DNA from: Sphingorhabdus wooponensis
Lineage (GTDB): Bacteria; Pseudomonadota; Alphaproteobacteria; Sphingomonadales; Sphingomonadaceae
DNA: 64,000 nt
Assembly (NCBI RefSeq): GCF_003933235.1
Contig: NZ_RWJI01000001.1
Coordinates: forward strand, 502,001-566,000
Direction of reading: 5' to 3'
In this document: piece by piece, positions 1 through 64,000 of the stretch
Layout: every line of letters begins with the position of its first letter
Numbering within the stretch: the stretch's first letter is position 1
Position numbers and translations under genes: made by a program
Notes under the pieces: model-generated
The model's database searches: none
What the model was told of the DNA's origin: nothing
Seen by the model: only the letters and a program-made list of their open reading frames with translations

Positions 1-256
1 GTCCGGACTGCTTGCCCTTGGCGGCTTCGCGTTGGCTGCGTGTATGTGTGGCCCGGGGGAGCATGGAATATTCTGCCGTCACCCAGCCTTCACCCTTGCC
101 GCGCAACCATGGTGGAATACGGTCTTCGACGCTGGCGGTGACCAGAACGCGGGTGTCACCAAAACCGATGAGGCAGCTACCTTCGGCATGTTTGGTGAAA
201 TGGGTTTCAATCGAAATGGCGCGCATTTCGTCTGGCGCACGGCCGGATGGACGCAT
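1..256 (-). CDS. rph: Ribonuclease PH, N-terminal part (cut by window edge)
   Basis: The minus strand reads from an ATG at 256 to the left edge without a stop, giving the first 85 residues. The start [12 protein letters not shown] and the later segments [15 protein letters not shown] and [14 protein letters not shown] are typical of RNase PH, a phosphorolytic 3'-5' exoribonuclease that trims tRNA precursors. A Shine-Dalgarno-like AGGAG lies just upstream of the ATG. It is divergent from hrcA with about 80 nt between the starts, a common alphaproteobacterial arrangement. The C-terminal two thirds lie outside the window. Confidence 0.93.
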
Positions 257-335
257 GATAATCTCCTGATAATAAGTTGCCGCCTGCCTTAGACTGCCCC
301 GCTTGCTTTGCAAGTGCGCGGTGCGCTACACTGCC

Positions 336-1382
336 ATGGTGAGCCAAACACCCATCCATGAATTGAATGACCGGACACGCATCATTTTTCGTATGGTGGT
401 GGAAAGCTATCTGGACAATGGCGCGCCTGTGGGATCGCGGACAGTCTCCAAATTTGCAGGGTTGAACTTGTCGCCTGCCTCCATCCGCAATGTCATGCAG
501 GATTTGGAGGAAGCGGGCTATCTCGCCTCCCCCCATACAAGCGCCGGACGCGTGCCTACCGAGAGTGGTCTGCGCCTGTTCGTGGACGGCATGATGCAAT
601 CGGCTGCTCCATCGGTCGAGGAACAACGCGCGATTGAATCGCAAATCCGTGGTGATGGCCCGATTGAAGAGGCGCTGGCAGCCGCGACGTCGGTATTGTC
701 GGGCCTGTCCGCCTGCGCCGGTATCGTCTTGGTGCCAAAACGGGACGCGGTCCTAAAGGCATTTAGCTTTGCGCGCCTGTCCCCATCTCAAGTGCTCGCA
801 ATCATGGTGGGATCCGACAATAGCGTTGAAAACCGGTTGGTATCGATTGATCCGGCAATCAGTGAAACCATGTTAGTCGAGGCCGCGAACTATATTTCTG
901 CACGCTTGTCGGGCTTAACCCTTTCGGAAGCGCTGGAACGCCTCGACAGCGAAATTCGGGCCGAAAAGGCGGAGCTTGATGTCGCCAGCCAAAAACTGGT
1001 GCGTGACGGCCTCGCTATTTGGTCGCTTGATGCCAATGACCGGCCAGTGCTCATCGTGCGCGGGCAGTCGAACTTGATTGACGATGCGGCGGCGGCGGAC
1101 CTCGACCGCGTTCGGCAATTGTTGGACGAGCTCGAAAGCAAAGAAGAAATCGCGCGATTGGTCGACAGCGCACGTGAGGCGCAGTCGACACGGATTTTCA
1201 TCGGTTCGGAAAATAATCTTTTCTCGCTTTCGGGATCGTCGGTCATCGCCGCGCCCTATCGGGAGGCAGGCGGCAAGGTCGTCGGCGTCATTGGCGTCAT
1301 CGGCCCAACGCGCCTGAATTATGCGCGCATTGTCCCGATGGTCGACTTTACCGCGCAGGCGCTGAGCCGTTTAATTAAATGA
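336..1382 (+). CDS. hrcA: Heat-inducible transcription repressor HrcA
   Basis: 348 aa. An N-terminal winged helix (about residues 5-75, with SPASIRNVMQDLEEAGYL and SPHTSAGRVPTE) is followed by the HrcA effector domain ending in VIGPTRLNYARIVPMVDF, both diagnostic for the family. HrcA represses chaperone operons by binding CIRCE inverted repeats and is tuned by GroEL availability. I chose the ATG at 336, because the in-frame TTG at 303 would add a tail not seen in the family. It precedes grpE by 89 nt. No CIRCE (TTAGCACTC-N9-GAGTGCTAA) was seen anywhere in the window, so its targets, probably groESL, lie elsewhere. Confidence 0.95.
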   Translation: MVSQTPIHELNDRTRIIFRMVVESYLDNGAPVGSRTVSKFAGLNLSPASIRNVMQDLEEAGYLASPHTSAGRVPTESGLRLFVDGMMQSAAPSVEEQRAIESQIRGDGPIEEALAAATSVLSGLSACAGIVLVPKRDAVLKAFSFARLSPSQVLAIMVGSDNSVENRLVSIDPAISETMLVEAANYISARLSGLTLSEALERLDSEIRAEKAELDVASQKLVRDGLAIWSLDANDRPVLIVRGQSNLIDDAAAADLDRVRQLLDELESKEEIARLVDSAREAQSTRIFIGSENNLFSLSGSSVIAAPYREAGGKVVGVIGVIGPTRLNYARIVPMVDFTAQALSRLIK

Positions 1383-1389
1383 TGCGCGG

Positions 1390-1420
1390 GTTGATGAAAT
1401 AGAATTGCTTTCTATATGCG
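1390..1420 (+). promoter_or_regulatory. Candidate heat-shock (RpoH) promoter of grpE
   Basis: GTTG at 1390-1393, a 17-nt spacer, then TCTATATGCG at 1411-1420. This approaches the alphaproteobacterial sigma-32 pattern CTTG-N17/18-CYTATNTNNG with one mismatch in each half. It lies in the hrcA-grpE gap, about 50 nt before the grpE start. The match is by eye; no transcription start is known. Confidence 0.4.
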
Positions 1421-1471
1421 AGCAGCAACAAACGACCATGCAGTCGCAACGTAAATGGGTTAATCAAGTTT

Positions 1472-2047
1472 ATGACAAAGAAGAAATCAGCCGCAGCCGA
1501 TCCCGCTGTAGAAAACGAACTTGAAGGCGTGCCAGAGCATATGAAAGACGATACGCCAGACGTAACCGATGCTGCCGATGCCAAGATTGCGGCATTGGAA
1601 GAAGCGCTCGCCGCTGCCCAGCAGGAGGTTTTATACGCGCAGGCCGAAACGCAAAATGTGCGCCGCCGTATGGAAAAAGAGGCGCAGGACGCGCGCGCTT
1701 ATGCTGCAACGGGCTTTGCCCGCGATGTGCTGTCGGTGTCTGACAATCTATCTCGCGCCTTGGAAGCGATCCCCGCTGAAATGCGGGAAAGCGAAACGAT
1801 GAAACCGCTCGTCATCGGCCTTGAAGCAACGGGCCGCGAACTGGACAGCGTCTTTACCAAAAACGGCATTACACGCATTGCCGCCATGGGCATGCCGCTG
1901 GATCCCAATCAGCATCAGGCGATGGTCGAAATTCCCAGCGCCGATGTCGAACCGGGCATCATCGTCGCTGAAATGCAGGCAGGATATATGATTAAGGACC
2001 GTTTATTGCGTCCTGCCTTGGTTGGGGTGGCGAAGGCGGCGGAGTAA
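1472..2047 (+). CDS. grpE: Nucleotide exchange factor GrpE
   Basis: 191 aa, normal length. An acidic N-terminus (about residues 1-35) is followed by a long coiled coil (about 36-110, with AQAETQNVRRRMEKE) and the C-terminal beta domain carrying GMPLDPNQHQAMVEIPS and GYMIKDRLLRPALVGVAK, all standard for GrpE. It releases ADP from DnaK and so completes the DnaK/DnaJ cycle in the cytosol. It sits downstream of hrcA and only 2.6 kb from dnaK-dnaJ, so the whole KJE system is encoded in this window. A candidate heat-shock promoter lies directly upstream. Confidence 0.96.
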   Translation: MTKKKSAAADPAVENELEGVPEHMKDDTPDVTDAADAKIAALEEALAAAQQEVLYAQAETQNVRRRMEKEAQDARAYAATGFARDVLSVSDNLSRALEAIPAEMRESETMKPLVIGLEATGRELDSVFTKNGITRIAAMGMPLDPNQHQAMVEIPSADVEPGIIVAEMQAGYMIKDRLLRPALVGVAKAAE

Positions 2048-2117
2048 GTCCGCGCGCATCATCACCATCAAGCCTGGGGTGGCGTAAGGTGACGCGCTCC
2101 GCTATCGAGCGCCTCTT

Positions 2118-3506
2118 ATGACTACAACGGCAAGCCCCACGGACCGTCCGTCCCCTTGGCGCGATGAACTTCGCGCGACCTTGGCGCTTGCCTGGCCTTT
2201 GATCCTAACCAACCTGTCGATGTCATTGATTGGCGCGACCGATGTGGTGATGGTGGGGTGGCTTGGGCCGACCGAGTTGGCGGCGGCGTCACTTGGGTTC
2301 AACCTGTGCATGATAGCGGCGATTTTCTGCATGGGGCTCGTCACCGCAACGGCGCCGATGATGGCGAGCGAGCGCGGCGCAAAGGCGCATTCGGTGCGCG
2401 ATATCCGCCGCACATTCCGGCAAGGCTTGTGGGTCGCGGTTGCGATCATGATTCCGATCTGGTTGGTCTTGTGGCAGACCGAAACAGTATTGCTAACGCT
2501 TGGTCAGCAAGCCGAGCTTGCGTCCAAAGCGCAAAGCTATGTGCGGGCCTATATGTGGTCGATCCTACCATTTTTATGGCTGATTATCGCGCGCAATTTC
2601 TTGTCGGCGTTGGAGCAGCCCTTATGGTCGCTGATCATCGGCACATTAGGCGTTTTTGCCAATGCGGCATTCAATTATGTCCTCATTTTCGGAAAGCTTG
2701 GTCTTCCACCACTGGGCCTGGTCGGTGCAGGCATTGGCAGCATATTGGCGAATGTGTTCATGTTTTTGGGCATGGTAGCGGTGATTAGCTATCATCCCAA
2801 ATTTAGGCGCTATCATCTCTTTGGGCGTTGGTGGCGCAGCGACTGGCCGCGGTTTCGGGCGCTGTGGAAATTGGGTTTACCGATTGGCGTGACCATGGGC
2901 TTGGAGGGTGGCGTCTTTGGCGTTGCCGTCATGCTCATGGGGTTGATCGACACCGCTTCGGTCGCGGCGCATGCCATCGCGCTGCAGGTCGCAAGCGTGA
3001 CGTTCATGGTGCCGATGGGTCTTGCACAAGCCGCGACGGTACGGGTGGGCATTGGCTATGGCCGACGCGATGCAGCGCTTATCCGCCGCGCTGGTTGGAC
3101 CAGCTTCGTCATGGGAACGGGGTTTATGGCCGCGATGGCGGTGTTCATGTGGCTGTTCCCCGAATTGCTGGTTGCTGTCTTCATTGACCGTGATGCTGCG
3201 ATCAATGCAGAGGTGGTGCAGCTGGCCATCAGCTTCCTTGCCATTGCGGCCTTGTTCCAAATTGTCGACGGCGCGCAAGTCGTGGGTGCGGGCATGTTGC
3301 GCGGATTACACGATACCAGCGTGCCCATGCTTATCGCGGCCTTTGGCTATTGGGTGGTCGGGATTGGTGTTGGCGCGTGGTTGGCATTTTACCAAGGGTG
3401 GAATGGCGTTGGCATTTGGGTCGGCTTGGCGACCGGGCTTGGCATAGTCGCCGTGCTGATGCTCGTGCGCTGGTCACTGCGCGCGCGGCTTGGGCTGTTG
3501 CCGTAA
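2118..3506 (+). CDS. MATE family efflux transporter (NorM-like)
   Basis: 462 aa with about 12 hydrophobic segments in two similar halves. The segment LAWPLILTNLSMSLIGATDV followed by MVGWLGPTELAAAS is the classic first-helix region of MATE proteins, and GMLRGLHDTSVPML matches the conserved stretch of the C-terminal half. Family members export cationic drugs or metabolites in exchange for Na+ or H+ across the inner membrane; the substrate here cannot be told. It follows grpE by 70 nt. Its 3' end overlaps the convergent downstream gene by 33 nt. Confidence 0.92.
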   Translation: MTTTASPTDRPSPWRDELRATLALAWPLILTNLSMSLIGATDVVMVGWLGPTELAAASLGFNLCMIAAIFCMGLVTATAPMMASERGAKAHSVRDIRRTFRQGLWVAVAIMIPIWLVLWQTETVLLTLGQQAELASKAQSYVRAYMWSILPFLWLIIARNFLSALEQPLWSLIIGTLGVFANAAFNYVLIFGKLGLPPLGLVGAGIGSILANVFMFLGMVAVISYHPKFRRYHLFGRWWRSDWPRFRALWKLGLPIGVTMGLEGGVFGVAVMLMGLIDTASVAAHAIALQVASVTFMVPMGLAQAATVRVGIGYGRRDAALIRRAGWTSFVMGTGFMAAMAVFMWLFPELLVAVFIDRDAAINAEVVQLAISFLAIAALFQIVDGAQVVGAGMLRGLHDTSVPMLIAAFGYWVVGIGVGAWLAFYQGWNGVGIWVGLATGLGIVAVLMLVRWSLRARLGLLP

Positions 3507-3968
3507 GAAGGGTAAAATGCCGTCATATTGCGACAGCGGCGGCGCGCCTGCAACTTGCGCCCCGTTACGCAAAAGAAATACATGCCGAACGATTTCGGCT
3601 TGCTGCTCCAACCCATATTGGTCGAGCTTCCATCCCGGTTTCAGGCTGTAATCATAACGGCAAAAGGGGTGTCGCCGCAGCGGCAAACATATGCCTTTTT
3701 GATGCTGCCACACATGCACCAGCTCATGGATGAACAGGCCTTGCAAGCTGAGGCTGGCATCGCAAAAATCGCTACAGTATAAATTGCCCTTGGGATGAAA
3801 CCATATATGCCCGTTCGGGGCCATGACAACGCGGCGCGGCTGAAACCAAAAATACCTATAATTATGGATGCGGATACCATCATAATCGAGCGCTGACCCG
3901 AAAACGGACTGCGCTAGAGTCCGTTCGCGGACGGTCAGGGGTCTGCCCGATTTATGCGGCCCAAACAT
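3474..3968 (-). CDS. Small zincin-like protein with HELVH motif
   Basis: 164 aa, soluble, with no signal peptide. The motif HELVHVWQ at residues 81-88 resembles the HExxH zinc site of metallopeptidases. The stretch after it, with DYSLKPGWKLDQYGLEQQAEIV, supplies a downstream Glu (LEQQAE) that could be the third ligand. This resembles small sphingomonad proteins often annotated 'vgr related protein', a name that says little about function. ATG at 3968. It follows the PCuAC lipoprotein gene on the same strand with a 2-nt gap, so the two are probably co-transcribed. Activity and target are unknown. Confidence 0.7.
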   Translation of the reverse strand: MFGPHKSGRPLTVRERTLAQSVFGSALDYDGIRIHNYRYFWFQPRRVVMAPNGHIWFHPKGNLYCSDFCDASLSLQGLFIHELVHVWQHQKGICLPLRRHPFCRYDYSLKPGWKLDQYGLEQQAEIVRHVFLLRNGAQVAGAPPLSQYDGILPFLRQQPKPRAQ

Positions 3969-3970
3969 AT

Positions 3971-4444
3971 TCAGCCATCAATGGCTTTCTTCTCGTCCGG
4001 ATCACTACCGTCGATTTCCTGCACGCGCGCCTTTACTAATATGCGGACATTGTTCGAAAATAGAAATTCTGTCTCAATCACGCCCAAGCGACGGGGGATA
4101 ACGTTCACGCCCCACATCATCACATGCTTGCCGCCTTTTTTGAAGGCGACTTTCTCTCCAGACGGAATAAGCACGCGGTTCATAGGCGCCATGGTTACAG
4201 CGCCGGTTTTTGCGTCGACAGTCACATCGTGCATTTCAACACGAATGGCCGATGGTGAACTTACGCGTAGTAAATGCACATCCTCTGGACCGCCATAAAC
4301 GTTGAAGTGCATGGCCGATGGGTTGTTGTCGACAGGCGACAGGGTTAGCACCGCTTCTTTCACTTTTAACTGTGGTGTCGGGCTGCATCCGCCCAGCAAA
4401 AGGGCAGCCGCAGCGCCGCTGATTATGCATATACGTCGGTTCAT
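3971..4444 (-). CDS. PCuAC-family copper chaperone lipoprotein
   Basis: 157 aa. The signal peptide ends in a lipobox LLGGC with Cys20, so a periplasm-facing lipoprotein is predicted. The mature part fits the PCuAC (DUF461) copper-binding fold: HFNVYGGPEDVHLLRV, then VEMHDV (His72), candidate Met ligands near 85-88, and GGKHVMMWG with His107 and Met109/110. The family delivers Cu(I) to cytochrome oxidase in the periplasm. The ATG at 4444 has a strong Shine-Dalgarno AAGGAGGA. The family usually has HxM-type spacing; here the last His is followed by V-M-M, a small deviation. No oxidase genes are nearby. Confidence 0.82.
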   Translation of the reverse strand: MNRRICIISGAAAALLLGGCSPTPQLKVKEAVLTLSPVDNNPSAMHFNVYGGPEDVHLLRVSSPSAIRVEMHDVTVDAKTGAVTMAPMNRVLIPSGEKVAFKKGGKHVMMWGVNVIPRRLGVIETEFLFSNNVRILVKARVQEIDGSDPDEKKAIDG

Positions 4445-4538
4445 AACGTCCTCCTTTTACTGTTAGGTGGGTGTGCTAGCGCGACCATCCTATACAGAGT
4501 TTTCACTTAACTTTTTCCCTATCTAGGAACGCCGAAGT

Positions 4539-4569
4539 CTTGTGCCAAGAGAATTGGCTCCTATATCGC
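4539..4569 (+). promoter_or_regulatory. Candidate heat-shock (RpoH) promoter of dnaK
   Basis: CTTG at 4539-4542, exactly 17 nt, then CCTATATCGC at 4560-4569. This matches the alphaproteobacterial sigma-32 pattern CTTG-N17/18-CYTATNTNNG at every defined position except the last G. It is about 100 nt before the dnaK start in the 225-nt divergent gap. A second -10-like box (CCTATCTAGG, 4518-4527) lacks a -35 at the right distance. Confidence 0.6.
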
Positions 4570-4669
4570 CGCTACAACGTCACGTTACGCGGAACCCCAG
4601 TGCCTGATAGGGCTGGTGCGAAATGCGACAGGGTAAAGTTCAATTTTTAAAATTTCGGGGTAAGTTTTT

Positions 4670-6577
4670 ATGGCTAAAGTTATTGGTATCGACTTGGGCA
4701 CGACAAACAGCTGCGTTGCGGTAATGGACGGCGGCAAGCCCAAGGTCATCGAAAATGCAGAAGGCGCACGTACAACGCCATCGATCGTGGCCTTTGCTAA
4801 GGACGGCGAGCGTCTTATCGGCCAGCCCGCCAAGCGTCAGGCAGTTACCAATCCAGAAAGCACCATTTACGCGGTAAAGCGTCTAATCGGTCGCCGTTTC
4901 GATGATCCATTGACCAAGAAAGACATGGGCCTCGTTCCGTACAGCATCGTCAAGGGCAAGACCGGCGATGCATGGGTTAAGGCAGGCGGCGAAGAATATT
5001 CGCCTTCACAAATTTCAGCTTTCATTCTGCAAAAGATGAAAGAAACAGCGGAAGCCTATCTCGGCGAAACCGTCACGCAAGCGGTCATCACCGTTCCAGC
5101 CTATTTCAACGATGCCCAGCGTCAGGCCACAAAGGATGCTGGCCAGATTGCGGGTCTTGAAGTGCTGCGTATCATCAACGAGCCAACCGCTGCGGCGCTG
5201 GCTTATGGCATGGACAAGGATGAGAATAAAACCATCGCGGTGTATGACCTTGGCGGCGGTACGTTCGACATTTCGATCCTCGAAGTCGGCGACGGCGTGT
5301 TCGAAGTGAAGTCGACCAACGGCGACACCTTCCTGGGCGGTGAAGATTTCGACAGCGTGCTCGTCGAGCATCTTGCTGCTGACTTTAACAAGGCCGAAGG
5401 CATTGACCTGACGAAGGACAAGCTCGCGCTGCAACGTTTGAAGGAAGCGGCGGAAAAGGCGAAGATTGAATTGTCGTCCACACAGACGACCGAAGTCAAC
5501 TTGCCGTTCATTACCGCTGACCAAAATGGTCCAAAGCACCTTGTGAAAACCATCACCCGTGCCGACCTTGAAAAATTAGTTGATGATTTGATCAAGCGCA
5601 CGCTTGAGCCCTGCAAAAAGGCTTTGGCTGATGCGGGTATCAAGGCTGATGGCATTGATGAAGTCGTGATGGTCGGCGGCATGACCCGCATGCCAAAGGT
5701 ACGCGACGTCGTGAAGAATTTCTTTGGCAAGGAACCGCACACAGGGGTGAACCCTGATGAAGTTGTGGCCATGGGCGCCGCCATTCAGGCGGGCGTGTTG
5801 CAGGGCGACGTCAAGGACGTGTTGTTGCTCGACGTGACGCCATTGTCTCTGGGCATCGAAACACTTGGCGGCGTATTTACCCGCATGATCGACCGTAACA
5901 CGACAATCCCGACGAAGAAGAGCCAGGTCTATTCGACCGCCGAAGACAATCAAAATGCCGTGACCATCCGCGTGTTCCAAGGTGAGCGTGAAATGGCAGC
6001 AGATAACAAGTTGCTGGGCAATTTCGACCTTGTCGGCATCCCACCTGCACCGCGCGGCGTGCCACAGGTTGAAGTGACCTTTGACATTGACGCCAACGGC
6101 TTGGTTAGCGTGACAGCCAAGGACAAGGGCACAGGCAAGGAACAGCAGATCAAAATTCAGGCTTCAGGCGGTTTGTCCGATGCGGATATTGAACAGATGG
6201 TCCGCGATGCCGAAGCCTTTGCCGAAGAAGACAAGAAGCGTCGTGAATCGGCAGAAGCCAAGAACAACGCCGAAAGCCTTGTCCATTCCACCGAGAAGCA
6301 GTTGGAAGAGCATGGCGACAAGATTGACGCCGCGTTGAAGGGCGAAATCGAAGCGGCTGTTGCGGAAACCAAGACGGCCATCGAAGGTGGCGATGCAGAA
6401 GCGATGAAGGAAAAGGCAACTGCCTTGGCCCAAATCGCGATGAAGCTTGGCGAAGCAATCTACAAAGAAGAGCAAGCTGCCGGCGCATCGGCAGATGCCG
6501 CATCGGAAGACGCGCCAGCAGACGACAATGTCGTTGATGCTGAATTCTCCGAAGTCGAAGACGACAAGAAAGACTGA
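4670..6577 (+). CDS. dnaK: Molecular chaperone DnaK (Hsp70)
   Basis: 635 aa, full length. The ATPase domain starts [18 protein letters not shown] and contains [14 protein letters not shown] and [12 protein letters not shown]. The substrate-binding domain has [18 protein letters not shown], and the helical lid ends in the acidic EEVD-like tail (SEVEDDKKD). It folds and refolds proteins in the cytosol with DnaJ and GrpE. Codon use is strongly host-like, as expected for a highly expressed gene. A candidate RpoH promoter lies upstream and a perfect hairpin separates it from dnaJ. Confidence 0.99.
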
Positions 6578-6586
6578 TGTTGCATA

Positions 6587-6627
6587 TTTCCGACCGTCGC
6601 TATCGAAACATAAGCGACGGTCGGAAA
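6587..6627 (+). other. Perfect 15-bp hairpin between dnaK and dnaJ
   Basis: Left arm TTTCCGACCGTCGCT (6587-6601) and right arm AGCGACGGTCGGAAA (6613-6627) are exact reverse complements around an 11-nt loop. No T-tract follows (the next bases are GACCGGGGGG), so it is not a standard intrinsic terminator. It begins 10 nt after the dnaK stop. It could stabilise the dnaK 3' end or mark a processing site that gives more DnaK than DnaJ. Confidence 0.75.
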
Positions 6628-6647
6628 GACCGGGGGGTTAGTCATTC

Positions 6648-7775
6648 ATGAATCTCGACATTGATTATTATGAATTGTTGGAAGTCGAGCGGACAGCGGA
6701 TGAAAAGACGCTGAAATCCGCCTATCGCCGGATTGCGATGGAATGCCATCCCGACCGCAACCCAGGTTGCGACAAATCCGAAGCCAAGTTTAAGGCCATT
6801 AGTCAGGCCTATGACGTCCTGAAGGATCCACAAAAACGCGCAGCCTATGACCGGTTCGGCAAAGAAGCGTTTGAAAATGGTGGCATGGGTAGTGGCGGTG
6901 GCCAAGGCGGGGCTGGCTTTGGTGACTTCTCCGATATCTTCGAAAGCTTTTTTGGCGACGCTTTTGGCGGACGTCAGCGTGGCCCTGCACGTGGTGCGGA
7001 TTTACGCTATGACCTCGAAATCTCTCTTGATGAAGCATTCCACGGCAAAGACGCGGAAATCACTATCGATGTCGCGACCGCGTGTGGCACATGCGAAGGC
7101 ACTGGCGCGACACCGGGTTCCGGCAAACGTCGCTGCAACCTGTGTGCTGGCCATGGCAAGGTGCGCGCGCAGCAAGGTTTCTTTGTGGTCGAGCGCACAT
7201 GTCCGACCTGTCACGGTCGCGGTGAAGTGATTGAGTCGCCCTGCCGGGCCTGCGGCGGCGAAGGGCGGGCGGATGAACGCAAAACCATCGCCGTCAATAT
7301 CCCACCCGGCGTGGACGAAGGCACGCGCATTCGCGTTGCTGGTCGGGGCGAGGCTGGACCAAATGGTGCCGCGGCAGGTGACCTTTACATCTTCATTCAT
7401 CTATCACGCCACAAGGTGTTCGAACGCGACGGCACAACATTGTTCTGCCGTGTGCCCGTCAGCTTCACCACAGCGGCGCTGGGTGGCGAAATCCGTATCC
7501 CCGGCCTCGATGGGGCTGAACATGTCATCGTCGTTCCAGAAGGCATACAATCGGGCAAACAGCTTCGCCAGCGTGGGGCAGGTATGCCAGTGCTACAAGG
7601 GCGTGGTCGCGGCGACATGGTCATTCAAATCGACGTGGAAACGCCGTCAAAGCTCTCTGCGCGGCAGAAGGAAATTCTGCGCGAGTTCCGTGAAACCGAA
7701 ACGGGTGCAGAATGTCCGCAATCAACCGGCTTTTTTGACAAGCTGAAAGGCATTTGGGACGACATTACCGATTAG
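6648..7775 (+). CDS. dnaJ: Co-chaperone DnaJ (Hsp40)
   Basis: 375 aa. The J domain has the HPD motif at residues 34-36 and is followed by a Gly/Phe-rich linker (MGSGGGQGGAGFGDFSDIFE). The zinc region has four CxxCxGxG repeats (CGTCEGTG, CNLCAGHG, CPTCHGRG, CRACGGEG), and a C-terminal substrate-binding domain completes this type I DnaJ. It stimulates DnaK ATPase and delivers clients. The gap to dnaK is 70 nt and is filled by the hairpin at 6587-6627, so co-transcription with partial separation is plausible. It converges on the patatin gene with a 16-nt gap. Confidence 0.98.
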   Translation: MNLDIDYYELLEVERTADEKTLKSAYRRIAMECHPDRNPGCDKSEAKFKAISQAYDVLKDPQKRAAYDRFGKEAFENGGMGSGGGQGGAGFGDFSDIFESFFGDAFGGRQRGPARGADLRYDLEISLDEAFHGKDAEITIDVATACGTCEGTGATPGSGKRRCNLCAGHGKVRAQQGFFVVERTCPTCHGRGEVIESPCRACGGEGRADERKTIAVNIPPGVDEGTRIRVAGRGEAGPNGAAAGDLYIFIHLSRHKVFERDGTTLFCRVPVSFTTAALGGEIRIPGLDGAEHVIVVPEGIQSGKQLRQRGAGMPVLQGRGRGDMVIQIDVETPSKLSARQKEILREFRETETGAECPQSTGFFDKLKGIWDDITD

Positions 7776-7791
7776 GCTCGGGTGCAGTAGA

Positions 7792-10134
7792 TTAGAGCTT
7801 AATCTGATCCACCTCGCCCCTTAAAGAAATGATGAGGGGCTGGATATGCGTGAGCCGATCCTGTTCCTCATCCAATATCGCGTGGAACACCTGCTTCTTG
7901 AAACTTTGCGCGCGGCCTGCCGAAAATTCATGGCCCTGCGGTAGCGATGATATCAATATATCGATCATCCGTTCCGCGCCATGCAAACGGCCCCATAGAT
8001 AGTCGTTTTCACGATACGCGCGGCTGAAGAACGCCCCGAAATTGTTGAACTCTATGCCCTTTAACGTGGCGGCTGTGCCGCCCGTGCGGATGGAGGCACA
8101 GTCGTCGGGGGATATGCGGTCCACCTTGACTGGGTCGAATTCGTCAAAGCCTTCATCCTGCAACAAAGGCAAAGTGGCGATGTCATATAAGGCATAGCCC
8201 AAATAGCCGAGCAGCATGATCCGGCGTGCCGCATCGGGCAATGTCAGCATGGCATCGCACAATATTTTGTCTACTTTGGCATCGGTACGCACAAGATCGC
8301 GTTGCGCCGCGAGATGGTCCATTAAGCCTGCGGGGTCTTCGACACCCGATTTGGCGGCCAGCGCGAAATCTGCGCCTAAAAACTCCGCCGTTTCCAGATC
8401 GAGAAACAGAGCTAGGCATTTGTAAATGGCGTCGCGCATCTTGGCGATATCATCGTCCGGCATGTCGATGATATTTTCGATCTCTTCGGTCAGGTGCCGG
8501 GCGAGAAAGCGCAAGCGCCGGATACGGAAGCGCAGATCATGTGCGCGGAAAAAGGCAATTTGGCGCGCGGTGGCTTTGCCCTGATGCGGCGGCATATGGT
8601 CGAGATTACGCGTCGCAATCTCGGTCCAAAGCGCGGCGCGTAAATTCCGGAAAAACGCGTTTGATGCATCCGGTAAACTGCGGCGCGCGGTGGCGACGAT
8701 ATCGTCCACAACGCTGGTGATTTTGAGATGGCTATAGGCGCGATAACCGAATCCTGCGGCAACAATCGCCTTTTCCTGCGCCGAGTGACGCCATTTTTGC
8801 ATGCGGCTTGCGGTGGGTTTGGTGAGGAACCATGTCTTGCCCAGCAGCATCTCGACGGTGTTTTCCACCTCATTTCGCAAGCTGTCGATGACGCGTTGCA
8901 TGCGTTCGATCCGCTCCGAACGGCCGGTGATTTTCTCGAGGCTATCGCGGATAGGCTGTTCACGCGGAATGTTGGACGTTGCCCCCAATATCGTTGCAAA
9001 AAACCCCGGTGGCTTGCGCGGCATATCGGCCGTGCCGTCGATATTGCGTTTACCAAATCGGAAGCTGGGCCGGCCTGGCTTTGGGTCGATATAAACAAAA
9101 CGCCGGTCCACTTCGCGCCGTGCAGGGCGGTTGCGCAAGGCGGAAATCGCCTGATTAAATGGCGCATTGGCCAAGACCGAGCCGTCGATTAACATCGTAT
9201 CTTCGGCGGCATTGGCGGCAAATTGCTGCGGCAATATGCGTTTCAAAAATGCGCTGCGGCCAAGCCATGGAATATTTTCCCGCGCCAGCAATCGGTCAAG
9301 CTCCCGCACCGAAAAGGGCGGGAAAGCGCCCGGGAAGCTGGCGGTGGCACGCGCCGCAAAAATCAGTTCGGGTATGTCGGCGAGGTCGGTTCGTCCGCGT
9401 GTTGAAAAATCGACCGTGATGCGATGTTCGGACTCCGTGACCTCTTCAGGACTGTTGAGGCGCAGCACCCGATCATGGCCATAATAGTCGGTTACCGTTA
9501 CAAATAAATCCAGCGGCTGGCTGGCGGGTAAAAGCGGCGCATCTTTGGCGCTCGCCGCCATCGCGTTCAGCGCGTCTAGCAATAGTTTTGAAAACACGTT
9601 CCCGCCAAAGGGCGGCGCAAACCATCGGGCGCGGACAAAGCGGGACAGCTTGGCCGCGACCTCTTGCTGTGCCTCTTTTGCCACTGTCCGTTCAACCGCC
9701 CCGCCGCGTCGGCGCAAAACCATCCATGCAATCGGCGTTGCCCAAAATTTGGTGAAGCGCGACAGCGGGCGGGCATCGGGATCAAGCAGTACATCAACGT
9801 CTGCCATGTCCAGCCACATATCGGTTAATGGCTCCAATGATTGGCCCGTGACGATGGCTTGAGACAGGAAAATACCGTTGATTCCGCCCGCGCTTGACCC
9901 GGCGATGATGTCCGTCAAGACGCGCAATTTTACACCGCTCACCCGCGACATTTCGGTGAGCAGGTCGTGATAGACAATCTCGCTGCGGCGGGTGGGCGGG
10001 GTGTCATCATGAAATGCGCGGCTTGCGCGGACCATGTGCCAAATTTCGCGCGTGACGCCGTGCATGTAAATGGCAAGGCTGACCCCGCCATAACAAATGA
10101 GCGCCAGTCTGAGTTCTTTTTCGCGCATAGACAT
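7792..10134 (-). CDS. Large patatin-like phospholipase/acyl hydrolase
   Basis: 780 aa. The N-terminal patatin domain has the nucleophile elbow GSSAGG (Ser81) and the Asp of the Ser-Asp dyad in IDGSVLANAPF (Asp317). An oxyanion Gly-rich segment near residue 15 reads CYGGVSLAIYMHGV. The long C-terminal half is of the 'patatin-related protein' type found in alphaproteobacteria and actinobacteria. No signal peptide is evident, so it may act inside the cell on lipid acyl chains; the substrate is unknown. ATG at 10134, with an alternative Met two codons in. It is a lone gene facing dnaJ tail to tail. Confidence 0.85.
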   Translation of the reverse strand: MSMREKELRLALICYGGVSLAIYMHGVTREIWHMVRASRAFHDDTPPTRRSEIVYHDLLTEMSRVSGVKLRVLTDIIAGSSAGGINGIFLSQAIVTGQSLEPLTDMWLDMADVDVLLDPDARPLSRFTKFWATPIAWMVLRRRGGAVERTVAKEAQQEVAAKLSRFVRARWFAPPFGGNVFSKLLLDALNAMAASAKDAPLLPASQPLDLFVTVTDYYGHDRVLRLNSPEEVTESEHRITVDFSTRGRTDLADIPELIFAARATASFPGAFPPFSVRELDRLLARENIPWLGRSAFLKRILPQQFAANAAEDTMLIDGSVLANAPFNQAISALRNRPARREVDRRFVYIDPKPGRPSFRFGKRNIDGTADMPRKPPGFFATILGATSNIPREQPIRDSLEKITGRSERIERMQRVIDSLRNEVENTVEMLLGKTWFLTKPTASRMQKWRHSAQEKAIVAAGFGYRAYSHLKITSVVDDIVATARRSLPDASNAFFRNLRAALWTEIATRNLDHMPPHQGKATARQIAFFRAHDLRFRIRRLRFLARHLTEEIENIIDMPDDDIAKMRDAIYKCLALFLDLETAEFLGADFALAAKSGVEDPAGLMDHLAAQRDLVRTDAKVDKILCDAMLTLPDAARRIMLLGYLGYALYDIATLPLLQDEGFDEFDPVKVDRISPDDCASIRTGGTAATLKGIEFNNFGAFFSRAYRENDYLWGRLHGAERMIDILISSLPQGHEFSAGRAQSFKKQVFHAILDEEQDRLTHIQPLIISLRGEVDQIKL

Positions 10135-10221
10135 GATGTGGCATTAGGTCGCGTCACACGCAAGTGTTGATACTTTTGCATTAATTATTGAGTTCTTGAT
10201 TTGTTCTGATACATATCGGCC

Positions 10222-11586
10222 ATGGCAAAGGCAAAACGCAAATATGTGTGTCAGGCATGTGGGTCTGAATCCAACCGCTGGCAGGGGCAGTGCGACGATT
10301 GCGGCGAATGGAACACTTTGGCGGAAGAGGCCAAGGCAACTGTTTTTGAGCTGAAGCATCATTTGCATTCGGGTGGCCGTGCGGTTGAATTGTCCGGATT
10401 GAACACGGACATCAAACTTCCCGAACGTGCCTCGACCGGCATATCGGAATTTGACCGCGCATTGGGGGGCGGGCTTGTGCCGGGTTCAGCAACCTTGCTC
10501 GGCGGTGATCCGGGTATTGGTAAATCGACATTATTGTTACAAGCCGCCGCAAATCTTGCGCGGCGGGGCTTGGCCGTTGCGTATATTTCGGGCGAAGAAG
10601 CGGTCGACCAAGTGCGCTTGCGGGCCCGTCGGCTTGGCCTTGGCGATGCGCCGGTGCAGCTTGCCGCCGCGACTTCGGTGCGCGACATATTGACGACGAT
10701 GGCCCAAGGCGCGCCGCCCGCTTTATTGGTCATCGATTCCATCCAGACCATGCACAGCGACCTTATCGAAGGCGCGCCGGGCACGGTCAGCCAAGTCCGC
10801 GCCTCGGCGCAGGAGCTTATCCGCTTTGCCAAGGAACGCGGCACAGCGCTCATGCTCGTCGGCCATGTTACCAAGGACGGGACGATCGCCGGGCCCCGCG
10901 TGCTGGAACATATGGTCGACACTGTATTGTCGTTTGAAGGCGAACGCAGCCATCAATATCGCATTTTGCGTGCGTCCAAAAACCGCTTTGGCGGGACTGA
11001 CGAAATTGGCGTTTTTGCAATGGTTGAAGAAGGACTGACGGAGGTTGGCAATCCAAGCGCCTTGTTCCTGACCGACCGCGCCGAGCAGGTCACAGGCGCA
11101 ACGGTGTTCCCGGCGTTGGAGGGGACACGGCCTGTCCTCGTAGAAATTCAGGCACTGACCGTGCGGCTTTCGAGCGGGGCGACACCGCGCCGCGCTGTCG
11201 TCGGCTGGGACAGTGGTCGCCTTGCGATGATATTGGCGGTGTTGGAAGCGCGATGCGGCCTTAGTTTTTCAACCGCTGAGGTCTATCTCAACATCGCAGG
11301 TGGCTATCGCATTTCCGACCCTGCTGCTGATCTTGCGGTGGCAGCGGCGTTGGTTTCGGCTTTGGCGGAGCGGCCATTGCCATCCGATGCAGTGCTCTTT
11401 GGCGAAGTGGCTTTGTCTGGCGAAATCCGCCCCGTTGCCCATGGTGCGTTGCGATTGAAGGAATCGGCAAAGCTTGGCTTTAGCCGCGCATTAGTGCCGC
11501 CGTCGGTAAAGGGGCAGGCCGGTATTTCCACGCAAGAGTTCCGCACGCTTGCCAATCTCGTTGACCATATGCTGGGACGCTCCTAA
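10222..11586 (+). CDS. radA: DNA repair protein RadA
   Basis: 454 aa, the usual length. An N-terminal C4 zinc finger (Cys10, 13, 24, 27) precedes a RecA-like ATPase with Walker A GGDPGIGKST (about 94-103) and the RadA-specific KNRFG motif at 253-257. The C-terminal Lon-like domain contains GEVALSGEIRPV. RadA promotes branch migration in recombinational repair. It is divergent from the patatin gene and 36 nt upstream of cvpA, as in many alphaproteobacteria. Confidence 0.97.
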   Translation: MAKAKRKYVCQACGSESNRWQGQCDDCGEWNTLAEEAKATVFELKHHLHSGGRAVELSGLNTDIKLPERASTGISEFDRALGGGLVPGSATLLGGDPGIGKSTLLLQAAANLARRGLAVAYISGEEAVDQVRLRARRLGLGDAPVQLAAATSVRDILTTMAQGAPPALLVIDSIQTMHSDLIEGAPGTVSQVRASAQELIRFAKERGTALMLVGHVTKDGTIAGPRVLEHMVDTVLSFEGERSHQYRILRASKNRFGGTDEIGVFAMVEEGLTEVGNPSALFLTDRAEQVTGATVFPALEGTRPVLVEIQALTVRLSSGATPRRAVVGWDSGRLAMILAVLEARCGLSFSTAEVYLNIAGGYRISDPAADLAVAAALVSALAERPLPSDAVLFGEVALSGEIRPVAHGALRLKESAKLGFSRALVPPSVKGQAGISTQEFRTLANLVDHMLGRS

Positions 11587-11622
11587 ATCTGCTTCGAACG
11601 GTTTTAAAGGCAATAGGATCAG

Positions 11623-12147
11623 ATGACAGCACTTGATATCATTGTCCTGTTCTTGTTGGGCAGCGGGGCCGCATTCGGTTTCTTACGCGGCTTTGTGCAA
11701 GAGGCGTTGTCGATGATCGCCTGGGTGCTGATCATCTTTGCCGTTCGTATGTTCCATACACCCGCGACGGCGGCATTGGCGGAGGCCGTGGGTTCGGACT
11801 CCGGCGCGGCCGTGCTCGCCTTTTTGGCGCTTGTCATCGTCATTTTTGCTATAGGCAAATGGATCGCGAAATCGATTGGTGCCAAATCGCGTAAGTCATT
11901 GCTTGGTCCGATTGACCGCGTTCTTGGTTTTGGCTTCGGTATGCTTAAGGGACTGATAATCGCAACGCTCATCTTCCTGCTCTTCGTGATGGGATATGAT
12001 GTGGTATATGATGCGGATGAAGGGCGGCCCGAGTGGATGACCAGTTCGCGTACATATCCGTTACTCAACGCCAGCGGTGACGCCATGTCCGAATTTGTGC
12101 GTGAACAACGCCTCGCCGGCGATAGTGACGCCGAAACCGCGAACTGA
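11623..12147 (+). CDS. cvpA: CvpA family inner-membrane protein
   Basis: 174 aa with four hydrophobic segments (about residues 3-22, 28-45, 62-85, 103-125). The start MTALDIIVLFLLGSGAAFGF and GFLRGFVQEALSMIAW fit CvpA (colicin V production) proteins. These are inner-membrane proteins linked to envelope stress, with no settled molecular role. The stop overlaps the next start by one base (TGATG), so it is translationally coupled to the Fe-S scaffold-like gene. Confidence 0.9.
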   Translation: MTALDIIVLFLLGSGAAFGFLRGFVQEALSMIAWVLIIFAVRMFHTPATAALAEAVGSDSGAAVLAFLALVIVIFAIGKWIAKSIGAKSRKSLLGPIDRVLGFGFGMLKGLIIATLIFLLFVMGYDVVYDADEGRPEWMTSSRTYPLLNASGDAMSEFVREQRLAGDSDAETAN

Positions 12148-12578
12148 TGGACTCGGCGCTCTACAATCGGGATTTCTTAAGGCTGGCAACATCTCTGGTC
12201 GCGGGGCATCGCCTTGCAGACCCCGACGGCACCGCCGAAGTGCGTTCGCCCTTATGCGGCAGCCGTATTCAAGCGGATGTTGTGACCGACGCCGAAGGAA
12301 TATTATGCGACCTTGCCCTGCGCGCGAATGCCTGCGCGCTTGGGCAAGCATCGGCAGCGATTTTGACGCAAAACGCCGTCGGAACCGCAATAACCGAAAT
12401 CGCCAGATTGCGCGAAGGCGTGGCGCAGGCGTTACAGCAAGCTGGCGATATGCCAAGCTGCTGGCCGGAACTCGCTTTGCTTGCGGCGGCAACGGATTAT
12501 CCGTCGCGCCATGCCGCGATTTTATTGCCATTTGACGCAATCCTCGCGGCCGCCGCGCAAACCAAAGAGAAAGTCTGA
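12147..12578 (+). CDS. NifU/IscU-N-like Fe-S scaffold protein, third Cys missing
   Basis: 143 aa. The N-terminal LYNRDFLRLA, the SPLCGSRI segment and ANACALGQASAAILT correspond to the first two cysteine sites of the NifU_N/IscU scaffold family. In that family a third Cys sits in a KxHC or KC segment near the C-terminus; the equivalent stretch here reads SRHAAILLPFDAI, with Ala where Cys is expected. Cluster assembly in the cytosol is therefore plausible, but on an incomplete ligand set. It overlaps cvpA and the antiporter gene by one base each (both TGATG). Confidence 0.75.
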   Translation: MDSALYNRDFLRLATSLVAGHRLADPDGTAEVRSPLCGSRIQADVVTDAEGILCDLALRANACALGQASAAILTQNAVGTAITEIARLREGVAQALQQAGDMPSCWPELALLAAATDYPSRHAAILLPFDAILAAAAQTKEKV

Positions 12579-14365
12579 TGGAAACTGCGCCACATCACCT
12601 CGTCGCTGATGTGATGTTGGGCGGGGTGGTGCTGCTCGGTGCGGCGCTGTTGGCGGTTTTGATTTTCCGGCGTTTGGGGCTTGGCGCGGTGCTTGGCTAT
12701 CTGGTCGCGGGCATTGCCATTGGGCCGGATGGCCTTGCGTTAATTGACTCGCCTGAGACGATATTGGCCTATTCCGAAATCGGTATCATCTTGCTGCTGT
12801 TTCTCGTCGGGCTTGAGCTATCGCCGAGCAGGCTGTGGCTGTTGCGACGCGACATCCTGCTTTTTGGACCGCTGCAGGTGATATTATGCGGCCTTGGTAT
12901 GTTTGTTGTCATCCATTTTGCGATGCCCAGCTTTAGCTGGCAAGCCGCCTTAGTTCTGGGGTTGCCACTGGCCTTGTCGTCCACCGCGCAGGTGTTGCCA
13001 TTATTGCAATCGCGCGGCCGTATGAAGACCGATTATGGTGAAAAAAGCTTCTCCATTTTATTGTTTCAGGACATTTCGATTGTCCCCTTGCTCACTATCG
13101 TTGCCGCCTTGTCGCGCGCGCCCGCGGAAGAGGGTGCGATTGAGGGATGGTCTCTCGTATTTTACGCGGTGCTGGCGATTGTCGGATTGGTGCTGGCCGG
13201 ACGCTATTTGCTGTCGCCTTTGCTTCGGTTGGTCGGCAAAATTTCGGAGCGCGAATTGTTTATCGTCACGGGCCTTTTCACTGTGTGTGTCAGCGCCGCG
13301 GTGATGCAGGCGATTGGCGTGTCGCCAGCACTTGGCGCATTTGTCGCAGGCGTCATGTTGGCGGAATCGCCTTACCGGCATGAGTTAGAGGCGGATATTG
13401 ATCCGTTTCGTTCGATCTTACTGGGTCTGTTCTTCTTGGCAGTTGGCATGTTGCTTGATGTTGATGTCATCTTGTCGCAGCCCTTTTTCGTCGCGGGACT
13501 TGCGCTGGCTTTGGTCGCGATAAAGATTGTCGTCATCTTCGCGCTTGGCAGGTTTTTTGGTCTCCAGAACAAGCCATCAATCATCATGGCGATGCTTTTG
13601 AGCCAAGGTGGCGAGTTCGCGTTCGTATTATTTGCGGCGGCGCAGAACGCTTTGTTGATCGAGCCGGAAGCAGCGAGCCTTTTCGGCGCAGTCGTGACGC
13701 TGTCGATGGCAACCACGCCGTTCTTGATGATCGTTGCAGGCAAGCTTGCGGCGCGCAAGGTCGCGGGCGATGTCCAGTTGGATGACCCCGAGTTGGCGTC
13801 GCAGGCCAATGTCATCATCGTAGGGCATGGTCGTTTTGGACAGCAGGTATCACAAATCATGCAAGCGGCGGGACGTTCGGTGACATTGATTGATATTAAC
13901 CCGCAGACCATCGACCGCAGCGGTGATTTTGGTTTCAAAGTTTTCTATGGCGATGGCACGCGCGTCGACTTGCTGCAGCGGGCAGGAGGTGAAGAGGCGC
14001 AGGCGATATTTTTCTGCATCGACGACCGGTACATGACCGCAGAGTCCTTGATGCCCGTGCGGGAGACATTTCCACGGACAAAATTGTTCGTGCGGGCTTA
14101 TGGTCGGGAGCAGGCATTATTGCTGATGGAAGATGACGGCATCAGCATCATGCGCGAGGTGTTTGAATCCTCGATCCGCATGTCCGCAGACGCGTTAAAA
14201 TATTTCGGCACTGACCGTGAAAAAATTCAAGACATCATTGCCGAATTCCGACGTCGTGACCGTAGTCGCCTGAAAGCGCAGTTCACCAGCGGTGATATGC
14301 ATGCCGGAACCCGGCACAGCTTCGGCGGTGATGAATCCGATGATTTCCTGATCGCTGACGACTAA
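12578..14365 (+). CDS. Kef-type K+/H+ antiporter (CPA2) with TrkA-N domain
   Basis: 595 aa. The N-terminal membrane domain has about 12 helices, with GYLVAGIAIGPDGLALI and LLLFLVGLELSPSRLW typical of KefB/KefC/RosB proteins. A cytosolic TrkA-N (RCK) domain begins near residue 410 with VIIVGHGRFGQQV, a Rossmann GxGxxG nucleotide site. It likely exchanges K+ for H+ under electrophile or acid stress. It is the last gene of the radA-cvpA-scaffold run, and its stop overlaps the convergent aroB stop by 4 nt. Confidence 0.93.
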   Translation: METAPHHLVADVMLGGVVLLGAALLAVLIFRRLGLGAVLGYLVAGIAIGPDGLALIDSPETILAYSEIGIILLLFLVGLELSPSRLWLLRRDILLFGPLQVILCGLGMFVVIHFAMPSFSWQAALVLGLPLALSSTAQVLPLLQSRGRMKTDYGEKSFSILLFQDISIVPLLTIVAALSRAPAEEGAIEGWSLVFYAVLAIVGLVLAGRYLLSPLLRLVGKISERELFIVTGLFTVCVSAAVMQAIGVSPALGAFVAGVMLAESPYRHELEADIDPFRSILLGLFFLAVGMLLDVDVILSQPFFVAGLALALVAIKIVVIFALGRFFGLQNKPSIIMAMLLSQGGEFAFVLFAAAQNALLIEPEAASLFGAVVTLSMATTPFLMIVAGKLAARKVAGDVQLDDPELASQANVIIVGHGRFGQQVSQIMQAAGRSVTLIDINPQTIDRSGDFGFKVFYGDGTRVDLLQRAGGEEAQAIFFCIDDRYMTAESLMPVRETFPRTKLFVRAYGREQALLLMEDDGISIMREVFESSIRMSADALKYFGTDREKIQDIIAEFRRRDRSRLKAQFTSGDMHAGTRHSFGGDESDDFLIADD

Positions 14366-15462
14366 ACTTCGCTATCAAGGAACGCGGCGACGTCGTCCAG
14401 TGCGACATCATTCGACAAAAACGTCTGCCCGATACCGCGCGCGAGCAAGAAGGGTAGCGTGCCCGCGCTCATTTTCTTGTCATGCCGCATATAGTCGACC
14501 AATGCCGCACCTTCGGCGCTAACACCGGCTTCGGATAATGATGTGGGTAGGCCTGCCTGCTTTAAGAGCTCCGTAACCCGCTCCGCATCCTCCGCAGGGC
14601 AAAAACCCATCCGTACCGAATAGCGAAACGCTAAGGCCATGCCAGCGGCGACTGCTTCGCCATGAAAAAGCCGGTCGGAAAAACCGGTGTCGGCTTCCAA
14701 GGCATGGCCAAATGTGTGGCCCAAGTTCAGCAGCGCCCGTGTGCCTGTGCGTTCGGTTTCGTCGGCGGCGACGATCCGTGCCTTGGACTGTACGGACCGG
14801 ATGATAGCTTGGGCACGGATATCCGGGGATCCTGCAAAAAAGCTGTCGAGATTGTCCGCGCAAAAATCAAAAAACGGTGCGTCGTCGATGAGGCCATATT
14901 TCACCACTTCGGCAAATCCCGCTGCGAGTTGGCGGGTGGGCAGGGTAGACAGTAATTCTGGGTCGATGAGGACTAAGGAAGGTTGATGAAACGCCCCAAC
15001 CAGATTTTTGCCTGCTGCGCTATTGATGGCGGTCTTACCGCCAACGCTGCTGTCGACTTGGGCAAGCAAGGTCGTCGGTATCTGCACAAATGCGCAGCCG
15101 CGTTTGATGATATGCGCGGCAAAGCCAGTAATATCCCCCACTACGCCACCGCCAAGGGCAATGATATGGTCGCTGCGTTCGACATGTTGTTCCAGCAACC
15201 AATCCGTCAACTGCTCCAACTGCGCCCAGCTTTTCCCCGTTTCGCCAGCGGGCAGGATGAATTGCGCGGATGATAGGCCCGCGCTGCGCAATGCCGCTTC
15301 AAACTTTGGCAGAACGGCTTGCGCAACATTTTCGTCAGTGATGACCAGCAAGCGGCTGTCGCGGGCATAAGGCGCCAAAACAGAGCCAATATCGGCCAGC
15401 AACCCGGCGCGGACATGAATGTCATAAGGTCTATTGGACAGGTCAACGGATATCACGGTCAT
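14362..15462 (-). CDS. aroB: 3-dehydroquinate synthase
   Basis: 366 aa, typical length. The NAD-binding GGGVVGDITGFAAHIIKRG and the segment IPTTLLAQVDSSVGGKTAIN are AroB signatures, and the metal ligands include LNLGHTFGHALE. It converts DAHP to 3-dehydroquinate, the second shikimate-pathway step. ATG at 15462; it overlaps the upstream aroK stop by 4 nt (ATGA), so the pair forms an operon. Confidence 0.97.
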   Translation of the reverse strand: MTVISVDLSNRPYDIHVRAGLLADIGSVLAPYARDSRLLVITDENVAQAVLPKFEAALRSAGLSSAQFILPAGETGKSWAQLEQLTDWLLEQHVERSDHIIALGGGVVGDITGFAAHIIKRGCAFVQIPTTLLAQVDSSVGGKTAINSAAGKNLVGAFHQPSLVLIDPELLSTLPTRQLAAGFAEVVKYGLIDDAPFFDFCADNLDSFFAGSPDIRAQAIIRSVQSKARIVAADETERTGTRALLNLGHTFGHALEADTGFSDRLFHGEAVAAGMALAFRYSVRMGFCPAEDAERVTELLKQAGLPTSLSEAGVSAEGAALVDYMRHDKKMSAGTLPFLLARGIGQTFLSNDVALDDVAAFLDSEV

Positions 15463-16022
15463 GCGGCGAGGGCCTTCAAGATATTTTCAACGGTCCGCAC
15501 ATGCGGCGAGGTGTCGCTGCGAATATGGAGATTGGCAGCGGCATAAATGGGGTTACGTATCTTGCCAAGGTCGGTCAGCACCTTGACTGGGTCCTTGTCT
15601 TTTAACAATGGGCGGTGGTCGCGCCGCGAGACACGCTCGGCCAGTACCTGCACATCGGCATCAAGCCATATCGACGTTGCGCGTTCCAAGATGAGCGCGC
15701 GCGTTTCGTCATTGACGAAAGCGCCACCGCCCGTGGCAATAACCTTTGGTGCGCCTTCGATCAGGCGGGCAATCACGCGGCGTTCACCATCGCGAAAATA
15801 GTCTTCGCCATATTTTGCGAATATTTCCGTAATGGAGAGGCCTGCAGCTTTTTCAATTTCGTCATCGGCATCGACAAAGGATATGCCCAAACGGACGGCA
15901 AGCCGTTTTCCGATGCTGGTTTTTCCAACGCCCATCATGCCCACAAGCACCACCGGACGGTCAATGACCAATGCAGCGTGCCTGCTGGATTTTCGCTTTT
16001 TAGGTTCGTGATGATCAACCAT
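15459..16022 (-). CDS. aroK: Shikimate kinase
   Basis: 187 aa from the ATG at 16022 (MVDHHEPKK). The open frame extends upstream to 16169, but those residues are not family-like. Walker A GMMGVGKTS, the shikimate-binding DADDEIE and GGGAFV, and the lid segment RRDHRPLL are all present. It phosphorylates shikimate at O3 with ATP in the cytosol. It is the first gene of aroK-aroB and divergent from the secreted protein at 16209. A weaker in-frame start upstream cannot be excluded. Confidence 0.96.
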   Translation of the reverse strand: MVDHHEPKKRKSSRHAALVIDRPVVLVGMMGVGKTSIGKRLAVRLGISFVDADDEIEKAAGLSITEIFAKYGEDYFRDGERRVIARLIEGAPKVIATGGGAFVNDETRALILERATSIWLDADVQVLAERVSRRDHRPLLKDKDPVKVLTDLGKIRNPIYAAANLHIRSDTSPHVRTVENILKALAA

Positions 16023-16208
16023 GACGACATGGCCTATATATCGCCTTGGCGTCAGCCGAAAGCAGTTTGCCACTTTGTTGATTTTTGTTGTAAATACAGA
16101 AGAATACACAAAGCTAGGCGTGATAGTTACGTGAAATAGCATTTTTGCGGCTTCTATCGGTTGCAGCAAGGGGCATAGACTTGCTATTCTCTGCTGAGGG
16201 TTGCGGCA

Positions 16209-18056
16209 ATGGCAACGGATGGTAATGGAACATATGACATTGCTGTTCGCAGATATGGAAACAGGTTCGCATCATTGACTAACAAGATTTCAAAAAGCGG
16301 CCTTTTGGTCGCCAGCGCTCTGGTCTTGGTATTTTCCTTGCCTGCGCTTGGGCAGCAGGGGCCTGAATCCCTGCTGCCTGAAGGCTTTGGTGATCCTGCA
16401 CCCGCACAAACGCCTGCAGCGGGCAGAACTGCGCCCGTATCGCCAAATAATGCCAGCGCCTCGACCGCTTCCGCTGTGCGCGAAGATGCAGAAGCGACTG
16501 AAGAGGGGGAAGAGGAAGAAGATCCCGAATTGGTTATCCGTTTTGATGTCCCGCCTGCCGCACGGCAATCTTTGGGCGCAATCGGGATATTGCCGGAAGC
16601 GTCGGGCGGTTTTCCAGCGGACGCTTTTGGTAGGGTAGATGGAGCATTTTTAAGCCAGATGCTTAAGCGCACATCGGGGCCGATTGCTTCGCGCTGGGGT
16701 ACGATCATGGCGCGGCGTTTACTCGCCAGCCGCACGAACACGCCTGCGGGTGTTAATGGCGCGGATTGGACAGCGGATCGTGCATGGTTGTTGTTGCGGA
16801 TGGGCGATTCGGTTGTGGCGCGCAATCTCGTGCAGAAAGTGGATAGCGCAGATTACACAAAACGGCTCCATGAAGTCGCGATGCAGGCCTATTTGGCCAA
16901 TGGCGATTTAGCGGGCATGTGCCCAATCACCGAAAGCGGTGTGCGCCTTGTGAACAATGGCCGCTGGAAAATGACGCGCGCCATTTGTGCATCTTTGGCG
17001 GGTGAACAAGGCAGCGCGACCGCATTTATCAATCAGGGCCGCTATCAAGGCTGGGTGCGCGGCGTCGATTATCTCTTGGCGGAAAAAGCGGTTGGTGCCG
17101 GCATGAACGGGCGGCGTTCAGTGAAAATCGAATGGGAAAATGTTGAGGGTATGAACCCTTGGCGCTTCGGCCTTTCCGCTGCTGTAGGCCTTGAACCGCC
17201 GGAAAGCCTGTTTGCAGATACGGGACGTCAGATTGACGGTTGGCGGGTGCAGTTACCGATGTTTACGCCAACAATCCGGGTCAAATATGCATCCAACGCT
17301 GCGGCGCTTGGTATATTGTCGAACCGGAATATGGTGGACCTCTATGCACAGGTTCTGGATGATCCGGATGCGCCTGACGCAGCGCGGTCACAGGCGGAAA
17401 GCCTTGGCAATGCTTACACCGCTTCAGATGCAGAGGCCAAAGTTGCGGCGATGACGTCCTTATGGACCACAGCGGCCGCAGGCGCGGACTATCATGCTTC
17501 ATTAGTGATGACGGCGCGTGCGGCGGCGCTCATCACCCCCAATGCGGATCATCAGGCCGAGGCGGACCGGCTGATTGCCTCCATGCTGACGGCTGGTCTT
17601 GACCGATCTGCGGCGCGTTGGGTGGACATTGTAGCGGATGGATCGCTGGGTTGGGCGCTGGTGACATTGGCGGCGCCGGGGCGGGTAACGGCGGCTGATT
17701 ATAGTAGCCTAGACGAATTTTTTGGCAATGATGACAGCACTGACGGACATAAATCGCGGCTTTTGCTCGCCGGCCTGTCGGGGCTTAGCCGTATTGAAAC
17801 CGATGCGCGCACGGAATTTGCAAGCGACCTTAAAGTCAATATTTCCCGTCAAACCGCATGGTCAAAAGCGATTACCGCCGCTGCCAAACGTGGCGAGCAG
17901 GGAACGGTTGCGTTGATGGCGGTTGCGGCGCTGCAGGCGCCTTCTTGGTCGGCTGTGCCCGCCAATCATCTTTACTATATCGTCCGTTCCTTGCGACAGG
18001 TCGGTTTGGAGGCTGAAGCCCGGATGATTGCCGCTGAAGCAGTCACTTTTGCCTAA
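16209..18056 (+). CDS. Secreted or periplasmic protein of unknown function
   Basis: 615 aa. A hydrophobic segment near residues 30-48 (LLVASALVLVFSLPALG) looks like a signal peptide, but it follows an unusually long 28-residue leader. An in-frame TTG near 16276 (SLTNKISKSG) would give a normal signal sequence, so the start is unsure. After it come a Pro/Ala-rich linker and an acidic run (EEGEEEEDPE), then an Ala-rich, mostly helical body with no recognised motif. Helical repeats are possible. It sits between aroK and xerD, a position I associate with sphingomonads. No function is proposed. Confidence 0.72.
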   Translation: MATDGNGTYDIAVRRYGNRFASLTNKISKSGLLVASALVLVFSLPALGQQGPESLLPEGFGDPAPAQTPAAGRTAPVSPNNASASTASAVREDAEATEEGEEEEDPELVIRFDVPPAARQSLGAIGILPEASGGFPADAFGRVDGAFLSQMLKRTSGPIASRWGTIMARRLLASRTNTPAGVNGADWTADRAWLLLRMGDSVVARNLVQKVDSADYTKRLHEVAMQAYLANGDLAGMCPITESGVRLVNNGRWKMTRAICASLAGEQGSATAFINQGRYQGWVRGVDYLLAEKAVGAGMNGRRSVKIEWENVEGMNPWRFGLSAAVGLEPPESLFADTGRQIDGWRVQLPMFTPTIRVKYASNAAALGILSNRNMVDLYAQVLDDPDAPDAARSQAESLGNAYTASDAEAKVAAMTSLWTTAAAGADYHASLVMTARAAALITPNADHQAEADRLIASMLTAGLDRSAARWVDIVADGSLGWALVTLAAPGRVTAADYSSLDEFFGNDDSTDGHKSRLLLAGLSGLSRIETDARTEFASDLKVNISRQTAWSKAITAAAKRGEQGTVALMAVAALQAPSWSAVPANHLYYIVRSLRQVGLEAEARMIAAEAVTFA

Positions 18057-18086
18057 CGACATGGCAATAACGATCGTCAGCCAGTA

Positions 18087-18992
18087 ATGCGCTTACCCGA
18101 TCGTGATCTGATTGCACGTTTTCTGGAAATGTTGGCGGCAGAGCAAGGTGTCGCCAAGAATACGCTTATGGCCTATCAAAGCGACTTGATGTCCGCATCG
18201 GGTCTATTACATGGTCAACTGGCAGCAGCGGGGCCTGACGGGCTAGCGGAATTGGCGCGTCAATGGCGCGATCTGGCCAACAGCTCCGTTGCACGCAAGG
18301 CATCTGCATTACGGCGTTTCTTCGCCTTTCTGCATGAGGAGGGCTTTCGCGCGGACAACCCGTCGGCAGCTTTGCCAAAGCCATCGCAAATGCGGCCCTT
18401 GCCCAAAATTTTGGACATAGAAGAAGTCGACACTTTATTTGGGGTGATTGCCGCAAAGCTTGCGCAGGCGCATCCCATGGCGAATGATTATCGGCTGTCG
18501 GCGCTGATTGAGCTGCTATATGGTTCGGGACTGCGTGCCACCGAATTGGTCGGCCTGCCGCGAAATGCGGTTGTGTCGGATAGACCGTTCATCATCGTAA
18601 AAGGCAAGGGCGACAAGGAACGATTAATTCCCATTTCCAACCGTGCGCGCCAAGCGGTGCATGAGTGGTTGGACTTTGTTCCGGAAAAGTCCCGCTTTCT
18701 GTTTCCCTCGCGCGGGGGGCATATCAGCCGTATTCGCTTGTTCCAGATCATTAAGGACCTTGCAGCGTCTGCGGGGCTAGACCCAGCAAAGGTCAGCCCC
18801 CATGTCCTGCGGCATGCCTTTGCCACGCATCTTTTGGCGGGCGGCGCGAATCTGCGGGCGTTGCAGTCCATGCTGGGACATGCGGACATCGCGACGACCC
18901 AGATTTACACACATGTCGACAGCAGCAAGCTCGTCGAACTGGTCAATCGGCGGCACCCATTGGCAACGCGCACATTGACCCGTCGCACATGA
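18087..18992 (+). CDS. xerD: Tyrosine recombinase XerD/XerC type
   Basis: 301 aa. A SAM-like N-terminal core-binding domain (about 5-90) is followed by a catalytic domain with the full set Arg150, Lys174, His239, Arg242, His265 and nucleophile Tyr274 (IYTHV). The length and the absence of extra domains fit the chromosome-dimer resolvase rather than a phage integrase. It acts at dif with a partner Xer and FtsK. It lies 30 nt after the secreted-protein gene and 17 nt before accA; nothing around it suggests a mobile element. Confidence 0.93.
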   Translation: MRLPDRDLIARFLEMLAAEQGVAKNTLMAYQSDLMSASGLLHGQLAAAGPDGLAELARQWRDLANSSVARKASALRRFFAFLHEEGFRADNPSAALPKPSQMRPLPKILDIEEVDTLFGVIAAKLAQAHPMANDYRLSALIELLYGSGLRATELVGLPRNAVVSDRPFIIVKGKGDKERLIPISNRARQAVHEWLDFVPEKSRFLFPSRGGHISRIRLFQIIKDLAASAGLDPAKVSPHVLRHAFATHLLAGGANLRALQSMLGHADIATTQIYTHVDSSKLVELVNRRHPLATRTLTRRT

Positions 18993-19009
18993 GGCTCTAA
19001 CCCGCTGGC

Positions 19010-19954
19010 ATGATGGTATATCTCGATTTTGAAAAGCCGGTTGCCGCTCTCGAAGCGCGCATCCTTGAATTGCAAGATGCTGCGCGTGAGAGCGATGTTG
19101 ATGCGGGCGCCGAAATCGCCAAATTGCGGGCCAAGGCGGACAAGCAGCTGAAGGATACCTATGCCAATCTCACGGCATGGCAAAAAACGCAGGTCGCGCG
19201 GCACCCGGAACGCCCCCATTTCAAACATTATATCGAAGCGATGGTTGAAGACTTCATGCCCTTGGCGGGGGATCGTGCCTTTGGCGATGATCAAGCAATC
19301 ATTGGCGGTCTTGGTCGCCTAAATGGCCGCCGCGTGATGGTCATCGGGCATGAAAAGGGCGATGATACGCAAAGCCGCCTGCGCCATAATTTCGGCATGG
19401 GTAAGCCCGAGGGGTATCGCAAAGCCATTCGCCTGATGGAACTCGCCGATCGGTTCGGTATTCCGGTGGTAAGCTTAGTCGATACGTCGGGCGCATTTCC
19501 AGGCATTCAGGCCGAAGAACGCGGGCAGGCAGAGGCGATTGCCCGCTCTACCGAGAAATGCCTAGAGTTGGGTGTGCCAATGATTGCCTGCATCGTGGGC
19601 GAGGGCGGTTCGGGTGGCGCTGTGGCACTGGCGGCCGCCGACCGGATATTGATGTTTCAATATGCCGTCTACTCGGTCATTTCGCCCGAAGGCTGCGCCT
19701 CGATTTTGTGGCGCACCGGAGACAAGGCTGCGGACGCCGCGCAAGCGATGAAGATGACGGCGGATGATTTGAAAACGCTTCGGATCATTGACCGTATTGT
19801 GCCGGAACCTGTCGGCGGTGCGCATCGCGATCATGCTGTGGCCGCCGCTGCGCTTGCAACCGCGATAGATGAGGAGTTGGACGCGCTGTCTGGTTTCTCA
19901 TCGAAAGAATTATTGCAACAGCGCCGCGCAAAATTCTTGTCCATGGGGGCCTGA
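19010..19954 (+). CDS. accA: Acetyl-CoA carboxylase carboxyltransferase subunit alpha
   Basis: 314 aa. LDFEKPVAALEARI at the N-terminus, NFGMGKPEGYRKAIRLMELA, SLVDTSGAFPGIQAEERGQA and GEGGSGGAVALAAADRI are AccA hallmarks. With AccD it moves the carboxyl group from biotin to acetyl-CoA, the committed step of fatty-acid synthesis. The start may be either of two adjacent ATG codons (19010 or 19013). Confidence 0.98.
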   Translation: MMVYLDFEKPVAALEARILELQDAARESDVDAGAEIAKLRAKADKQLKDTYANLTAWQKTQVARHPERPHFKHYIEAMVEDFMPLAGDRAFGDDQAIIGGLGRLNGRRVMVIGHEKGDDTQSRLRHNFGMGKPEGYRKAIRLMELADRFGIPVVSLVDTSGAFPGIQAEERGQAEAIARSTEKCLELGVPMIACIVGEGGSGGAVALAAADRILMFQYAVYSVISPEGCASILWRTGDKAADAAQAMKMTADDLKTLRIIDRIVPEPVGGAHRDHAVAAAALATAIDEELDALSGFSSKELLQQRRAKFLSMGA

Positions 19955-20048
19955 ACCTTCAAGTATAAACCCCCTTATGGCCGTTATTGTGTGAGGCATT
20001 GAACGGGCGTGTCGCAAGCTGCGTTGCTCGTATTGAGGGAGGGTATTG

Positions 20049-21548
20049 ATGCGTTTTTCGAAAATGTGTCTTTTTACCAGTGCGGCAGTTTTCGGACTGG
20101 GTATCATCGGCGGCCATGAGCCCGCCGACGCGCAGTCGCGAACCACAGGCCCAGCGGTTCCCAAACCATTCACCGCCCAAGAAAAGAATGAGGGCGCCAA
20201 ATATCACACAGAAATTCTGAAAGAATTTGGCGGACCGATGCAAAGTCCGCAGACGGCCTATGTTGTGCGCGTCGGTAAGAATATTGCCATGCAGTCGGGC
20301 CTTGGAAACGCGCAAAGCGACTTTAACGTCACATTGCTCAATTCCTCGGTGAACAACGCATTCGCACTGCCCGGTGGCTATATCTACATCACCCGCCAAT
20401 TGGTTGCTTTGACCAATAATGAAGCCGAAATGGCGGGCGTTCTGGGGCATGAGGTCGGGCACACCGCAGCGCGGCATAGTGAAAAGCGCAAAAATAATGC
20501 AACGCTGGCGGGCATACTGGGGATGGGGGGCAGTATATTAGGGGCGGTGCTCGGTAATTCGGGCGGCTTATTGGGCGCGCTAGGCGGTGGATTACAGCAA
20601 TATGCAGGTCCGTTGGCGCAAGTCTTCACGCTCAAATATTCGCGTACGCAAGAGGAGGAAGCCGATGATTACGGCATCCGCTATCTCAGCAAAGCCGGAT
20701 ATGACCCAAGCGCGTTGGCATCGATGCTCAATTCCTTGGCGTTACAGACCAGCCTGGACATGCAGGTAGCTGGATTGGGTGATAATCGGGTTCCGGAATG
20801 GGCCAGCACCCATCCTGACCCGGCAAGGCGCGTTTCGCGTGCAGCGACGCGGTCGAAAGTATATCCCGCCAGTAGCGTGCGCAATGCGGACGCGCATTTG
20901 GCGGCCATTGACGGCATGCTATATGGTGATGACCCTGCGCAAGGGGTGGTCGAAGGGCACAATTTTCTGCACCCAGAACTGAAGATGCAATTCACCGTGC
21001 CCACTGGCTTTGGCATGCAAAACAGCAGCGATTCCGTCGCGATTAATGGCAATAGCGGGAAAGCCATATTCACGGGCGGCGCATTTGATGGCAATCGTAG
21101 CACCTACATCGCGAAAGCCTTAAAGGCGGTGTCGGGCGACAAGGCAACCATTCCAGCGGGAGAGATCCGGCGCACAACGGTGAATGATATCCCTGCTTTT
21201 TACACCGATGCGGTGGTCAATACCCAGCAGGGGCAGCGTGTTGTTTCAGTGTTCGCGTATGAATGGGCACCGGGAACTGCCTATCATTTTGTGACGATAG
21301 CGGCGAGCAACGCCAAACCATTTGACCGCATGTTTTACAGCATGTCGCGCCTGAACGCCGCGCAAGCCGCCGCCGTAAAGCCGCGTAAGTTGCGCGTTAT
21401 CACCGCGGGGGCACAAGATAATGTCGCGTCGCTTGCGGCGCGCATGGCATATACATCGCTGCAAACCGAACGCTTTCGGGCACTGAACGGACTGTCACCC
21501 AGTGCCACCATTCGCGCTGGGCAGAAGCTGAAGATCGTTTCTTATTGA
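20049..21548 (+). CDS. M48 family metalloprotease with C-terminal LysM-like domain
   Basis: 499 aa from the ATG at 20049 (MRFSKMCLF), preceded by GAGGGAGGG as ribosome site. A signal peptide ending near ADAQ is followed by an M48 peptidase domain with HEVGH at 134-138 and the downstream Glu in RTQEEEADDYG. The C-terminal 50 residues (DNVASLAARMAYTSLQTERF, ending in GQKLKIVSY) look like a LysM-type fold. Periplasmic quality control of outer-membrane proteins, like BepA, is the likely role. Confidence 0.9.
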   Translation: MRFSKMCLFTSAAVFGLGIIGGHEPADAQSRTTGPAVPKPFTAQEKNEGAKYHTEILKEFGGPMQSPQTAYVVRVGKNIAMQSGLGNAQSDFNVTLLNSSVNNAFALPGGYIYITRQLVALTNNEAEMAGVLGHEVGHTAARHSEKRKNNATLAGILGMGGSILGAVLGNSGGLLGALGGGLQQYAGPLAQVFTLKYSRTQEEEADDYGIRYLSKAGYDPSALASMLNSLALQTSLDMQVAGLGDNRVPEWASTHPDPARRVSRAATRSKVYPASSVRNADAHLAAIDGMLYGDDPAQGVVEGHNFLHPELKMQFTVPTGFGMQNSSDSVAINGNSGKAIFTGGAFDGNRSTYIAKALKAVSGDKATIPAGEIRRTTVNDIPAFYTDAVVNTQQGQRVVSVFAYEWAPGTAYHFVTIAASNAKPFDRMFYSMSRLNAAQAAAVKPRKLRVITAGAQDNVASLAARMAYTSLQTERFRALNGLSPSATIRAGQKLKIVSY

Positions 21549-21638
21549 ACGTAAAAGGGGTGTTGCACCACATTCCTTGGTTGCGAGGCGCGTCGAAATC
21601 CCACACAGCCTTACAAAATTGTGCGTTGTGATGAGAAT

Positions 21639-22046
21639 ATGGAAAATAGTCCGAGTATATTGTTCGTGGTTGCTGCCGCCTTGACCAATGGCAAAGGAGA
21701 AATCCTCCTGCAAAAGCGTCCTATGGGTGCTCAAATGGAGGGCTTATGGGAATTTCCGGGCGGTAAAGTGGATGTTGGTGAATCGCCAGAAGCCGCTTTG
21801 GTGCGTGAGCTTGCAGAGGAACTTGGGATAATCGTCACCGCGCAGGATTTGGTACCCGAAACCTTTGCCAGCGAACCATTGGGCGACCGAAATCTGGTGC
21901 TTTTACTCTATCGTTGCACCACATGGTTGGGCACGCCCAGCGCAATCTATGCGTCCGACATTCAATGGACTTTGCCGCAAGACATGGCGGATTTACCGAT
22001 GCCGCCCGCCGATTATCCTTTGGTCCGCAAGCTGCAGGGCATTTAA
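21639..22046 (+). CDS. mutT: 8-oxo-dGTP diphosphatase (MutT, Nudix)
   Basis: 135 aa from the ATG at 21639. The Nudix box is complete: G-x5-E-x7-REL-x-EE-x-GI, within GGKVDVGESPEA and VRELAEELGI. The WEFPGGK lead-in and the short single-domain length match MutT, which removes 8-oxo-dGTP from the nucleotide pool. An in-frame GTG at 21621 is less likely as start. It converges on the methyltransferase gene with a 12-nt gap. Confidence 0.9.
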   Translation: MENSPSILFVVAAALTNGKGEILLQKRPMGAQMEGLWEFPGGKVDVGESPEAALVRELAEELGIIVTAQDLVPETFASEPLGDRNLVLLLYRCTTWLGTPSAIYASDIQWTLPQDMADLPMPPADYPLVRKLQGI

Positions 22047-22058
22047 GTGGTCCAAACC

Positions 22059-22919
22059 CTAGCCAGCTTGGTCCTTTGACAATATGTCCGCGAGCGACAC
22101 CTGACCGCTTCCCCTTTTGGCAGGTCGTGGTTGGTTTTCGGACGGTGACCATCCGCTTAAAAAGATATGCGTGAAGCCCTCGGTAACCTTGCCCTGGGCG
22201 TCTGTGCGGGCAGCAAAGGCTTGATCGAGGCGCGCGGGCATGTCTTTTCCGAGATAGTTGCGCTGTCCTGCAAGTGCATTGCCAATGCCAGCGTCCCTTA
22301 TGTCTGACACGATGGAGCGCCAGTTCCCATAACGCACGGCAGTGATGTCTTGATCCGCTACAGGCAAAGTGAAGCCAGCACGCACGATAAGGTCTGCGGC
22401 GCTGCGCAGGTCAATCTGTGGATGGATATGCGGTGTCACCCGATTGGCATCCGCCTCTAGCAACATTGCCTTGAGCGCGCTTAAGGTGCCAGCCCCAAAC
22501 ATATGACCAAGAAACAGCCCATCGGGCCGCAACAGGCGCCGGATTTGAATAAGCGCGCCAGGTAAATCATTGACGCTATCCAGCGTTCCTGCCGAAATCA
22601 CGAGATCAAAGCTGCCGGGCGTGAAGGGCAGGCGGTCTTCTTCCAATGCAATAGGCGCATCGTCCGACGGTGGTATATTGACCAATGGTGCAAGCGTGCA
22701 GGGGACATTTGGCGGCAAGATTTCCGCGTACCATCGTCCAATGGGCCCGATGATCAGGGCATGTTCAAACGTGCGCGTCACCGCGGATAGTCGCTCGGCT
22801 ATATCTTGCGCGATATGGTGCCATAGGAAATCATCCCCCGAACGCCTAGCGGCCCGCGCACGCAAGGCATGACGGCGGCGACGGTCAAAAATCTCCGGTG
22901 GATTCAAATCATTGCTCAT
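22059..22919 (-). CDS. SAM-dependent methyltransferase (NDUFAF5-like)
   Basis: 286 aa from the ATG at 22919 (MSNDLNPPEIFDRR). The opening IFDRRRRHALRARAARR resembles alphaproteobacterial relatives of NDUFAF5, which hydroxylates an Arg in a complex I subunit despite its methyltransferase fold. A SAM-like core follows: EHALIIGPIGRWYAEIL, then SFDLVISAGTLDSVNDLPGA. The canonical DxGxGxG is weak (IIGPIGRW). It is divergent from comF with 43 nt between starts, a gene order common in alphaproteobacteria. The substrate is inferred only. Confidence 0.8.
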   Translation of the reverse strand: MSNDLNPPEIFDRRRRHALRARAARRSGDDFLWHHIAQDIAERLSAVTRTFEHALIIGPIGRWYAEILPPNVPCTLAPLVNIPPSDDAPIALEEDRLPFTPGSFDLVISAGTLDSVNDLPGALIQIRRLLRPDGLFLGHMFGAGTLSALKAMLLEADANRVTPHIHPQIDLRSAADLIVRAGFTLPVADQDITAVRYGNWRSIVSDIRDAGIGNALAGQRNYLGKDMPARLDQAFAARTDAQGKVTEGFTHIFLSGWSPSENQPRPAKRGSGQVSLADILSKDQAG

Positions 22920-22962
22920 TTGCGCCCTTGTGCAGACCCAATCTTTGTCCGACAAGTGTGAT

Positions 22963-23730
22963 ATGGCAAAAGGCAGCCACATTTTCCACAGCATGTTGAA
23001 TTGGGTTTTGCCCGAACGCTGCCCCTGTTGCGGTATCATTACCGCAGCGGGCGGGCCTTTTTGCATGGAGTGCTGGCAAAAATTGGAATTTCTGGGGCCG
23101 CCTTGGTGTCGGGGGTGCGCCGCGCCCTTTGAATTTGACCGCGGTGCGGATGCTTATTGTGCCGCCTGTATAGCAAACCCGCCCCGACATGACGGCATCC
23201 GCGCCGCCGTAAAATATGATGACCTATCGGCGCAGGTGGCGCTTCGGCTGAAATATGGCGGCAAAATTGGCTTGGCGCGTGTCATTGCGCACCAATTGTT
23301 GCGCCATGTGCCGGAGGAGAAGGACCAACTGATCATCACGCCCGTGCCGCTGCATTGGACAAGGATCTGGTCGCGCAGCTTTAATCAGTCGGGGTTAATC
23401 GGAAAGCAGCTCGCAGACTTAACCGGAATCGCCTTTGTGCCCGATATATTGGTCCGGCATAAGCGCACGCCGAGTTTGCGCGGTTTGGACCCCAAAAGAC
23501 GGCGCAAAGCCGTGGCCAGCGCCTTTGCAGTTCATCCAAAATATAAGGGGACATTGAAAGGGCGAAAAATCATCCTGATCGACGATGTCTTGACCACGGG
23601 TGCAACCAGCGACGGTTGTGTTGCGGTGCTGAAACGTGACGGTGCAAAATGGGTGCAGATATTCTGTTGGGCGCGGGCTTTGCGTGGCGGCGGGGGGCAA
23701 GCGGACATTGCGACTTCGTTCGACGCTTGA
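22963..23730 (+). CDS. comF: ComF family phosphoribosyltransferase-like protein
   Basis: 255 aa from the ATG at 22963 (MAKGSHIF); an earlier TTG at 22912 would overlap the divergent methyltransferase start. Paired Cys motifs (CPCCG, CMECW, CRGCAAPF, YCAAC) form the ComF double zinc ribbon. They are followed by a PRTase domain with the PRPP loop IILIDDVLTTGAT. ComF proteins are needed for DNA uptake or handling in competent bacteria, but in alphaproteobacteria the gene is found widely without known competence. Confidence 0.92.
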   Translation: MAKGSHIFHSMLNWVLPERCPCCGIITAAGGPFCMECWQKLEFLGPPWCRGCAAPFEFDRGADAYCAACIANPPRHDGIRAAVKYDDLSAQVALRLKYGGKIGLARVIAHQLLRHVPEEKDQLIITPVPLHWTRIWSRSFNQSGLIGKQLADLTGIAFVPDILVRHKRTPSLRGLDPKRRRKAVASAFAVHPKYKGTLKGRKIILIDDVLTTGATSDGCVAVLKRDGAKWVQIFCWARALRGGGGQADIATSFDA

Positions 23731-23761
23731 CTTGCAGGAGTGGGAACACCATTTCAGTTCT

Positions 23762-24034
23762 ATGATCGCAAATGTTGAAATCTACACCAAATTCGCCTGC
23801 CCTTATTGTGTGCGGGCCAAGCATCTTTTGGACAGCAAAGGCGTCACATATAGTGAATATGATGTAACCATGGACGCGGCAAAGCGCGCTGAGATGGTCG
23901 CACGTGCGCCGGGCGCCCAAACTGTGCCGCAAATATTCATCAATGATATTGCTATTGGTGGGTCCGATGATTTGCGCGCGCTCGACAATCAGGGAAAGCT
24001 GGATAGCATGTTGGGAGTTGGCGGCGCGCAATGA
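23762..24034 (+). CDS. grxC: Glutaredoxin 3
   Basis: 90 aa. The dithiol active site CPYC follows VEIYTKFA, and the glutathione-binding TVPQIFINDIAIGGSDDL segment is complete. It reduces disulfides with glutathione in the cytosol. The Shine-Dalgarno is an AGGAG about 25 nt upstream, rather distant, and the ATG at 23762 is the only sensible start. It overlaps the DUF1178 gene by 4 nt. Confidence 0.96.
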   Translation: MIANVEIYTKFACPYCVRAKHLLDSKGVTYSEYDVTMDAAKRAEMVARAPGAQTVPQIFINDIAIGGSDDLRALDNQGKLDSMLGVGGAQ

Positions 24035-24519
24035 TCACATTTGACCTGAATTGCAGCAACGGACACCAGTTCGAAGGCTGGTTCGCGTCCTCTGCTGATT
24101 TTGATACGCAAAAATCCAACGGTCTGCTCGCTTGCCCAACATGTAATGATGGCAAAATTCAAAAGGCGCTGTCGGTGCCCAATGTACCGCGCAAGGGTAA
24201 CCAAGGGGCAGTAGCTTTACCTTCAGTCGCGCCCGCCGCAACCGAAACGAAAGCAGATGCGCCGGCTCCCGAAGCTTTGCCTCCCGCTGTGGCGGAGCTC
24301 GTGCAAAAATTGGCCCGCGCGCAATCTGAACTGCTGGATAAGTCGCAATGGGTGGGGGGCAATTTTGCCGAAACTGCGCGGGCTATCCATTATGGCGAAG
24401 AACCCGATCGCCTCATTCACGGCGAGACCAGTAGTGATGAGGCAAAGGCGTTGGTCGAAGAAGGCATTGGCATTGCGCCTTTACTCTTTCCCGTTGTTCC
24501 GCCCTCGGCAAAAAATTGA
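24031..24519 (+). CDS. DUF1178 family protein
   Basis: 162 aa. It starts MITFDLNCSNGHQFEGWF and has Cys pairs (C8 region and CPTCNDGKI) that suggest a zinc ribbon. The later segment WVGGNFAETARAIHYGEEP is the most conserved part of DUF1178, and a Pro/Ala linker lies between. The function of the family is unknown. Its place after comF-grxC is conserved in alphaproteobacteria, which supports the call. Confidence 0.9.
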   Translation: MITFDLNCSNGHQFEGWFASSADFDTQKSNGLLACPTCNDGKIQKALSVPNVPRKGNQGAVALPSVAPAATETKADAPAPEALPPAVAELVQKLARAQSELLDKSQWVGGNFAETARAIHYGEEPDRLIHGETSSDEAKALVEEGIGIAPLLFPVVPPSAKN

Positions 24520-24554
24520 CCGTCCGATTGCGCCCAGCTATGGCCGTGTCTGCT

Positions 24555-24631
24555 GCACCCATAGCTCAGCAGGATAGAGCATCAGATTCCTAATCTGGGG
24601 GCCACTGGTTCGAATCCAGTTGGGTGCACCA
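24555..24631 (+). tRNA. tRNA-Arg (anticodon CCU)
   Basis: 77 nt with encoded CCA. Acceptor GCACCCA (24555-24561) pairs with TGGGTGC (24621-24627). The anticodon stem TCAGA/TCTGG closes a 7-nt loop TTCCTAA, giving anticodon CCT. The T-arm has GGTTCGAATCC. It marks the left border of the adhesin block. The 276 nt between it and the response regulator at 24908 hold no convincing gene; a short frame there overlaps the tRNA and has no ribosome site. Confidence 0.95.
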
Positions 24632-24907
24632 AATATTCTGGGTGCTTACCTGCAATTATTCGGACAGATTCGGTGCGAACGAGTGCCTAACGAACAAATA
24701 TGTCTGCGTAGCGATCCTTCGATCCACCCGCCCGTTCTGCACTGATATTGATGCACCGCGAAAGCCATTTTCGTATCCTTTTAAGTGCCCAACATGTCAG
24801 CAAGATTTTGTAAAACCATGTAATATTTTAACTATCGGTGAAAAATGCATTTGGTCCCTGATAAACGCCTTGGTATGTAAAAGATTGCAAACAGGATATG
24901 GAGAGAA

Positions 24908-25537
24908 ATGCTCGACCTAAACCGAAAGATTTATGTTGTTGATAATGACCTGGCGCTTCGCTCTTCATTGGCGATAATGCTGCGCTCGGTAGGCTATGAC
25001 GTGGAATTATTCGATGACGGAGAGGCATTTTTACGCGCTGCGCAAGGCGGGCTTTCCGGATGTATCGTCCTTGATGTGCGACTGCGCGGCATTGGCGGTC
25101 TAGAAATTCAGCGAAGGCTGGCTGAGATGGGAAGCGTCGTCCCAGTCATTTTTATCACTGGTCATGGCGATGTGGAAATGGCGGTCAAAGCGATGAAAGC
25201 CAAAGCCGTCGATTTCTTGACTAAGCCCGTGCGCGAACAGGATCTGCTGGACGCTATCAGTGTTGCTATGCAGGATTTGCGACAGCGTGAGCTCGAATTG
25301 CAGCGCCGTATGCATAAGCTGAATCATGTTAACGCATTGTCGCCGCGTGAGCGGGAGATTTTTGTTGCGCTGTGTAATGGCAAGCTCGCCAAACAAATTG
25401 CCCATGAACTGGCTGTATCAGAAGCAACCGTGAAGGTGCATCGCCGCAATCTGATGCAAAAGCTCAGCGTCTCGTCGATTAGCCAGCTGATTCTGCAATT
25501 TGGCATTTTTTCGAACGAGAATAGGCTCGCAGCCTAG
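24908..25537 (+). CDS. Orphan FixJ-type response regulator (REC + LuxR HTH)
   Basis: 209 aa. The receiver domain (about 6-120) has phospho-acceptor Asp56 (CIVLDVRL), the switch Thr in ITGHGD and Lys in TKPV. A C-terminal LuxR/GerE helix-turn-helix includes SPREREIFVALCNGKLAKQI and SEATVKVHRRNLMQKL. The acidic pocket reads VDND (Asp12-Asn13) where DD is usual. The ATG follows GGAGAGAA. No histidine kinase lies beside it. It is the first gene before the secretion locus and in the same direction, so a role in controlling it is a fair guess. Confidence 0.93.
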   Translation: MLDLNRKIYVVDNDLALRSSLAIMLRSVGYDVELFDDGEAFLRAAQGGLSGCIVLDVRLRGIGGLEIQRRLAEMGSVVPVIFITGHGDVEMAVKAMKAKAVDFLTKPVREQDLLDAISVAMQDLRQRELELQRRMHKLNHVNALSPREREIFVALCNGKLAKQIAHELAVSEATVKVHRRNLMQKLSVSSISQLILQFGIFSNENRLAA

Positions 25538-26055
25538 GTCCTGACCCTAGTTTTACTTCCGCCTGAATGGCGCAAGACGATCATCGCATGGATGTTCGAT
25601 GTGCGTCTTGTGCTGTGCTGGAATAGCCAGCGTCCAAGCCGTGTTTGGCTAAGATTCTTTCCTTACAGATGTTTGCCTCAAAGCCTTGTCTCAACTTGGC
25701 TAAGCTTATGGATAAAAAACTAACCCGTAAGATTAGTTATATATCTTAATGCATATATCAATGCAACTTTTAGAAAGTTTAATTCCCCGAAAAATTAGTA
25801 AACCTATCAATGGATTAATTGTTTTTGATGTTGATCGGGGCGATGGACAATCTGTGGTTTAGACGATGATCTAAGCAGGATTTTTTATTTCATTGTCTCT
25901 CGTGCTGGGACCCAAAATCATAGTCCAGATTTTGGAAGAGAGAGCGAAAATGAAATATTTTGGCCGCGTGTGTCGGTGACCCGAACGCTGATTACAGCGG
26001 CGGAATAATCGATGCGTTTTGATCGCTTTGATTTCGGCCGGTTTTGGAGGTTCAG
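25538..26055 (+). promoter_or_regulatory. AT-rich control region upstream of the type I secretion genes
   Basis: 518 nt without a clear gene; 25700-25850 is distinctly AT-rich against its surroundings. Visible structure: AACTAA-N9-TTAGTT near 25719-25739, and TGCAT-N6-ATGCA at 25750-25765. A 37-codon frame at 25749-25862 has no ribosome site. A 9-codon frame at 25950-25979 has good SD-like GGAAGAGAGAG, and a 20-codon frame at 26012-26074 overlaps the tolC-like start. The inverted repeats could be sites for the FixJ-type regulator encoded just upstream; this is a guess. Confidence 0.45.
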
Positions 26056-27486
26056 TTGGTCCGAGTTTCTATAAGAGTTTCACCGACCGGGCTTAGTCTT
26101 TGTGTGTCGCGTTACTCTGGGTTTTACCCATTTGCTGTGTTCAGTATATTGTCCCACGCGCGCCGTGCTTCGCTGCTGCTTGGCGGGATGATTTTTGGAC
26201 TCAGTGCCGCGTCAGGCCCCGCTGTAGCCGCGCAGGCCGCCGATGATTGGGCGGGTACAAAGGGAGTGGTAACAGAGGCTGCAGCAACTGAGGTGCCCGT
26301 GACTGACGCCCAGCCTTTATGGACGTTGCAGCGATTGATCAGTGAAGTGGTGGCACAAAATCCGCGTATTCGCGCACAATCTGCTGCAGCGAAAGCCGCA
26401 GGTTATGATGTGACCGCGGCGCGTTGGCAATTTTTCCCTGCCCCCGCAGTACAGGCGGAGACGAGTGGCAAAGATCGCCAATTCATCGCCTCTGTTTCTC
26501 AACCCATTTACAGCTTTGGGCGGCTGGAATCTGACCTGAAGGCGGCAAAGTCTCGTTCAAGCCTTGCGAATGTACGCGTTGAAGAGGCGCAATATGTGCT
26601 GAGCTCTCGGGTGCTGGAATTATTTGGTCAATTATTGTCGACATCCCGATCGCTCGATGTGTTCCGTCAAGATGTCACTCGGTTGAGTGCATTGGAGGAA
26701 ATGATCGGCCGCCGCGTGACCACCGGTCTTTCAGCGCCCGTCGACCTTAATCTAGTACTGACCCGCTTACGCCAGTCGGAAAATAACATAGTCAGCCTCA
26801 CCGCGCGGCAGAATGCTGCCCTTGCTGGTTTGAGTGAACTTCTTGGCGCGCCTTTGACAATGCAAAACATTTCCTTGCCCGGGATGCCTGCACAAACATT
26901 GTCTAATGATCCCGCAGTCGCGCAGGACCCCGTTGAACAAAGCCTCGCCTACAGCCCCGTTCTAAAACGTGCGCGCGGTGATGTTGAAGTAGCGAATATC
27001 GACAGTAGCCGTGCCCTCAATGCCATCAAGCCAACGCTCTATGGCAAGTTTGAACAACGCATTGACGATGGTCGTTATGACACATCTGCTTTTCCGGCCA
27101 GCCGTGTTTTGTTCGGGCTGCAATATAGTTTCGGTTCCGGATTGTCGTCCCTGTCACGCGTCGGTGCTGCACGGGCGCAGGCGGAGGGTGCGCAACTTTC
27201 TTTAGATGCGGCGCAGGAGGATATTCGGGCGTCTGTTCGCTCCGATTTGGAAACGCGGGATGCAGCATTGCGGCTCGTTGAATCCTTGCGGTTAAACCTC
27301 ATGATCCAAGAAGAGACTTTTGGTTCTTACAACCGCCTTTTCTTGGCGGGGAAACGCAGTTGGCTCGACGTTTTGAACGTGGTGCGCGAAGTGACAGAAA
27401 ATGAACGCGCCCTTGCGGATGCAGAAGTTCAATATCTCCTTTCGGACTATCGCCTGCAACTTCAGACGGGGCAGATAAGATGGTAG
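26056..27486 (+). CDS. TolC-like outer-membrane channel of a type I secretion system
   Basis: 476 aa if it starts at the TTG at 26056, which follows GGAGG by 5 nt; starts further in, close to the signal peptide (RRASLLLGGMIFGLSAASG), are possible. The body is the duplicated outer-membrane efflux protein fold: NPRIRAQSAAAKAAGYDVTA, VSQPIYSFGRLESDLKAAKS, and later GKRSWLDVLNVVREVTENE, typical of TolC/LapE-type channels. It gives the outer-membrane exit for substrates of the downstream ABC exporter. Its 3' end overlaps the exporter start by 7 nt. Confidence 0.9.
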   Translation: MVRVSIRVSPTGLSLCVSRYSGFYPFAVFSILSHARRASLLLGGMIFGLSAASGPAVAAQAADDWAGTKGVVTEAAATEVPVTDAQPLWTLQRLISEVVAQNPRIRAQSAAAKAAGYDVTAARWQFFPAPAVQAETSGKDRQFIASVSQPIYSFGRLESDLKAAKSRSSLANVRVEEAQYVLSSRVLELFGQLLSTSRSLDVFRQDVTRLSALEEMIGRRVTTGLSAPVDLNLVLTRLRQSENNIVSLTARQNAALAGLSELLGAPLTMQNISLPGMPAQTLSNDPAVAQDPVEQSLAYSPVLKRARGDVEVANIDSSRALNAIKPTLYGKFEQRIDDGRYDTSAFPASRVLFGLQYSFGSGLSSLSRVGAARAQAEGAQLSLDAAQEDIRASVRSDLETRDAALRLVESLRLNLMIQEETFGSYNRLFLAGKRSWLDVLNVVREVTENERALADAEVQYLLSDYRLQLQTGQIRW

Positions 27487-29729
27487 ATGCCTCTGGAAGT
27501 GACGGCTTAGTTACAATGATGGACGGGGCGGACGCTGGTGCAACAGCCGTCATCCTTTCCGCGACACGCGATGCGTCTTTTTCGCATGAAGGGTTGATGT
27601 GGCTAAGCCAGCAGCTCGTCTCCGCCGGTGTGACCGACTATCGGCTATTGAGCCGCGATTCAGTGATGTTGTCCCGGCATTTTCTGTCGGAAGATGCGGC
27701 TGATTTTCATCAGGTCGCACTGCTAGAGCTGTTTGAAAAGTTGAACATTGAGGCTGGGGAGTGGACGACCGAGCTGGCTTTGATCGCGCTACCGGCGGTC
27801 GCTCTTATTCCGGATCATGGCTATGCCTTTGTCTATGCAGCAGGCGGTCCGGGTGAATGGTTGGTAGAAACGCAGGTTGGTCGTCGGCAATATAGCGCGT
27901 GGCCTGTCGGAACATTGTTTTTGCCTGCGTCACCCGCCAGCAAAAAGGCAGTGCCACAAACTGCCGAAGAGCTATTCGAGACTATATTGCGTAAGGATAG
28001 GGCTTGGGTGCCTTTAGCCGCCGTTGCGACAACGCTGAGCTCGATATTGTTATTGGCGACCTCTCTATATTCCATGCAAGTCTATGATCGCGTCATTGGG
28101 CAGGGCGGTCTGTCCACTTTGATTGTCTTAACGGTTGGCGTTGTCATTGCGATTTTGGTCGAACTGGGGCTCAAATTGGCGCGCTCGTCCATTATGGATC
28201 GGGCCATCAATGCGATTGATGTGGACGCTTCGGTTTCTGTTTATGCACGACTGCTGTCGGTTCGTTTGGACCAAATGCCGGCAAGTCTTGGGACATTGGC
28301 GGCGCAGGTGCGTGGCTTTGAGACTGTACGCGCCTTTGCCCTTGCCAGAATTATTTACCTGGCAACGGACCTGCCTTTTGCCGTTTTCTTTCTGATGGTC
28401 ATTTGGATGATTGGTGGATTTGCGGTGGCGATGGTTCCAGCGATTGCCTTTGTGATTGCTGCGGCTGGCGGTCTTTCCTTGCGACGCGCCATTGCCAAGC
28501 ATGCGACCAATGAAATGTCGGTCGCCAACATGCGCCAAGGCGTCCTTGTCGAAACGATTCAGTCTGCAGAATCGGTAAAGGCAGCGGGGGCAGGGTGGTT
28601 GCTGCAGGGGCGTTGGAACTCCCTATCGCGGGAAAGTGCAAATGAATCAATGAAGCTTAAGCAGCTCAATGACCATGCCGCACATTTTTCAGGCCTTATG
28701 CAGCAGCTTAGCTATGTTTTCCTGGTCGCTACAGGAGCCTATTTGGCTGTCGATGGCCGAACAATGACAGTAGGAGCGATTATCGCTTGTTCGATCATAT
28801 CAGGTCGGGTCCTCGGTCCGGTTGCAGCTTTGCCGGGTCTGCTGGTGCAGTGGGGTAATTCAAAAATTGCACTCGACCACCTTGAGAAACTGTTTGAACT
28901 TGAGCGTGACAATCATGGCATTCTTCAGTCGCTGTCGCCGTCACATGTTCAAGGTAAGCTTGAGGTCCGCAACGTTGAATTTGCTTGGCGGGGGCAGACA
29001 ACACCCTTCGCGTTGAACGGCTTTACCGTTCAACCGGGCGAACGGGTTGGCGTTATCGGATCGGTCGGATCGGGTAAGAGCACGCTGCTGAAGCTTTTTG
29101 CCGGCGTCATAAAGGCATCAAAGGGTGTGGTGTGCCTAGACGGCATGGATGTACAGCATATCGCTGCGGACCGGCGGTCAGAGTTGATTGGATATTTGCC
29201 ACAAACCACACGATTGATCAGTGGCACGCTGCGGCAAAATCTGACGCTGGGCCTCCCTTATGTCTCCGAAGATCTTTTGATGGCAGCCATCCAAGCCACC
29301 GGATTGGCGGAACAGATTGCCGGCCGTCCGGAAGGATTGGATGTTCGTATTTCGGAAGGCGGTGAGGGCCTATCTGGTGGGCAAAAGCAGCTTGTGGCGC
29401 TTACGCGTCTGCTAATGTGCCAATCTTCATTGTGGCTGCTGGATGAGCCGACATCTTCGATGGACGAAGGGACTGAGGAACGGTGTCTGATGGCGCTGAA
29501 GGAGCAGATCAGAACGGGCCAGACTCTCGTTCTCGTCACACACAAAGCACGCTTGCTTGATCTTGTGGATCGGCTTGTTGTTTTAACCCCTCAGGGCATC
29601 GCACTGGATGGTCCAAAGGACAAGGTTCTGGACGCATTGCGTCAACGAGCCGCTGCAGCACAGCAACAGCAGAGCGGCATCGTCACCACAAAATCAAATC
29701 TTCGCTCCTCTGTGCAGGCACCATCATGA
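27480..29729 (+). CDS. Type I secretion ABC exporter (LapB-like, degenerate C39 domain)
   Basis: 749 aa. The N-terminal 140 residues resemble the peptidase-C39-like domain of adhesin exporters but show no catalytic Cys, so signal cleavage is not expected. Six transmembrane helices follow (about 180-450). The ATPase has Walker A GSVGSGKST (527-535), Q-loop YLPQ, signature LSGGQ (631-635), Walker B LWLLDEP and switch His in VTHK. It exports large C-terminal-signal proteins, most likely the two adhesins encoded downstream. The stop overlaps the next gene by 4 nt. Confidence 0.95.
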   Translation: MVDASGSDGLVTMMDGADAGATAVILSATRDASFSHEGLMWLSQQLVSAGVTDYRLLSRDSVMLSRHFLSEDAADFHQVALLELFEKLNIEAGEWTTELALIALPAVALIPDHGYAFVYAAGGPGEWLVETQVGRRQYSAWPVGTLFLPASPASKKAVPQTAEELFETILRKDRAWVPLAAVATTLSSILLLATSLYSMQVYDRVIGQGGLSTLIVLTVGVVIAILVELGLKLARSSIMDRAINAIDVDASVSVYARLLSVRLDQMPASLGTLAAQVRGFETVRAFALARIIYLATDLPFAVFFLMVIWMIGGFAVAMVPAIAFVIAAAGGLSLRRAIAKHATNEMSVANMRQGVLVETIQSAESVKAAGAGWLLQGRWNSLSRESANESMKLKQLNDHAAHFSGLMQQLSYVFLVATGAYLAVDGRTMTVGAIIACSIISGRVLGPVAALPGLLVQWGNSKIALDHLEKLFELERDNHGILQSLSPSHVQGKLEVRNVEFAWRGQTTPFALNGFTVQPGERVGVIGSVGSGKSTLLKLFAGVIKASKGVVCLDGMDVQHIAADRRSELIGYLPQTTRLISGTLRQNLTLGLPYVSEDLLMAAIQATGLAEQIAGRPEGLDVRISEGGEGLSGGQKQLVALTRLLMCQSSLWLLDEPTSSMDEGTEERCLMALKEQIRTGQTLVLVTHKARLLDLVDRLVVLTPQGIALDGPKDKVLDALRQRAAAAQQQQSGIVTTKSNLRSSVQAPS

Positions 29730-30928
29730 ACATGATTGAACATCATTCAAAATCGACGCGTGCGCAGGGTGGAAGCCTCTTTGCGGCGCTGCGTCACCCC
29801 TCCCGTGCGGTCATTATCGTAATGTCATCCTTAGTGGCGATTGCAGCGATCATCCTATGGGCTGGATTTGCAGAGATTGATCAGCTTGTACGTGCACGCG
29901 GCCAGGTCATTGCGGTGGAGCGTACGCAGATGATCGAGGCCACTGATAATGGTGTGTTGGCCCAAATGTATGTGCGTGAAGGGCAAATGGTGAAAAAGGG
30001 CCAGCTGCTTGCACAGTTGGACCAAAGCCGGGTCATGGCAGCCTATGATGATAGCCAGAATAAAGTTGCCGCACTGAAGGCTGCGCTCGCAAGATTGCGT
30101 GCTGAGGTTTATGGTGAGGACCTTAAATTTCCTCCTGAACTTGATGCCTGGCCCGCTTTTAAAGAAAACCAGAGGCAGTTGTTTCAGCGTCGACGCCAAG
30201 CCCTGCGCGAGGGCATTGGCGCGTTGGAAACAAACCGGAATCTTGCAGCGCAAGAACTGGCAATTTCAGAACCATTGCTCGCATCCGGAGATGTCGGTCA
30301 GGCTGAAGTTATTCGTCTAAAGCGGACACGTGCCGAACTAGACGGTCAAATCGTTACCTTACGCAATCGCTTTTTTCAGGATGCCCAAGCCGAAATGGTA
30401 AAGGCGGAGGAGGATCTGGCCGCACAAGAGGAATTGCTGCGCGAACGGACGGCTGTTTTACAGATGACAGATCTGCGAGCGCCGCTTGATGGGCAGGTCA
30501 AATCCATTGATGTCACTACCCCGGGTGCTGCCGTACGTCAGGGTGAGCCCATCCTGCAAATTCTCCCAACTTCCGGAAATCTGATTGTAGAGGCAAAATA
30601 TTTGCCGACCGATGTGTCGTCGCTTCGAGTTGGTCTTCCGGCCATGGTGAAGCTCGATGCATATGACTCCGGCATCTACGGAAGCCTTGAAGGCTGGGTG
30701 GATTATATCAGCCCAGACACGCTGACGGAGCCCGGTCCGCAGGGCTCTGAGACGGTTTATTATCGCGTTCTTGTGCGCCTCGATCCAAAATTAAACGCTG
30801 CGAGCAAAATTAAGATTAACGCTGGCATGACCGCGACCGTGGAAGTCCGCAGCCGGACCCGAACCGTCCTGAGCTACCTTACCACGCCAATAACCAAAAC
30901 CTTGTCCAACTCGCTTGGCGAACGCTGA
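29726..30928 (+). CDS. HlyD-family periplasmic adaptor of the type I secretion system
   Basis: 400 aa. A short cytosolic N-terminus and one transmembrane helix (about 29-48) precede a barrel-sandwich/lipoyl half-motif (VIAVERTQMIEATDNGVLAQ). Long helical hairpins (about 95-260) follow, then the returning half-motif (DLRAPLDGQVKSIDVTTPGA). A beta-barrel ending (INAGMTATVEVRSRTRTVLSY) completes an HlyD/LapC-like adaptor. It bridges the inner-membrane exporter and the TolC-like channel. ATGA overlap upstream and a 25-nt gap to the first giant protein indicate one operon. Confidence 0.95.
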   Translation: MNMIEHHSKSTRAQGGSLFAALRHPSRAVIIVMSSLVAIAAIILWAGFAEIDQLVRARGQVIAVERTQMIEATDNGVLAQMYVREGQMVKKGQLLAQLDQSRVMAAYDDSQNKVAALKAALARLRAEVYGEDLKFPPELDAWPAFKENQRQLFQRRRQALREGIGALETNRNLAAQELAISEPLLASGDVGQAEVIRLKRTRAELDGQIVTLRNRFFQDAQAEMVKAEEDLAAQEELLRERTAVLQMTDLRAPLDGQVKSIDVTTPGAAVRQGEPILQILPTSGNLIVEAKYLPTDVSSLRVGLPAMVKLDAYDSGIYGSLEGWVDYISPDTLTEPGPQGSETVYYRVLVRLDPKLNAASKIKINAGMTATVEVRSRTRTVLSYLTTPITKTLSNSLGER

Positions 30929-30953
30929 CACTGAATATCAGGAAAATTGAACC

Positions 30954-33900
30954 ATGACTGACATTAAAAAGCAAAATCCGATCTCCGATCAAGATGGCCG
31001 CATGGCATCGTCGCATAGTAATGCTGTTCAGGACTACGCGCCGACAGCTCAAATTCCGGTCCAAGCGGCAGGCACTTTTGTTGACCCATTGGCTGTAGGT
31101 AAGCCAGTCAAAGGTAAGCGCCGGGGTAAGAAGGCAGCTGCCGCCTCGCAGGAATTGGCGTTTGTTGATGGTCAAGAGCAGTCGGCGAACGGCAAAGGCG
31201 AAGAAAAGGCGTCTGGCGGCGGGGGTAGTGGTAACCTTTTATATGTAGTTGGTGGCCTTGCTGTCGTAGGCGCCGGGGTGGCCCTGGCTGGAGGCAGTGG
31301 TTCTTCGCCTGCGCCCGAGGCCCCCAAAGATACAACCGCACCTAGCGCGCCTTCGGCATCAGTGGCAACCGATACTGGCAGTTCCTCTTCGGACCGCGTT
31401 ACCAGCAATGGTCGAATTGATGTCGGCGGTCTTGAGGCAGGTGCGACGTGGGAATATTCGACCAATGGCGGCACAAGCTGGCAGGCGGGAAGCGGCACCA
31501 GCTTTACACTCACTGCGGGCAGCTATGCTGATGGTGCAGTTCTGGTGCGTCAAAAGGATGCCGCGGGAAATGTAAGCCCGAATGGCAAGCCTGCAGGTGC
31601 GGTGACCGTTGATTCAACGGCCCCTTCGGCAGCTGTCATTGCGCAAATTGCAGGCGATGGCACGGTCAATGCTGCAGAAAAGGCTGCAGGGGTCACCATA
31701 AGCGGTACAGGTGAGGCGAGAAGCAGCGTCTCTGTTGTTTGGGGAACGGTGACCAAAACAGCTACGGTTAGCGATGCTGGCACCTGGTCTGTTCAGTTTG
31801 CCCCTGCGGATGTACCCGCCGACGGCACCACGCAGGTGCGAGTCAGCCTTACAGATCTGGCGGGCAATGTCTCCGACTCTGCGCAACAGGCGGTGACCAT
31901 CGACACCCGTATTCTTGTACAAGGCAACATCGTAGCCGGCCCGCTGGTGGCAGGCCATGGCCTAACTATATCTCTCTACAGCAGCGACGGGACGCTTCTT
32001 CAATCGGGTGTAACTGTTGCCAATGATGGGAGTTTTTCGGCACGCGTGGCTGCAAAGCTTGGCGATGTGCTCATCGCGAAAGTGGCCGATTCTGGGACCG
32101 GCGCGGATTATGCGGATGAAGCGACGGGTGGCGCGAAGGATCTGAACGCAGCCCTGTTTTCCGCGGTGGTTGTTTCAGATCTATCTGCTCCGGTTCAGGC
32201 GCAGGTCAACCCTGTGACCACATTGGCGGCCATCAAGGCTGGCCTTAGCGTCGATGGTGGTGGAACGGTTCGGGATGCGGCCGCGGTGCGGGATGCGAAT
32301 GTGCTCGTCGCAAAGGCACTCGGACTGGACGATGTTAACCTTGTCCCGGTTGCAACCAATAGCGGCAATTATGTGCCATCCGATGGTCTCAGCGCGGGCG
32401 AAAAACTGGGCGCTGTTTTGGCTGCCTTGTCAGGGTTGGACGCTACAAATGCAGGTAATACGCAAACTTCTTTGACCTTCTTGGCCGCGCAGATTGGCGT
32501 TTCTGGTCAGCCTATTACAGAAGACGGCTTGGCCGCTCTTCTAAACGGTGCTGCGGCCGCTTCGCTACGCACCGATGGAAAGCTGGAGGCCGTAGTTTCC
32601 AATCTTTTTGCCAGTACACAGCAATCTGCGTCGGTCAGCATCAGTGCCATAGCGACCGATAACGTTATTTCAGCATCCGAACTTTCGGGTCTTGTCCTCA
32701 CTGGCACCGTGGCATCAGGTGCAACCGCAGTCGCCCTCAATGTCGGAAGCTGGAGCGTAAACGCCGAAGTGAGCGGTGGAACTTGGTCTTACACTCTTTC
32801 CGCTTCTGATGCGTCTGCATTGGGTGCGGATGGCGCAAAAATTTTGGTTGCGACAGCTACATTGGCGAATGGACAATCCGTTACATCATCGCGGGCCATA
32901 CTGCTAGACACAGCGTCGCCCGTTGCATCCATCGACATGATTTCAGGCAATGATGTTATCAATGCCGCCGAAAAATTGTCGGGCGTGGTCATTGCGGGCA
33001 CTGCTGAAGCAAAATCATCTATTCTTTTGACATGGGCAGGCGAAGAGTTTTCGACTCAAGCGGGAATTGATGGTCGCTGGGAAGTTACAGTTCCGTCCAG
33101 CCGCGTACCCTCGGATGGCAATAGGTCCGTTTCGGTTGTTGCGACGGACGTCAATGGCAATGTGGGGCAAGCCGTAACCCGTAATGTTTCCGTAGATACA
33201 GCACCGCCGACAAAACCAGCAATAAATGTGCTGAGCCAAGATGATCTGCTTGGAGCAGCAGAAGTTACAAGTGGTATTGTCGTGACCGGGGTGGCTGACC
33301 CTGGGGTTAAAGTCCTGCTTAGTTGGGGAGGTAACATTCAATATTCTGCTTTTGCAAACGATCTTGGTGAATGGACTATCTCTATTCCCGCCTCTGGAAT
33401 TCCGGCTCCAGGAATGCGCTCTATGGCGGTCCAAGCGGAAGATTCAGCTGGTAATTTGAGCGATAGTGCAACCCGAAATGTAACACTTTATGAGGCCCTT
33501 ACTGCACCTGTTATCCTGTCTGTAACGGGTGACGATGTCGTCAATGTTGCGGATAGTGCAAACGGAATTGCATTGAAGGGACTTGCGCCGGCAGATGGCT
33601 TAGTGCGCGTCGAATGGGGATCCACAACGATAACGGTCAAGGCAGACGCACTTGGGAATTGGGTCGCGCAATTTGGTCTTGCAGATCTTCCGGTAGACGG
33701 AAATACGATGATTACAGCGACAATCGTTGATGCATTGGGTACTGAATTTGGGTCTTCAAGCCGAACGGTTGCAATTGATACCACTAACCCAGCCGGGGTA
33801 CTTATAAATGCCATAGCACAAAATGACATTGTGAATGCGGTGGAAAAATTGGCTGGTGTTGATGTGTCGGGCACAGCCGAAACTAACGCTAAAGTTGACG

Positions 33901-36900
33901 TAATTTGGGGCAGTATTACGAAATCCATCAATGCATCTTCTACTGGCGCTTGGTCAGTAAGATTCGCAGTTGGTGACGTGCCTGTCGATGGGTCAACAAC
34001 TGTCCAAGCAACGGCAACCGATGCGGCAGGCAATATAAGCCAAATTTCGTCACGATCGGTTACGATCGATAGCGGCGTTCCGGTTACACCTAATGTCAGC
34101 CTCGCGGTTGATACGGGGCAATCTTCTTTGGATCAAATTACCAGGAACAGTAATTTTAGAGTGCTTGGCGTAGAGGACGGAGCAAGCTGGAGTTATTCTT
34201 TCGATGGCGGTCAAAATTGGGAAGCAGGCAATGGCACAACATTTCTTCTTGCCGATGGGTCATATGAAGCAGGCCAAATACGGGTGCGGCAAACGGATGC
34301 CGCAGGTAATGAAAGCCCTGCATACTTAAATGCTTCGAAAATAACAATTGATACCGGGGCAGACGAACTCACGATTGATCAAGTTACGGGGGATGATATT
34401 GTTAGCCTTGCGGAGAAAGCTGCCAGCATTATTGTAACAGGCACTTTTGAACCAGGCTCCTCTGTGGTTGTCACATGGGGTTCGGTTGTCAAAAACGCGC
34501 TTCCTGTCGATGCCGAAGGAAAGTGGTCGGTTACATTTCTACCTTCGGAAGTGCCAGCGGATGGAAATAGGCTCATCTCTGCATCGGCAACAGATATCGC
34601 AGGAAACAGCACCAGCGTCTCTCCTATGGCGATCATTATCGATACAGTCGCACCGAATGCATTGGGCGTTCAACTCGCATCGGACACCGGCTCGTTATCC
34701 AATGATGGGATTACCAAGGACGGCACCATCGATATCAGCAATTTGGAGATTAACGGAGATTGGGATTATTCGACAAATGCCGGTGTAACATGGAGCTCAG
34801 GCTCCGAAACCAGCTTTGAGTTGGGTCAAGGTGTCTATGAAGCCAATACCGTTGTGGTACGCCAGAAGGATGCGGCAGGAAACATCGGCGCAAGCACTGC
34901 CATCACCAGAAAACTGATGGTTGATACGTCTGCGGTTGGGTTGGTGATATCGCAGGTGGCAAGTGATGGTGTCGTCAATATTGACGAAAAAGCATCTGGG
35001 GTCACAATTTCGGGCTTTGCTGAGGCAGGGGCCTCTGTTTTGGTCACCTGGGCTGGAGTTGATAAGCAAGTGACAGCAGGGCAGGATGGCAGCTGGTCCG
35101 TTAATTATCTGTCGTCACAGGTGCCCGTCGATGGTCAATATGACATTCAAGCTGTGCAAACGGATGTTGCGGGTAATGTCAGCGATGGCGTAATTCGACC
35201 TGTTACTGTCAATACGGCACGTCCCGCGGTTCCCCAAATTGCCGCGGTTTCGACAAATGACATTGTTAATGGAGCAGAGAAACAGGCGGGTATATTGGTT
35301 TCCGGAACCGCCGTCGCAAATGGCCGCGTAGCGGTACAATGGGGCGCGACGTCCAAGACAATCGATGCCGACAGCAATGGAAATTGGTCCGTTCTTTTCA
35401 GTGCATCGGACATTCCGGCAGATGGATCGACCGCCATTTCGGCTACCGTCACAAATTCCATAGGGAATACGAGCAATGCGTCGGTTGCGCGCACAGTTTT
35501 GGTAGATACTATTGTCGCAGCACCCTCCGTTGCCACTGTCTCTGATGATGGCCGTGTAAATGCGGCTGAGAAGACCTCTGGCGTTACGGTTACAGGTCTT
35601 GCGGAAGGCAATGCGGAAGTTGTTGTTCGCTGGGGCACAGCGGTCAAAACTGTCTCTGCAAATCAGGCAGGTCAATGGACCGCTAACTTTAGCGCCACGG
35701 ACATTCCGGCAGACGGAAACATATCCATTTCTGTGTCACAGACGGACGCTGTTGGAAATCCATCCAATGTGGTCAGCGTGCCCGTTATGATCGACACACG
35801 GGCACCAAATCTGCCTTCAATCTCTGCCATTGCGGGTGATGACATCATAACATCGGCAGAGAAAATAGCGGGTGTTCAAGTATCTGGACGTGCAGAAGCG
35901 AATTCGAACGTTACCGCTACATTTGATGGCCTCTCTCAAACCGTTAGCGCAGATGACCTCGGCAATTGGTCAACCACCTTCGTGAGCGCGAACGTGCCGG
36001 CTGATGGTGATCAACTGGTTACAGTTACGGCGAAGGATTCTGCTGGTAACATCAGCGCAGATGCCAGCCGTTGGATAACCGTTGCAACGGCCCAAACCAC
36101 TGCACCCGTCATTGCCGTTATCGCCGGCGATAACATAGTGGGCGCGTCTGAAAAGGCTGCTGGTGTTCGTGTTTCGGGTGTCGCTACTGCGAATAGCACC
36201 GTGACAGTTGCTTGGGGAACCGCGACCAAAACCGTATTTGCCAATGGGCAAGGGAGTTGGACAGCAAGCTTTGCGAGTGCCGATATACCAGCTGACGGGG
36301 CATACACGGTGACCGCAACGGTAAATGGCATATCGGGATCGCGACAGGTCAGTGTTGATGCGACACCACCCGCAGCACCTGCCTTGGTTACGGCTGCGGC
36401 TGCACAAAATGCGGCGGTCGCGACGGGGGAATCTGGTGCGGTGACGGTTTCTGCCGAGGCAGGCTCGTCTGTCCAGGTACTATTCACAAGCAGCGCTGGA
36501 TCAGTCTCGAAGCTTTTGACCGCAACGGGTGCCACTCAGGCTGTTGTCTTGACCGCTGGCGATCTGACGACGCTAGGAAACGGCATGGTTAATGTCTCGG
36601 CTACCGCGACGGGGGCTGTAAGCGGTGTCAGCCAAAGCAGCACGGCAAGCTTTGTAATTGATACGGTTGCGCCGACTGCAGCACAATTAGGCGTAGTAGC
36701 AACCGATCAGGCGGTGGACATTCTTGAGCAGGCCCAAGGCGTGTCCTTTGCCGGCATGGTAGAAGCAAATGCCCAGGTTGTTGTGCAATGGGGCACTGCA
36801 TCCAAATCAGTTACGGCGAGCAGTCAAGGCGCTTGGTCGGTTTTGTTTGCGACAGCAGATGTGCCTGCCGATGGCGTTCAGCCGGCTACAATTACGGTCA

Positions 36901-37742
36901 GGGATACGGCGAACAATATTGCCTCGTCTACAGCCAATGTTCAAGTTGCGACAACACCGCATATCGCATTGACCAAGGGTGCAGAGCTAATCGTTACGAA
37001 GGATATGTTCGCTTTATCCGCAAATGCAACCAGCCCGAGTTCTACGAGCATCTCTATTTCCGATTTGGCAAATGGTGAGTTCCGCAAGGGCGGATTTGCC
37101 GTTTCTCAATTCACACTAAAAGATGTTGAAGATGGGCTGATAACATTTGTTCATGATAATTCTGTCAATGCGCCGACTTTCAGCGTTGCGGTGAGTGACG
37201 GGACAATCTCTTCAGCGGCGAAAGCGGCGCAGATTTTCTTTGTGCCGACGAGCCTTGCTGGTCTTGATGACATATTAACGGGCACAAATGGATCCGATCT
37301 TATGATTGGCGGAGATGGCAACGATACTATCCGCGGCGGGCAAAGTAATGATGTCCTTTATGGCCATGGCAGTGGACTTGCTCAGGGCCTTGATAATGAC
37401 ATTTTTGTTTGGGGCGCGGGCGATGCTGGCCTTGGTGCTAGCGATGTGATCCGCGACTTTACCGCATGGAATGGGTCCAGCGGTGACAGACTGGATCTCT
37501 CTGCTTTGCTGGTGGGATATCAAGCGGGTACATCTGACATAACCCAATGGATTTCTATTCAGAACAGCATCACTCTGCCCGGGGCAACGGGCTGGGATGC
37601 CGGAAAAACGGGTGCACTTTTAACCATCGATATTGATGGAGCGGGGGCAGGGACTGTCACGCAGACCATTTTCTTGGAAAATGCTTCACTGACAACAATA
37701 AATCCCAATCAGCTCATCTCTACTGGTGTAATTTTAGCTTAA
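30954..37742 (+). CDS. Giant Ig-repeat surface adhesin 1 (type I secreted)
   Basis: 2262 aa. Basic N-terminal stretch (KGKRRGKKAAAAS, about 53-65), then a Gly-rich hydrophobic segment (about 93-113). About 17 Ig-like units of roughly 95 aa follow, mostly of the type VNAAEKAAGVTISGT...GTWSVQF...VPADG...AGNVS. Three others have the form WEYSTNGGTSWQAGSGTSF. A non-Ig block (about 320-550) is shared with adhesin 2. The C-terminus has a CSPG/cadherin-like unit (FVHDNSVNAPTFSVAVSDG), an RTX-type segment (GGDGNDTIRGGQSNDVLYG) and a hydrophobic secretion tail. Probable BapA-like biofilm or surface adhesin. No clear LapG-type cleavage site was found. Confidence 0.9.
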   Translation: MTDIKKQNPISDQDGRMASSHSNAVQDYAPTAQIPVQAAGTFVDPLAVGKPVKGKRRGKKAAAASQELAFVDGQEQSANGKGEEKASGGGGSGNLLYVVGGLAVVGAGVALAGGSGSSPAPEAPKDTTAPSAPSASVATDTGSSSSDRVTSNGRIDVGGLEAGATWEYSTNGGTSWQAGSGTSFTLTAGSYADGAVLVRQKDAAGNVSPNGKPAGAVTVDSTAPSAAVIAQIAGDGTVNAAEKAAGVTISGTGEARSSVSVVWGTVTKTATVSDAGTWSVQFAPADVPADGTTQVRVSLTDLAGNVSDSAQQAVTIDTRILVQGNIVAGPLVAGHGLTISLYSSDGTLLQSGVTVANDGSFSARVAAKLGDVLIAKVADSGTGADYADEATGGAKDLNAALFSAVVVSDLSAPVQAQVNPVTTLAAIKAGLSVDGGGTVRDAAAVRDANVLVAKALGLDDVNLVPVATNSGNYVPSDGLSAGEKLGAVLAALSGLDATNAGNTQTSLTFLAAQIGVSGQPITEDGLAALLNGAAAASLRTDGKLEAVVSNLFASTQQSASVSISAIATDNVISASELSGLVLTGTVASGATAVALNVGSWSVNAEVSGGTWSYTLSASDASALGADGAKILVATATLANGQSVTSSRAILLDTASPVASIDMISGNDVINAAEKLSGVVIAGTAEAKSSILLTWAGEEFSTQAGIDGRWEVTVPSSRVPSDGNRSVSVVATDVNGNVGQAVTRNVSVDTAPPTKPAINVLSQDDLLGAAEVTSGIVVTGVADPGVKVLLSWGGNIQYSAFANDLGEWTISIPASGIPAPGMRSMAVQAEDSAGNLSDSATRNVTLYEALTAPVILSVTGDDVVNVADSANGIALKGLAPADGLVRVEWGSTTITVKADALGNWVAQFGLADLPVDGNTMITATIVDALGTEFGSSSRTVAIDTTNPAGVLINAIAQNDIVNAVEKLAGVDVSGTAETNAKVDVIWGSITKSINASSTGAWSVRFAVGDVPVDGSTTVQATATDAAGNISQISSRSVTIDSGVPVTPNVSLAVDTGQSSLDQITRNSNFRVLGVEDGASWSYSFDGGQNWEAGNGTTFLLADGSYEAGQIRVRQTDAAGNESPAYLNASKITIDTGADELTIDQVTGDDIVSLAEKAASIIVTGTFEPGSSVVVTWGSVVKNALPVDAEGKWSVTFLPSEVPADGNRLISASATDIAGNSTSVSPMAIIIDTVAPNALGVQLASDTGSLSNDGITKDGTIDISNLEINGDWDYSTNAGVTWSSGSETSFELGQGVYEANTVVVRQKDAAGNIGASTAITRKLMVDTSAVGLVISQVASDGVVNIDEKASGVTISGFAEAGASVLVTWAGVDKQVTAGQDGSWSVNYLSSQVPVDGQYDIQAVQTDVAGNVSDGVIRPVTVNTARPAVPQIAAVSTNDIVNGAEKQAGILVSGTAVANGRVAVQWGATSKTIDADSNGNWSVLFSASDIPADGSTAISATVTNSIGNTSNASVARTVLVDTIVAAPSVATVSDDGRVNAAEKTSGVTVTGLAEGNAEVVVRWGTAVKTVSANQAGQWTANFSATDIPADGNISISVSQTDAVGNPSNVVSVPVMIDTRAPNLPSISAIAGDDIITSAEKIAGVQVSGRAEANSNVTATFDGLSQTVSADDLGNWSTTFVSANVPADGDQLVTVTAKDSAGNISADASRWITVATAQTTAPVIAVIAGDNIVGASEKAAGVRVSGVATANSTVTVAWGTATKTVFANGQGSWTASFASADIPADGAYTVTATVNGISGSRQVSVDATPPAAPALVTAAAAQNAAVATGESGAVTVSAEAGSSVQVLFTSSAGSVSKLLTATGATQAVVLTAGDLTTLGNGMVNVSATATGAVSGVSQSSTASFVIDTVAPTAAQLGVVATDQAVDILEQAQGVSFAGMVEANAQVVVQWGTASKSVTASSQGAWSVLFATADVPADGVQPATITVRDTANNIASSTANVQVATTPHIALTKGAELIVTKDMFALSANATSPSSTSISISDLANGEFRKGGFAVSQFTLKDVEDGLITFVHDNSVNAPTFSVAVSDGTISSAAKAAQIFFVPTSLAGLDDILTGTNGSDLMIGGDGNDTIRGGQSNDVLYGHGSGLAQGLDNDIFVWGAGDAGLGASDVIRDFTAWNGSSGDRLDLSALLVGYQAGTSDITQWISIQNSITLPGATGWDAGKTGALLTIDIDGAGAGTVTQTIFLENASLTTINPNQLISTGVILA
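31911..32930 (+). repeat. Module duplicated in both adhesins, copy 1
   Basis: Codes for a block of about 340 residues: GNIVAGPLVAGHGLTISLYS, GADYADEATGGAKDLNAALF, NPVTTLAAIKAGLS, SAGEKLGAVLAALSGLD, followed by an aberrant Ig unit (SALGADGAKILVATA). Copy 2 in adhesin 2 has the same order and similar sequence. The two genes therefore share ancestry in their N-terminal thirds. Confidence 0.85.
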
Positions 37743-37859
37743 AATATTTTTGGGTGCCGCTTCGACGGTAATATTAACAGCCGACTAAAAAAATATAAAA
37801 TTATAAAATGTTTGAGATTTTTTAAATAAAAATATTAAATATTAACTTGGGAATTTAAC
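37743..37859 (+). promoter_or_regulatory. AT-rich gap before adhesin 2, possible own promoter
   Basis: 117 nt between the two giant genes, made almost entirely of A/T from about 37785 on (runs such as AAAAAAATATAAAATT and TTTTTTAAATAAAAAT). It contrasts with the short or overlapping junctions elsewhere in the operon, so a promoter or silencer site for the second adhesin is plausible. A weak Shine-Dalgarno GGGAA lies near 37850. No terminator hairpin was recognised. Confidence 0.4.
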
Positions 37860-40800
37860 ATGGCGCAAGATTTAAATGGACCTATTGTAGGTCCTGCAAA
37901 GAATGTTGTTAAAGTAAATATTTTGAGAACGAATGTAAAGCAAACTAAAGTCATTGATACTGACCTTGTTTTCGTTCTTGAGGATGGTCGAACCGTTTTC
38001 ATCCGGGACGGCGCGGTTCAGTCTCTTCTGGATAATGGCTTTTCCGTTGAATTTAGCGATGGCGCCCAAGCTACGGGGCAAGAGTTGCTGCAATCCGCAG
38101 GCGCAGCGGAGATTTCCTCCGTGGCTTTGACCGGTCCTCAGGCATCATCCAATGATGCTGTTATAGTTGCGCAAGCACCGCAGGCCGTGGGGACGTCACC
38201 TGTTGCGCAGCCGTCCTCAGGCGGAGGCTTAAGGACTTGGCTAGCCATTGGTACGCCATTGGTCGGTGGCGTATTGGGCGGCGTACTTGGCGGCGGCGGA
38301 GGCAGCACGGCGACCGCGACGACGGACACAGGCACGACTGCGAACGTCAAACCAGCAACGCCCGTAATAAATGTTATAGCCAATGATGATAAGGTTAATG
38401 CGACCGAGAAGGCCGGTGGCGTGTCGGTGACGGGTACTTCGGAGGCCAGTGCAAGTGTAACGGTCAATTGGGGTAGTACGACGAAAACTGTTACGGCGGA
38501 CAGCACAGGCCGTTGGTCGGCCAGCTTTGCAAGCACAGAAGTGCCTGCAGACGCCGCAGGAACAACGGTCAGTGCCACTCTTAAGTCTGCGGCCGGCATT
38601 TCAAGCGATCCCGCAACAAAAACGGTTCAAATTGATACAACACCGCCAGCGGCGCCTGTAATTGCGGCAGTTACTGGAGATGGCATTGTTGGGCCAATGG
38701 AAAAGGCATCGGCGACGGGTGTCGACATTAATGGGACAGCAGAGCCTGGCAGCGCTGTTTCCGTAAGTTTCGGAGAAATTAGTAAAACTGTTGTTGCTGA
38801 TCTAGGTGGCAATTGGTCTGTCAATTACAAGTCGTCGGAAATTCCGAATCCTGGTGCCTATGCAGTTACTGCAACCGCACGCGACGCGAATGGCAACACC
38901 TCAACAGCGCCAGCTACGAGCCAAGTAACGGTCAGTGCTGCGGTGAATCTGACAGGTCAGATTGTTGCTGGTCCAGTGATTGTGGGCAATGGCCTATCGG
39001 TAGAAATTTATCTTGCTAACGGAACGCTCCTCGCTTCCGGGGTTCGGGTCAATGCGGATGGTACTTTTACTGCCACAAATTTGCCTGTCGGCCCAGGGGA
39101 CGTCATTTTTGCAAAGGTTGTAGATAGCACAACCGGCGCAGATTATATGGATGAGGCGACGGGTGTCGCAGTGGATCTCAATACCGTTCTGCTTGCCGCA
39201 AAGGTAGTGGATAGCACATCGGTTACGATGCACATCAATCCGCTGACAACCATCGCTGCAATCAAGGCTGGGTTGGCTGCAGACGGCACTGGTACAGTTG
39301 CGAACGCAACGGCGGCAACAAATGCTAATACTGCTACGGCCCAAGCTTTTGGTCTTTCCGGAATTGATATCACGACAACGTCCGTTGTCGCGACCAATTC
39401 GGGTGGATTTACCTCTGCCGATGGTTTGTCATCAGGCGAAAAAATTGGTGCAGTCTTGGCAGCTTTGTCTGGTTTGGACAGTCTCAACGGCGGGAATAGC
39501 CAAACGACAGTGAGTGCCATCAGTCAGTTGCTCAATGTCGAGGGCAACAAAGGCCAGTTAACCGATCAAGGTCAGCTGGCGTTGATGCGCGGTGCAATCG
39601 CCGCTGAAGATAAGGTGGATGGAGCACTGCAAGGCATCATCTCTGATGGCGTTGCCGCGTCGGCCCCGACCGCCACTCAGGTGACGATTAATTCAATTGC
39701 TACAGATAATATCATCACCGCGGGCGAGGTGGCTAATCTAACGATTACCGGCACGGTTTCCTCTGGAGCTACGGGCGTTTCTCTTCTGTTCGGTAGCCGG
39801 ACAGCGGCGGCGACGGTAAATGGTTCTGAATGGAGCTATGCCTTAACAGAGGCCGATATAACGGCGCTTGGTGCCGATGGCGCGAAGGTCATTCAAGCGC
39901 AGGCTGCGCTGTCAAATACCGCGCCCGTCACTGCGTCTCGATTGGTGACATTGAAAGTTGCGCCGCCCGCAACTCCGTCTTTGAATGCCGTTTCGGGCGA
40001 CAATGCCATTAACGGTGCGGAAAAAGCGGCTGGGGTTGCCTTTGCCGGCACGGGTGAGGCTGGCAGCACGGTGGTTTTAATATTTGGTGGTGTCACCAAG
40101 ACTGCGTTGGTCGATACCGCAGGCACGTGGACAACCCCGTTTTTGGCCTCGGAAATTCCGGCGGATGGCAGTGCAACGGTATCGGTGTCGGCAAGGGATG
40201 CATTCGGCAACTCCAGCGGTACGGTGACACGGCCCATTACGATTGACACCGTTGCCCCTGGCCTGCCGACAATTCGGTCGGTGACGGGCGATGACCTCAT
40301 CGGCCCGACGGAAAAATTGGGTGGTGTCCAAATTCTGGGTACGGCCGATGCGCTGGCCAATATTCGCCTGACATTTGGCAATTTGGTGCGCACGACGACA
40401 GCAGATGCATCAGGCAATTGGAGTGTGAACCTTTTAAGCTCACAAGTGCCAGAGGATGGAGAATATGCCGTTGCGGTCACACAATCTGATGCCGCTGGTA
40501 ATAGCAGCTCAGAGGTGACGCGGACGGTGCGTGTCGATGCACAACCGCCAGCCAAGCCCGTCATACTGCCTGTAGCAACGGACAACATCATAAATGCGGC
40601 TGAAAAGCTGAATGGCGTTTCTATCCGTGGGACAGCCGAACCGAATGTGTCGCTTGAACTCACTTGGGGAACGATCAGCCGTACCATTAGGGTTGCGGCG
40701 AATGGGACGTGGAGTGCGTCCTTCACAGGCGCACAGATTCCAGCCGACGGCACGGCAAATATCAGCGCGATTGCCACAGATTCCTCTGGCAACGTGAGTG

Positions 40801-43800
40801 AACCAGGTATTCGTACCGTCACCATTGATTCGCTCAGTCAGGATCTGACAATTGCTTCCGTCGCGACGGACAATGTCATCAATGCGGCTGAAAAAGCGGT
40901 GAATGTGACTGTCACTGGCCAAGCCGAACCGGGCGCAAATATCGTGGTAACATTGGGTGGAACCACTCGGAACGCCCTTGCCAACCAAAATGGTACTTGG
41001 GTTGTCAATTTCACGACTGCGGAAATTCCTGCCGACACAGACGTAACCACGGTGACGGCGCAATCAACCGACCAAGCGGGCAATATTAGCGGGCTGGTAG
41101 GGCGCGATATCCGTATTGATACCGCGATACCGAATGCACCCGTCATCAATATTGTGTCCGGCGATGACGCAATTAACGCTGATGAAGCAACATCATCGGT
41201 GGAAGTAACAGGAACTGCAGAAGCATTTGCCTTGGTGACAGTGACTTGGGGAACAGCCTCGCGCACCGCGAACGCGGATGCCGATGGTATTTGGCGGACA
41301 ACCTTTGCGTCATCGCAAATCCCGCCAGAAGGGGCTAGCGTCCTTACAGCGACGGCGCGGGACAGTGCGCTTAACTTTAGTGTGGCGAGAGAACGGCCGA
41401 TTCTCATCGACATCGGCACCGCCCGTCCGGTCATTAACAGCATCGCGGGCAATGATGTTATCAACGCGACCGAGCGCAATAATGGTGTGCTGGTCAGTGG
41501 GACGGCCGAAGCCGGGGCCACGGTCCGTCTTGTCTGGGGCACAGTGGTAAAATCGCCTGTCGCTGGCACCGACGGCACTTGGAGCCAATTGTTCATTGCT
41601 TCTGAAATTCCGCTGTCGGGCAATAGTAGTATTTCCGCATCGCCAACCGACCGATTTGGCAACATCGGTGCGGCCCAGACGCGTAATTTCTCCATCGACA
41701 CCACCGTGTCGCCGGCGGCGTTTAACAATGTCACCGGCGCTGACAATATCGTCAATGCCAGTGAAAAGTCGTTGGGCGTGCAGGTAACAGGCACGGCCGA
41801 AGCGGGCAGTGAAGTTTTGGTGACATGGGGTACAACAGTTAAGTCCATAACCACCGATGCAGCGGGGGTCTGGGCGACCTTCTTCACCGACGCGCAAATC
41901 CCAAGCGACGGCGCAACAACGATTACAGCCGTCGTAACCGATTTGGCGGGCAATGTCAGCGTGCAGAGCGGACAGCCTGTTACCATCGATACGACCGCCC
42001 CCGTGGCGCCTATTGTGACCCTGCCGATTGCGGGTGACAATGTGATCAACAACTCCGAACGCACCGCTGGCGTGGTTGTGTCTGGTACGTCAGAGGCAAA
42101 TGCCGATGTCACGATTGCATGGGGCACAACATCCTCCCAAACCGTGAGAGCTGATAGCTCAGGCGTGTGGTCGGCGACGTTTGCTAGTGCGCAAATCCAT
42201 GCCGTTGGGTCTGCAACAATCAGCGTGACGCAGCGCGATGTTGCCGGCAACACCGGCCCCGCGGCAACAGCGACGGTCGTTGTCAACACGGGGGCGCCTA
42301 ATGCGCCCGTCCTCGATGCTGTGGCTACGAACAACATTGTAAACGCAGTGGAAAAAGCCGCCGGTGTCACGATCAGCGGCACGGCATTGGGCCTATCAAC
42401 GGTGTCCGTAAACTGGGGCATCACAAAGACCGTTATGGCCAATTTGGATGGCAGCTGGTCCGTCAACTTTGCCGCAGGCGAAGTGCCGGCGGATGGATCG
42501 CGCACTGTTGCCGTTTTCCAAACGGATACGCTGGGCAATGTCAGCCCGACCACATCGCGTGCAATTACAGTGGATACGGCACCACCAGCTGTACCCGTGA
42601 TTACCACGCCGATTGCCGGTAATGACATCATTAATGCGACGGAAAAGAACGCAACTGTGACCATTTCGGGAACCGCGCCAAACTCCACAGCGGTGGAAGT
42701 CAGAATGGGCGGCGTCGTCAAACCTGTGACATCCAGTGGCACGGGTACTTGGTCGGTGACCTTTGCCAGTGGCGAAATTCCCGCAGATGCGACAGACGTG
42801 CTGATTGAGGCGCGGACCATTGATACCGCTGGAAACCCAAGTGCTTGGGTCGGAAAGTCCGTCGCTATCGATACGGCCGCACCCGCCACGCCGGTGATTT
42901 CCACCGTCGCGGGGGATGATTTGATCAACGCCACTGAACGCGGTGGTAACATCACCGTCAACGGCACGGCGGAGGCGAATGCTGCGGTTCGCGTTACGTG
43001 GAATGGTTTTGTCAGAAATGTAAACGCCAATAGCTCTGGTATCTGGAGCGCTACCTATGTGAGTTCGGAGCTTCCATCGGACGGCAGTTCCATCATCACG
43101 GCGCGGGCGACCGATTTGGCGGGCAATGCCAATGCGGTAGATGCCACGCGCAGCGTAACCACGTTAACATCGCCCCCCGCGCTGCCTGTTATTAATCAGG
43201 TGGCAACGGATGACAGGATAAACATTGCCGAACGGTCCGCTGGTATCACGGTGACGGGTACGGCGAGCGCCAATGCCAGCGTTGCGGTAACATTTGGCAC
43301 AACAACCCATGTTGTTAATGCAAATGGGTCTGGCGTCTGGTCGGCTGATTTCACAACATCCCAAATCGCGGCGGAAGGGCTGACGCGTCCAATTACGGCG
43401 GTGCAAACCGATGTGAATGGCAATGTCAGCGGCACGCGCACCCGCAATGTCGAAGTGGACCTGACCGCGCCGACCAATTTGGTCATCAACCAAACGGGCG
43501 GAACGGACCTGACCATCAATGCCGCGGAAAAGGCGGCATCGGTTCTGGTGTCGGGTATAACGGATGCGGGCAACAAGGTGTTTGTCAATTGGGGCGGCGT
43601 TGGGAAAGAAGTGACGTCAACCAATGGCACGTGGAGCGTTAATTATGCGGCTGGCGAAGTGCCCGCAGATGCTGCGGTCTCGACCATCCGGGTGACCGCG
43701 CAGGATGAGGCGGGGAACATCAGTTCAGAGGTGACGCAGAACGTCACCATTGACGCGACCGCGCCTGCCGCACCTGTCATCAATATCGTCAGCGATAATG

Positions 43801-46637
43801 ATAAGGTGAATGCGACGGAGGCGGCGTCTGCCATCACCATTTCGGGAACGGCAGAGGCCAATGCCAAGGTGACGCTGCGTTGGGGCAACACGACCGCGCG
43901 TGTTTTGGATGCAGATGCCAACGGCAATTGGAGCAGCATTTATTTGAGCACCGCTTTGCCAGCCGAGGGCATTAGCGCCGTCACCGCGACACAGACCGAT
44001 GTTGCCGGAAACAGCAGTGGTCAGGCATCACGGTCGGTGGAAATTGACACTGTCTTGCCGGCGACACCAGCCATTACCGGCATGTCGAATGATTATGGCA
44101 TTTATGGAGACTTTACGACCGACCGCAACGCGGTCGTGTTAACGGGCACGGGCGTTGCCAATGGGCAGATTGAACTGTTCATCAATGGCACATCCATCGG
44201 ACTTGCAACGGTAGATTCGGCTGGACTGTGGGAATCGCCGGTGATCAACCTTGCGGCGCTCAGCTTTGGCAGCAGCTTGACGGCAAGCGCGCGAGCTTAT
44301 GACCCCGCGGGGAACCAGAGCGCAACCGATGCCAGCCAAGTGATCACCAAACAGGCGCTGGGCGCAATGACGATCGATCTGGCGCTCTTGACATCGGCCG
44401 TTGGCTTCTCCTTTGTTGGGGCATCTGCTGATGATCGTATAAACGCAACCCTGGCCACGGGGGATATCGGTGGTGATAGCCATAAAGACCTTATTTTCAA
44501 TTCTCCTTTCATGGACGCTACAAATGTAACCAATACAGGCGGCGTTACGGTTGTTTATGGACGGGCGAATTGGAACAATGTTGGCACCTTTGATCTGGCA
44601 AATCTAGGAACCAATGGGTGGGTGTTAAGATCGACGGTGGGTAATGACCAATTGGGTCATGGCGGATCCGGTGTTATCGGTGACCTGAATGGAGATGGCA
44701 AAGGGGAGCTGATCGCTGGTGCGATACTTGCTGAAAATGGTGCCCTTGCTGATGCGGGGGCGGCCTATATCGTCTTTGGCAGCGCTACGCCATTGGGCAC
44801 TCCGGTGACCACTGGGGCCAATACACGCTATATTTTGGATACCACCCAGATAACACCCAGCATGGGCTTTGTCATACGCGGTCTGCAGGCGGGCGAGTTT
44901 TTGGGCGGTGCCACCTTGGGCATTTCCAGCCGTCCCGGCGCGAACAGCGATTTTAATGGTGATGGCATAAGTGATTTCTTCATTGCATCCCGAATTTTTG
45001 ATAGATTGCCGGTGGGGTCACAGACCTTTGCAGTTGACACGGGGGCGGTGATGGTCGTGTTCGGTCAAGCGAGCGGGGTCTATGGCACGCTGAACGCCAC
45101 CAGTGGTCAACAAGAAATGACCATTGATGACCTGACGGGCTTGGATAAGGGCTTTATTATTCGTGGTGCTGCTGCAGGTGATTCTGCTGGGTGGAATATT
45201 GCCTCTGCCGGGGATATGAATGGCGATGGTGTGACCGATTTGTTGGTGACTGCACGACTTGTCGATCGCCCGCTTTTCCCCAGTGCGGGGGCCGCCTATG
45301 TCATCTATGGTAAGAAAACGACCACAGGGCAGACTTGGGGTAGTTTGATTGATGATCCGGCCATGGCGGGTCGCAAAATCCTGGATCTTGGCACCCTACA
45401 AGCGTCCGATGGTTTCATGATGTGGGGTGAATTACAAAATGGTGAGTTTGGCCGCGTTGCTGAAGGGCTGGGCGATGTGAATGGCGACGGCTTTGACGAT
45501 ATTGTTGTCAGCGCGCCCACATCATCTGTTAACGGTTTCCTTCAGTCCGGTAAGGCATTTGTCATTTTCGGATCGGCAACAGGACAAGGGGATATTTCCA
45601 ACGGGCGTCAGATTTTGAGCATCCCCGCCATGACATCATCCCAAGGCTTCGTTATCCAAGGCGCAACTGAAACCAGCGCGTTGCTCGGGAATAGTGTTGG
45701 CGCCGCCGGTGATGTGAATGGCGATGGCCTTGCCGATATCATGGTCGCTGTGCCTAATTTGGACCGCGGTGCAACTGGCGATGTTGGCCGTGCCTATATC
45801 ATCTTGGGTAAGAATAATGGCGAAGGATGGGGCCAGAGCGTAGGCGATCAATCCATATTGGATCTCGCCAATTTTGGCGTGGGGGATGGCTTTTCCATCC
45901 TTGGCCGCAATGTGGCGGGTGAAAAAATAGGGGACAATGGGATCGGCGATAGCAGCCTCATCAGCCCTGGTGATTTGAATGGGGATGGCCTGGACGATTT
46001 GTTCATCAACGCCTTTAATGGGGATTTGCCTGGTCGGACCAATCCAGGTGAAGGTTACTTCATCTATGGCTCACGGGCATATGGCGGGGGCTTATCCCTC
46101 ACCGGGTCAACCGCCGGCAATGCGTTGGGCGGTGGTGGCCTTGCGGACGTTATTGACGGGCAGGGCGGTGCAGACCGTCTGCGCGGCTTTGGCGGCAATG
46201 ATACGTTGATCATCGGTGACGCCAACTTTGTCCGCGTCGATGGCGGCACGGGCACGGATACGCTGCGTCTGGCGGGGCCAACCGGCTTTGGCCTGAACCT
46301 CTCCACCCTTGCGGCGGGGGCGATTAAAGACATTGAACAGATCGACCTTGTTGCCGGATCGTTGAACAACACGCTGACAGTGACACAGCAGACATTGCTC
46401 GACCTTTCGTCCACCAGCGACCTGCTCAAGGTATTTGGCGATAGCGGCGATACGGTGAATGCAACCGGATTTGTTACCGGTGGCAGCCAGACGGAAAATG
46501 GCATCACATACAATGTCTACACAAATGGTTCGGCAACATTGTGGGTACAGGATGGCGTGGTGGTTAACACCCCCGCGCAATCAGGCTTCATAGCTCCAAC
46601 TATTTCGTGGGCGGAACATGCGGTGCTTGCGGCCTAA
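37860..46637 (+). CDS. Giant Ig-repeat surface adhesin 2 with FG-GAP propeller
   Basis: 2925 aa. The N-terminal domain (about 1-90; TDLVFVLEDGRTVFIRDGAV) resembles BapA-type prefix domains and differs from adhesin 1. A Gly-rich hydrophobic segment lies at about 124-147. Eighteen Ig-like units (about 165-2150) follow, most with NAAEK, SGTAE, WG..., WS and IPADG landmarks, interrupted by the block shared with adhesin 1 (about 360-600). Seven FG-GAP repeats (about 2180-2730) come next, then an RTX-like segment (GGADRLRGFGGNDTLIIG) and a C-terminal tail typical of type I secretion. Likely exported by the adjacent system and cell-surface bound. Confidence 0.9.
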   Translation: MAQDLNGPIVGPAKNVVKVNILRTNVKQTKVIDTDLVFVLEDGRTVFIRDGAVQSLLDNGFSVEFSDGAQATGQELLQSAGAAEISSVALTGPQASSNDAVIVAQAPQAVGTSPVAQPSSGGGLRTWLAIGTPLVGGVLGGVLGGGGGSTATATTDTGTTANVKPATPVINVIANDDKVNATEKAGGVSVTGTSEASASVTVNWGSTTKTVTADSTGRWSASFASTEVPADAAGTTVSATLKSAAGISSDPATKTVQIDTTPPAAPVIAAVTGDGIVGPMEKASATGVDINGTAEPGSAVSVSFGEISKTVVADLGGNWSVNYKSSEIPNPGAYAVTATARDANGNTSTAPATSQVTVSAAVNLTGQIVAGPVIVGNGLSVEIYLANGTLLASGVRVNADGTFTATNLPVGPGDVIFAKVVDSTTGADYMDEATGVAVDLNTVLLAAKVVDSTSVTMHINPLTTIAAIKAGLAADGTGTVANATAATNANTATAQAFGLSGIDITTTSVVATNSGGFTSADGLSSGEKIGAVLAALSGLDSLNGGNSQTTVSAISQLLNVEGNKGQLTDQGQLALMRGAIAAEDKVDGALQGIISDGVAASAPTATQVTINSIATDNIITAGEVANLTITGTVSSGATGVSLLFGSRTAAATVNGSEWSYALTEADITALGADGAKVIQAQAALSNTAPVTASRLVTLKVAPPATPSLNAVSGDNAINGAEKAAGVAFAGTGEAGSTVVLIFGGVTKTALVDTAGTWTTPFLASEIPADGSATVSVSARDAFGNSSGTVTRPITIDTVAPGLPTIRSVTGDDLIGPTEKLGGVQILGTADALANIRLTFGNLVRTTTADASGNWSVNLLSSQVPEDGEYAVAVTQSDAAGNSSSEVTRTVRVDAQPPAKPVILPVATDNIINAAEKLNGVSIRGTAEPNVSLELTWGTISRTIRVAANGTWSASFTGAQIPADGTANISAIATDSSGNVSEPGIRTVTIDSLSQDLTIASVATDNVINAAEKAVNVTVTGQAEPGANIVVTLGGTTRNALANQNGTWVVNFTTAEIPADTDVTTVTAQSTDQAGNISGLVGRDIRIDTAIPNAPVINIVSGDDAINADEATSSVEVTGTAEAFALVTVTWGTASRTANADADGIWRTTFASSQIPPEGASVLTATARDSALNFSVARERPILIDIGTARPVINSIAGNDVINATERNNGVLVSGTAEAGATVRLVWGTVVKSPVAGTDGTWSQLFIASEIPLSGNSSISASPTDRFGNIGAAQTRNFSIDTTVSPAAFNNVTGADNIVNASEKSLGVQVTGTAEAGSEVLVTWGTTVKSITTDAAGVWATFFTDAQIPSDGATTITAVVTDLAGNVSVQSGQPVTIDTTAPVAPIVTLPIAGDNVINNSERTAGVVVSGTSEANADVTIAWGTTSSQTVRADSSGVWSATFASAQIHAVGSATISVTQRDVAGNTGPAATATVVVNTGAPNAPVLDAVATNNIVNAVEKAAGVTISGTALGLSTVSVNWGITKTVMANLDGSWSVNFAAGEVPADGSRTVAVFQTDTLGNVSPTTSRAITVDTAPPAVPVITTPIAGNDIINATEKNATVTISGTAPNSTAVEVRMGGVVKPVTSSGTGTWSVTFASGEIPADATDVLIEARTIDTAGNPSAWVGKSVAIDTAAPATPVISTVAGDDLINATERGGNITVNGTAEANAAVRVTWNGFVRNVNANSSGIWSATYVSSELPSDGSSIITARATDLAGNANAVDATRSVTTLTSPPALPVINQVATDDRINIAERSAGITVTGTASANASVAVTFGTTTHVVNANGSGVWSADFTTSQIAAEGLTRPITAVQTDVNGNVSGTRTRNVEVDLTAPTNLVINQTGGTDLTINAAEKAASVLVSGITDAGNKVFVNWGGVGKEVTSTNGTWSVNYAAGEVPADAAVSTIRVTAQDEAGNISSEVTQNVTIDATAPAAPVINIVSDNDKVNATEAASAITISGTAEANAKVTLRWGNTTARVLDADANGNWSSIYLSTALPAEGISAVTATQTDVAGNSSGQASRSVEIDTVLPATPAITGMSNDYGIYGDFTTDRNAVVLTGTGVANGQIELFINGTSIGLATVDSAGLWESPVINLAALSFGSSLTASARAYDPAGNQSATDASQVITKQALGAMTIDLALLTSAVGFSFVGASADDRINATLATGDIGGDSHKDLIFNSPFMDATNVTNTGGVTVVYGRANWNNVGTFDLANLGTNGWVLRSTVGNDQLGHGGSGVIGDLNGDGKGELIAGAILAENGALADAGAAYIVFGSATPLGTPVTTGANTRYILDTTQITPSMGFVIRGLQAGEFLGGATLGISSRPGANSDFNGDGISDFFIASRIFDRLPVGSQTFAVDTGAVMVVFGQASGVYGTLNATSGQQEMTIDDLTGLDKGFIIRGAAAGDSAGWNIASAGDMNGDGVTDLLVTARLVDRPLFPSAGAAYVIYGKKTTTGQTWGSLIDDPAMAGRKILDLGTLQASDGFMMWGELQNGEFGRVAEGLGDVNGDGFDDIVVSAPTSSVNGFLQSGKAFVIFGSATGQGDISNGRQILSIPAMTSSQGFVIQGATETSALLGNSVGAAGDVNGDGLADIMVAVPNLDRGATGDVGRAYIILGKNNGEGWGQSVGDQSILDLANFGVGDGFSILGRNVAGEKIGDNGIGDSSLISPGDLNGDGLDDLFINAFNGDLPGRTNPGEGYFIYGSRAYGGGLSLTGSTAGNALGGGGLADVIDGQGGADRLRGFGGNDTLIIGDANFVRVDGGTGTDTLRLAGPTGFGLNLSTLAAGAIKDIEQIDLVAGSLNNTLTVTQQTLLDLSSTSDLLKVFGDSGDTVNATGFVTGGSQTENGITYNVYTNGSATLWVQDGVVVNTPAQSGFIAPTISWAEHAVLAA
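38940..39960 (+). repeat. Module duplicated in both adhesins, copy 2
   Basis: Counterpart of 31911-32930: GQIVAGPVIVGNGLSVEIYL, GADYMDEATGVAVDLNTVLL, NPLTTIAAIKAGLA, SSGEKIGAVLAALSGLD, then an Ig unit with TALGADGAKVIQAQA. Order and key residues match copy 1. Confidence 0.85.
44400..46070 (+). repeat. Seven FG-GAP/integrin-like repeats inside adhesin 2
   Basis: Calcium-loop cores GDIGGDSHKD, GDLNGDGKGE, SDFNGDGISD, GDMNGDGVTD, GDVNGDGFDD, GDVNGDGLAD and GDLNGDGLDD have their first Asp at residues 2202, 2275, 2364, 2452, 2539, 2618 and 2705. The spacing is 73-89 residues. Each is followed by a beta strand such as LLVTA or IVVSA, and a YVIYGK/FVIFGS-type strand recurs. Seven units match the blade number of an integrin-alpha propeller. 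Confidence 0.88.
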
Positions 46638-46645
46638 GCGTATCG

Positions 46646-46671
46646 ACCTGCCCGTAGCTATGCGGGCAGGT
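46646..46671 (+). other. Perfect 9-bp hairpin after adhesin 2
   Basis: ACCTGCCCG (46646-46654) and CGGGCAGGT (46663-46671) pair exactly around an 8-nt loop, 8 nt after the stop. No T-tract follows. It may protect the adhesin mRNA end or partly lower read-through into the MotB-like genes. Confidence 0.6.
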
Positions 46672-46740
46672 CTGTTAACGGTGTAATCAGAGCTTTGCGG
46701 ACCTGCTGACGGGACCAATGGGCGCAGTAAAGGGAATGTT

Positions 46741-47364
46741 ATGGCAGGCAGTCATGACGATGAAGATCCTGGGTTTTGGCCCGGCTATGTCGCCGCAACG
46801 GCTGGGTTGGTGCAGGGCATGCTCATCATGTCTATGGCATTAGGCATCGCTATTTTTGCGATGAGCAGCGTTGCGACGGGCGGACCCGAGGGCAGCGCCC
46901 GCCCAATTGGGCCCGGTGGCCCGTTGGATGTTGCCTCGGTGTTGCCGGCTTTAGCGCCTGTCCCCATCCCCGAACGGATGACGATGCGCGCCGCGGCGCC
47001 CATTCCGGATGAAGCTTTGCGCCCAATCCGCGTCTCTTTTGAAGGCGACGCGACGGTAACACCCGCTTCCACCGCGAGTGTCATCGGTGATGCGATATCC
47101 CAGCGCTCTGCATTGGGTGTGCGGCGCTGGCTTTTGGTGTCGGCAGGTGACCTAACTGACCCACGCCAAAGCCGCGCTACGTATGTGCGGATTATGGGGG
47201 TCCGCGCGGTGCTGATGAATTTGGGCGTGCCGGGCAATGCAATTGAAATGCGCATGGAAAATGCTGGGGCATCAACCACAGAGGCAAGCGGTGGGGCGGT
47301 TTTGATAGAACCTCTTATCGCCAGTAATTCCAGTGCATCAACGCGAACAGGTGATCAGCCATGA
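46741..47364 (+). CDS. MotB-like membrane protein A, lacks stator aspartate
   Basis: 207 aa. A short acidic N-terminus and FWPGYVAATAGL lead into one transmembrane helix (about 18-41), as in MotB/TolR/ExbD proteins. The residue matching the proton-carrying Asp of MotB is Ala18. The C-terminal region (about 95-192) looks like a diverged OmpA-type peptidoglycan-binding fold: Asp140 and Arg155 are 15 residues apart, as are the two key binding residues of OmpA. Shine-Dalgarno AAGGGA. It overlaps the next gene by 4 nt (ATGA). Family assignment is by pattern, so treat it as moderately sure. Confidence 0.68.
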   Translation: MAGSHDDEDPGFWPGYVAATAGLVQGMLIMSMALGIAIFAMSSVATGGPEGSARPIGPGGPLDVASVLPALAPVPIPERMTMRAAAPIPDEALRPIRVSFEGDATVTPASTASVIGDAISQRSALGVRRWLLVSAGDLTDPRQSRATYVRIMGVRAVLMNLGVPGNAIEMRMENAGASTTEASGGAVLIEPLIASNSSASTRTGDQP

Positions 47365-48212
47365 AGCGTGGGAAGAAAGCCGTTGGCGGGGCCGCCAATT
47401 ATTGGCCAGGCTATGTCGATGCGATGGTCAATGTTGTCCTGAACTTGCTGTTCATGGTTGCGTTGTTTGGCATCACGCTCGCCGTATTTAGCAATCAATC
47501 GAAAAAGGGTGCAAACGGCGACACCGAAACCGAAGTTGCCGCTGTCTCACCGTCGGATGCAACGCTTGGCTGGCCTACGCCAGACGCTCCTGCCACGCCG
47601 CTTTTGCGTAATCCGGATGATGTGGGTGCGCCTGCGAATATTCGCGTTCCCTCCGCGCCTGTTGTGTCCGGCCCGCTTGGTCCCGCGCGCTTTGGTGATA
47701 ATTCGGGCCGCGCAGAAACCGGCGTCGCGGCGCCGAACCAAAATACTCTTTCGGGCGGCGGGACCGAATCTGTCAATGCGACGGGCGCGGGTCAAGGCTT
47801 GCGTTCTGGGCGACAGGCTGGGCCAGATGCGACCAATATTGTTGTGGCCGATGCTTTCGTCCGCAAGTCGGCCCAGCCGGTGACTGTTACCCGTCGGGCG
47901 ACATCTTCTGGGCAGGTCATCCTAACACTGGATGCGGAACCCGGTGCGGACCCAGTGGGCGCCTTTAACCGCGCCTCGGTCGCAACGGCGCTGAAAGAGA
48001 ATATCCGTCCGAACAGCCGAACAGTGAAGCTGTGGACGTCCATTCCACGCGCGGACCCCAATATGCGGCGCAATGCGTATCTCGCGCTCACGACGCTGCG
48101 CAATCAACTCATCGCTGCGGGGGTTCCGGCATCCGCGATGGAGGTCCGGGTATATGAAGGGGCAGGCACCGCAACAGGTGGCTTGCGTCTATTTGTAGTC
48201 ACAGAACCCTGA
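47361..48212 (+). CDS. MotB-like membrane protein B, keeps stator aspartate
   Basis: 283 aa. YWPGYVDAMVNVVLNLLFMV aligns with the MotB transmembrane start (PW....ADFMTAMMAFF) and puts Asp20 at the proton-carrying position. One helix spans about 19-43. A long Pro/Gly/Ala-rich linker (about 50-180) follows, then a diverged OmpA-like domain (about 183-282) with Asp232 and Arg247 again 15 apart. Such proteins couple ion flow through a MotA/ExbB ring to work in the periplasm. A 49-nt gap separates it from the channel gene. Confidence 0.7.
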   Translation: MKRGKKAVGGAANYWPGYVDAMVNVVLNLLFMVALFGITLAVFSNQSKKGANGDTETEVAAVSPSDATLGWPTPDAPATPLLRNPDDVGAPANIRVPSAPVVSGPLGPARFGDNSGRAETGVAAPNQNTLSGGGTESVNATGAGQGLRSGRQAGPDATNIVVADAFVRKSAQPVTVTRRATSSGQVILTLDAEPGADPVGAFNRASVATALKENIRPNSRTVKLWTSIPRADPNMRRNAYLALTTLRNQLIAAGVPASAMEVRVYEGAGTATGGLRLFVVTEP

Positions 48213-48261
48213 CCATCCGTTGGAGCAATAGAAACGTCAGGGTAAGCTTAGGAAAAACATC

Positions 48262-49821
48262 ATGGCAGAAACAATTATTTCAAAACTACCGATAGAGGAA
48301 GCGTCCGGTAATGGCGGCTTTATTGGACCACGTATGAAGGTTGCGATTAGCTGGGTTCGCGCGTTCGGCCTTTTGGCTGTTGTTATCCTCGCGGGCGCGA
48401 CCGCTTTTAAGGACGCTGTTGCAACATCCATCGCTTCGACGCCGCATCCGGAACTGGTATATGCCATTTTCGCGGTGGCCTTTATTGCCGCGGTCTTGCT
48501 GGCCATTTTGCTGCATGATTTTCTCAAAGAGCAAGCATGGTTTGATACATTGCGGTCCAGCGCAGCCGAAGATCAGGACATCATGATTGCATCCATACCC
48601 CGTACAGGCAGCATGGCCTATTTTTACCGCGTCTATATGCAAACGCGGGGTATGCCGCTTGCGATCCGTCAACCCGCTATGGAAGATGAGATGAGCAGCG
48701 TTGAGTCGCAAATGTTCGCACGTTTGTCTTTGCCCAATTTGCTTTCGGGCAGCCTTGTCGGCCTTGGACTTGTCGGGACGTTTATCGGTCTGTTGCAAAC
48801 GCTGGACGAATTGTCCGGTGTGTTCGCGGCTCTAGGCGGCGGCTCGGGCAGCGATTCCGGTGCGATGTTCTCAACCATGATTGTGAAATTGCAAGGCCCG
48901 ATGCAGGGCATGGGCACGGCCTTCGTGGCCTCGCTTTATGGTCTGCTGGGCTCGCTGATCATTGGTCTAACCGTCAGCAGCGTGAAATCAGCCGGGGAAC
49001 GTCTGTTCCGCGATGTGCGTGAATTTTTGAATGAAGAACTTTACCCATCTGGTGGTGCTTCGATGGTGGCTTGGCCCGCTACTGCGACCGCTATCGATGC
49101 CGCGCCACGCGGTGGGTTCACGCCCGAACAAACGGCAGAACTTCATGCGATGATTAGCCAAGAGCATAAGGCGATGCGTGATTTGTTCATTCATTGGGAG
49201 CAAAGCTTTTCAAGGCGGTTTGATCAGCTGGCCAATGTGGCGACCCACATCAATCATCAACTTGTCGATGCGGTAAATGCCGCAGGGGCGCAGGCCGAAC
49301 GTCATGCAGAGCAATTGAAGTTAGTGTCGGAAGCTGAAGGGCGTCTCGCGACCGCTATCGACGACAAGGGAGGGCGGTTTGTCGACCAACTCGACTCTCT
49401 GCGTAAGGACTTGTCGGTTGCCCAACATGGGGTGTTTCCAGTGTTTGGACGGCTGGCGCTTGCCTTTGCTGTTGTCGGCGCACTGGCCGGTCTCGCGGCA
49501 GCCGCGCTGTCGCTCAGTTCAGGTAGTGCCGCGACAGCACCGAACGCCCCGCCTGCCGCTGTCGTAGCACCAGCAGCTGTTGCACCAGCGTCGGGATCAG
49601 CACCAGCTGCGGACGCCGCCTCAAATGCGCCGTCAAACGCCAACGAAGCGCTGGAGCAGGTGATTGTGGCCGAAGGTCAAAGCCTATCTCTCATTGCGTT
49701 GGATAGGGGGATTCCGCTGGAGGCTATGATTGCCGCAAATCCGCAATTGGCCGACCCAACGCTTTTGTTCCCAGGCGATAAGGTCAATTTGCCAAAAGCG
49801 GGTTCAGCACCTGCGGAGTAA
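48262..49821 (+). CDS. MotA/TolQ/ExbB-type proton channel with periplasmic LysM domain
   Basis: 519 aa. Helices at about 33-50, 66-85, 157-178 and 215-238. The channel core has LVGLGLVGTFIGLLQTLDEL and MQGMGTAFVASLYGLLGSLI, as in MotA/TolQ/ExbB. A cytosolic helical region (about 240-390) precedes a fifth helix (397-417), a Pro/Ala linker and a C-terminal LysM (about 465-511: EGQSLSLIALDRGI, NPQL, FPGDKVNLP) that should lie in the periplasm. Shine-Dalgarno TAGGAAAA. It is the last gene of the locus before a strong terminator. With the two MotB-like proteins it could form a peptidoglycan-anchored proton-driven complex. Confidence 0.85.
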   Translation: MAETIISKLPIEEASGNGGFIGPRMKVAISWVRAFGLLAVVILAGATAFKDAVATSIASTPHPELVYAIFAVAFIAAVLLAILLHDFLKEQAWFDTLRSSAAEDQDIMIASIPRTGSMAYFYRVYMQTRGMPLAIRQPAMEDEMSSVESQMFARLSLPNLLSGSLVGLGLVGTFIGLLQTLDELSGVFAALGGGSGSDSGAMFSTMIVKLQGPMQGMGTAFVASLYGLLGSLIIGLTVSSVKSAGERLFRDVREFLNEELYPSGGASMVAWPATATAIDAAPRGGFTPEQTAELHAMISQEHKAMRDLFIHWEQSFSRRFDQLANVATHINHQLVDAVNAAGAQAERHAEQLKLVSEAEGRLATAIDDKGGRFVDQLDSLRKDLSVAQHGVFPVFGRLALAFAVVGALAGLAAAALSLSSGSAATAPNAPPAAVVAPAAVAPASGSAPAADAASNAPSNANEALEQVIVAEGQSLSLIALDRGIPLEAMIAANPQLADPTLLFPGDKVNLPKAGSAPAE

Positions 49822-49864
49822 AGTGAAGCTGGGCAATATCGCAGTTTTATGAACATGTGATTAT

Positions 49865-49895
49865 AAAAGGCGGGGTACACAGCCCCGCCTTTTTT
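49865..49895 (+). terminator. Intrinsic terminator of the adhesin locus
   Basis: GGCGGGG (49869-49875) pairs with CCCCGCC (49883-49889) across a 7-nt loop, preceded by an A-run and followed by six T. It is about 45 nt after the channel-gene stop and closes the plus-strand operon. Confidence 0.92.
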
Positions 49896-49969
49896 ATGGC
49901 TTGCGCCTCCCGCCTTGTTATGGCGGTTCCGTCAAGACAAATGGCCGCAAGGGCCTAAACACTGACATG

Positions 49970-50004
49970 AAAAAGCCCGCCACTGCGCAAGAGCAGGGCG
50001 GGCT
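49970..50004 (-). terminator. Intrinsic terminator of the small lipoprotein gene
   Basis: Read on the minus strand, AGCCCGCC pairs with GGCGGGCT (49974-49981 with the segment around 49996-50004), followed by TTTTT. It lies about 27 nt beyond the stop of the minus-strand gene at 50031. Confidence 0.85.
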
Positions 50005-50030
50005 GATATTCTATGTGAAAACGAAACCGA

Positions 50031-50294
50031 TTATTCGGCCGCTTTTTGCATATCCTTGCCAGCTTCTTCAACTGCGGCGCCAGCTTCGGCAGTAGCATCA
50101 CCAGCCGCTTCTGCGGTGGCGTCGGCTGCGCCTTCGGCAGCAGTCATTGCGTTCTCAGCGCCAGCTTCCATAGCTTCGCCAGTGGCGTCGGCAGCTTCGG
50201 CGGTTTCTTCGGCAGCCTTTTCACCAGCTTCACCACATGCAGTAAGCGATGCTGCAAATGCAAGTGCAGCAACAGTTGCGACTAATTTCTTCAT
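50031..50294 (-). CDS. Small Ala/Glu-rich lipoprotein (unknown function)
   Basis: 87 aa. The N-terminus (MKKLVATVAALAFAASLTAC) is a lipoprotein signal with Cys20. The rest is almost only Ala, Glu, Gly, Asp, Thr and Met, with recurring AAE and ATAEAA segments and an end KDMQKAAE. A helical rod is likely, somewhat like entericidin or Lpp-type proteins, although no family is clearly matched. It has its own terminator. It lies between the adhesin locus and the lysis cassette and may belong to neither. Confidence 0.75.
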   Translation of the reverse strand: MKKLVATVAALAFAASLTACGEAGEKAAEETAEAADATGEAMEAGAENAMTAAEGAADATAEAAGDATAEAGAAVEEAGKDMQKAAE

Positions 50295-50365
50295 CTTGGT
50301 TCTCCTAAGTCCCTATAATCCCTAACGGGCCTATGAGGGTAACGGATGTTATTGGCTTTACGCAA

Positions 50366-50779
50366 CTATTTTTCCAGCCCGCGTGAAATACCCCATTGGC
50401 GGGCGACGGTGTAACCAAGATAGCCTGTGCCAAACAACGCATATAAAGGCTCTGGCAGACCATTCAGATATGCGTTCATACCACGCGCGATATTGGCAGC
50501 TGCCTCTGGCTGCACGGCGGCAATTAACCCCATCGGTATCGCCCACAACAGCATGGCATACATGACATATAGAAAACTTGGTCGTGCGCGGCTTGTCCAT
50601 GGGTCTGCGGATTGCGCCTCCGCCAAGACGGCGGACAATTGCGTGCGCAATGCGTCCATTTCCTGACTGCCTTGCAGCTTTATCAGTTCCAGCTTTGCCG
50701 CATCCCGTGCTTTCGGGTCGGGAATGATTTTGTCGATTAGGTCCGCAATCGGCCCAATGATACCTTCAATGAGTGACAT
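50366..50779 (-). CDS. Three-TM holin of GTA type
   Basis: 137 aa. The N-terminus MSLIEGIIGPIADLIDKIIP and helix KLELIKLQGSQEMDALRTQL are followed by ARPSFLYVMYAMLLWAIPMG and further hydrophobic segments. This layout fits the 'holin of 3TMs, for gene-transfer release' family. Holins open the inner membrane so that the endolysin reaches peptidoglycan. It lies 19 nt downstream of the endolysin gene, forming a two-gene lysis cassette. No capsid or tail genes are in the window, so whether it serves a GTA or a prophage remnant is inferred. Confidence 0.82.
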   Translation of the reverse strand: MSLIEGIIGPIADLIDKIIPDPKARDAAKLELIKLQGSQEMDALRTQLSAVLAEAQSADPWTSRARPSFLYVMYAMLLWAIPMGLIAAVQPEAAANIARGMNAYLNGLPEPLYALFGTGYLGYTVARQWGISRGLEK

Positions 50780-50798
50780 GGCATGTTCCTATCAATAA

Positions 50799-51344
50799 TT
50801 AACCAATACGGCTTGTGAGCCAGCCATATAGAAATGCTTCTTGCGCGGGGCGTGCTTCGGCCAAGTGGACATAATGTGCGCCCTGAAGCGCATCGATCGC
50901 TTTGGTTAGAACGCCTTCCGCTGCTGGCCCGCGTTTTGTCAAAAATGCCTCCAGCGCGCGCAACGTGTCAGGGCCGATCGCGCAATCTACGGCTATATCT
51001 GCATAATCTGCGCCATTGCGGTTCAGTGCATTCAACGCGCGTTGCAAAAATCCGATTGCCGTGCTTGGGCCCATATTGACGCCAGTGTCGAATAGCTCAC
51101 CTGCCAATTTCGGGGCCATATGCGACACTTTGTCGAAGGCAGGCGCGCGCCAATATTGCTTTTTGTAAATCAGCGCAGCCACGCTACGCGGCAAAGTCTC
51201 CATCCGCCCCATATAGCCATGCTGACGGGCAACCGCTTGCGTGATGCCCCAACGCGTGGGGCCGCCTTTGTCGGCGGGATGGTCAACAAAACCACCCTCG
51301 CGCACAATCAGGTTATCAATCAATTTGTCAATATTGTCACGCAT
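50799..51344 (-). CDS. GH108 endolysin (lysozyme-like muramidase)
   Basis: 181 aa. The N-terminal GH108 domain has the REGGFVDHPADKGGPTRWGI motif with catalytic Glu16. The C-terminal part resembles the peptidoglycan-binding domain that accompanies it (FLQRALNALNRNG, then DCAIGPDTLRALEAFL). It should cleave the glycan strands of peptidoglycan during lysis. It is the first gene of the cassette. Its upstream region carries a 16-nt motif that recurs before the DUF6456 gene at 55376. Confidence 0.93.
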   Translation of the reverse strand: MRDNIDKLIDNLIVREGGFVDHPADKGGPTRWGITQAVARQHGYMGRMETLPRSVAALIYKKQYWRAPAFDKVSHMAPKLAGELFDTGVNMGPSTAIGFLQRALNALNRNGADYADIAVDCAIGPDTLRALEAFLTKRGPAAEGVLTKAIDALQGAHYVHLAEARPAQEAFLYGWLTSRIG

Positions 51345-51370
51345 CGGTGCACCCTCACTTTCGACTATAA

Positions 51371-51404
51371 AATAACCAAATGGGTTATTTGTAGGAAAGA
51401 AAAA
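51371..51404 (-). promoter_or_regulatory. Candidate regulatory site upstream of the endolysin
   Basis: Read in the gene direction, TTTTTCTTTCCTACAA (51404 to 51389) is followed by an inverted repeat AAATAACC-N5-GGTTATTT (51370-51390). The 16-mer ends 44 nt before the endolysin start. The same 16-mer lies at 55312-55327 in the same orientation to the DUF6456 gene, 48 nt before its start. ACC-N5-GGT also occurs at both loci. Confidence 0.7.
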
Positions 51405-51434
51405 TGTGCAAACGCGCTATTGGCGCGTGTTTGC
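51398..51434 (-). terminator. Likely terminator of tRNA-Pro
   Basis: On the minus strand, GCAAACACGCGC (51434-51423) pairs with GCGCGTTTGC (51417-51408) with a 2-nt bulge, followed by ACATTTTTCTTT. It is about 35 nt beyond the tRNA 3' end. Its T-tract is also the start of the shared 16-mer. Confidence 0.65.
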
Positions 51435-51469
51435 GCGCAACATGTGTTGAAGTTTTTATATTGGATAAT

Positions 51470-51546
51470 TGGTCGGGACGACAGGATTCGAACCTGCGAC
51501 CCCCACACCCCCAGTGTGATGCGCTACCAGGCTGCGCTACGTCCCG
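51470..51546 (-). tRNA. tRNA-Pro (anticodon GGG)
   Basis: 77 nt with encoded CCA (TGG at 51470-51472 on the plus strand). Acceptor CGGGACG pairs with CGTCCCG. The anticodon stem TCACA/TGTGG closes the loop CTGGGGG, giving anticodon GGG. The T-arm contains GGTTCGAATCC. Confidence 0.95.
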
Positions 51547-51726
51547 ACCGCCAATGAACTCGCCGAGACCATTGGAAGCGCGCCTATATGGTGGTGGTTT
51601 TGGAAAAGCAAGCGCGCTGTAGAAGCTTTCACGTTGCGTCAGCAGGGTGCAGGTGATAATCGCACCCGATTGTTTCATAGCAGCGCCGCACGCCGGCGTT
51701 CGATTTCATTAGTGCGAGGTTTTTTC

Positions 51727-52053
51727 ATGGAGTTTGTTATCTTGAGTGCTGCCGCCGGTGGTGCTGGTGGTTCTGCATTTTTTGTGCAGTTGTTTCCGCT
51801 CCTTTTAATCTTTGTTGTGTTTTATTTCTTCCTGATCCGCCCGCAACAAAAGCGTGCGAAGGCGCATGAGGCCAAGATTGCCGCTGTGCAGAAGAATGAT
51901 GAAGTCGTAACCGCGGGTGGCCTTATGGGCAAAGTGACTAAGGTCGCCGACGAATATGTGGAAGTAGAAATTGCACCAAATGTGCGGGTGAAGGCCGTTA
52001 AATCGACCATCGCCAACGTACAGCCGCGCAACGCCAAAGCTGCGAATGATTAA
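51727..52053 (+). CDS. yajC: Preprotein translocase subunit YajC
   Basis: 108 aa from the ATG at 51727, after GAGG. One transmembrane helix (about 17-36, LLLIFVVFYFFLIRPQQKR) is followed by a small cytosolic beta domain (NDEVVTAGGLMGKVTKV). This is typical YajC, an accessory of SecDF. It lies directly before secD. The frame stays open upstream to 51634, but no supporting start is seen there. Confidence 0.95.
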   Translation: MEFVILSAAAGGAGGSAFFVQLFPLLLIFVVFYFFLIRPQQKRAKAHEAKIAAVQKNDEVVTAGGLMGKVTKVADEYVEVEIAPNVRVKAVKSTIANVQPRNAKAAND

Positions 52054-52121
52054 CCGTCGGGGTTGAACGGCTTTGCCGCCAGCCCCAGATATTGCCTTCA
52101 TAGTTCGTTCGGACCCAATCT

Positions 52122-53720
52122 ATGCTTGATTTTCCCCGTTGGCGCATATGGATGCTCAACACATTAATTGTCGTGGGGATGGCCTTTGCTATTCCAAGCC
52201 TGCTGCCAACGTCGATGCGCGCGCAGCTTGCGCAATTTATGCCGACCCCGACGATCAATTTGGGGCTCGACCTTGCAGGGGGCAGCCATATCTTGCTGGA
52301 GGCGGACACTTCGCAACTTGCAGAGGCTCGGCTTGAAGCATTGGAAGACAGCGTCCGTACAGCTATGCGCCGCGCCAAACCGCAAATTGCGATTGCGGAT
52401 GTCTCACGCTCGAACGGAGAACTTAGTTTTAACGTCACTGATATATCCAAGGTCGATGCGGCGCGTGAAGTTATCTTGCCGTTGATCAGCAATAATGTGG
52501 GGGCGCGTGACTGGAATTTCGGCGTAAACAATGGCAACCGCATTGTTCTGTCGCCAGCAAATTCGGGTAACGAAACCGCGCTGGATCAGGCGATGGATAC
52601 GGCCAAGGATGTCATTGATCGCCGGATTAACGCACTTGGTACGCTTGAGCCGACAATCATTCGGCAGGGTGATAACCGCATCGTGGTTCAGGTTCCCGGA
52701 TTGGATGATCCAGAAGCGCTGAAAGCATTGATTGGTAAGACAGCTAAGCTTGAATTTAAACTTGTCGATGAACAAGCTGACCCCGATCAAACCGCGCAAG
52801 GCAAGGCCCGCGTTGGTAGCCAAGTTCTGCCTTATCCCGACAATCCCACTGGGCTGCCGTATATCGCGGTGCGCCGTCTTGGCGGCATATCGGGAGATAA
52901 GCTGGTTAAGGCCGACCCGACATTCGATCCGCAGACAAACGAACCTGCTGTCACCATCCAATTTGATTCCGAAGGTGGACAGAGATTTGCCCGGATGACC
53001 CAGCAAAATGTGAATAAATTGTTCGCGATTGTGCTCGATGGGCAAGTCATCTCCGCGCCGCAAATTCGGGAACCGATTTTCGGCGGGGTATCTCAGATTT
53101 CGGGTAGCTTCACGACCGAAAGCGCCAATGCGTTATCGATCTCATTGCGCTCAGGTGCGTTGCCGGTGGATTTGACGATCGTTGAGGAACGTTCGGTTGG
53201 TCCCGACCTTGGTGCTGACTCTATCCGTCGTGGCGTTTTGGCTGCGGTCATCGGCACTACTGCCATTCTGGTGCTCATGTTCCTCGTCTATGGCCGGTTC
53301 GGCATGTATGCCAATGTCGCCCTTATCATTAACGTTTTGATGATTTTGGGGGTCATGTCCTTTGCCAATGCGACATTGACCTTGCCGGGGATTGCAGGCT
53401 TTGTTTTGACGATTGGTGCGGCGGTTGATGCGAACGTGCTGATCAACGAACGTATCCGCGAAGAACTGAAACGTGGCCGCCGCGTGGTGCAGGCCATTGA
53501 GTTTGGATATAAAGAGGCGAGCCGCGCGATTTTCGATGCAAATAGTACGAACGTTATTGCCGCGGTTTTGCTGTTCATTTTTGGTTCTGGACCCATCCGC
53601 GGATTTGCTGTGGTGCTGATGATCGGGATTGTAACCTCGGTATTCACCGCTGTGACAATCACCCGCATGTGGGTGTCGCTTTGGGTTAAGCGCACGCGTC
53701 CTACTGAATTGACGATTTGA
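52122..53720 (+). CDS. secD: Protein translocase subunit SecD
   Basis: 532 aa. The first helix is near residues 5-25, then the periplasmic part with LGLDLAGGSHILLE and VDVINRRIN-like DVIDRRINALG. Five C-terminal helices include the RND-type ILVLMFLVYGRFGMYAN and GAAVDANVLINERIREE. With SecF it uses the proton motive force to finish export through SecYEG. The gap to yajC is 68 nt and to secF 10 nt. Confidence 0.98.
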   Translation: MLDFPRWRIWMLNTLIVVGMAFAIPSLLPTSMRAQLAQFMPTPTINLGLDLAGGSHILLEADTSQLAEARLEALEDSVRTAMRRAKPQIAIADVSRSNGELSFNVTDISKVDAAREVILPLISNNVGARDWNFGVNNGNRIVLSPANSGNETALDQAMDTAKDVIDRRINALGTLEPTIIRQGDNRIVVQVPGLDDPEALKALIGKTAKLEFKLVDEQADPDQTAQGKARVGSQVLPYPDNPTGLPYIAVRRLGGISGDKLVKADPTFDPQTNEPAVTIQFDSEGGQRFARMTQQNVNKLFAIVLDGQVISAPQIREPIFGGVSQISGSFTTESANALSISLRSGALPVDLTIVEERSVGPDLGADSIRRGVLAAVIGTTAILVLMFLVYGRFGMYANVALIINVLMILGVMSFANATLTLPGIAGFVLTIGAAVDANVLINERIREELKRGRRVVQAIEFGYKEASRAIFDANSTNVIAAVLLFIFGSGPIRGFAVVLMIGIVTSVFTAVTITRMWVSLWVKRTRPTELTI

Positions 53721-53730
53721 GGATAATGCT

Positions 53731-54720
53731 ATGAAACTGCTCAAACTCGTTCGTGATGACACCAATATCGACTTTCTCAAATGGCGCGTATGGGCCTTTG
53801 CGATCAGCTTGGTTTTGATGGCGACATCGGTGGGCTTGGTCGCGACCAAGGGCCTTAATTTCGGCGTTGACTTCATCGGCGGCCAGATGATCCGCGCGAC
53901 GTTCACGCAAAGCGCTACGGCGCCTGTGACCGAACTGCGCGAAACAGTCGGCAGCCTTGGCTATGGCGATCCGACAATTCAGCGTTTCGGCGCGGAAAAT
54001 CAGGTTTCGATCCGCATGAAATTGCCCGAAGGCGCGGATAAAAATCCCGAACTCGCTAATGCGATGGCGGAAAAAATCACCAGCAAGCTGAAGTCCGATC
54101 ACCCCGATGTACGGATTGACGGTGTCGACTCAGTATCCGGCAAAGTTTCGGAGGAATTGTTCGGCAAAGGAATATTGGCACTTCTGGCCGCAATGGCGGG
54201 CGTGTCTATCTATATCTGGTTTCGTTTTGAATGGCAGTTTGGTGTCGGCGCAATCTGGTCTTTGGTCCACGACGTAACGCTTACATTTGGGTTATTCTCG
54301 CTGACAGGCTGGGAATTTGACCTCAACATCATTGCCGCCTTGCTGACCATCATCGGCTATTCCTTGAATGATACCGTCGTTATTTACGACCGTATCCGCG
54401 AAAATCTGATGAAGTTCCGTAAGATGGAAATGGCGTCATTGTTGAACCTGTCGGTCAATGAAACCTTGTCCCGTACAGTGATGACCAGCGTATCGATTTC
54501 GCTGCCTTTAATCGTGCTGGTTCTTTTTGGACCGGATGTAATCTTTGGTTTCAGCATGGCGATGGCATTTGGTATTGTCGTCGGAACCTACTCATCCATT
54601 TATCAGGCGGCACCAATCCTGATTTGGCTCAAGGTTGGATCACATAGCTTCGTTCCGACCGATGAAGGTTCGGGTTCGATGGCAGAGCGGATAGGCGAAG
54701 ACTTCGGCGCGCAGCCTTAA
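53731..54720 (+). CDS. secF: Protein translocase subunit SecF
   Basis: 329 aa. GLNFGVDFIGGQMIRATF near the N-terminus, the periplasmic domain, then the membrane half with YSLNDTVVIYDRIRENL (D4 motif) and FGIVVGTYSSIYQAAPIL are characteristic. It is a partner of SecD and ends the yajC-secD-secF operon. It converges on the regulator gene with a 3-nt gap. Confidence 0.98.
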   Translation: MKLLKLVRDDTNIDFLKWRVWAFAISLVLMATSVGLVATKGLNFGVDFIGGQMIRATFTQSATAPVTELRETVGSLGYGDPTIQRFGAENQVSIRMKLPEGADKNPELANAMAEKITSKLKSDHPDVRIDGVDSVSGKVSEELFGKGILALLAAMAGVSIYIWFRFEWQFGVGAIWSLVHDVTLTFGLFSLTGWEFDLNIIAALLTIIGYSLNDTVVIYDRIRENLMKFRKMEMASLLNLSVNETLSRTVMTSVSISLPLIVLVLFGPDVIFGFSMAMAFGIVVGTYSSIYQAAPILIWLKVGSHSFVPTDEGSGSMAERIGEDFGAQP

Positions 54721-54723
54721 CGG

Positions 54724-55287
54724 CTACAGTTTGCGGACCAAACGGACGGCTTTGGCAATCCATGCTGGGTCGTTCACGACCTGCTGACGTGCGCCTGCTT
54801 CCAGCGGCAAAAGGTGAAGCTTGCTAGCATCACGGCCAAGCAAGCGGCCAAAGATGAACCGTCCGCCCGGCCGCGGCACAAGGACATCCAAGTTTAGCGC
54901 AGACGCAAAATCGTCCGGTTGTAACTGCTCAAGCCATAATTCATCGCCGCGCCGATATTCACCCATTGACGCCGCTATGCGAAGCCCGACCATGCTTCCG
55001 CCGACATTAGGAACCATGATGCGCTCCGCCTGCGTTGGCGCATGGGTTCCATCCTCATGCAGCACCGCCGCGACAGGCAGAAATTGTTGGTCTGGCAGGG
55101 CAACGAGGTCGCTGGAATCCACGCCCAATGCCTCCGCAATACGGTTAATCCAGATGAGAGATAGCACGCGCATACCGGTTTCTAATCGGCCGATGGTTTG
55201 TGCCGTTGTTGGTGGATTGCAGCGTTCGGCCACATCAGCAAGCGTTAGGCCCTTCGCCCTTCGAACATCGCGAATTCGACTTTGCAT
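54724..55287 (-). CDS. XRE-family regulator with S24/LexA-like C-terminal domain
   Basis: 187 aa from the ATG at 55287 (MQSRIRDVRRAKG), which has GGAG 6 nt upstream; a TTG-started extension to 55344 is unlikely. Helix-turn-helix at about 5-60 (LTLADVAERCNPP, TAQTIGRLETG). The C-terminal half resembles the S24 peptidase fold (AASMGEYRRGDELWLEQL, then RFIFGRLLGRD). Ser is possible in AASM, but the Lys usually found in a VKR segment is Gly-Arg here, so self-cleavage is not expected. It is divergent from the DUF6456 gene and may repress it. Confidence 0.82.
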   Translation of the reverse strand: MQSRIRDVRRAKGLTLADVAERCNPPTTAQTIGRLETGMRVLSLIWINRIAEALGVDSSDLVALPDQQFLPVAAVLHEDGTHAPTQAERIMVPNVGGSMVGLRIAASMGEYRRGDELWLEQLQPDDFASALNLDVLVPRPGGRFIFGRLLGRDASKLHLLPLEAGARQQVVNDPAWIAKAVRLVRKL

Positions 55288-55300
55288 GGCGCACTCCATT

Positions 55301-55327
55301 ACCAAATAGGTTTTTTCTTTCCTACAA
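55301..55327 (+). promoter_or_regulatory. Candidate regulatory site between regulator and DUF6456 genes
   Basis: ACCAAATAGGT (55301-55311) is directly followed by TTTTTCTTTCCTACAA (55312-55327), the same 16-mer as upstream of the endolysin. The divergent gap is 88 nt, so the site overlaps both promoters. ACC-N5-GGT is an imperfect palindrome, a plausible helix-turn-helix target. Confidence 0.7.
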
Positions 55328-55375
55328 TATTTACCACATGGCAAGGGTGATTCGAACAGTCAAAGGAGATTATCG

Positions 55376-55873
55376 ATGCCCGCCAAATCCTGCTCGAGCC
55401 GAAAATTTCACGATCCGCGCATGTTAGTCGAACATCCGGTGGCAGAAAGTCGTACGACCCAGCGCACTGTTACGATTAACCTGTCTGAATCCCCTCTGTC
55501 GTGGCTGCACGCGCGCGGGCATCTGTCGAACCGACAAATGCTGGCTGGCGAGACATTGCGGGGGGATTATGAAACCGCTGCACTAGGGCCGCATGTAACA
55601 ATGTCGTGGGAGAATATCCCGCGCAGTCGGCAAAAACGCAGTGCGCCATCAGGGCTGCATCGAACGGAAAGGATGATGCAGGCCAAACGTCGCTTTGACG
55701 GCGCGCTGAGCGCGCTTGGGCCTGATTTATCGGATATTGCATGGCGCGTCATTTGCGTTGGGGAAAGTGTGCCCGCGGCGGAGCGCGAAATGTCGTGGCC
55801 CGTGCGGTCGGGAAAGCTCGTGCTGAAAATTGCGTTGGACCGGCTTGCGGCTTTTTACCGCATTCCGGGCTAG
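55376..55873 (+). CDS. DUF6456 domain regulator-like protein
   Basis: 165 aa. ATG after AAAGGAG. The N-terminus is basic and Cys/Ser-rich. The middle part (SPLSWLHARGHLSNRQMLAG) resembles a helix-turn-helix lead-in. The C-terminus (RRFDGALSALGPDLSDIAWR, RSGKLVLKIALDRLAAFYRI) matches the DUF6456 family. From memory, DUF6456 domains occur in activators of alphaproteobacterial gene transfer agents (GafA-type); that link should be checked. Its position opposite an XRE repressor and the shared site with the endolysin fit such a role. The stop overlaps the uup stop by 4 nt. Confidence 0.8.
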   Translation: MPAKSCSSRKFHDPRMLVEHPVAESRTTQRTVTINLSESPLSWLHARGHLSNRQMLAGETLRGDYETAALGPHVTMSWENIPRSRQKRSAPSGLHRTERMMQAKRRFDGALSALGPDLSDIAWRVICVGESVPAAEREMSWPVRSGKLVLKIALDRLAAFYRIPG

Positions 55874-57666
55874 GATGCAGAATCCTCGACCATCATAGCA
55901 AGTTCGAGCCAGCGTTCCTCAGCAGTATCCTTTTCGGCACGCAGGGCTTCGGTCTTGGCACTCAGCTCGGCAAAACGCGCTGGTTTTTGCGCGTACAAAG
56001 CCGGGTCGCTCATTTCCTGCTCCGCCGCGGCAATTTCGGCTTCAATGTCTGTTATACGCTTTGGCAAAAGGTCATAGTCGCGCTGATCTTTGTAAGTCAG
56101 CTTGACCTTCTTTGGTGCGGCCGGGGCAGGGGCGGCGGTCGAAACGAGCTTTTCGGACTTTTTTGCGGTGGGCTTATCCCGTTTGTCCCGTTTTTCTTCC
56201 CAATCAGCATATCCGCCTGCGATGATATCGACATGGCCTGAACCATCCAAACCTAGCGTCAAATTGACCGTCCGGTCGAGAAAATCACGATCATGGCTCA
56301 CGATCAAAACCGTGCCGTCATAATCGGCGATAACCTCTTGCAGCAGATCCAGCGTTTCCAGATCAAGGTCGTTGGTCGGTTCGTCCAGTACGAGCAAATT
56401 GGCTTCCCGAGCAAATTCCCGGGCGAGTAAAATGCGCGATTGCTCTCCGCCGGATAAGGAACCGATCCGCGCCTCAATCAACGCGGGATCAAACAGGAAT
56501 TCCTTAAGATAGCCCTGCACATGCTTGCGCACACCGCGCACATCGATCCAGTCGCTGCCATCGGCCAACACATCGCGCACCCGCTTTTCGGGTGTTAGCA
56601 ATTTGCGTTGCTGGTCAATGACGATGCCCGTGAGCGTCGGCGATAATGTGATGCTGCCCGTGTCGGGTTCGGTCTCACCTGTTAGCATGCGGATGAGCGT
56701 GGTTTTGCCCGTGCCATTTGCGCCGACTATGCCGATACGGTCGCCGCGTTGAATGCGGAGCGTGAAATCCTTGATAATCGTACGAACGCCAAAGCTTTTG
56801 CCGACATTTTGCGCGCTGATGACTGTTTTGGTTTTGCTGTCATCGCTGGAAGCCGCGAGCTTGGCCGTTCCTTGCGGGCCTATCATAGCGGCTCGCGCGG
56901 CGCGCATTTCCCATAGTTTGGCCAATCGACCTTGGTTACGCTTGCGGCGTGCGGTTACGCCGCGTTCCAGCCAATGTGCCTCAATTTTCAACTTGGCGTC
57001 TAGGCGGTCTGCATTGCGGGCATCTTCGGCAAACACGCGTTCGGTCCACGCATCATAGCCCCCAAAGCCGATTTCATTGCGACGCAGTAGACCACGATCC
57101 AGCCAGAAGGTTTGCCGTGTTAACCGCGTTAAAAATGTCCGGTCATGGCTGATCACCATGAACGCACCGCGATAGCGGGTTAGCCATTCTTCCAGCCATT
57201 CAATCGCGGCAAGGTCAAGATGGTTGGTCGGTTCATCGAGCAGCAAAAGGTCAGGCTCGCTTGCCAGTGCGCGGCAAATCGCGGCGCGGCGCTTTTCCCC
57301 GCCGCTTGCCGTTTTTGCCTCACGATCCAAATTGATGCCTAATTGGTCGGCGATGGCGCGCACCGCATATTCGGGAGGGCCTTTTTCACCATGAATGGCA
57401 AAATCCACGAGCCGGTCAAAAGTGCTAACATCGGGATCTTGTTCGAGCATTACTATGTTGGTGCCAGGTGTGACAACGCGGTTGCCCTTGTCAGCTTCGA
57501 CGGTTCCCGCCACCAGTTTCATCAATGTCGTTTTGCCAGCCCCATTGCGACCGATCAGTGCCAATCGGTCGCGCGCGCCGATAAACAAATCAATATCCTG
57601 AAACAGCCAACCGCCACCTTGTTGGAGCGCAAGATTTTCGAAGGCGAAGATGGGAGGTTGCGACAT
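55870..57666 (-). CDS. uup: ABC-F ATPase Uup
   Basis: 598 aa from the ATG at 57666 (MSQPPIFAFENLAL); the open frame to 57843 is not supported. Two ABC modules with Walker A GRNGAGKTT and GANGTGKTT, signatures SGGEKRRAAICRAL and LSGGEQSRILLA, and Walker B LLLLDEPTNHLD and LLVLDEPTNDLD. No membrane helices. The C-terminal 75 residues form a coiled coil (about 525-598) as in Uup. ABC-F proteins act on ribosomes, and Uup is also linked to DNA branch handling. Confidence 0.94.
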   Translation of the reverse strand: MSQPPIFAFENLALQQGGGWLFQDIDLFIGARDRLALIGRNGAGKTTLMKLVAGTVEADKGNRVVTPGTNIVMLEQDPDVSTFDRLVDFAIHGEKGPPEYAVRAIADQLGINLDREAKTASGGEKRRAAICRALASEPDLLLLDEPTNHLDLAAIEWLEEWLTRYRGAFMVISHDRTFLTRLTRQTFWLDRGLLRRNEIGFGGYDAWTERVFAEDARNADRLDAKLKIEAHWLERGVTARRKRNQGRLAKLWEMRAARAAMIGPQGTAKLAASSDDSKTKTVISAQNVGKSFGVRTIIKDFTLRIQRGDRIGIVGANGTGKTTLIRMLTGETEPDTGSITLSPTLTGIVIDQQRKLLTPEKRVRDVLADGSDWIDVRGVRKHVQGYLKEFLFDPALIEARIGSLSGGEQSRILLAREFAREANLLVLDEPTNDLDLETLDLLQEVIADYDGTVLIVSHDRDFLDRTVNLTLGLDGSGHVDIIAGGYADWEEKRDKRDKPTAKKSEKLVSTAAPAPAAPKKVKLTYKDQRDYDLLPKRITDIEAEIAAAEQEMSDPALYAQKPARFAELSAKTEALRAEKDTAEERWLELAMMVEDSAS

Positions 57667-57793
57667 ATGGGCTGGCGGATAGGGGGTAGCAACGGCAGGG
57701 GCAAGCCAGATTGTCCATCTATTGTTTTTTGTCATTTCTGGGAATGACAATGTGGTTGTTGACGATGGGCGAAGCTTCAAGCAAAGCCTTGTT

Positions 57794-58642
57794 ATGCGCA
57801 CAATATATCTTAACGGACATTTCGTCCCTGAAACGGAAGGCAAAGTGTCGGTGTTTGACCGAGGCTTCCTTTTTGCGGACGCTGTTTACGAGGTCGTCTC
57901 CGTGCTCTACGGCAAGCTTGTGGATTTCGACGGTCATGTGCAACGCCTTGCCCGATCACTTGGTGAAATTGGCATCATCGGTGCGCCAGACGCAGACGAC
58001 TGGCTTGCAATCTGCCGCGAATTGGTTGCGCGCAATAATCTCAAAGAAGGCATGATTTATTGGCAAGTGACACGCGGTTCACCTGAAGACCGCGACTTTG
58101 TATTTCCCCCCGCCGATACACTGCCGACGGTTCTTGCCTTTACCCAATCCCGCACGCTTGCGGACAATCCATTGGCACAACGGGGCATTCGGGTGATAAC
58201 CATGCCTGATTTACGCTGGGGTAGGGCGGACATCAAAACAACGCAATTGCTATATGCCTCCTTGATGAAAAACGAAGCGATTGCGCGCGGTGCGGACGAC
58301 GCGTGGATGGAGCGTAATGGCTGGATCACCGAAGGCAGCGCGCAAAATGCACATATTATTACGCATGCGGGCGTTTTGATCACGCACCCACTTAATCGCG
58401 AAATTTTGCACGGCATTACTCGCGCATCGGTGCTACCACTTGTCGCGCAACGCATAGAAGAGCGGCCTTTTTCTGTAAGCGAGGCGGAACAAGCCGCTGA
58501 AGCCTTTGTGTCATCCGCCTCAGGCTTTGTGATGCCTGTGGTGCAAATCAACGGACAAAAAATCGGGAATGGTCAACCCGGTTCGGCAACCGTTCAGCTT
58601 CGCCGTGCCTATATCGATTGGGCACGCCGAACAGCAATCTAA
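57794..58642 (+). CDS. dat: D-amino-acid aminotransferase
   Basis: 282 aa from the ATG at 57794 (MRTIYLNGHFVPE); the frame upstream to 57722 is unlikely. Fold type IV PLP enzyme: VSVFDRGFLFADAVYEVV, catalytic Lys148 in ADIKTTQLLYASLMKNEA, and GWITEGSAQNAHII. It interconverts D-amino acids and 2-oxo acids, supplying D-Glu or D-Ala for peptidoglycan. A branched-chain aminotransferase is the main alternative, but the short length and motif order favour D-AAT. It is divergent from uup. Confidence 0.88.
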   Translation: MRTIYLNGHFVPETEGKVSVFDRGFLFADAVYEVVSVLYGKLVDFDGHVQRLARSLGEIGIIGAPDADDWLAICRELVARNNLKEGMIYWQVTRGSPEDRDFVFPPADTLPTVLAFTQSRTLADNPLAQRGIRVITMPDLRWGRADIKTTQLLYASLMKNEAIARGADDAWMERNGWITEGSAQNAHIITHAGVLITHPLNREILHGITRASVLPLVAQRIEERPFSVSEAEQAAEAFVSSASGFVMPVVQINGQKIGNGQPGSATVQLRRAYIDWARRTAI

Positions 58643-58669
58643 GCGGATGGCGTTAAGCGGGAGTTTGAT

Positions 58670-59389
58670 ATGCGAAAATTGATTGTGGCAGCCATGCTGG
58701 TGACGTGTGGGCTGATGGCCAGCGGCGCGATGGCGACTGAGGTGCATATTACAACCGTTAATCCGGTCATTGACCTTACGATTTCCGAAACAGTCGAAAC
58801 CCCGCCAGATATCGCCACATTTTCGACCGGCGTTCATACACTAGCGCCAACGGCCAGTGCAGCAATCCGCGCCAATAATCTGCAAATGGCATCTGTGGTT
58901 GCGCGGCTGAAGACGCTAGGCATCGCTGATCGTGATATACAAACCACGCAAATCAATTTGAACCAGCAATTTGACTATCGCGACGGGCAGCAGATTTTTA
59001 AGGGCTATCAGGCCTCTAACATGGTCAATGCCAAGTTACGCGATTTAACCAAGCTTGGCGCTTTCCTTGACGCGCTTGCGATCGACGGCGCGACTAATTT
59101 CAATGGACCAACATTTGGCATTGATAACGACAGCCGCTTTCGGGAAGCCGCCCGGGATAAGGTATGGGCCTCTGCCATGGCGCGTGCGCAAAGCTTGGCG
59201 CGCAAAGCAGGCTATAATGATGTACGGGTGTTACGCGTCGAAGAAACGGAAAATCAAGGGCGTTATTCACCAATGTCGATAGTCGTGCGTGCGTCTATGA
59301 ACGGGGCGGCGGATAAAACTACACCGATAGCACCGGGGGAACTTAGCGTTGCAGCAAGCATGTCTTTCACATTTGAAATGGTGAAATAA
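58670..59389 (+). CDS. SIMPL-domain (DUF541) periplasmic protein
   Basis: 239 aa. Signal peptide (MRKLIVAAMLVTCGLMASGAMA). The mature part has the SIMPL pattern: PDIATFSTGVHTLAPTASAA, IQTTQINLNQQFDYRDGQQ, GYQASNMVNAKLRDL, then an Ala/Arg-rich helix and a final SMSFTFEM strand. Relatives are periplasmic or outer-membrane proteins linked to oxidative stress, without a settled activity. It follows dat by 27 nt and may be co-transcribed. Confidence 0.9.
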   Translation: MRKLIVAAMLVTCGLMASGAMATEVHITTVNPVIDLTISETVETPPDIATFSTGVHTLAPTASAAIRANNLQMASVVARLKTLGIADRDIQTTQINLNQQFDYRDGQQIFKGYQASNMVNAKLRDLTKLGAFLDALAIDGATNFNGPTFGIDNDSRFREAARDKVWASAMARAQSLARKAGYNDVRVLRVEETENQGRYSPMSIVVRASMNGAADKTTPIAPGELSVAASMSFTFEMVK

Positions 59390-59469
59390 TGGATTTTGCC
59401 CGTCACGCAACGCGCGACCTAAGCGCGCCATTCACTGTGCGTTCAATGCTGGGCGCTTAGGGAGGCACG

Positions 59470-59766
59470 ATGATTAACCGACTTGTCCTTATGTCAATGC
59501 TCACCAGCATCTTTGTGCTTAGCCCTGTTGCGGCCGATCCGCGTCGTGGGGAGCAGAATGAGGCGCGGCAGGATATGCGGGCCGGCAAGGTCAAGCCATT
59601 GCGCGAGATTGAGGCAAATATTGTGCCGCGTATGCGCGGAATGCAGTATCTGGGACCAGAATATGACCCAACCGCACAAGTGTATCGTTTGAAATTTATC
59701 GACCGCGATCGGGTTATCTTTGTCGATGTGGATGGACGGACGGGCGCTGTGCTTCGGCAACGGTGA
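59470..59766 (+). CDS. PepSY-like small periplasmic protein
   Basis: 98 aa. Signal peptide (about 1-22, ending VAADP), then EARQDMRAGKVKPLREIEAN and YLGPEYDPTAQVYRLKFID, ending DVDGRTGAVLRQR, the typical PepSY strand-turn. Strong Shine-Dalgarno GGAGG. Such proteins often precede PhoP/PhoQ-like systems in alphaproteobacteria and may feed an envelope signal to the kinase. It lies 72 nt before the response regulator. Confidence 0.85.
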   Translation: MINRLVLMSMLTSIFVLSPVAADPRRGEQNEARQDMRAGKVKPLREIEANIVPRMRGMQYLGPEYDPTAQVYRLKFIDRDRVIFVDVDGRTGAVLRQR

Positions 59767-59838
59767 TAGGATTTTGTGGCGGTACGCTAATCTGCTAGCC
59801 ATATCGCGATACAAAGAGTGAGAGTAAAAGGGAACGGC

Positions 59839-60504
59839 ATGCGCATCTTGATCGTGGAAGACGAACCCAATCTGGGCAAGCAGCTCAAGTCAACACTGGA
59901 AGGGGCGGGCTATGCCGTTGACCTCTCGGTTGATGGAGAGGACGGCCATTATATGGGCTCCACTGAAAATTATGACGCCGTCATACTTGATCTTGGTTTG
60001 CCAGAAATTGATGGACTGACCGTTCTTGACCGCTGGCGCAAGGAAGGCAGGCAATTCCCTGTCTTGGTCCTCACAGCGCGGGATAGCTGGTCGGACAAGG
60101 TCGCTGGCCTTGATGCAGGTGCTGATGATTATCTTGCTAAGCCATTCCAGACCGAAGAATTGATTGCACGGTTGCGGGCGCTCATCCGCCGTGCGTCTGG
60201 TAATGCGTCGAGCGAGTTGAATGTTGGCAATGTGCGTTTGGATACGCGTTCGGGTCGCGTCACTCTCGATGGGCAGCCGGTGAAGCTGACGGCACAAGAA
60301 TATAAGCTGCTGTCGTATCTGATGCACCACAAGGGCAAGGTTGTTTCTCGGACGGAACTGATCGAACATATTTATGATCAGGACTTCGATCGCGACTCTA
60401 ACACTATTGAAGTTTTCGTGACCCGCATCCGCAAGAAACTGGGACAGGATGTGATTTCGACGATCAGGGGCCTTGGCTATAGCCTTGAGGAACCGGTGAG
60501 CTGA
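59839..60504 (+). CDS. OmpR/PhoP-type response regulator
   Basis: 221 aa from the ATG at 59839 (MRILIVEDEPNLG) after GGGA; an in-frame GTG at 59818 is less likely. The receiver domain has the Glu-Asp pair in VEDE, phospho-acceptor Asp51 (VILDLGLP) and Lys in AKPF. A winged-helix DNA-binding domain (about 125-220) has LTAQEYKLLSYLMHHKGKVV and the final VISTIRGLGYSLE. It pairs with the kinase 17 nt downstream. Confidence 0.96.
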   Translation: MRILIVEDEPNLGKQLKSTLEGAGYAVDLSVDGEDGHYMGSTENYDAVILDLGLPEIDGLTVLDRWRKEGRQFPVLVLTARDSWSDKVAGLDAGADDYLAKPFQTEELIARLRALIRRASGNASSELNVGNVRLDTRSGRVTLDGQPVKLTAQEYKLLSYLMHHKGKVVSRTELIEHIYDQDFDRDSNTIEVFVTRIRKKLGQDVISTIRGLGYSLEEPVS

Positions 60505-60521
60505 AACCGCCGGTCGCCATT

Positions 60522-61898
60522 ATGTCCGTACCAAAGCCGCCGACATGGCGCAGCCAATTCCAAAGCACAGGTTCGCTTACCCGTCGGATGATTCTGACGG
60601 CAGCGGCTTGGATTACGATTTTGCTCATCGGCGGGGGCGCGGCGCTGGACCGTGTGTTGACCAATACGGTTGAACAGAATTTTGATACCCAACTCGAATA
60701 TGTCCTCACCGCGATGATTGCTTCGGCGGAGATTGGCCCTGATGGCGAAATCCGCATGAACCGGCCGTTGGGCGACCAGCGTTTTCTGGAGCCGAACAGC
60801 GGGCTTTACTGGCAGATTACCGGTAAAGACGCGATGCCATTCCCTTCTCGCTCGCTTTGGGACCGTGCGCTGAACCCGCCTGTTAGTCACAATGATCAGG
60901 CAGTCCATTTTCGAAACAGTAATGAATTTCCTGACGAGCCGCTGCGTATCGCCGAGCGCTCTATTAAGCTTCCTGATTCCGATGTCGCTTGGACATTTAT
61001 GGTGGCGCAGAGCCGCAACAGCCTTGATGCGCAAATTCGCGAATTGCGATCAGTATTGGTGACAAGTTTCTTTCTGTTGGCGCTCGGCCTTATCATTTTG
61101 GCGGCATTGCAGACATTTTATGGTCTTTGGCCATTGCGCGCGGTGCGTATGGCGATTGCGCAGATGCGCAGCGGTCAGGAAAGTCGGGTGATAGATGCTT
61201 TGCCAGATGAAGTGATGCCTATGGTCAATGAATTGAACGCCTTGCTCGACCATAATGAGAAGCAGGCGGAGGAATCACGCCGTCATGCGGGTAACCTCGC
61301 ACACGCGCTGAAGACGCCGTTAACAGTGATTATGAATAGCGCGACCGCGCAAGCCCCTGATATATCAGAGACCGTGATCCGCGAAGCCACAACAATGCGG
61401 CGTCAGGTGGATCACCATTTGGCCCGTGCCCGCGCCGTTGGCCGACGAGGTCTCAGCCATAGCCGTGCGGTGGTCTGGGGCAGTTTGGAATCGGTGGAAC
61501 GTGCGGTGGGCCGTCTCTATGCCCATGTCCGTCTCGATATGGCCGGAGACACCGCAATTGCCGCACGGGTCGAACGGCAAGATTTGGATGAAATGCTTGG
61601 CAACCTAATCGAAAATGCGGCCAAATATGGCGGCGGTAGCGTTTTCGTGACCGTTGAGGATGTAGGCGACTTTGTTGAAATAATCGTTGAAGATGACGGA
61701 CAAGGCATCCCCGAAAGCGATCGGGAGCGGCTGTTTGATCGCGGTGCGCGGCTTGATACAGGTAAGCCGGGTACGGGGCTTGGCCTTGCGATCGTTCGCG
61801 ACGTTGTCGAAATTTATGGTGGGACTGTCGCGTTAGAAAAAAGTGATGATCTCGGCGGGCTTTTGGTCAGGCTACGTTTGCCAAAAGCGACAAGTTAA
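60522..61898 (+). CDS. Sensor histidine kinase (PhoQ/FeuQ-like)
   Basis: 458 aa. Two membrane helices (about 22-42 and 178-200) flank a periplasmic sensor of about 135 residues. A HAMP-like linker, the H-box NLAHALKTPL with His261, the N-box NLIENAAKYG and G-boxes (DDGQGIPES, GTGLGLAIV) follow. It phosphorylates the regulator encoded just upstream. The ligand is unknown; the PepSY protein in the same run may take part in sensing. Confidence 0.95.
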   Translation: MSVPKPPTWRSQFQSTGSLTRRMILTAAAWITILLIGGGAALDRVLTNTVEQNFDTQLEYVLTAMIASAEIGPDGEIRMNRPLGDQRFLEPNSGLYWQITGKDAMPFPSRSLWDRALNPPVSHNDQAVHFRNSNEFPDEPLRIAERSIKLPDSDVAWTFMVAQSRNSLDAQIRELRSVLVTSFFLLALGLIILAALQTFYGLWPLRAVRMAIAQMRSGQESRVIDALPDEVMPMVNELNALLDHNEKQAEESRRHAGNLAHALKTPLTVIMNSATAQAPDISETVIREATTMRRQVDHHLARARAVGRRGLSHSRAVVWGSLESVERAVGRLYAHVRLDMAGDTAIAARVERQDLDEMLGNLIENAAKYGGGSVFVTVEDVGDFVEIIVEDDGQGIPESDRERLFDRGARLDTGKPGTGLGLAIVRDVVEIYGGTVALEKSDDLGGLLVRLRLPKATS

Positions 61899-62195
61899 TT
61901 AACTTCCGTCGCGAATTTGCTGATGATGGCGAATAACCTCATCAATAATGAAGCGCAAAAATTTCTCGGTGAAATCAGGGTCAAGCTTGGCATCACGTGC
62001 CAATTGGCGAAGCCGTTGTATTTGATTTTCTTCACGCGCCGGGTCTGCTGGTGGCAGCGATGACTTTGCCTTAAATTCGCCAACGGCCTGGGTTATTTTG
62101 AACCGTTCGGCGAGCATGAAAACCAACGCAGCATCGATATTGTCGATGCTGTCGCGAAAGCGGGCGAGGGTGTCTGCGTCATTCATTGTTGCCAT
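61899..62195 (-). CDS. Chorismate mutase (AroQ class)
   Basis: 98 aa from the ATG at 62195 (MATMNDAD; a second ATG at 62186 is equally possible). A single all-alpha domain with the AroQ active-site pattern: Arg14 (RFRDSIDNID), Arg31 (AERF), Lys42, Asp51 and Arg54-Glu55 (DPAREENQI). It converts chorismate to prephenate for Phe/Tyr synthesis, in the cytosol. It abuts the kinase gene tail to tail (0-nt gap) and is divergent from the prenyl synthase gene. Confidence 0.9.
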   Translation of the reverse strand: MATMNDADTLARFRDSIDNIDAALVFMLAERFKITQAVGEFKAKSSLPPADPAREENQIQRLRQLARDAKLDPDFTEKFLRFIIDEVIRHHQQIRDGS

Positions 62196-62282
62196 CTGTG
62201 CCGATATTGACCGCGACGGACAAGGGAAAATGCACCATTTGCACTTGCCTATCCACGCTGCGCGCGTCACAGCGTGCGCATT

Positions 62283-63296
62283 ATGACTGCAACTATCCAC
62301 AAAATCGGCGGACATCAGGCGCCTTCGCTCGATCCAATTCTGAAATTGGTCGCACCGGGCATGAATAAGGTCAATGCGGTGATTCTGGACCGTATGCAGT
62401 CGGAAATCCCTCTTATTCCCGAGCTGGCGGGTCATCTGATTGCCGGTGGTGGCAAAAGAATGCGGCCAATGCTCACTTTGGCCTGCGCGCAGCTGTTAAA
62501 TTATCCAGGCGACCGTCATCACAAATTGGCCGCAGCCGTAGAGTTTATTCACACCGCAACGTTGCTGCATGATGATGTTGTAGACGGCAGCGATATGCGG
62601 CGCGGCAAAACTGCTGCCAACCTGATTTTCGGGAACCCTGCTGCAGTGCTTGTGGGCGACTTTCTGTTCAGCCGGTCATTTGAGCTGATGGTCGAAGATG
62701 GTTCGCTCAAGGTTCTTAAAATCCTGTCAAATGCGTCGGCGGTTATCGCAGAAGGCGAAGTGAATCAATTGACCGCGCAGCGACAAATTTCGACGACGGA
62801 AGAAAAATATCTCGACATCATTGGCTCGAAAACGGCGGCGTTATTTGCTGCCGCGTGCCGCATCTCCGCCGTCGTCGCTGAAAGCGGTGATGCACAAGAA
62901 ATGGCGTTGGATGCCTATGGCCGCAATCTTGGTATTGCATTCCAGCTTGTCGATGATGCAATCGACTATGTTTCCGATGGCGCGACCATGGGCAAGGACA
63001 GCGGCGACGATTTCCGCGATGGCAAAGTCACCCTACCTGTGATCCTCGCGCATTGCCGTGGCAACGCCGAAGAGCAGAAATTCTGGCGCGACGCGATGCT
63101 TGGCAATCGGGTGAGCGACGCCGATTTGGCGCATGCCTGCGCATTATTGCGCACGCATCGTGCCATTGATGACACTTTGGATCGGGCACGGCATTATGGT
63201 CAGCGCGCGATTGATGCGATTGCACATTTCTCCGCAGGCGAAGCTAAATCTGCGCTGACTGAGGCAGTGGAATTCGCAATAGCCCGCGCATATTGA
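62283..63296 (+). CDS. Long-chain polyprenyl diphosphate synthase
   Basis: 337 aa from the ATG at 62283 (MTATIHKIGG); a GTG at 62274 is in frame. First Asp-rich motif LLHDDVVDGSDMRRG (DDxxD from Asp97), second FQLVDDAIDYVSD, plus GGGKRMRPML. It condenses isopentenyl units to make the ubiquinone side chain (IspB-like octa- or decaprenyl); the chain length cannot be read from the sequence with certainty. Confidence 0.93.
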   Translation: MTATIHKIGGHQAPSLDPILKLVAPGMNKVNAVILDRMQSEIPLIPELAGHLIAGGGKRMRPMLTLACAQLLNYPGDRHHKLAAAVEFIHTATLLHDDVVDGSDMRRGKTAANLIFGNPAAVLVGDFLFSRSFELMVEDGSLKVLKILSNASAVIAEGEVNQLTAQRQISTTEEKYLDIIGSKTAALFAAACRISAVVAESGDAQEMALDAYGRNLGIAFQLVDDAIDYVSDGATMGKDSGDDFRDGKVTLPVILAHCRGNAEEQKFWRDAMLGNRVSDADLAHACALLRTHRAIDDTLDRARHYGQRAIDAIAHFSAGEAKSALTEAVEFAIARAY

Positions 63297-63325
63297 CGGA
63301 TGAAGCGGTGCCGTCCGCGTTGAAC

Positions 63326-64000
63326 ATGTCCGAAGTATTGCCCGTCATGGCGGTTATGCCCGATTTGCTGGCATCGTTGCGCGCGGTCCCCAACGCCGTT
63401 CTTATTGCCCCGCCGGGTGCTGGTAAAACCACTAAGGTCGCACCAGCCTTGTTGGAAGAACCATATTGCAGCGGCCAGATCCTGCTACTGTCACCGCGCC
63501 GCTTGGCCGCGCGCATGGCGGCGGAGCGTATATCCGAAAATTTGGGAGAAACGGTCGGCGGGCAGGTTGGTTATGCGACACGGCTTGATAGCAAGCATGG
63601 TCCTGACACCCGCATATTGGTGATGACCGAGGGCATTTTCCGCAACCGGATTATTAGTGATCCTGAGTTATCAGGTGTATCGGCGGTTTTGTTTGACGAA
63701 GTTCACGAGCGCAGCATCGATAGCGATTTCGGCCTCGCGCTGGCGCTGGAGGCGCAAGCGGCTTTCCGGCCCGATCTGCGCTTACTGGCAATGTCAGCTA
63801 CGCTGGATGGATCGCGTTTTTCGACATTGATGGACAATGCGCCTGTGCTGGAAAGCGAAGGCAAAAGATGGCCTCTGGAATATCTTTATGTCGGCCGCAG
63901 GACCGAACTGCCGATTGAAACCGATATTGTGCGTATATTGCGTCAGGCGCTGTCGGAGCAGCAGGGTGATATATTAGCTTTCCTCCCCGGCGTGCGTGAA
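63326..64000 (+). CDS. hrpB: ATP-dependent helicase HrpB, N-terminal part (cut by window edge)
   Basis: 225 codons are open to the right edge from the ATG at 63326 (MSEVLPVMAVMPDLLASL). Motif I APPGAGKTTKV, Ia LLSPRRLAARMAAER, motif II DEVHERSIDSDFGLAL and motif III MSATLDGSRF are those of DEAH-type HrpB RNA helicases. An in-frame GTG at 63308 is a possible earlier start. The function in bacteria is poorly defined. It follows the prenyl synthase gene by 29 nt. Confidence 0.93.
   Translation, partial: MSEVLPVMAVMPDLLASLRAVPNAVLIAPPGAGKTTKVAPALLEEPYCSGQILLLSPRRLAARMAAERISENLGETVGGQVGYATRLDSKHGPDTRILVMTEGIFRNRIISDPELSGVSAVLFDEVHERSIDSDFGLALALEAQAAFRPDLRLLAMSATLDGSRFSTLMDNAPVLESEGKRWPLEYLYVGRRTELPIETDIVRILRQALSEQQGDILAFLPGVRE

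Follow-up and report, generated by a model that had tools for sequence, protein, structure and literature searches.

A type I secretion island with two giant adhesins and MotA/MotB-like genes in Sphingorhabdus wooponensis, comparable to Salmonella SPI-4

The pairing of a proton motor with a giant adhesin of a type I secretion system (T1SS) is of a known kind, previously described in Salmonella. According to PMC6272769 and PMC12607715, the SPI-4 proteins SiiA and SiiB form a proton channel paired with the type I system of the adhesin SiiE. Loss of siiA and siiB is described as leaving SiiE secretion into the supernatant unaffected, and Arg162 and Arg167 of SiiA are cited on peptidoglycan binding (PMC12607715). 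SiiAB is counted among the pentamer:dimer motors in PMC12204202. Mot-type motors also act on adhesins at the cell surface of Flavobacterium, which they move, and drive gliding of Myxococcus, where the AglRQS motor has one MotA-like and two MotB-like subunits, AglQ and AglS both being predicted to retain the Asp. In the same source, an anchor for the GldLM ring is postulated with its partner unidentified, and heterodimerisation of AglQ and AglS is given as open as of 2022 (PMC9389320).

The window analysed here is a stretch of 64,000 nucleotides from S. wooponensis, a freshwater bacterium with a genome of 2.18 Mb. The ORF list and translations place nine genes at positions 24908-49821, all on the plus strand, as the original prediction had located them. 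Its description of a single run consisting of a regulator, TolC/ABC/HlyD genes, two Ig-repeat adhesins, two MotB-like proteins, a MotA protein with LysM and a strong terminator was borne out by the translations, by Pfam and NCBIfam and by the folding energy of the terminator. The features are as follows.

24555..24631, plus strand: tRNA-Arg (CCT), by ARAGORN; left edge of the variable island
24908..25537, plus strand: P0001, FixJ/LuxR-type response regulator, 209 aa (Pfam/NCBIfam); also present in G327 and G320
26044..27486, plus strand: P0002, TolC-like outer membrane protein (OEP 1.5e-38); real start perhaps 3' of the TTG
27480..29729, plus strand: P0003, type I secretion ABC transporter, LssB-like (TIGR03375 5.1e-176, below cut-off)
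29726..30928, plus strand: P0004, HlyD-type periplasmic adaptor (TIGR01843 over cut-off)
30954..37742, plus strand: P0005, giant adhesin 1, 2262 aa, Ig/Ca2+ repeats, RTX repeat, T1SS C-terminal target domain
37860..46637, plus strand: P0006, giant adhesin 2, 2925 aa, Ig/Ca2+ and FG-GAP repeats, without T1SS-target family match
46741..47364, plus strand: P0007, MotB1, MotB-like, 207 aa, Ala18 at the position of the MotB2 Asp
47361..48212, plus strand: P0008, MotB2, MotB/SiiA-like, 283 aa, Asp20 in the transmembrane (TM) motif, OmpA/SiiA-like periplasmic domain
48262..49821, plus strand: P0009, MotA/ExbB-like ring subunit, 519 aa, fifth hydrophobic helix at about 393-418, LysM at 468-511
49866..49895, plus strand: intrinsic terminator, fold -21.2 kcal/mol, z -4.9 versus shuffles

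The regulator and TolC genes are separated by 506 bp, and the gaps that follow are -7, -4, 25, 117, 103, -4 and 49 bp. Judged by this spacing, the genes from TolC to MotA are compatible with one or two transcripts, and because of the 506-bp gap the regulator is possibly transcribed on its own. A consensus promoter scan revealed no clear promoter, and apart from the regulator the ORF list of the window has no kinase or other ORF of at least 200 aa starting between 24.0 and 26.0 kb. The regulator consists of a response regulator domain and a LuxR-type HTH, with FixJ as its best NCBIfam match (182.9 bits, cut-off 255), and the ABC transporter scored 587 bits against TIGR03375 (cut-off 693); LssB, FixJ and PRK09039 (see below) are database names, and the matches to them here all lie below the curated cut-offs. 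In adhesin 1, Ca_tandemer/Big_13 repeats are accompanied by an RTX repeat and a T1SS_VCA0849 C-terminal target, both over cut-off. Adhesin 2 has Ca_tandemer/Big_6 repeats and FG-GAP; Pfam and NCBIfam gave it no RTX or T1SS-target family match, so its export by the T1SS of the island is less certain, and it contains a single GGxGxD motif.

Neither P0007 nor P0008 has a MotB or OmpA Pfam match at E<=0.1. The label MotB-like rests on a WPGYV TM motif, on PRK09039 (a weak match of P0008, 5.5e-5, below cut-off), on chain 8qyd_F, which we take to be ZorB (MotB profile, E 0.14), on sub-cut-off OmpA matches of relatives and on the predicted fold. The best structural match of the MotB2 model was SiiA, at 12% identity, but 3oon (10.9) and two YfiB-type entries (10.8 and 10.6) are level with it to within 1 Z; the model is modest (mean pLDDT 50.6; 57-79 within the domain). 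MotB2 combines a TM Asp with a predicted SiiA-like peptidoglycan-binding fold. The Asp in the MotB2 motif is conserved, and MotB1 has Ala there. In P0009 the LysM match is over cut-off, and MotA_ExbB reaches 20.3 bits, under the cut-off of 22.9, as do three orthologues (18.6-22.7 bits); the MotA structure model is unreliable (pLDDT 42).

The island and SPI-4 siiABCDEF share a T1SS trio of ABC, HlyD and TolC genes together with a giant Ca2+/Ig-repeat adhesin in one gene block, a MotB-like protein with a SiiA-like periplasmic fold (predicted in the island), and a block without a LapG-type protease. The MotA-like P0009 is a candidate counterpart of SiiB, by its MotA/ExbB resemblance below cut-off. 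The island differs in having two giant adhesins rather than one, two MotB-like genes of which one lacks the Asp, a MotA-like protein with a fifth hydrophobic helix and LysM, its own response regulator and a sphingomonad host; its motor genes are at the 3' end, whereas they come first in SPI-4. The original prediction knew of no described type I adhesin system that includes a motor; SPI-4 SiiA/SiiB is one (PMC6272769, PMC12607715), SiiA being also the top structural match of MotB2.

We consider it probable that the locus is an SPI-4-like T1SS island whose motor acts on adhesin retention versus release, as SiiA/SiiB do for SiiE. Judging from homology, TolC, ABC and HlyD would export the giant Ca2+-stabilised Ig-repeat adhesins, adhesin 1 being the better supported of the two. 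MotA with MotB2 and MotB1 would form an inner-membrane motor of the Mot/Exb/Tol type, protons would pass via Asp20 of MotB2, and LysM would fix the MotA ring to the cell wall. By analogy with SiiAB, the motor may decide between keeping an adhesin in the outer-membrane channel and letting it go; the original suggestion of energised release or retention agrees with reports on SiiAB. A more specific version, which we put forward tentatively and hold to be doubtful, is an asymmetric, inside-out Mot-type motor: MotB1 and MotB2 would form a heterodimeric axle with a single proton-carrying Asp, the MotA ring would be wall-fixed by its own LysM, and the axle, not the ring, would turn and work the outer-membrane adhesin channel.

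Among 41 genomes of the genus, P0009 was matched in eight, intact in four (G000, G327, G320 and G314) and as a 3' fragment in the others (G305, G333, G299 and G300); G000 has a single match in its genome. A P0003 orthologue (at least 93%) is present in exactly the four intact carriers, the MotB genes of G320 lying outside the stretches examined. Some P0003-like ABC gene was detected at 1e-40 in 20 of the 41. Sixteen of these 20 are non-carriers, and P0009 is unmatched in 15 of them, the remaining one being G333 with its fragment. Two unlinked sets of 4/41 would coincide by chance at about 1e-5, but this figure is a description more than a test because the genes are linked and the genomes related; the co-occurrence within the genus is partly linkage and shared descent. 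The fragments in G299 and G300 stop at a contig edge or close to one and may reflect breaks in the assembly, and that in G333 is preceded by transposase-like ORFs, as read from the sequence. In the draft assembly of G305 both flanks are on one contig, the counterpart of window positions from about 25138 to 48687 is missing, and the first 76 or so codons of the regulator continue in frame with MotA from about codon 142. If this assembly is right, the transporter, the adhesins, both MotB genes and the front of MotA were lost together. The resulting ORF (L098 4697-6049, minus strand) fuses the receiver half of the response regulator to the LysM-bearing rear of MotA; a scar, a new gene and an assembly fault are all conceivable. 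G000 also has a second T1SS locus (L109 1-8097), with an ABC protein 37% identical to P0003 and no MotA-like match in the 20 kb examined. No motor genes were found in the 1.5-kb flanks of 26 non-carrier or paralogue T1SS ABC places, out of 30; the four carrier places likewise gave none, since their motor genes are about 17 kb off, so that this check is no control.

In named records, P0009 relatives occur in Sphingorhabdus, in Sphingomonadaceae/Sphingomonadales MAGs and, distantly, in Altericroceibacterium. Eight of 298 family genomes match P0009, four of them (G005, G057, G287 and G029) in the C-terminal LysM part only, and a second draw of 397 family genomes at 1e-25 gave five matches (G000, G022, G040, G175 and the G300 fragment). 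In G040 a MotB-MotA pair directly follows a P0003-like ABC gene; the opposite strand carries a P0004-like HlyD gene, and the locus also holds a glycosyltransferase and a protein of 5556 aa in which a pattern count found 158 RTX-type motifs. In G022 the gene after the pair encodes an RTX protein that matches BapA_N weakly; the full size of this protein and any transporter are beyond view because the 6.6-kb contig ends after 631 residues. The 17-kb locus of the G175 pair contains no TolC, HlyD or adhesin match, and an ABC ATPase match is about 7 kb away. At 1e-40, 27 of 398 genomes in a phylum search had a match, full-length in G000 and G040 only, in a sample not known to include Salmonella. Spread by plasmids was rejected, as no P0009 tblastn match was obtained at 1e-4 among 72,556 plasmid records; the G040 MotA matched three (two of Sinorhizobium and one of Shinella) at 31-40% identity. 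The sharing by four of 41 genomes, the apparent one-deletion loss in G305 and the pairing with RTX-repeat proteins in two distant relatives support the original view that the motor genes belong with the secretion and adhesin genes.

It is unlikely that the MotA and MotB genes are passengers, that is, a copy of a widespread alphaproteobacterial envelope pair which merely shares the island and has an unrelated cell-wall function. A relative is found at E<=1e-10 in 249 of 385 alphaproteobacterial genomes. The matches of this class search belong mainly to the generic pair, probably an effect of the G175 row in alignment A1 (alignment A4 excluded it). The generic pair resembles the island genes in the MotA core, in gene adjacency and in the TM motif, WPG[FYW]VD being present in its MotB partner in 49 of 53 picked ORFs (the four others look like wrong frames, and L117 yielded no MotB ORF); this MotB resembles NCBIfam PRK09039 'peptidoglycan-binding protein'. 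It differs in having no T1SS gene seen close by: none was observed in the flanks of 29 loci, over the short distance of about 1.5 kb, and four loci viewed at 18-20 kb had no HlyD, TolC or adhesin match at 1e-4, two of them having an ABC ATPase match about 4-5 kb away. The generic MotA ORFs also differ in length, with 329-452 aa in the loci examined (one of 732), versus 519 aa for P0009. Against a passenger origin, the T1SS-linked MotA and MotB proteins, those of G040 and G022 included, branch apart from the generic pairs (91/85 for MotA, 99/97 for MotB), in trees that contain long branches and several compositionally odd rows. The MotA tree used 50 of 54 picked generic rows (the 732-aa ORF and repeats were dropped) and the initial 330-400 residues of the six T1SS-linked rows, and the MotB tree 20 hand-chosen rows of the 49 with the motif, cut to begin 8 residues before it. 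In addition, no intact P0009 orthologue occurs without a P0003 orthologue in the 41 genus genomes. The original prediction would have been undermined by membrane genes common without a T1SS; that is partly the situation at the superfamily level, and the generic pair forms a separate branch. The 54 generic loci (L112-L140 and L147-L171) represent some genomes twice and include one outside the class (G961); the pair is mostly alphaproteobacterial and rare in the Sphingomonadaceae sampled.

That the motor drives adhesins over the surface, as a gliding-type machine like GldLM or AglRQS, seems improbable. AglRQS likewise has one MotA-like and two MotB-like subunits, with the Asp predicted to be kept in both AglQ and AglS rather than in one, and Mot-type motors do work on adhesins and gliding in the two genera named above. 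However, neither an outer-membrane track nor anything T9SS/Glt-like is encoded by the nine genes, SPI-4 already accounts for a gene set much like this one, and no evidence was found for the gliding-like movement originally proposed. To our knowledge AglRQS has no T1SS adhesin, and we know of no gliding in these bacteria. We see only a slim chance that the motor energises export itself, by pulling or by gating the type I channel, rather than retention. The genes are physically linked and machines driven by the proton motive force can act at the outer membrane, but the unchanged SiiE secretion of Salmonella without siiA/siiB speaks against it, as do, provided that their systems export, the 15 of 16 non-carriers that have a P0003-like ABC gene without any P0009 match. 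A Zorya-like anti-phage motor is highly improbable: P0009 has weak ZorA profile matches (best 1.5e-5, 22 bits) and the MotB profile hits the presumed ZorB chain, but the ZorA matches are confined to the membrane core, PADLOC, ZorB profile included, gave no match for P0007 or P0008, and the rest of the run, six genes, encodes a regulator, a T1SS and adhesins. A flagellar stator was rejected because flagellin is unmatched in carrier G327 (99% complete), although matched in the remaining three of the four carriers.

Lap-type systems (LapA/LapG/LapD) also have giant T1SS adhesins with controlled retention, but the island has motor genes instead, and LapG (Peptidase_C93) was unmatched in three of the four carriers, with no match in G000. 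Carrier G320 has two LapG copies, one adjoining its other T1SS. LapG occurs in 10 of the 41 genus genomes, in six of them no more than 5 kb from a T1SS ABC gene. Since LapG is near a T1SS elsewhere and unmatched in three carriers, the genus may retain giant adhesins by either of two means, a lead drawn from four carriers.

A search by titles and abstract openings, which left subscription literature mostly uncovered, gave among the matches listed no publication that describes a Mot pair linked to a T1SS in an organism other than Salmonella, a MotA with LysM, or a motor-linked T1SS system of Sphingorhabdus. An alphaproteobacterial branch of SiiAB-type motors would show that the motor-adhesin pairing is not peculiar to one pathogen, and the island offers an environmental host for studying it. 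The Asp-less MotB1 is a natural test of whether both axle subunits of a 5:2 motor must carry protons, and the LysM-bearing MotA of which part is wall-held; a wall-binding ring subunit and a half-inactive axle pair would bear on the GldLM anchor and AglQ/AglS pairing questions.

To the right, the island is flanked by tRNA-Pro and then secD, and SecD is present in 40 of the 41 genus genomes. In the non-carrier G328 the match to the window runs as far as 24635 and resumes from 49961, with different genes between, so the extent of the island fits the coordinates of the gene run. The slot between tRNA-Arg and the secD flank is filled by different genes in non-carriers (L104 11160-15968; L103 5119-16151; L102 11129-15556), and G318 and G137 carry yet other genes next to the secD-side flank, those of G137 resembling a chaperone-usher pilus set as read from the sequences. 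In G320 (L105 3422-8451) a tyrosine-recombinase-like gene (6941-8257, minus strand) and a 47-bp exact repeat of the tRNA-Arg 3' end are located between the tRNA and the T1SS block, and are probably an integrative element at the same tRNA.
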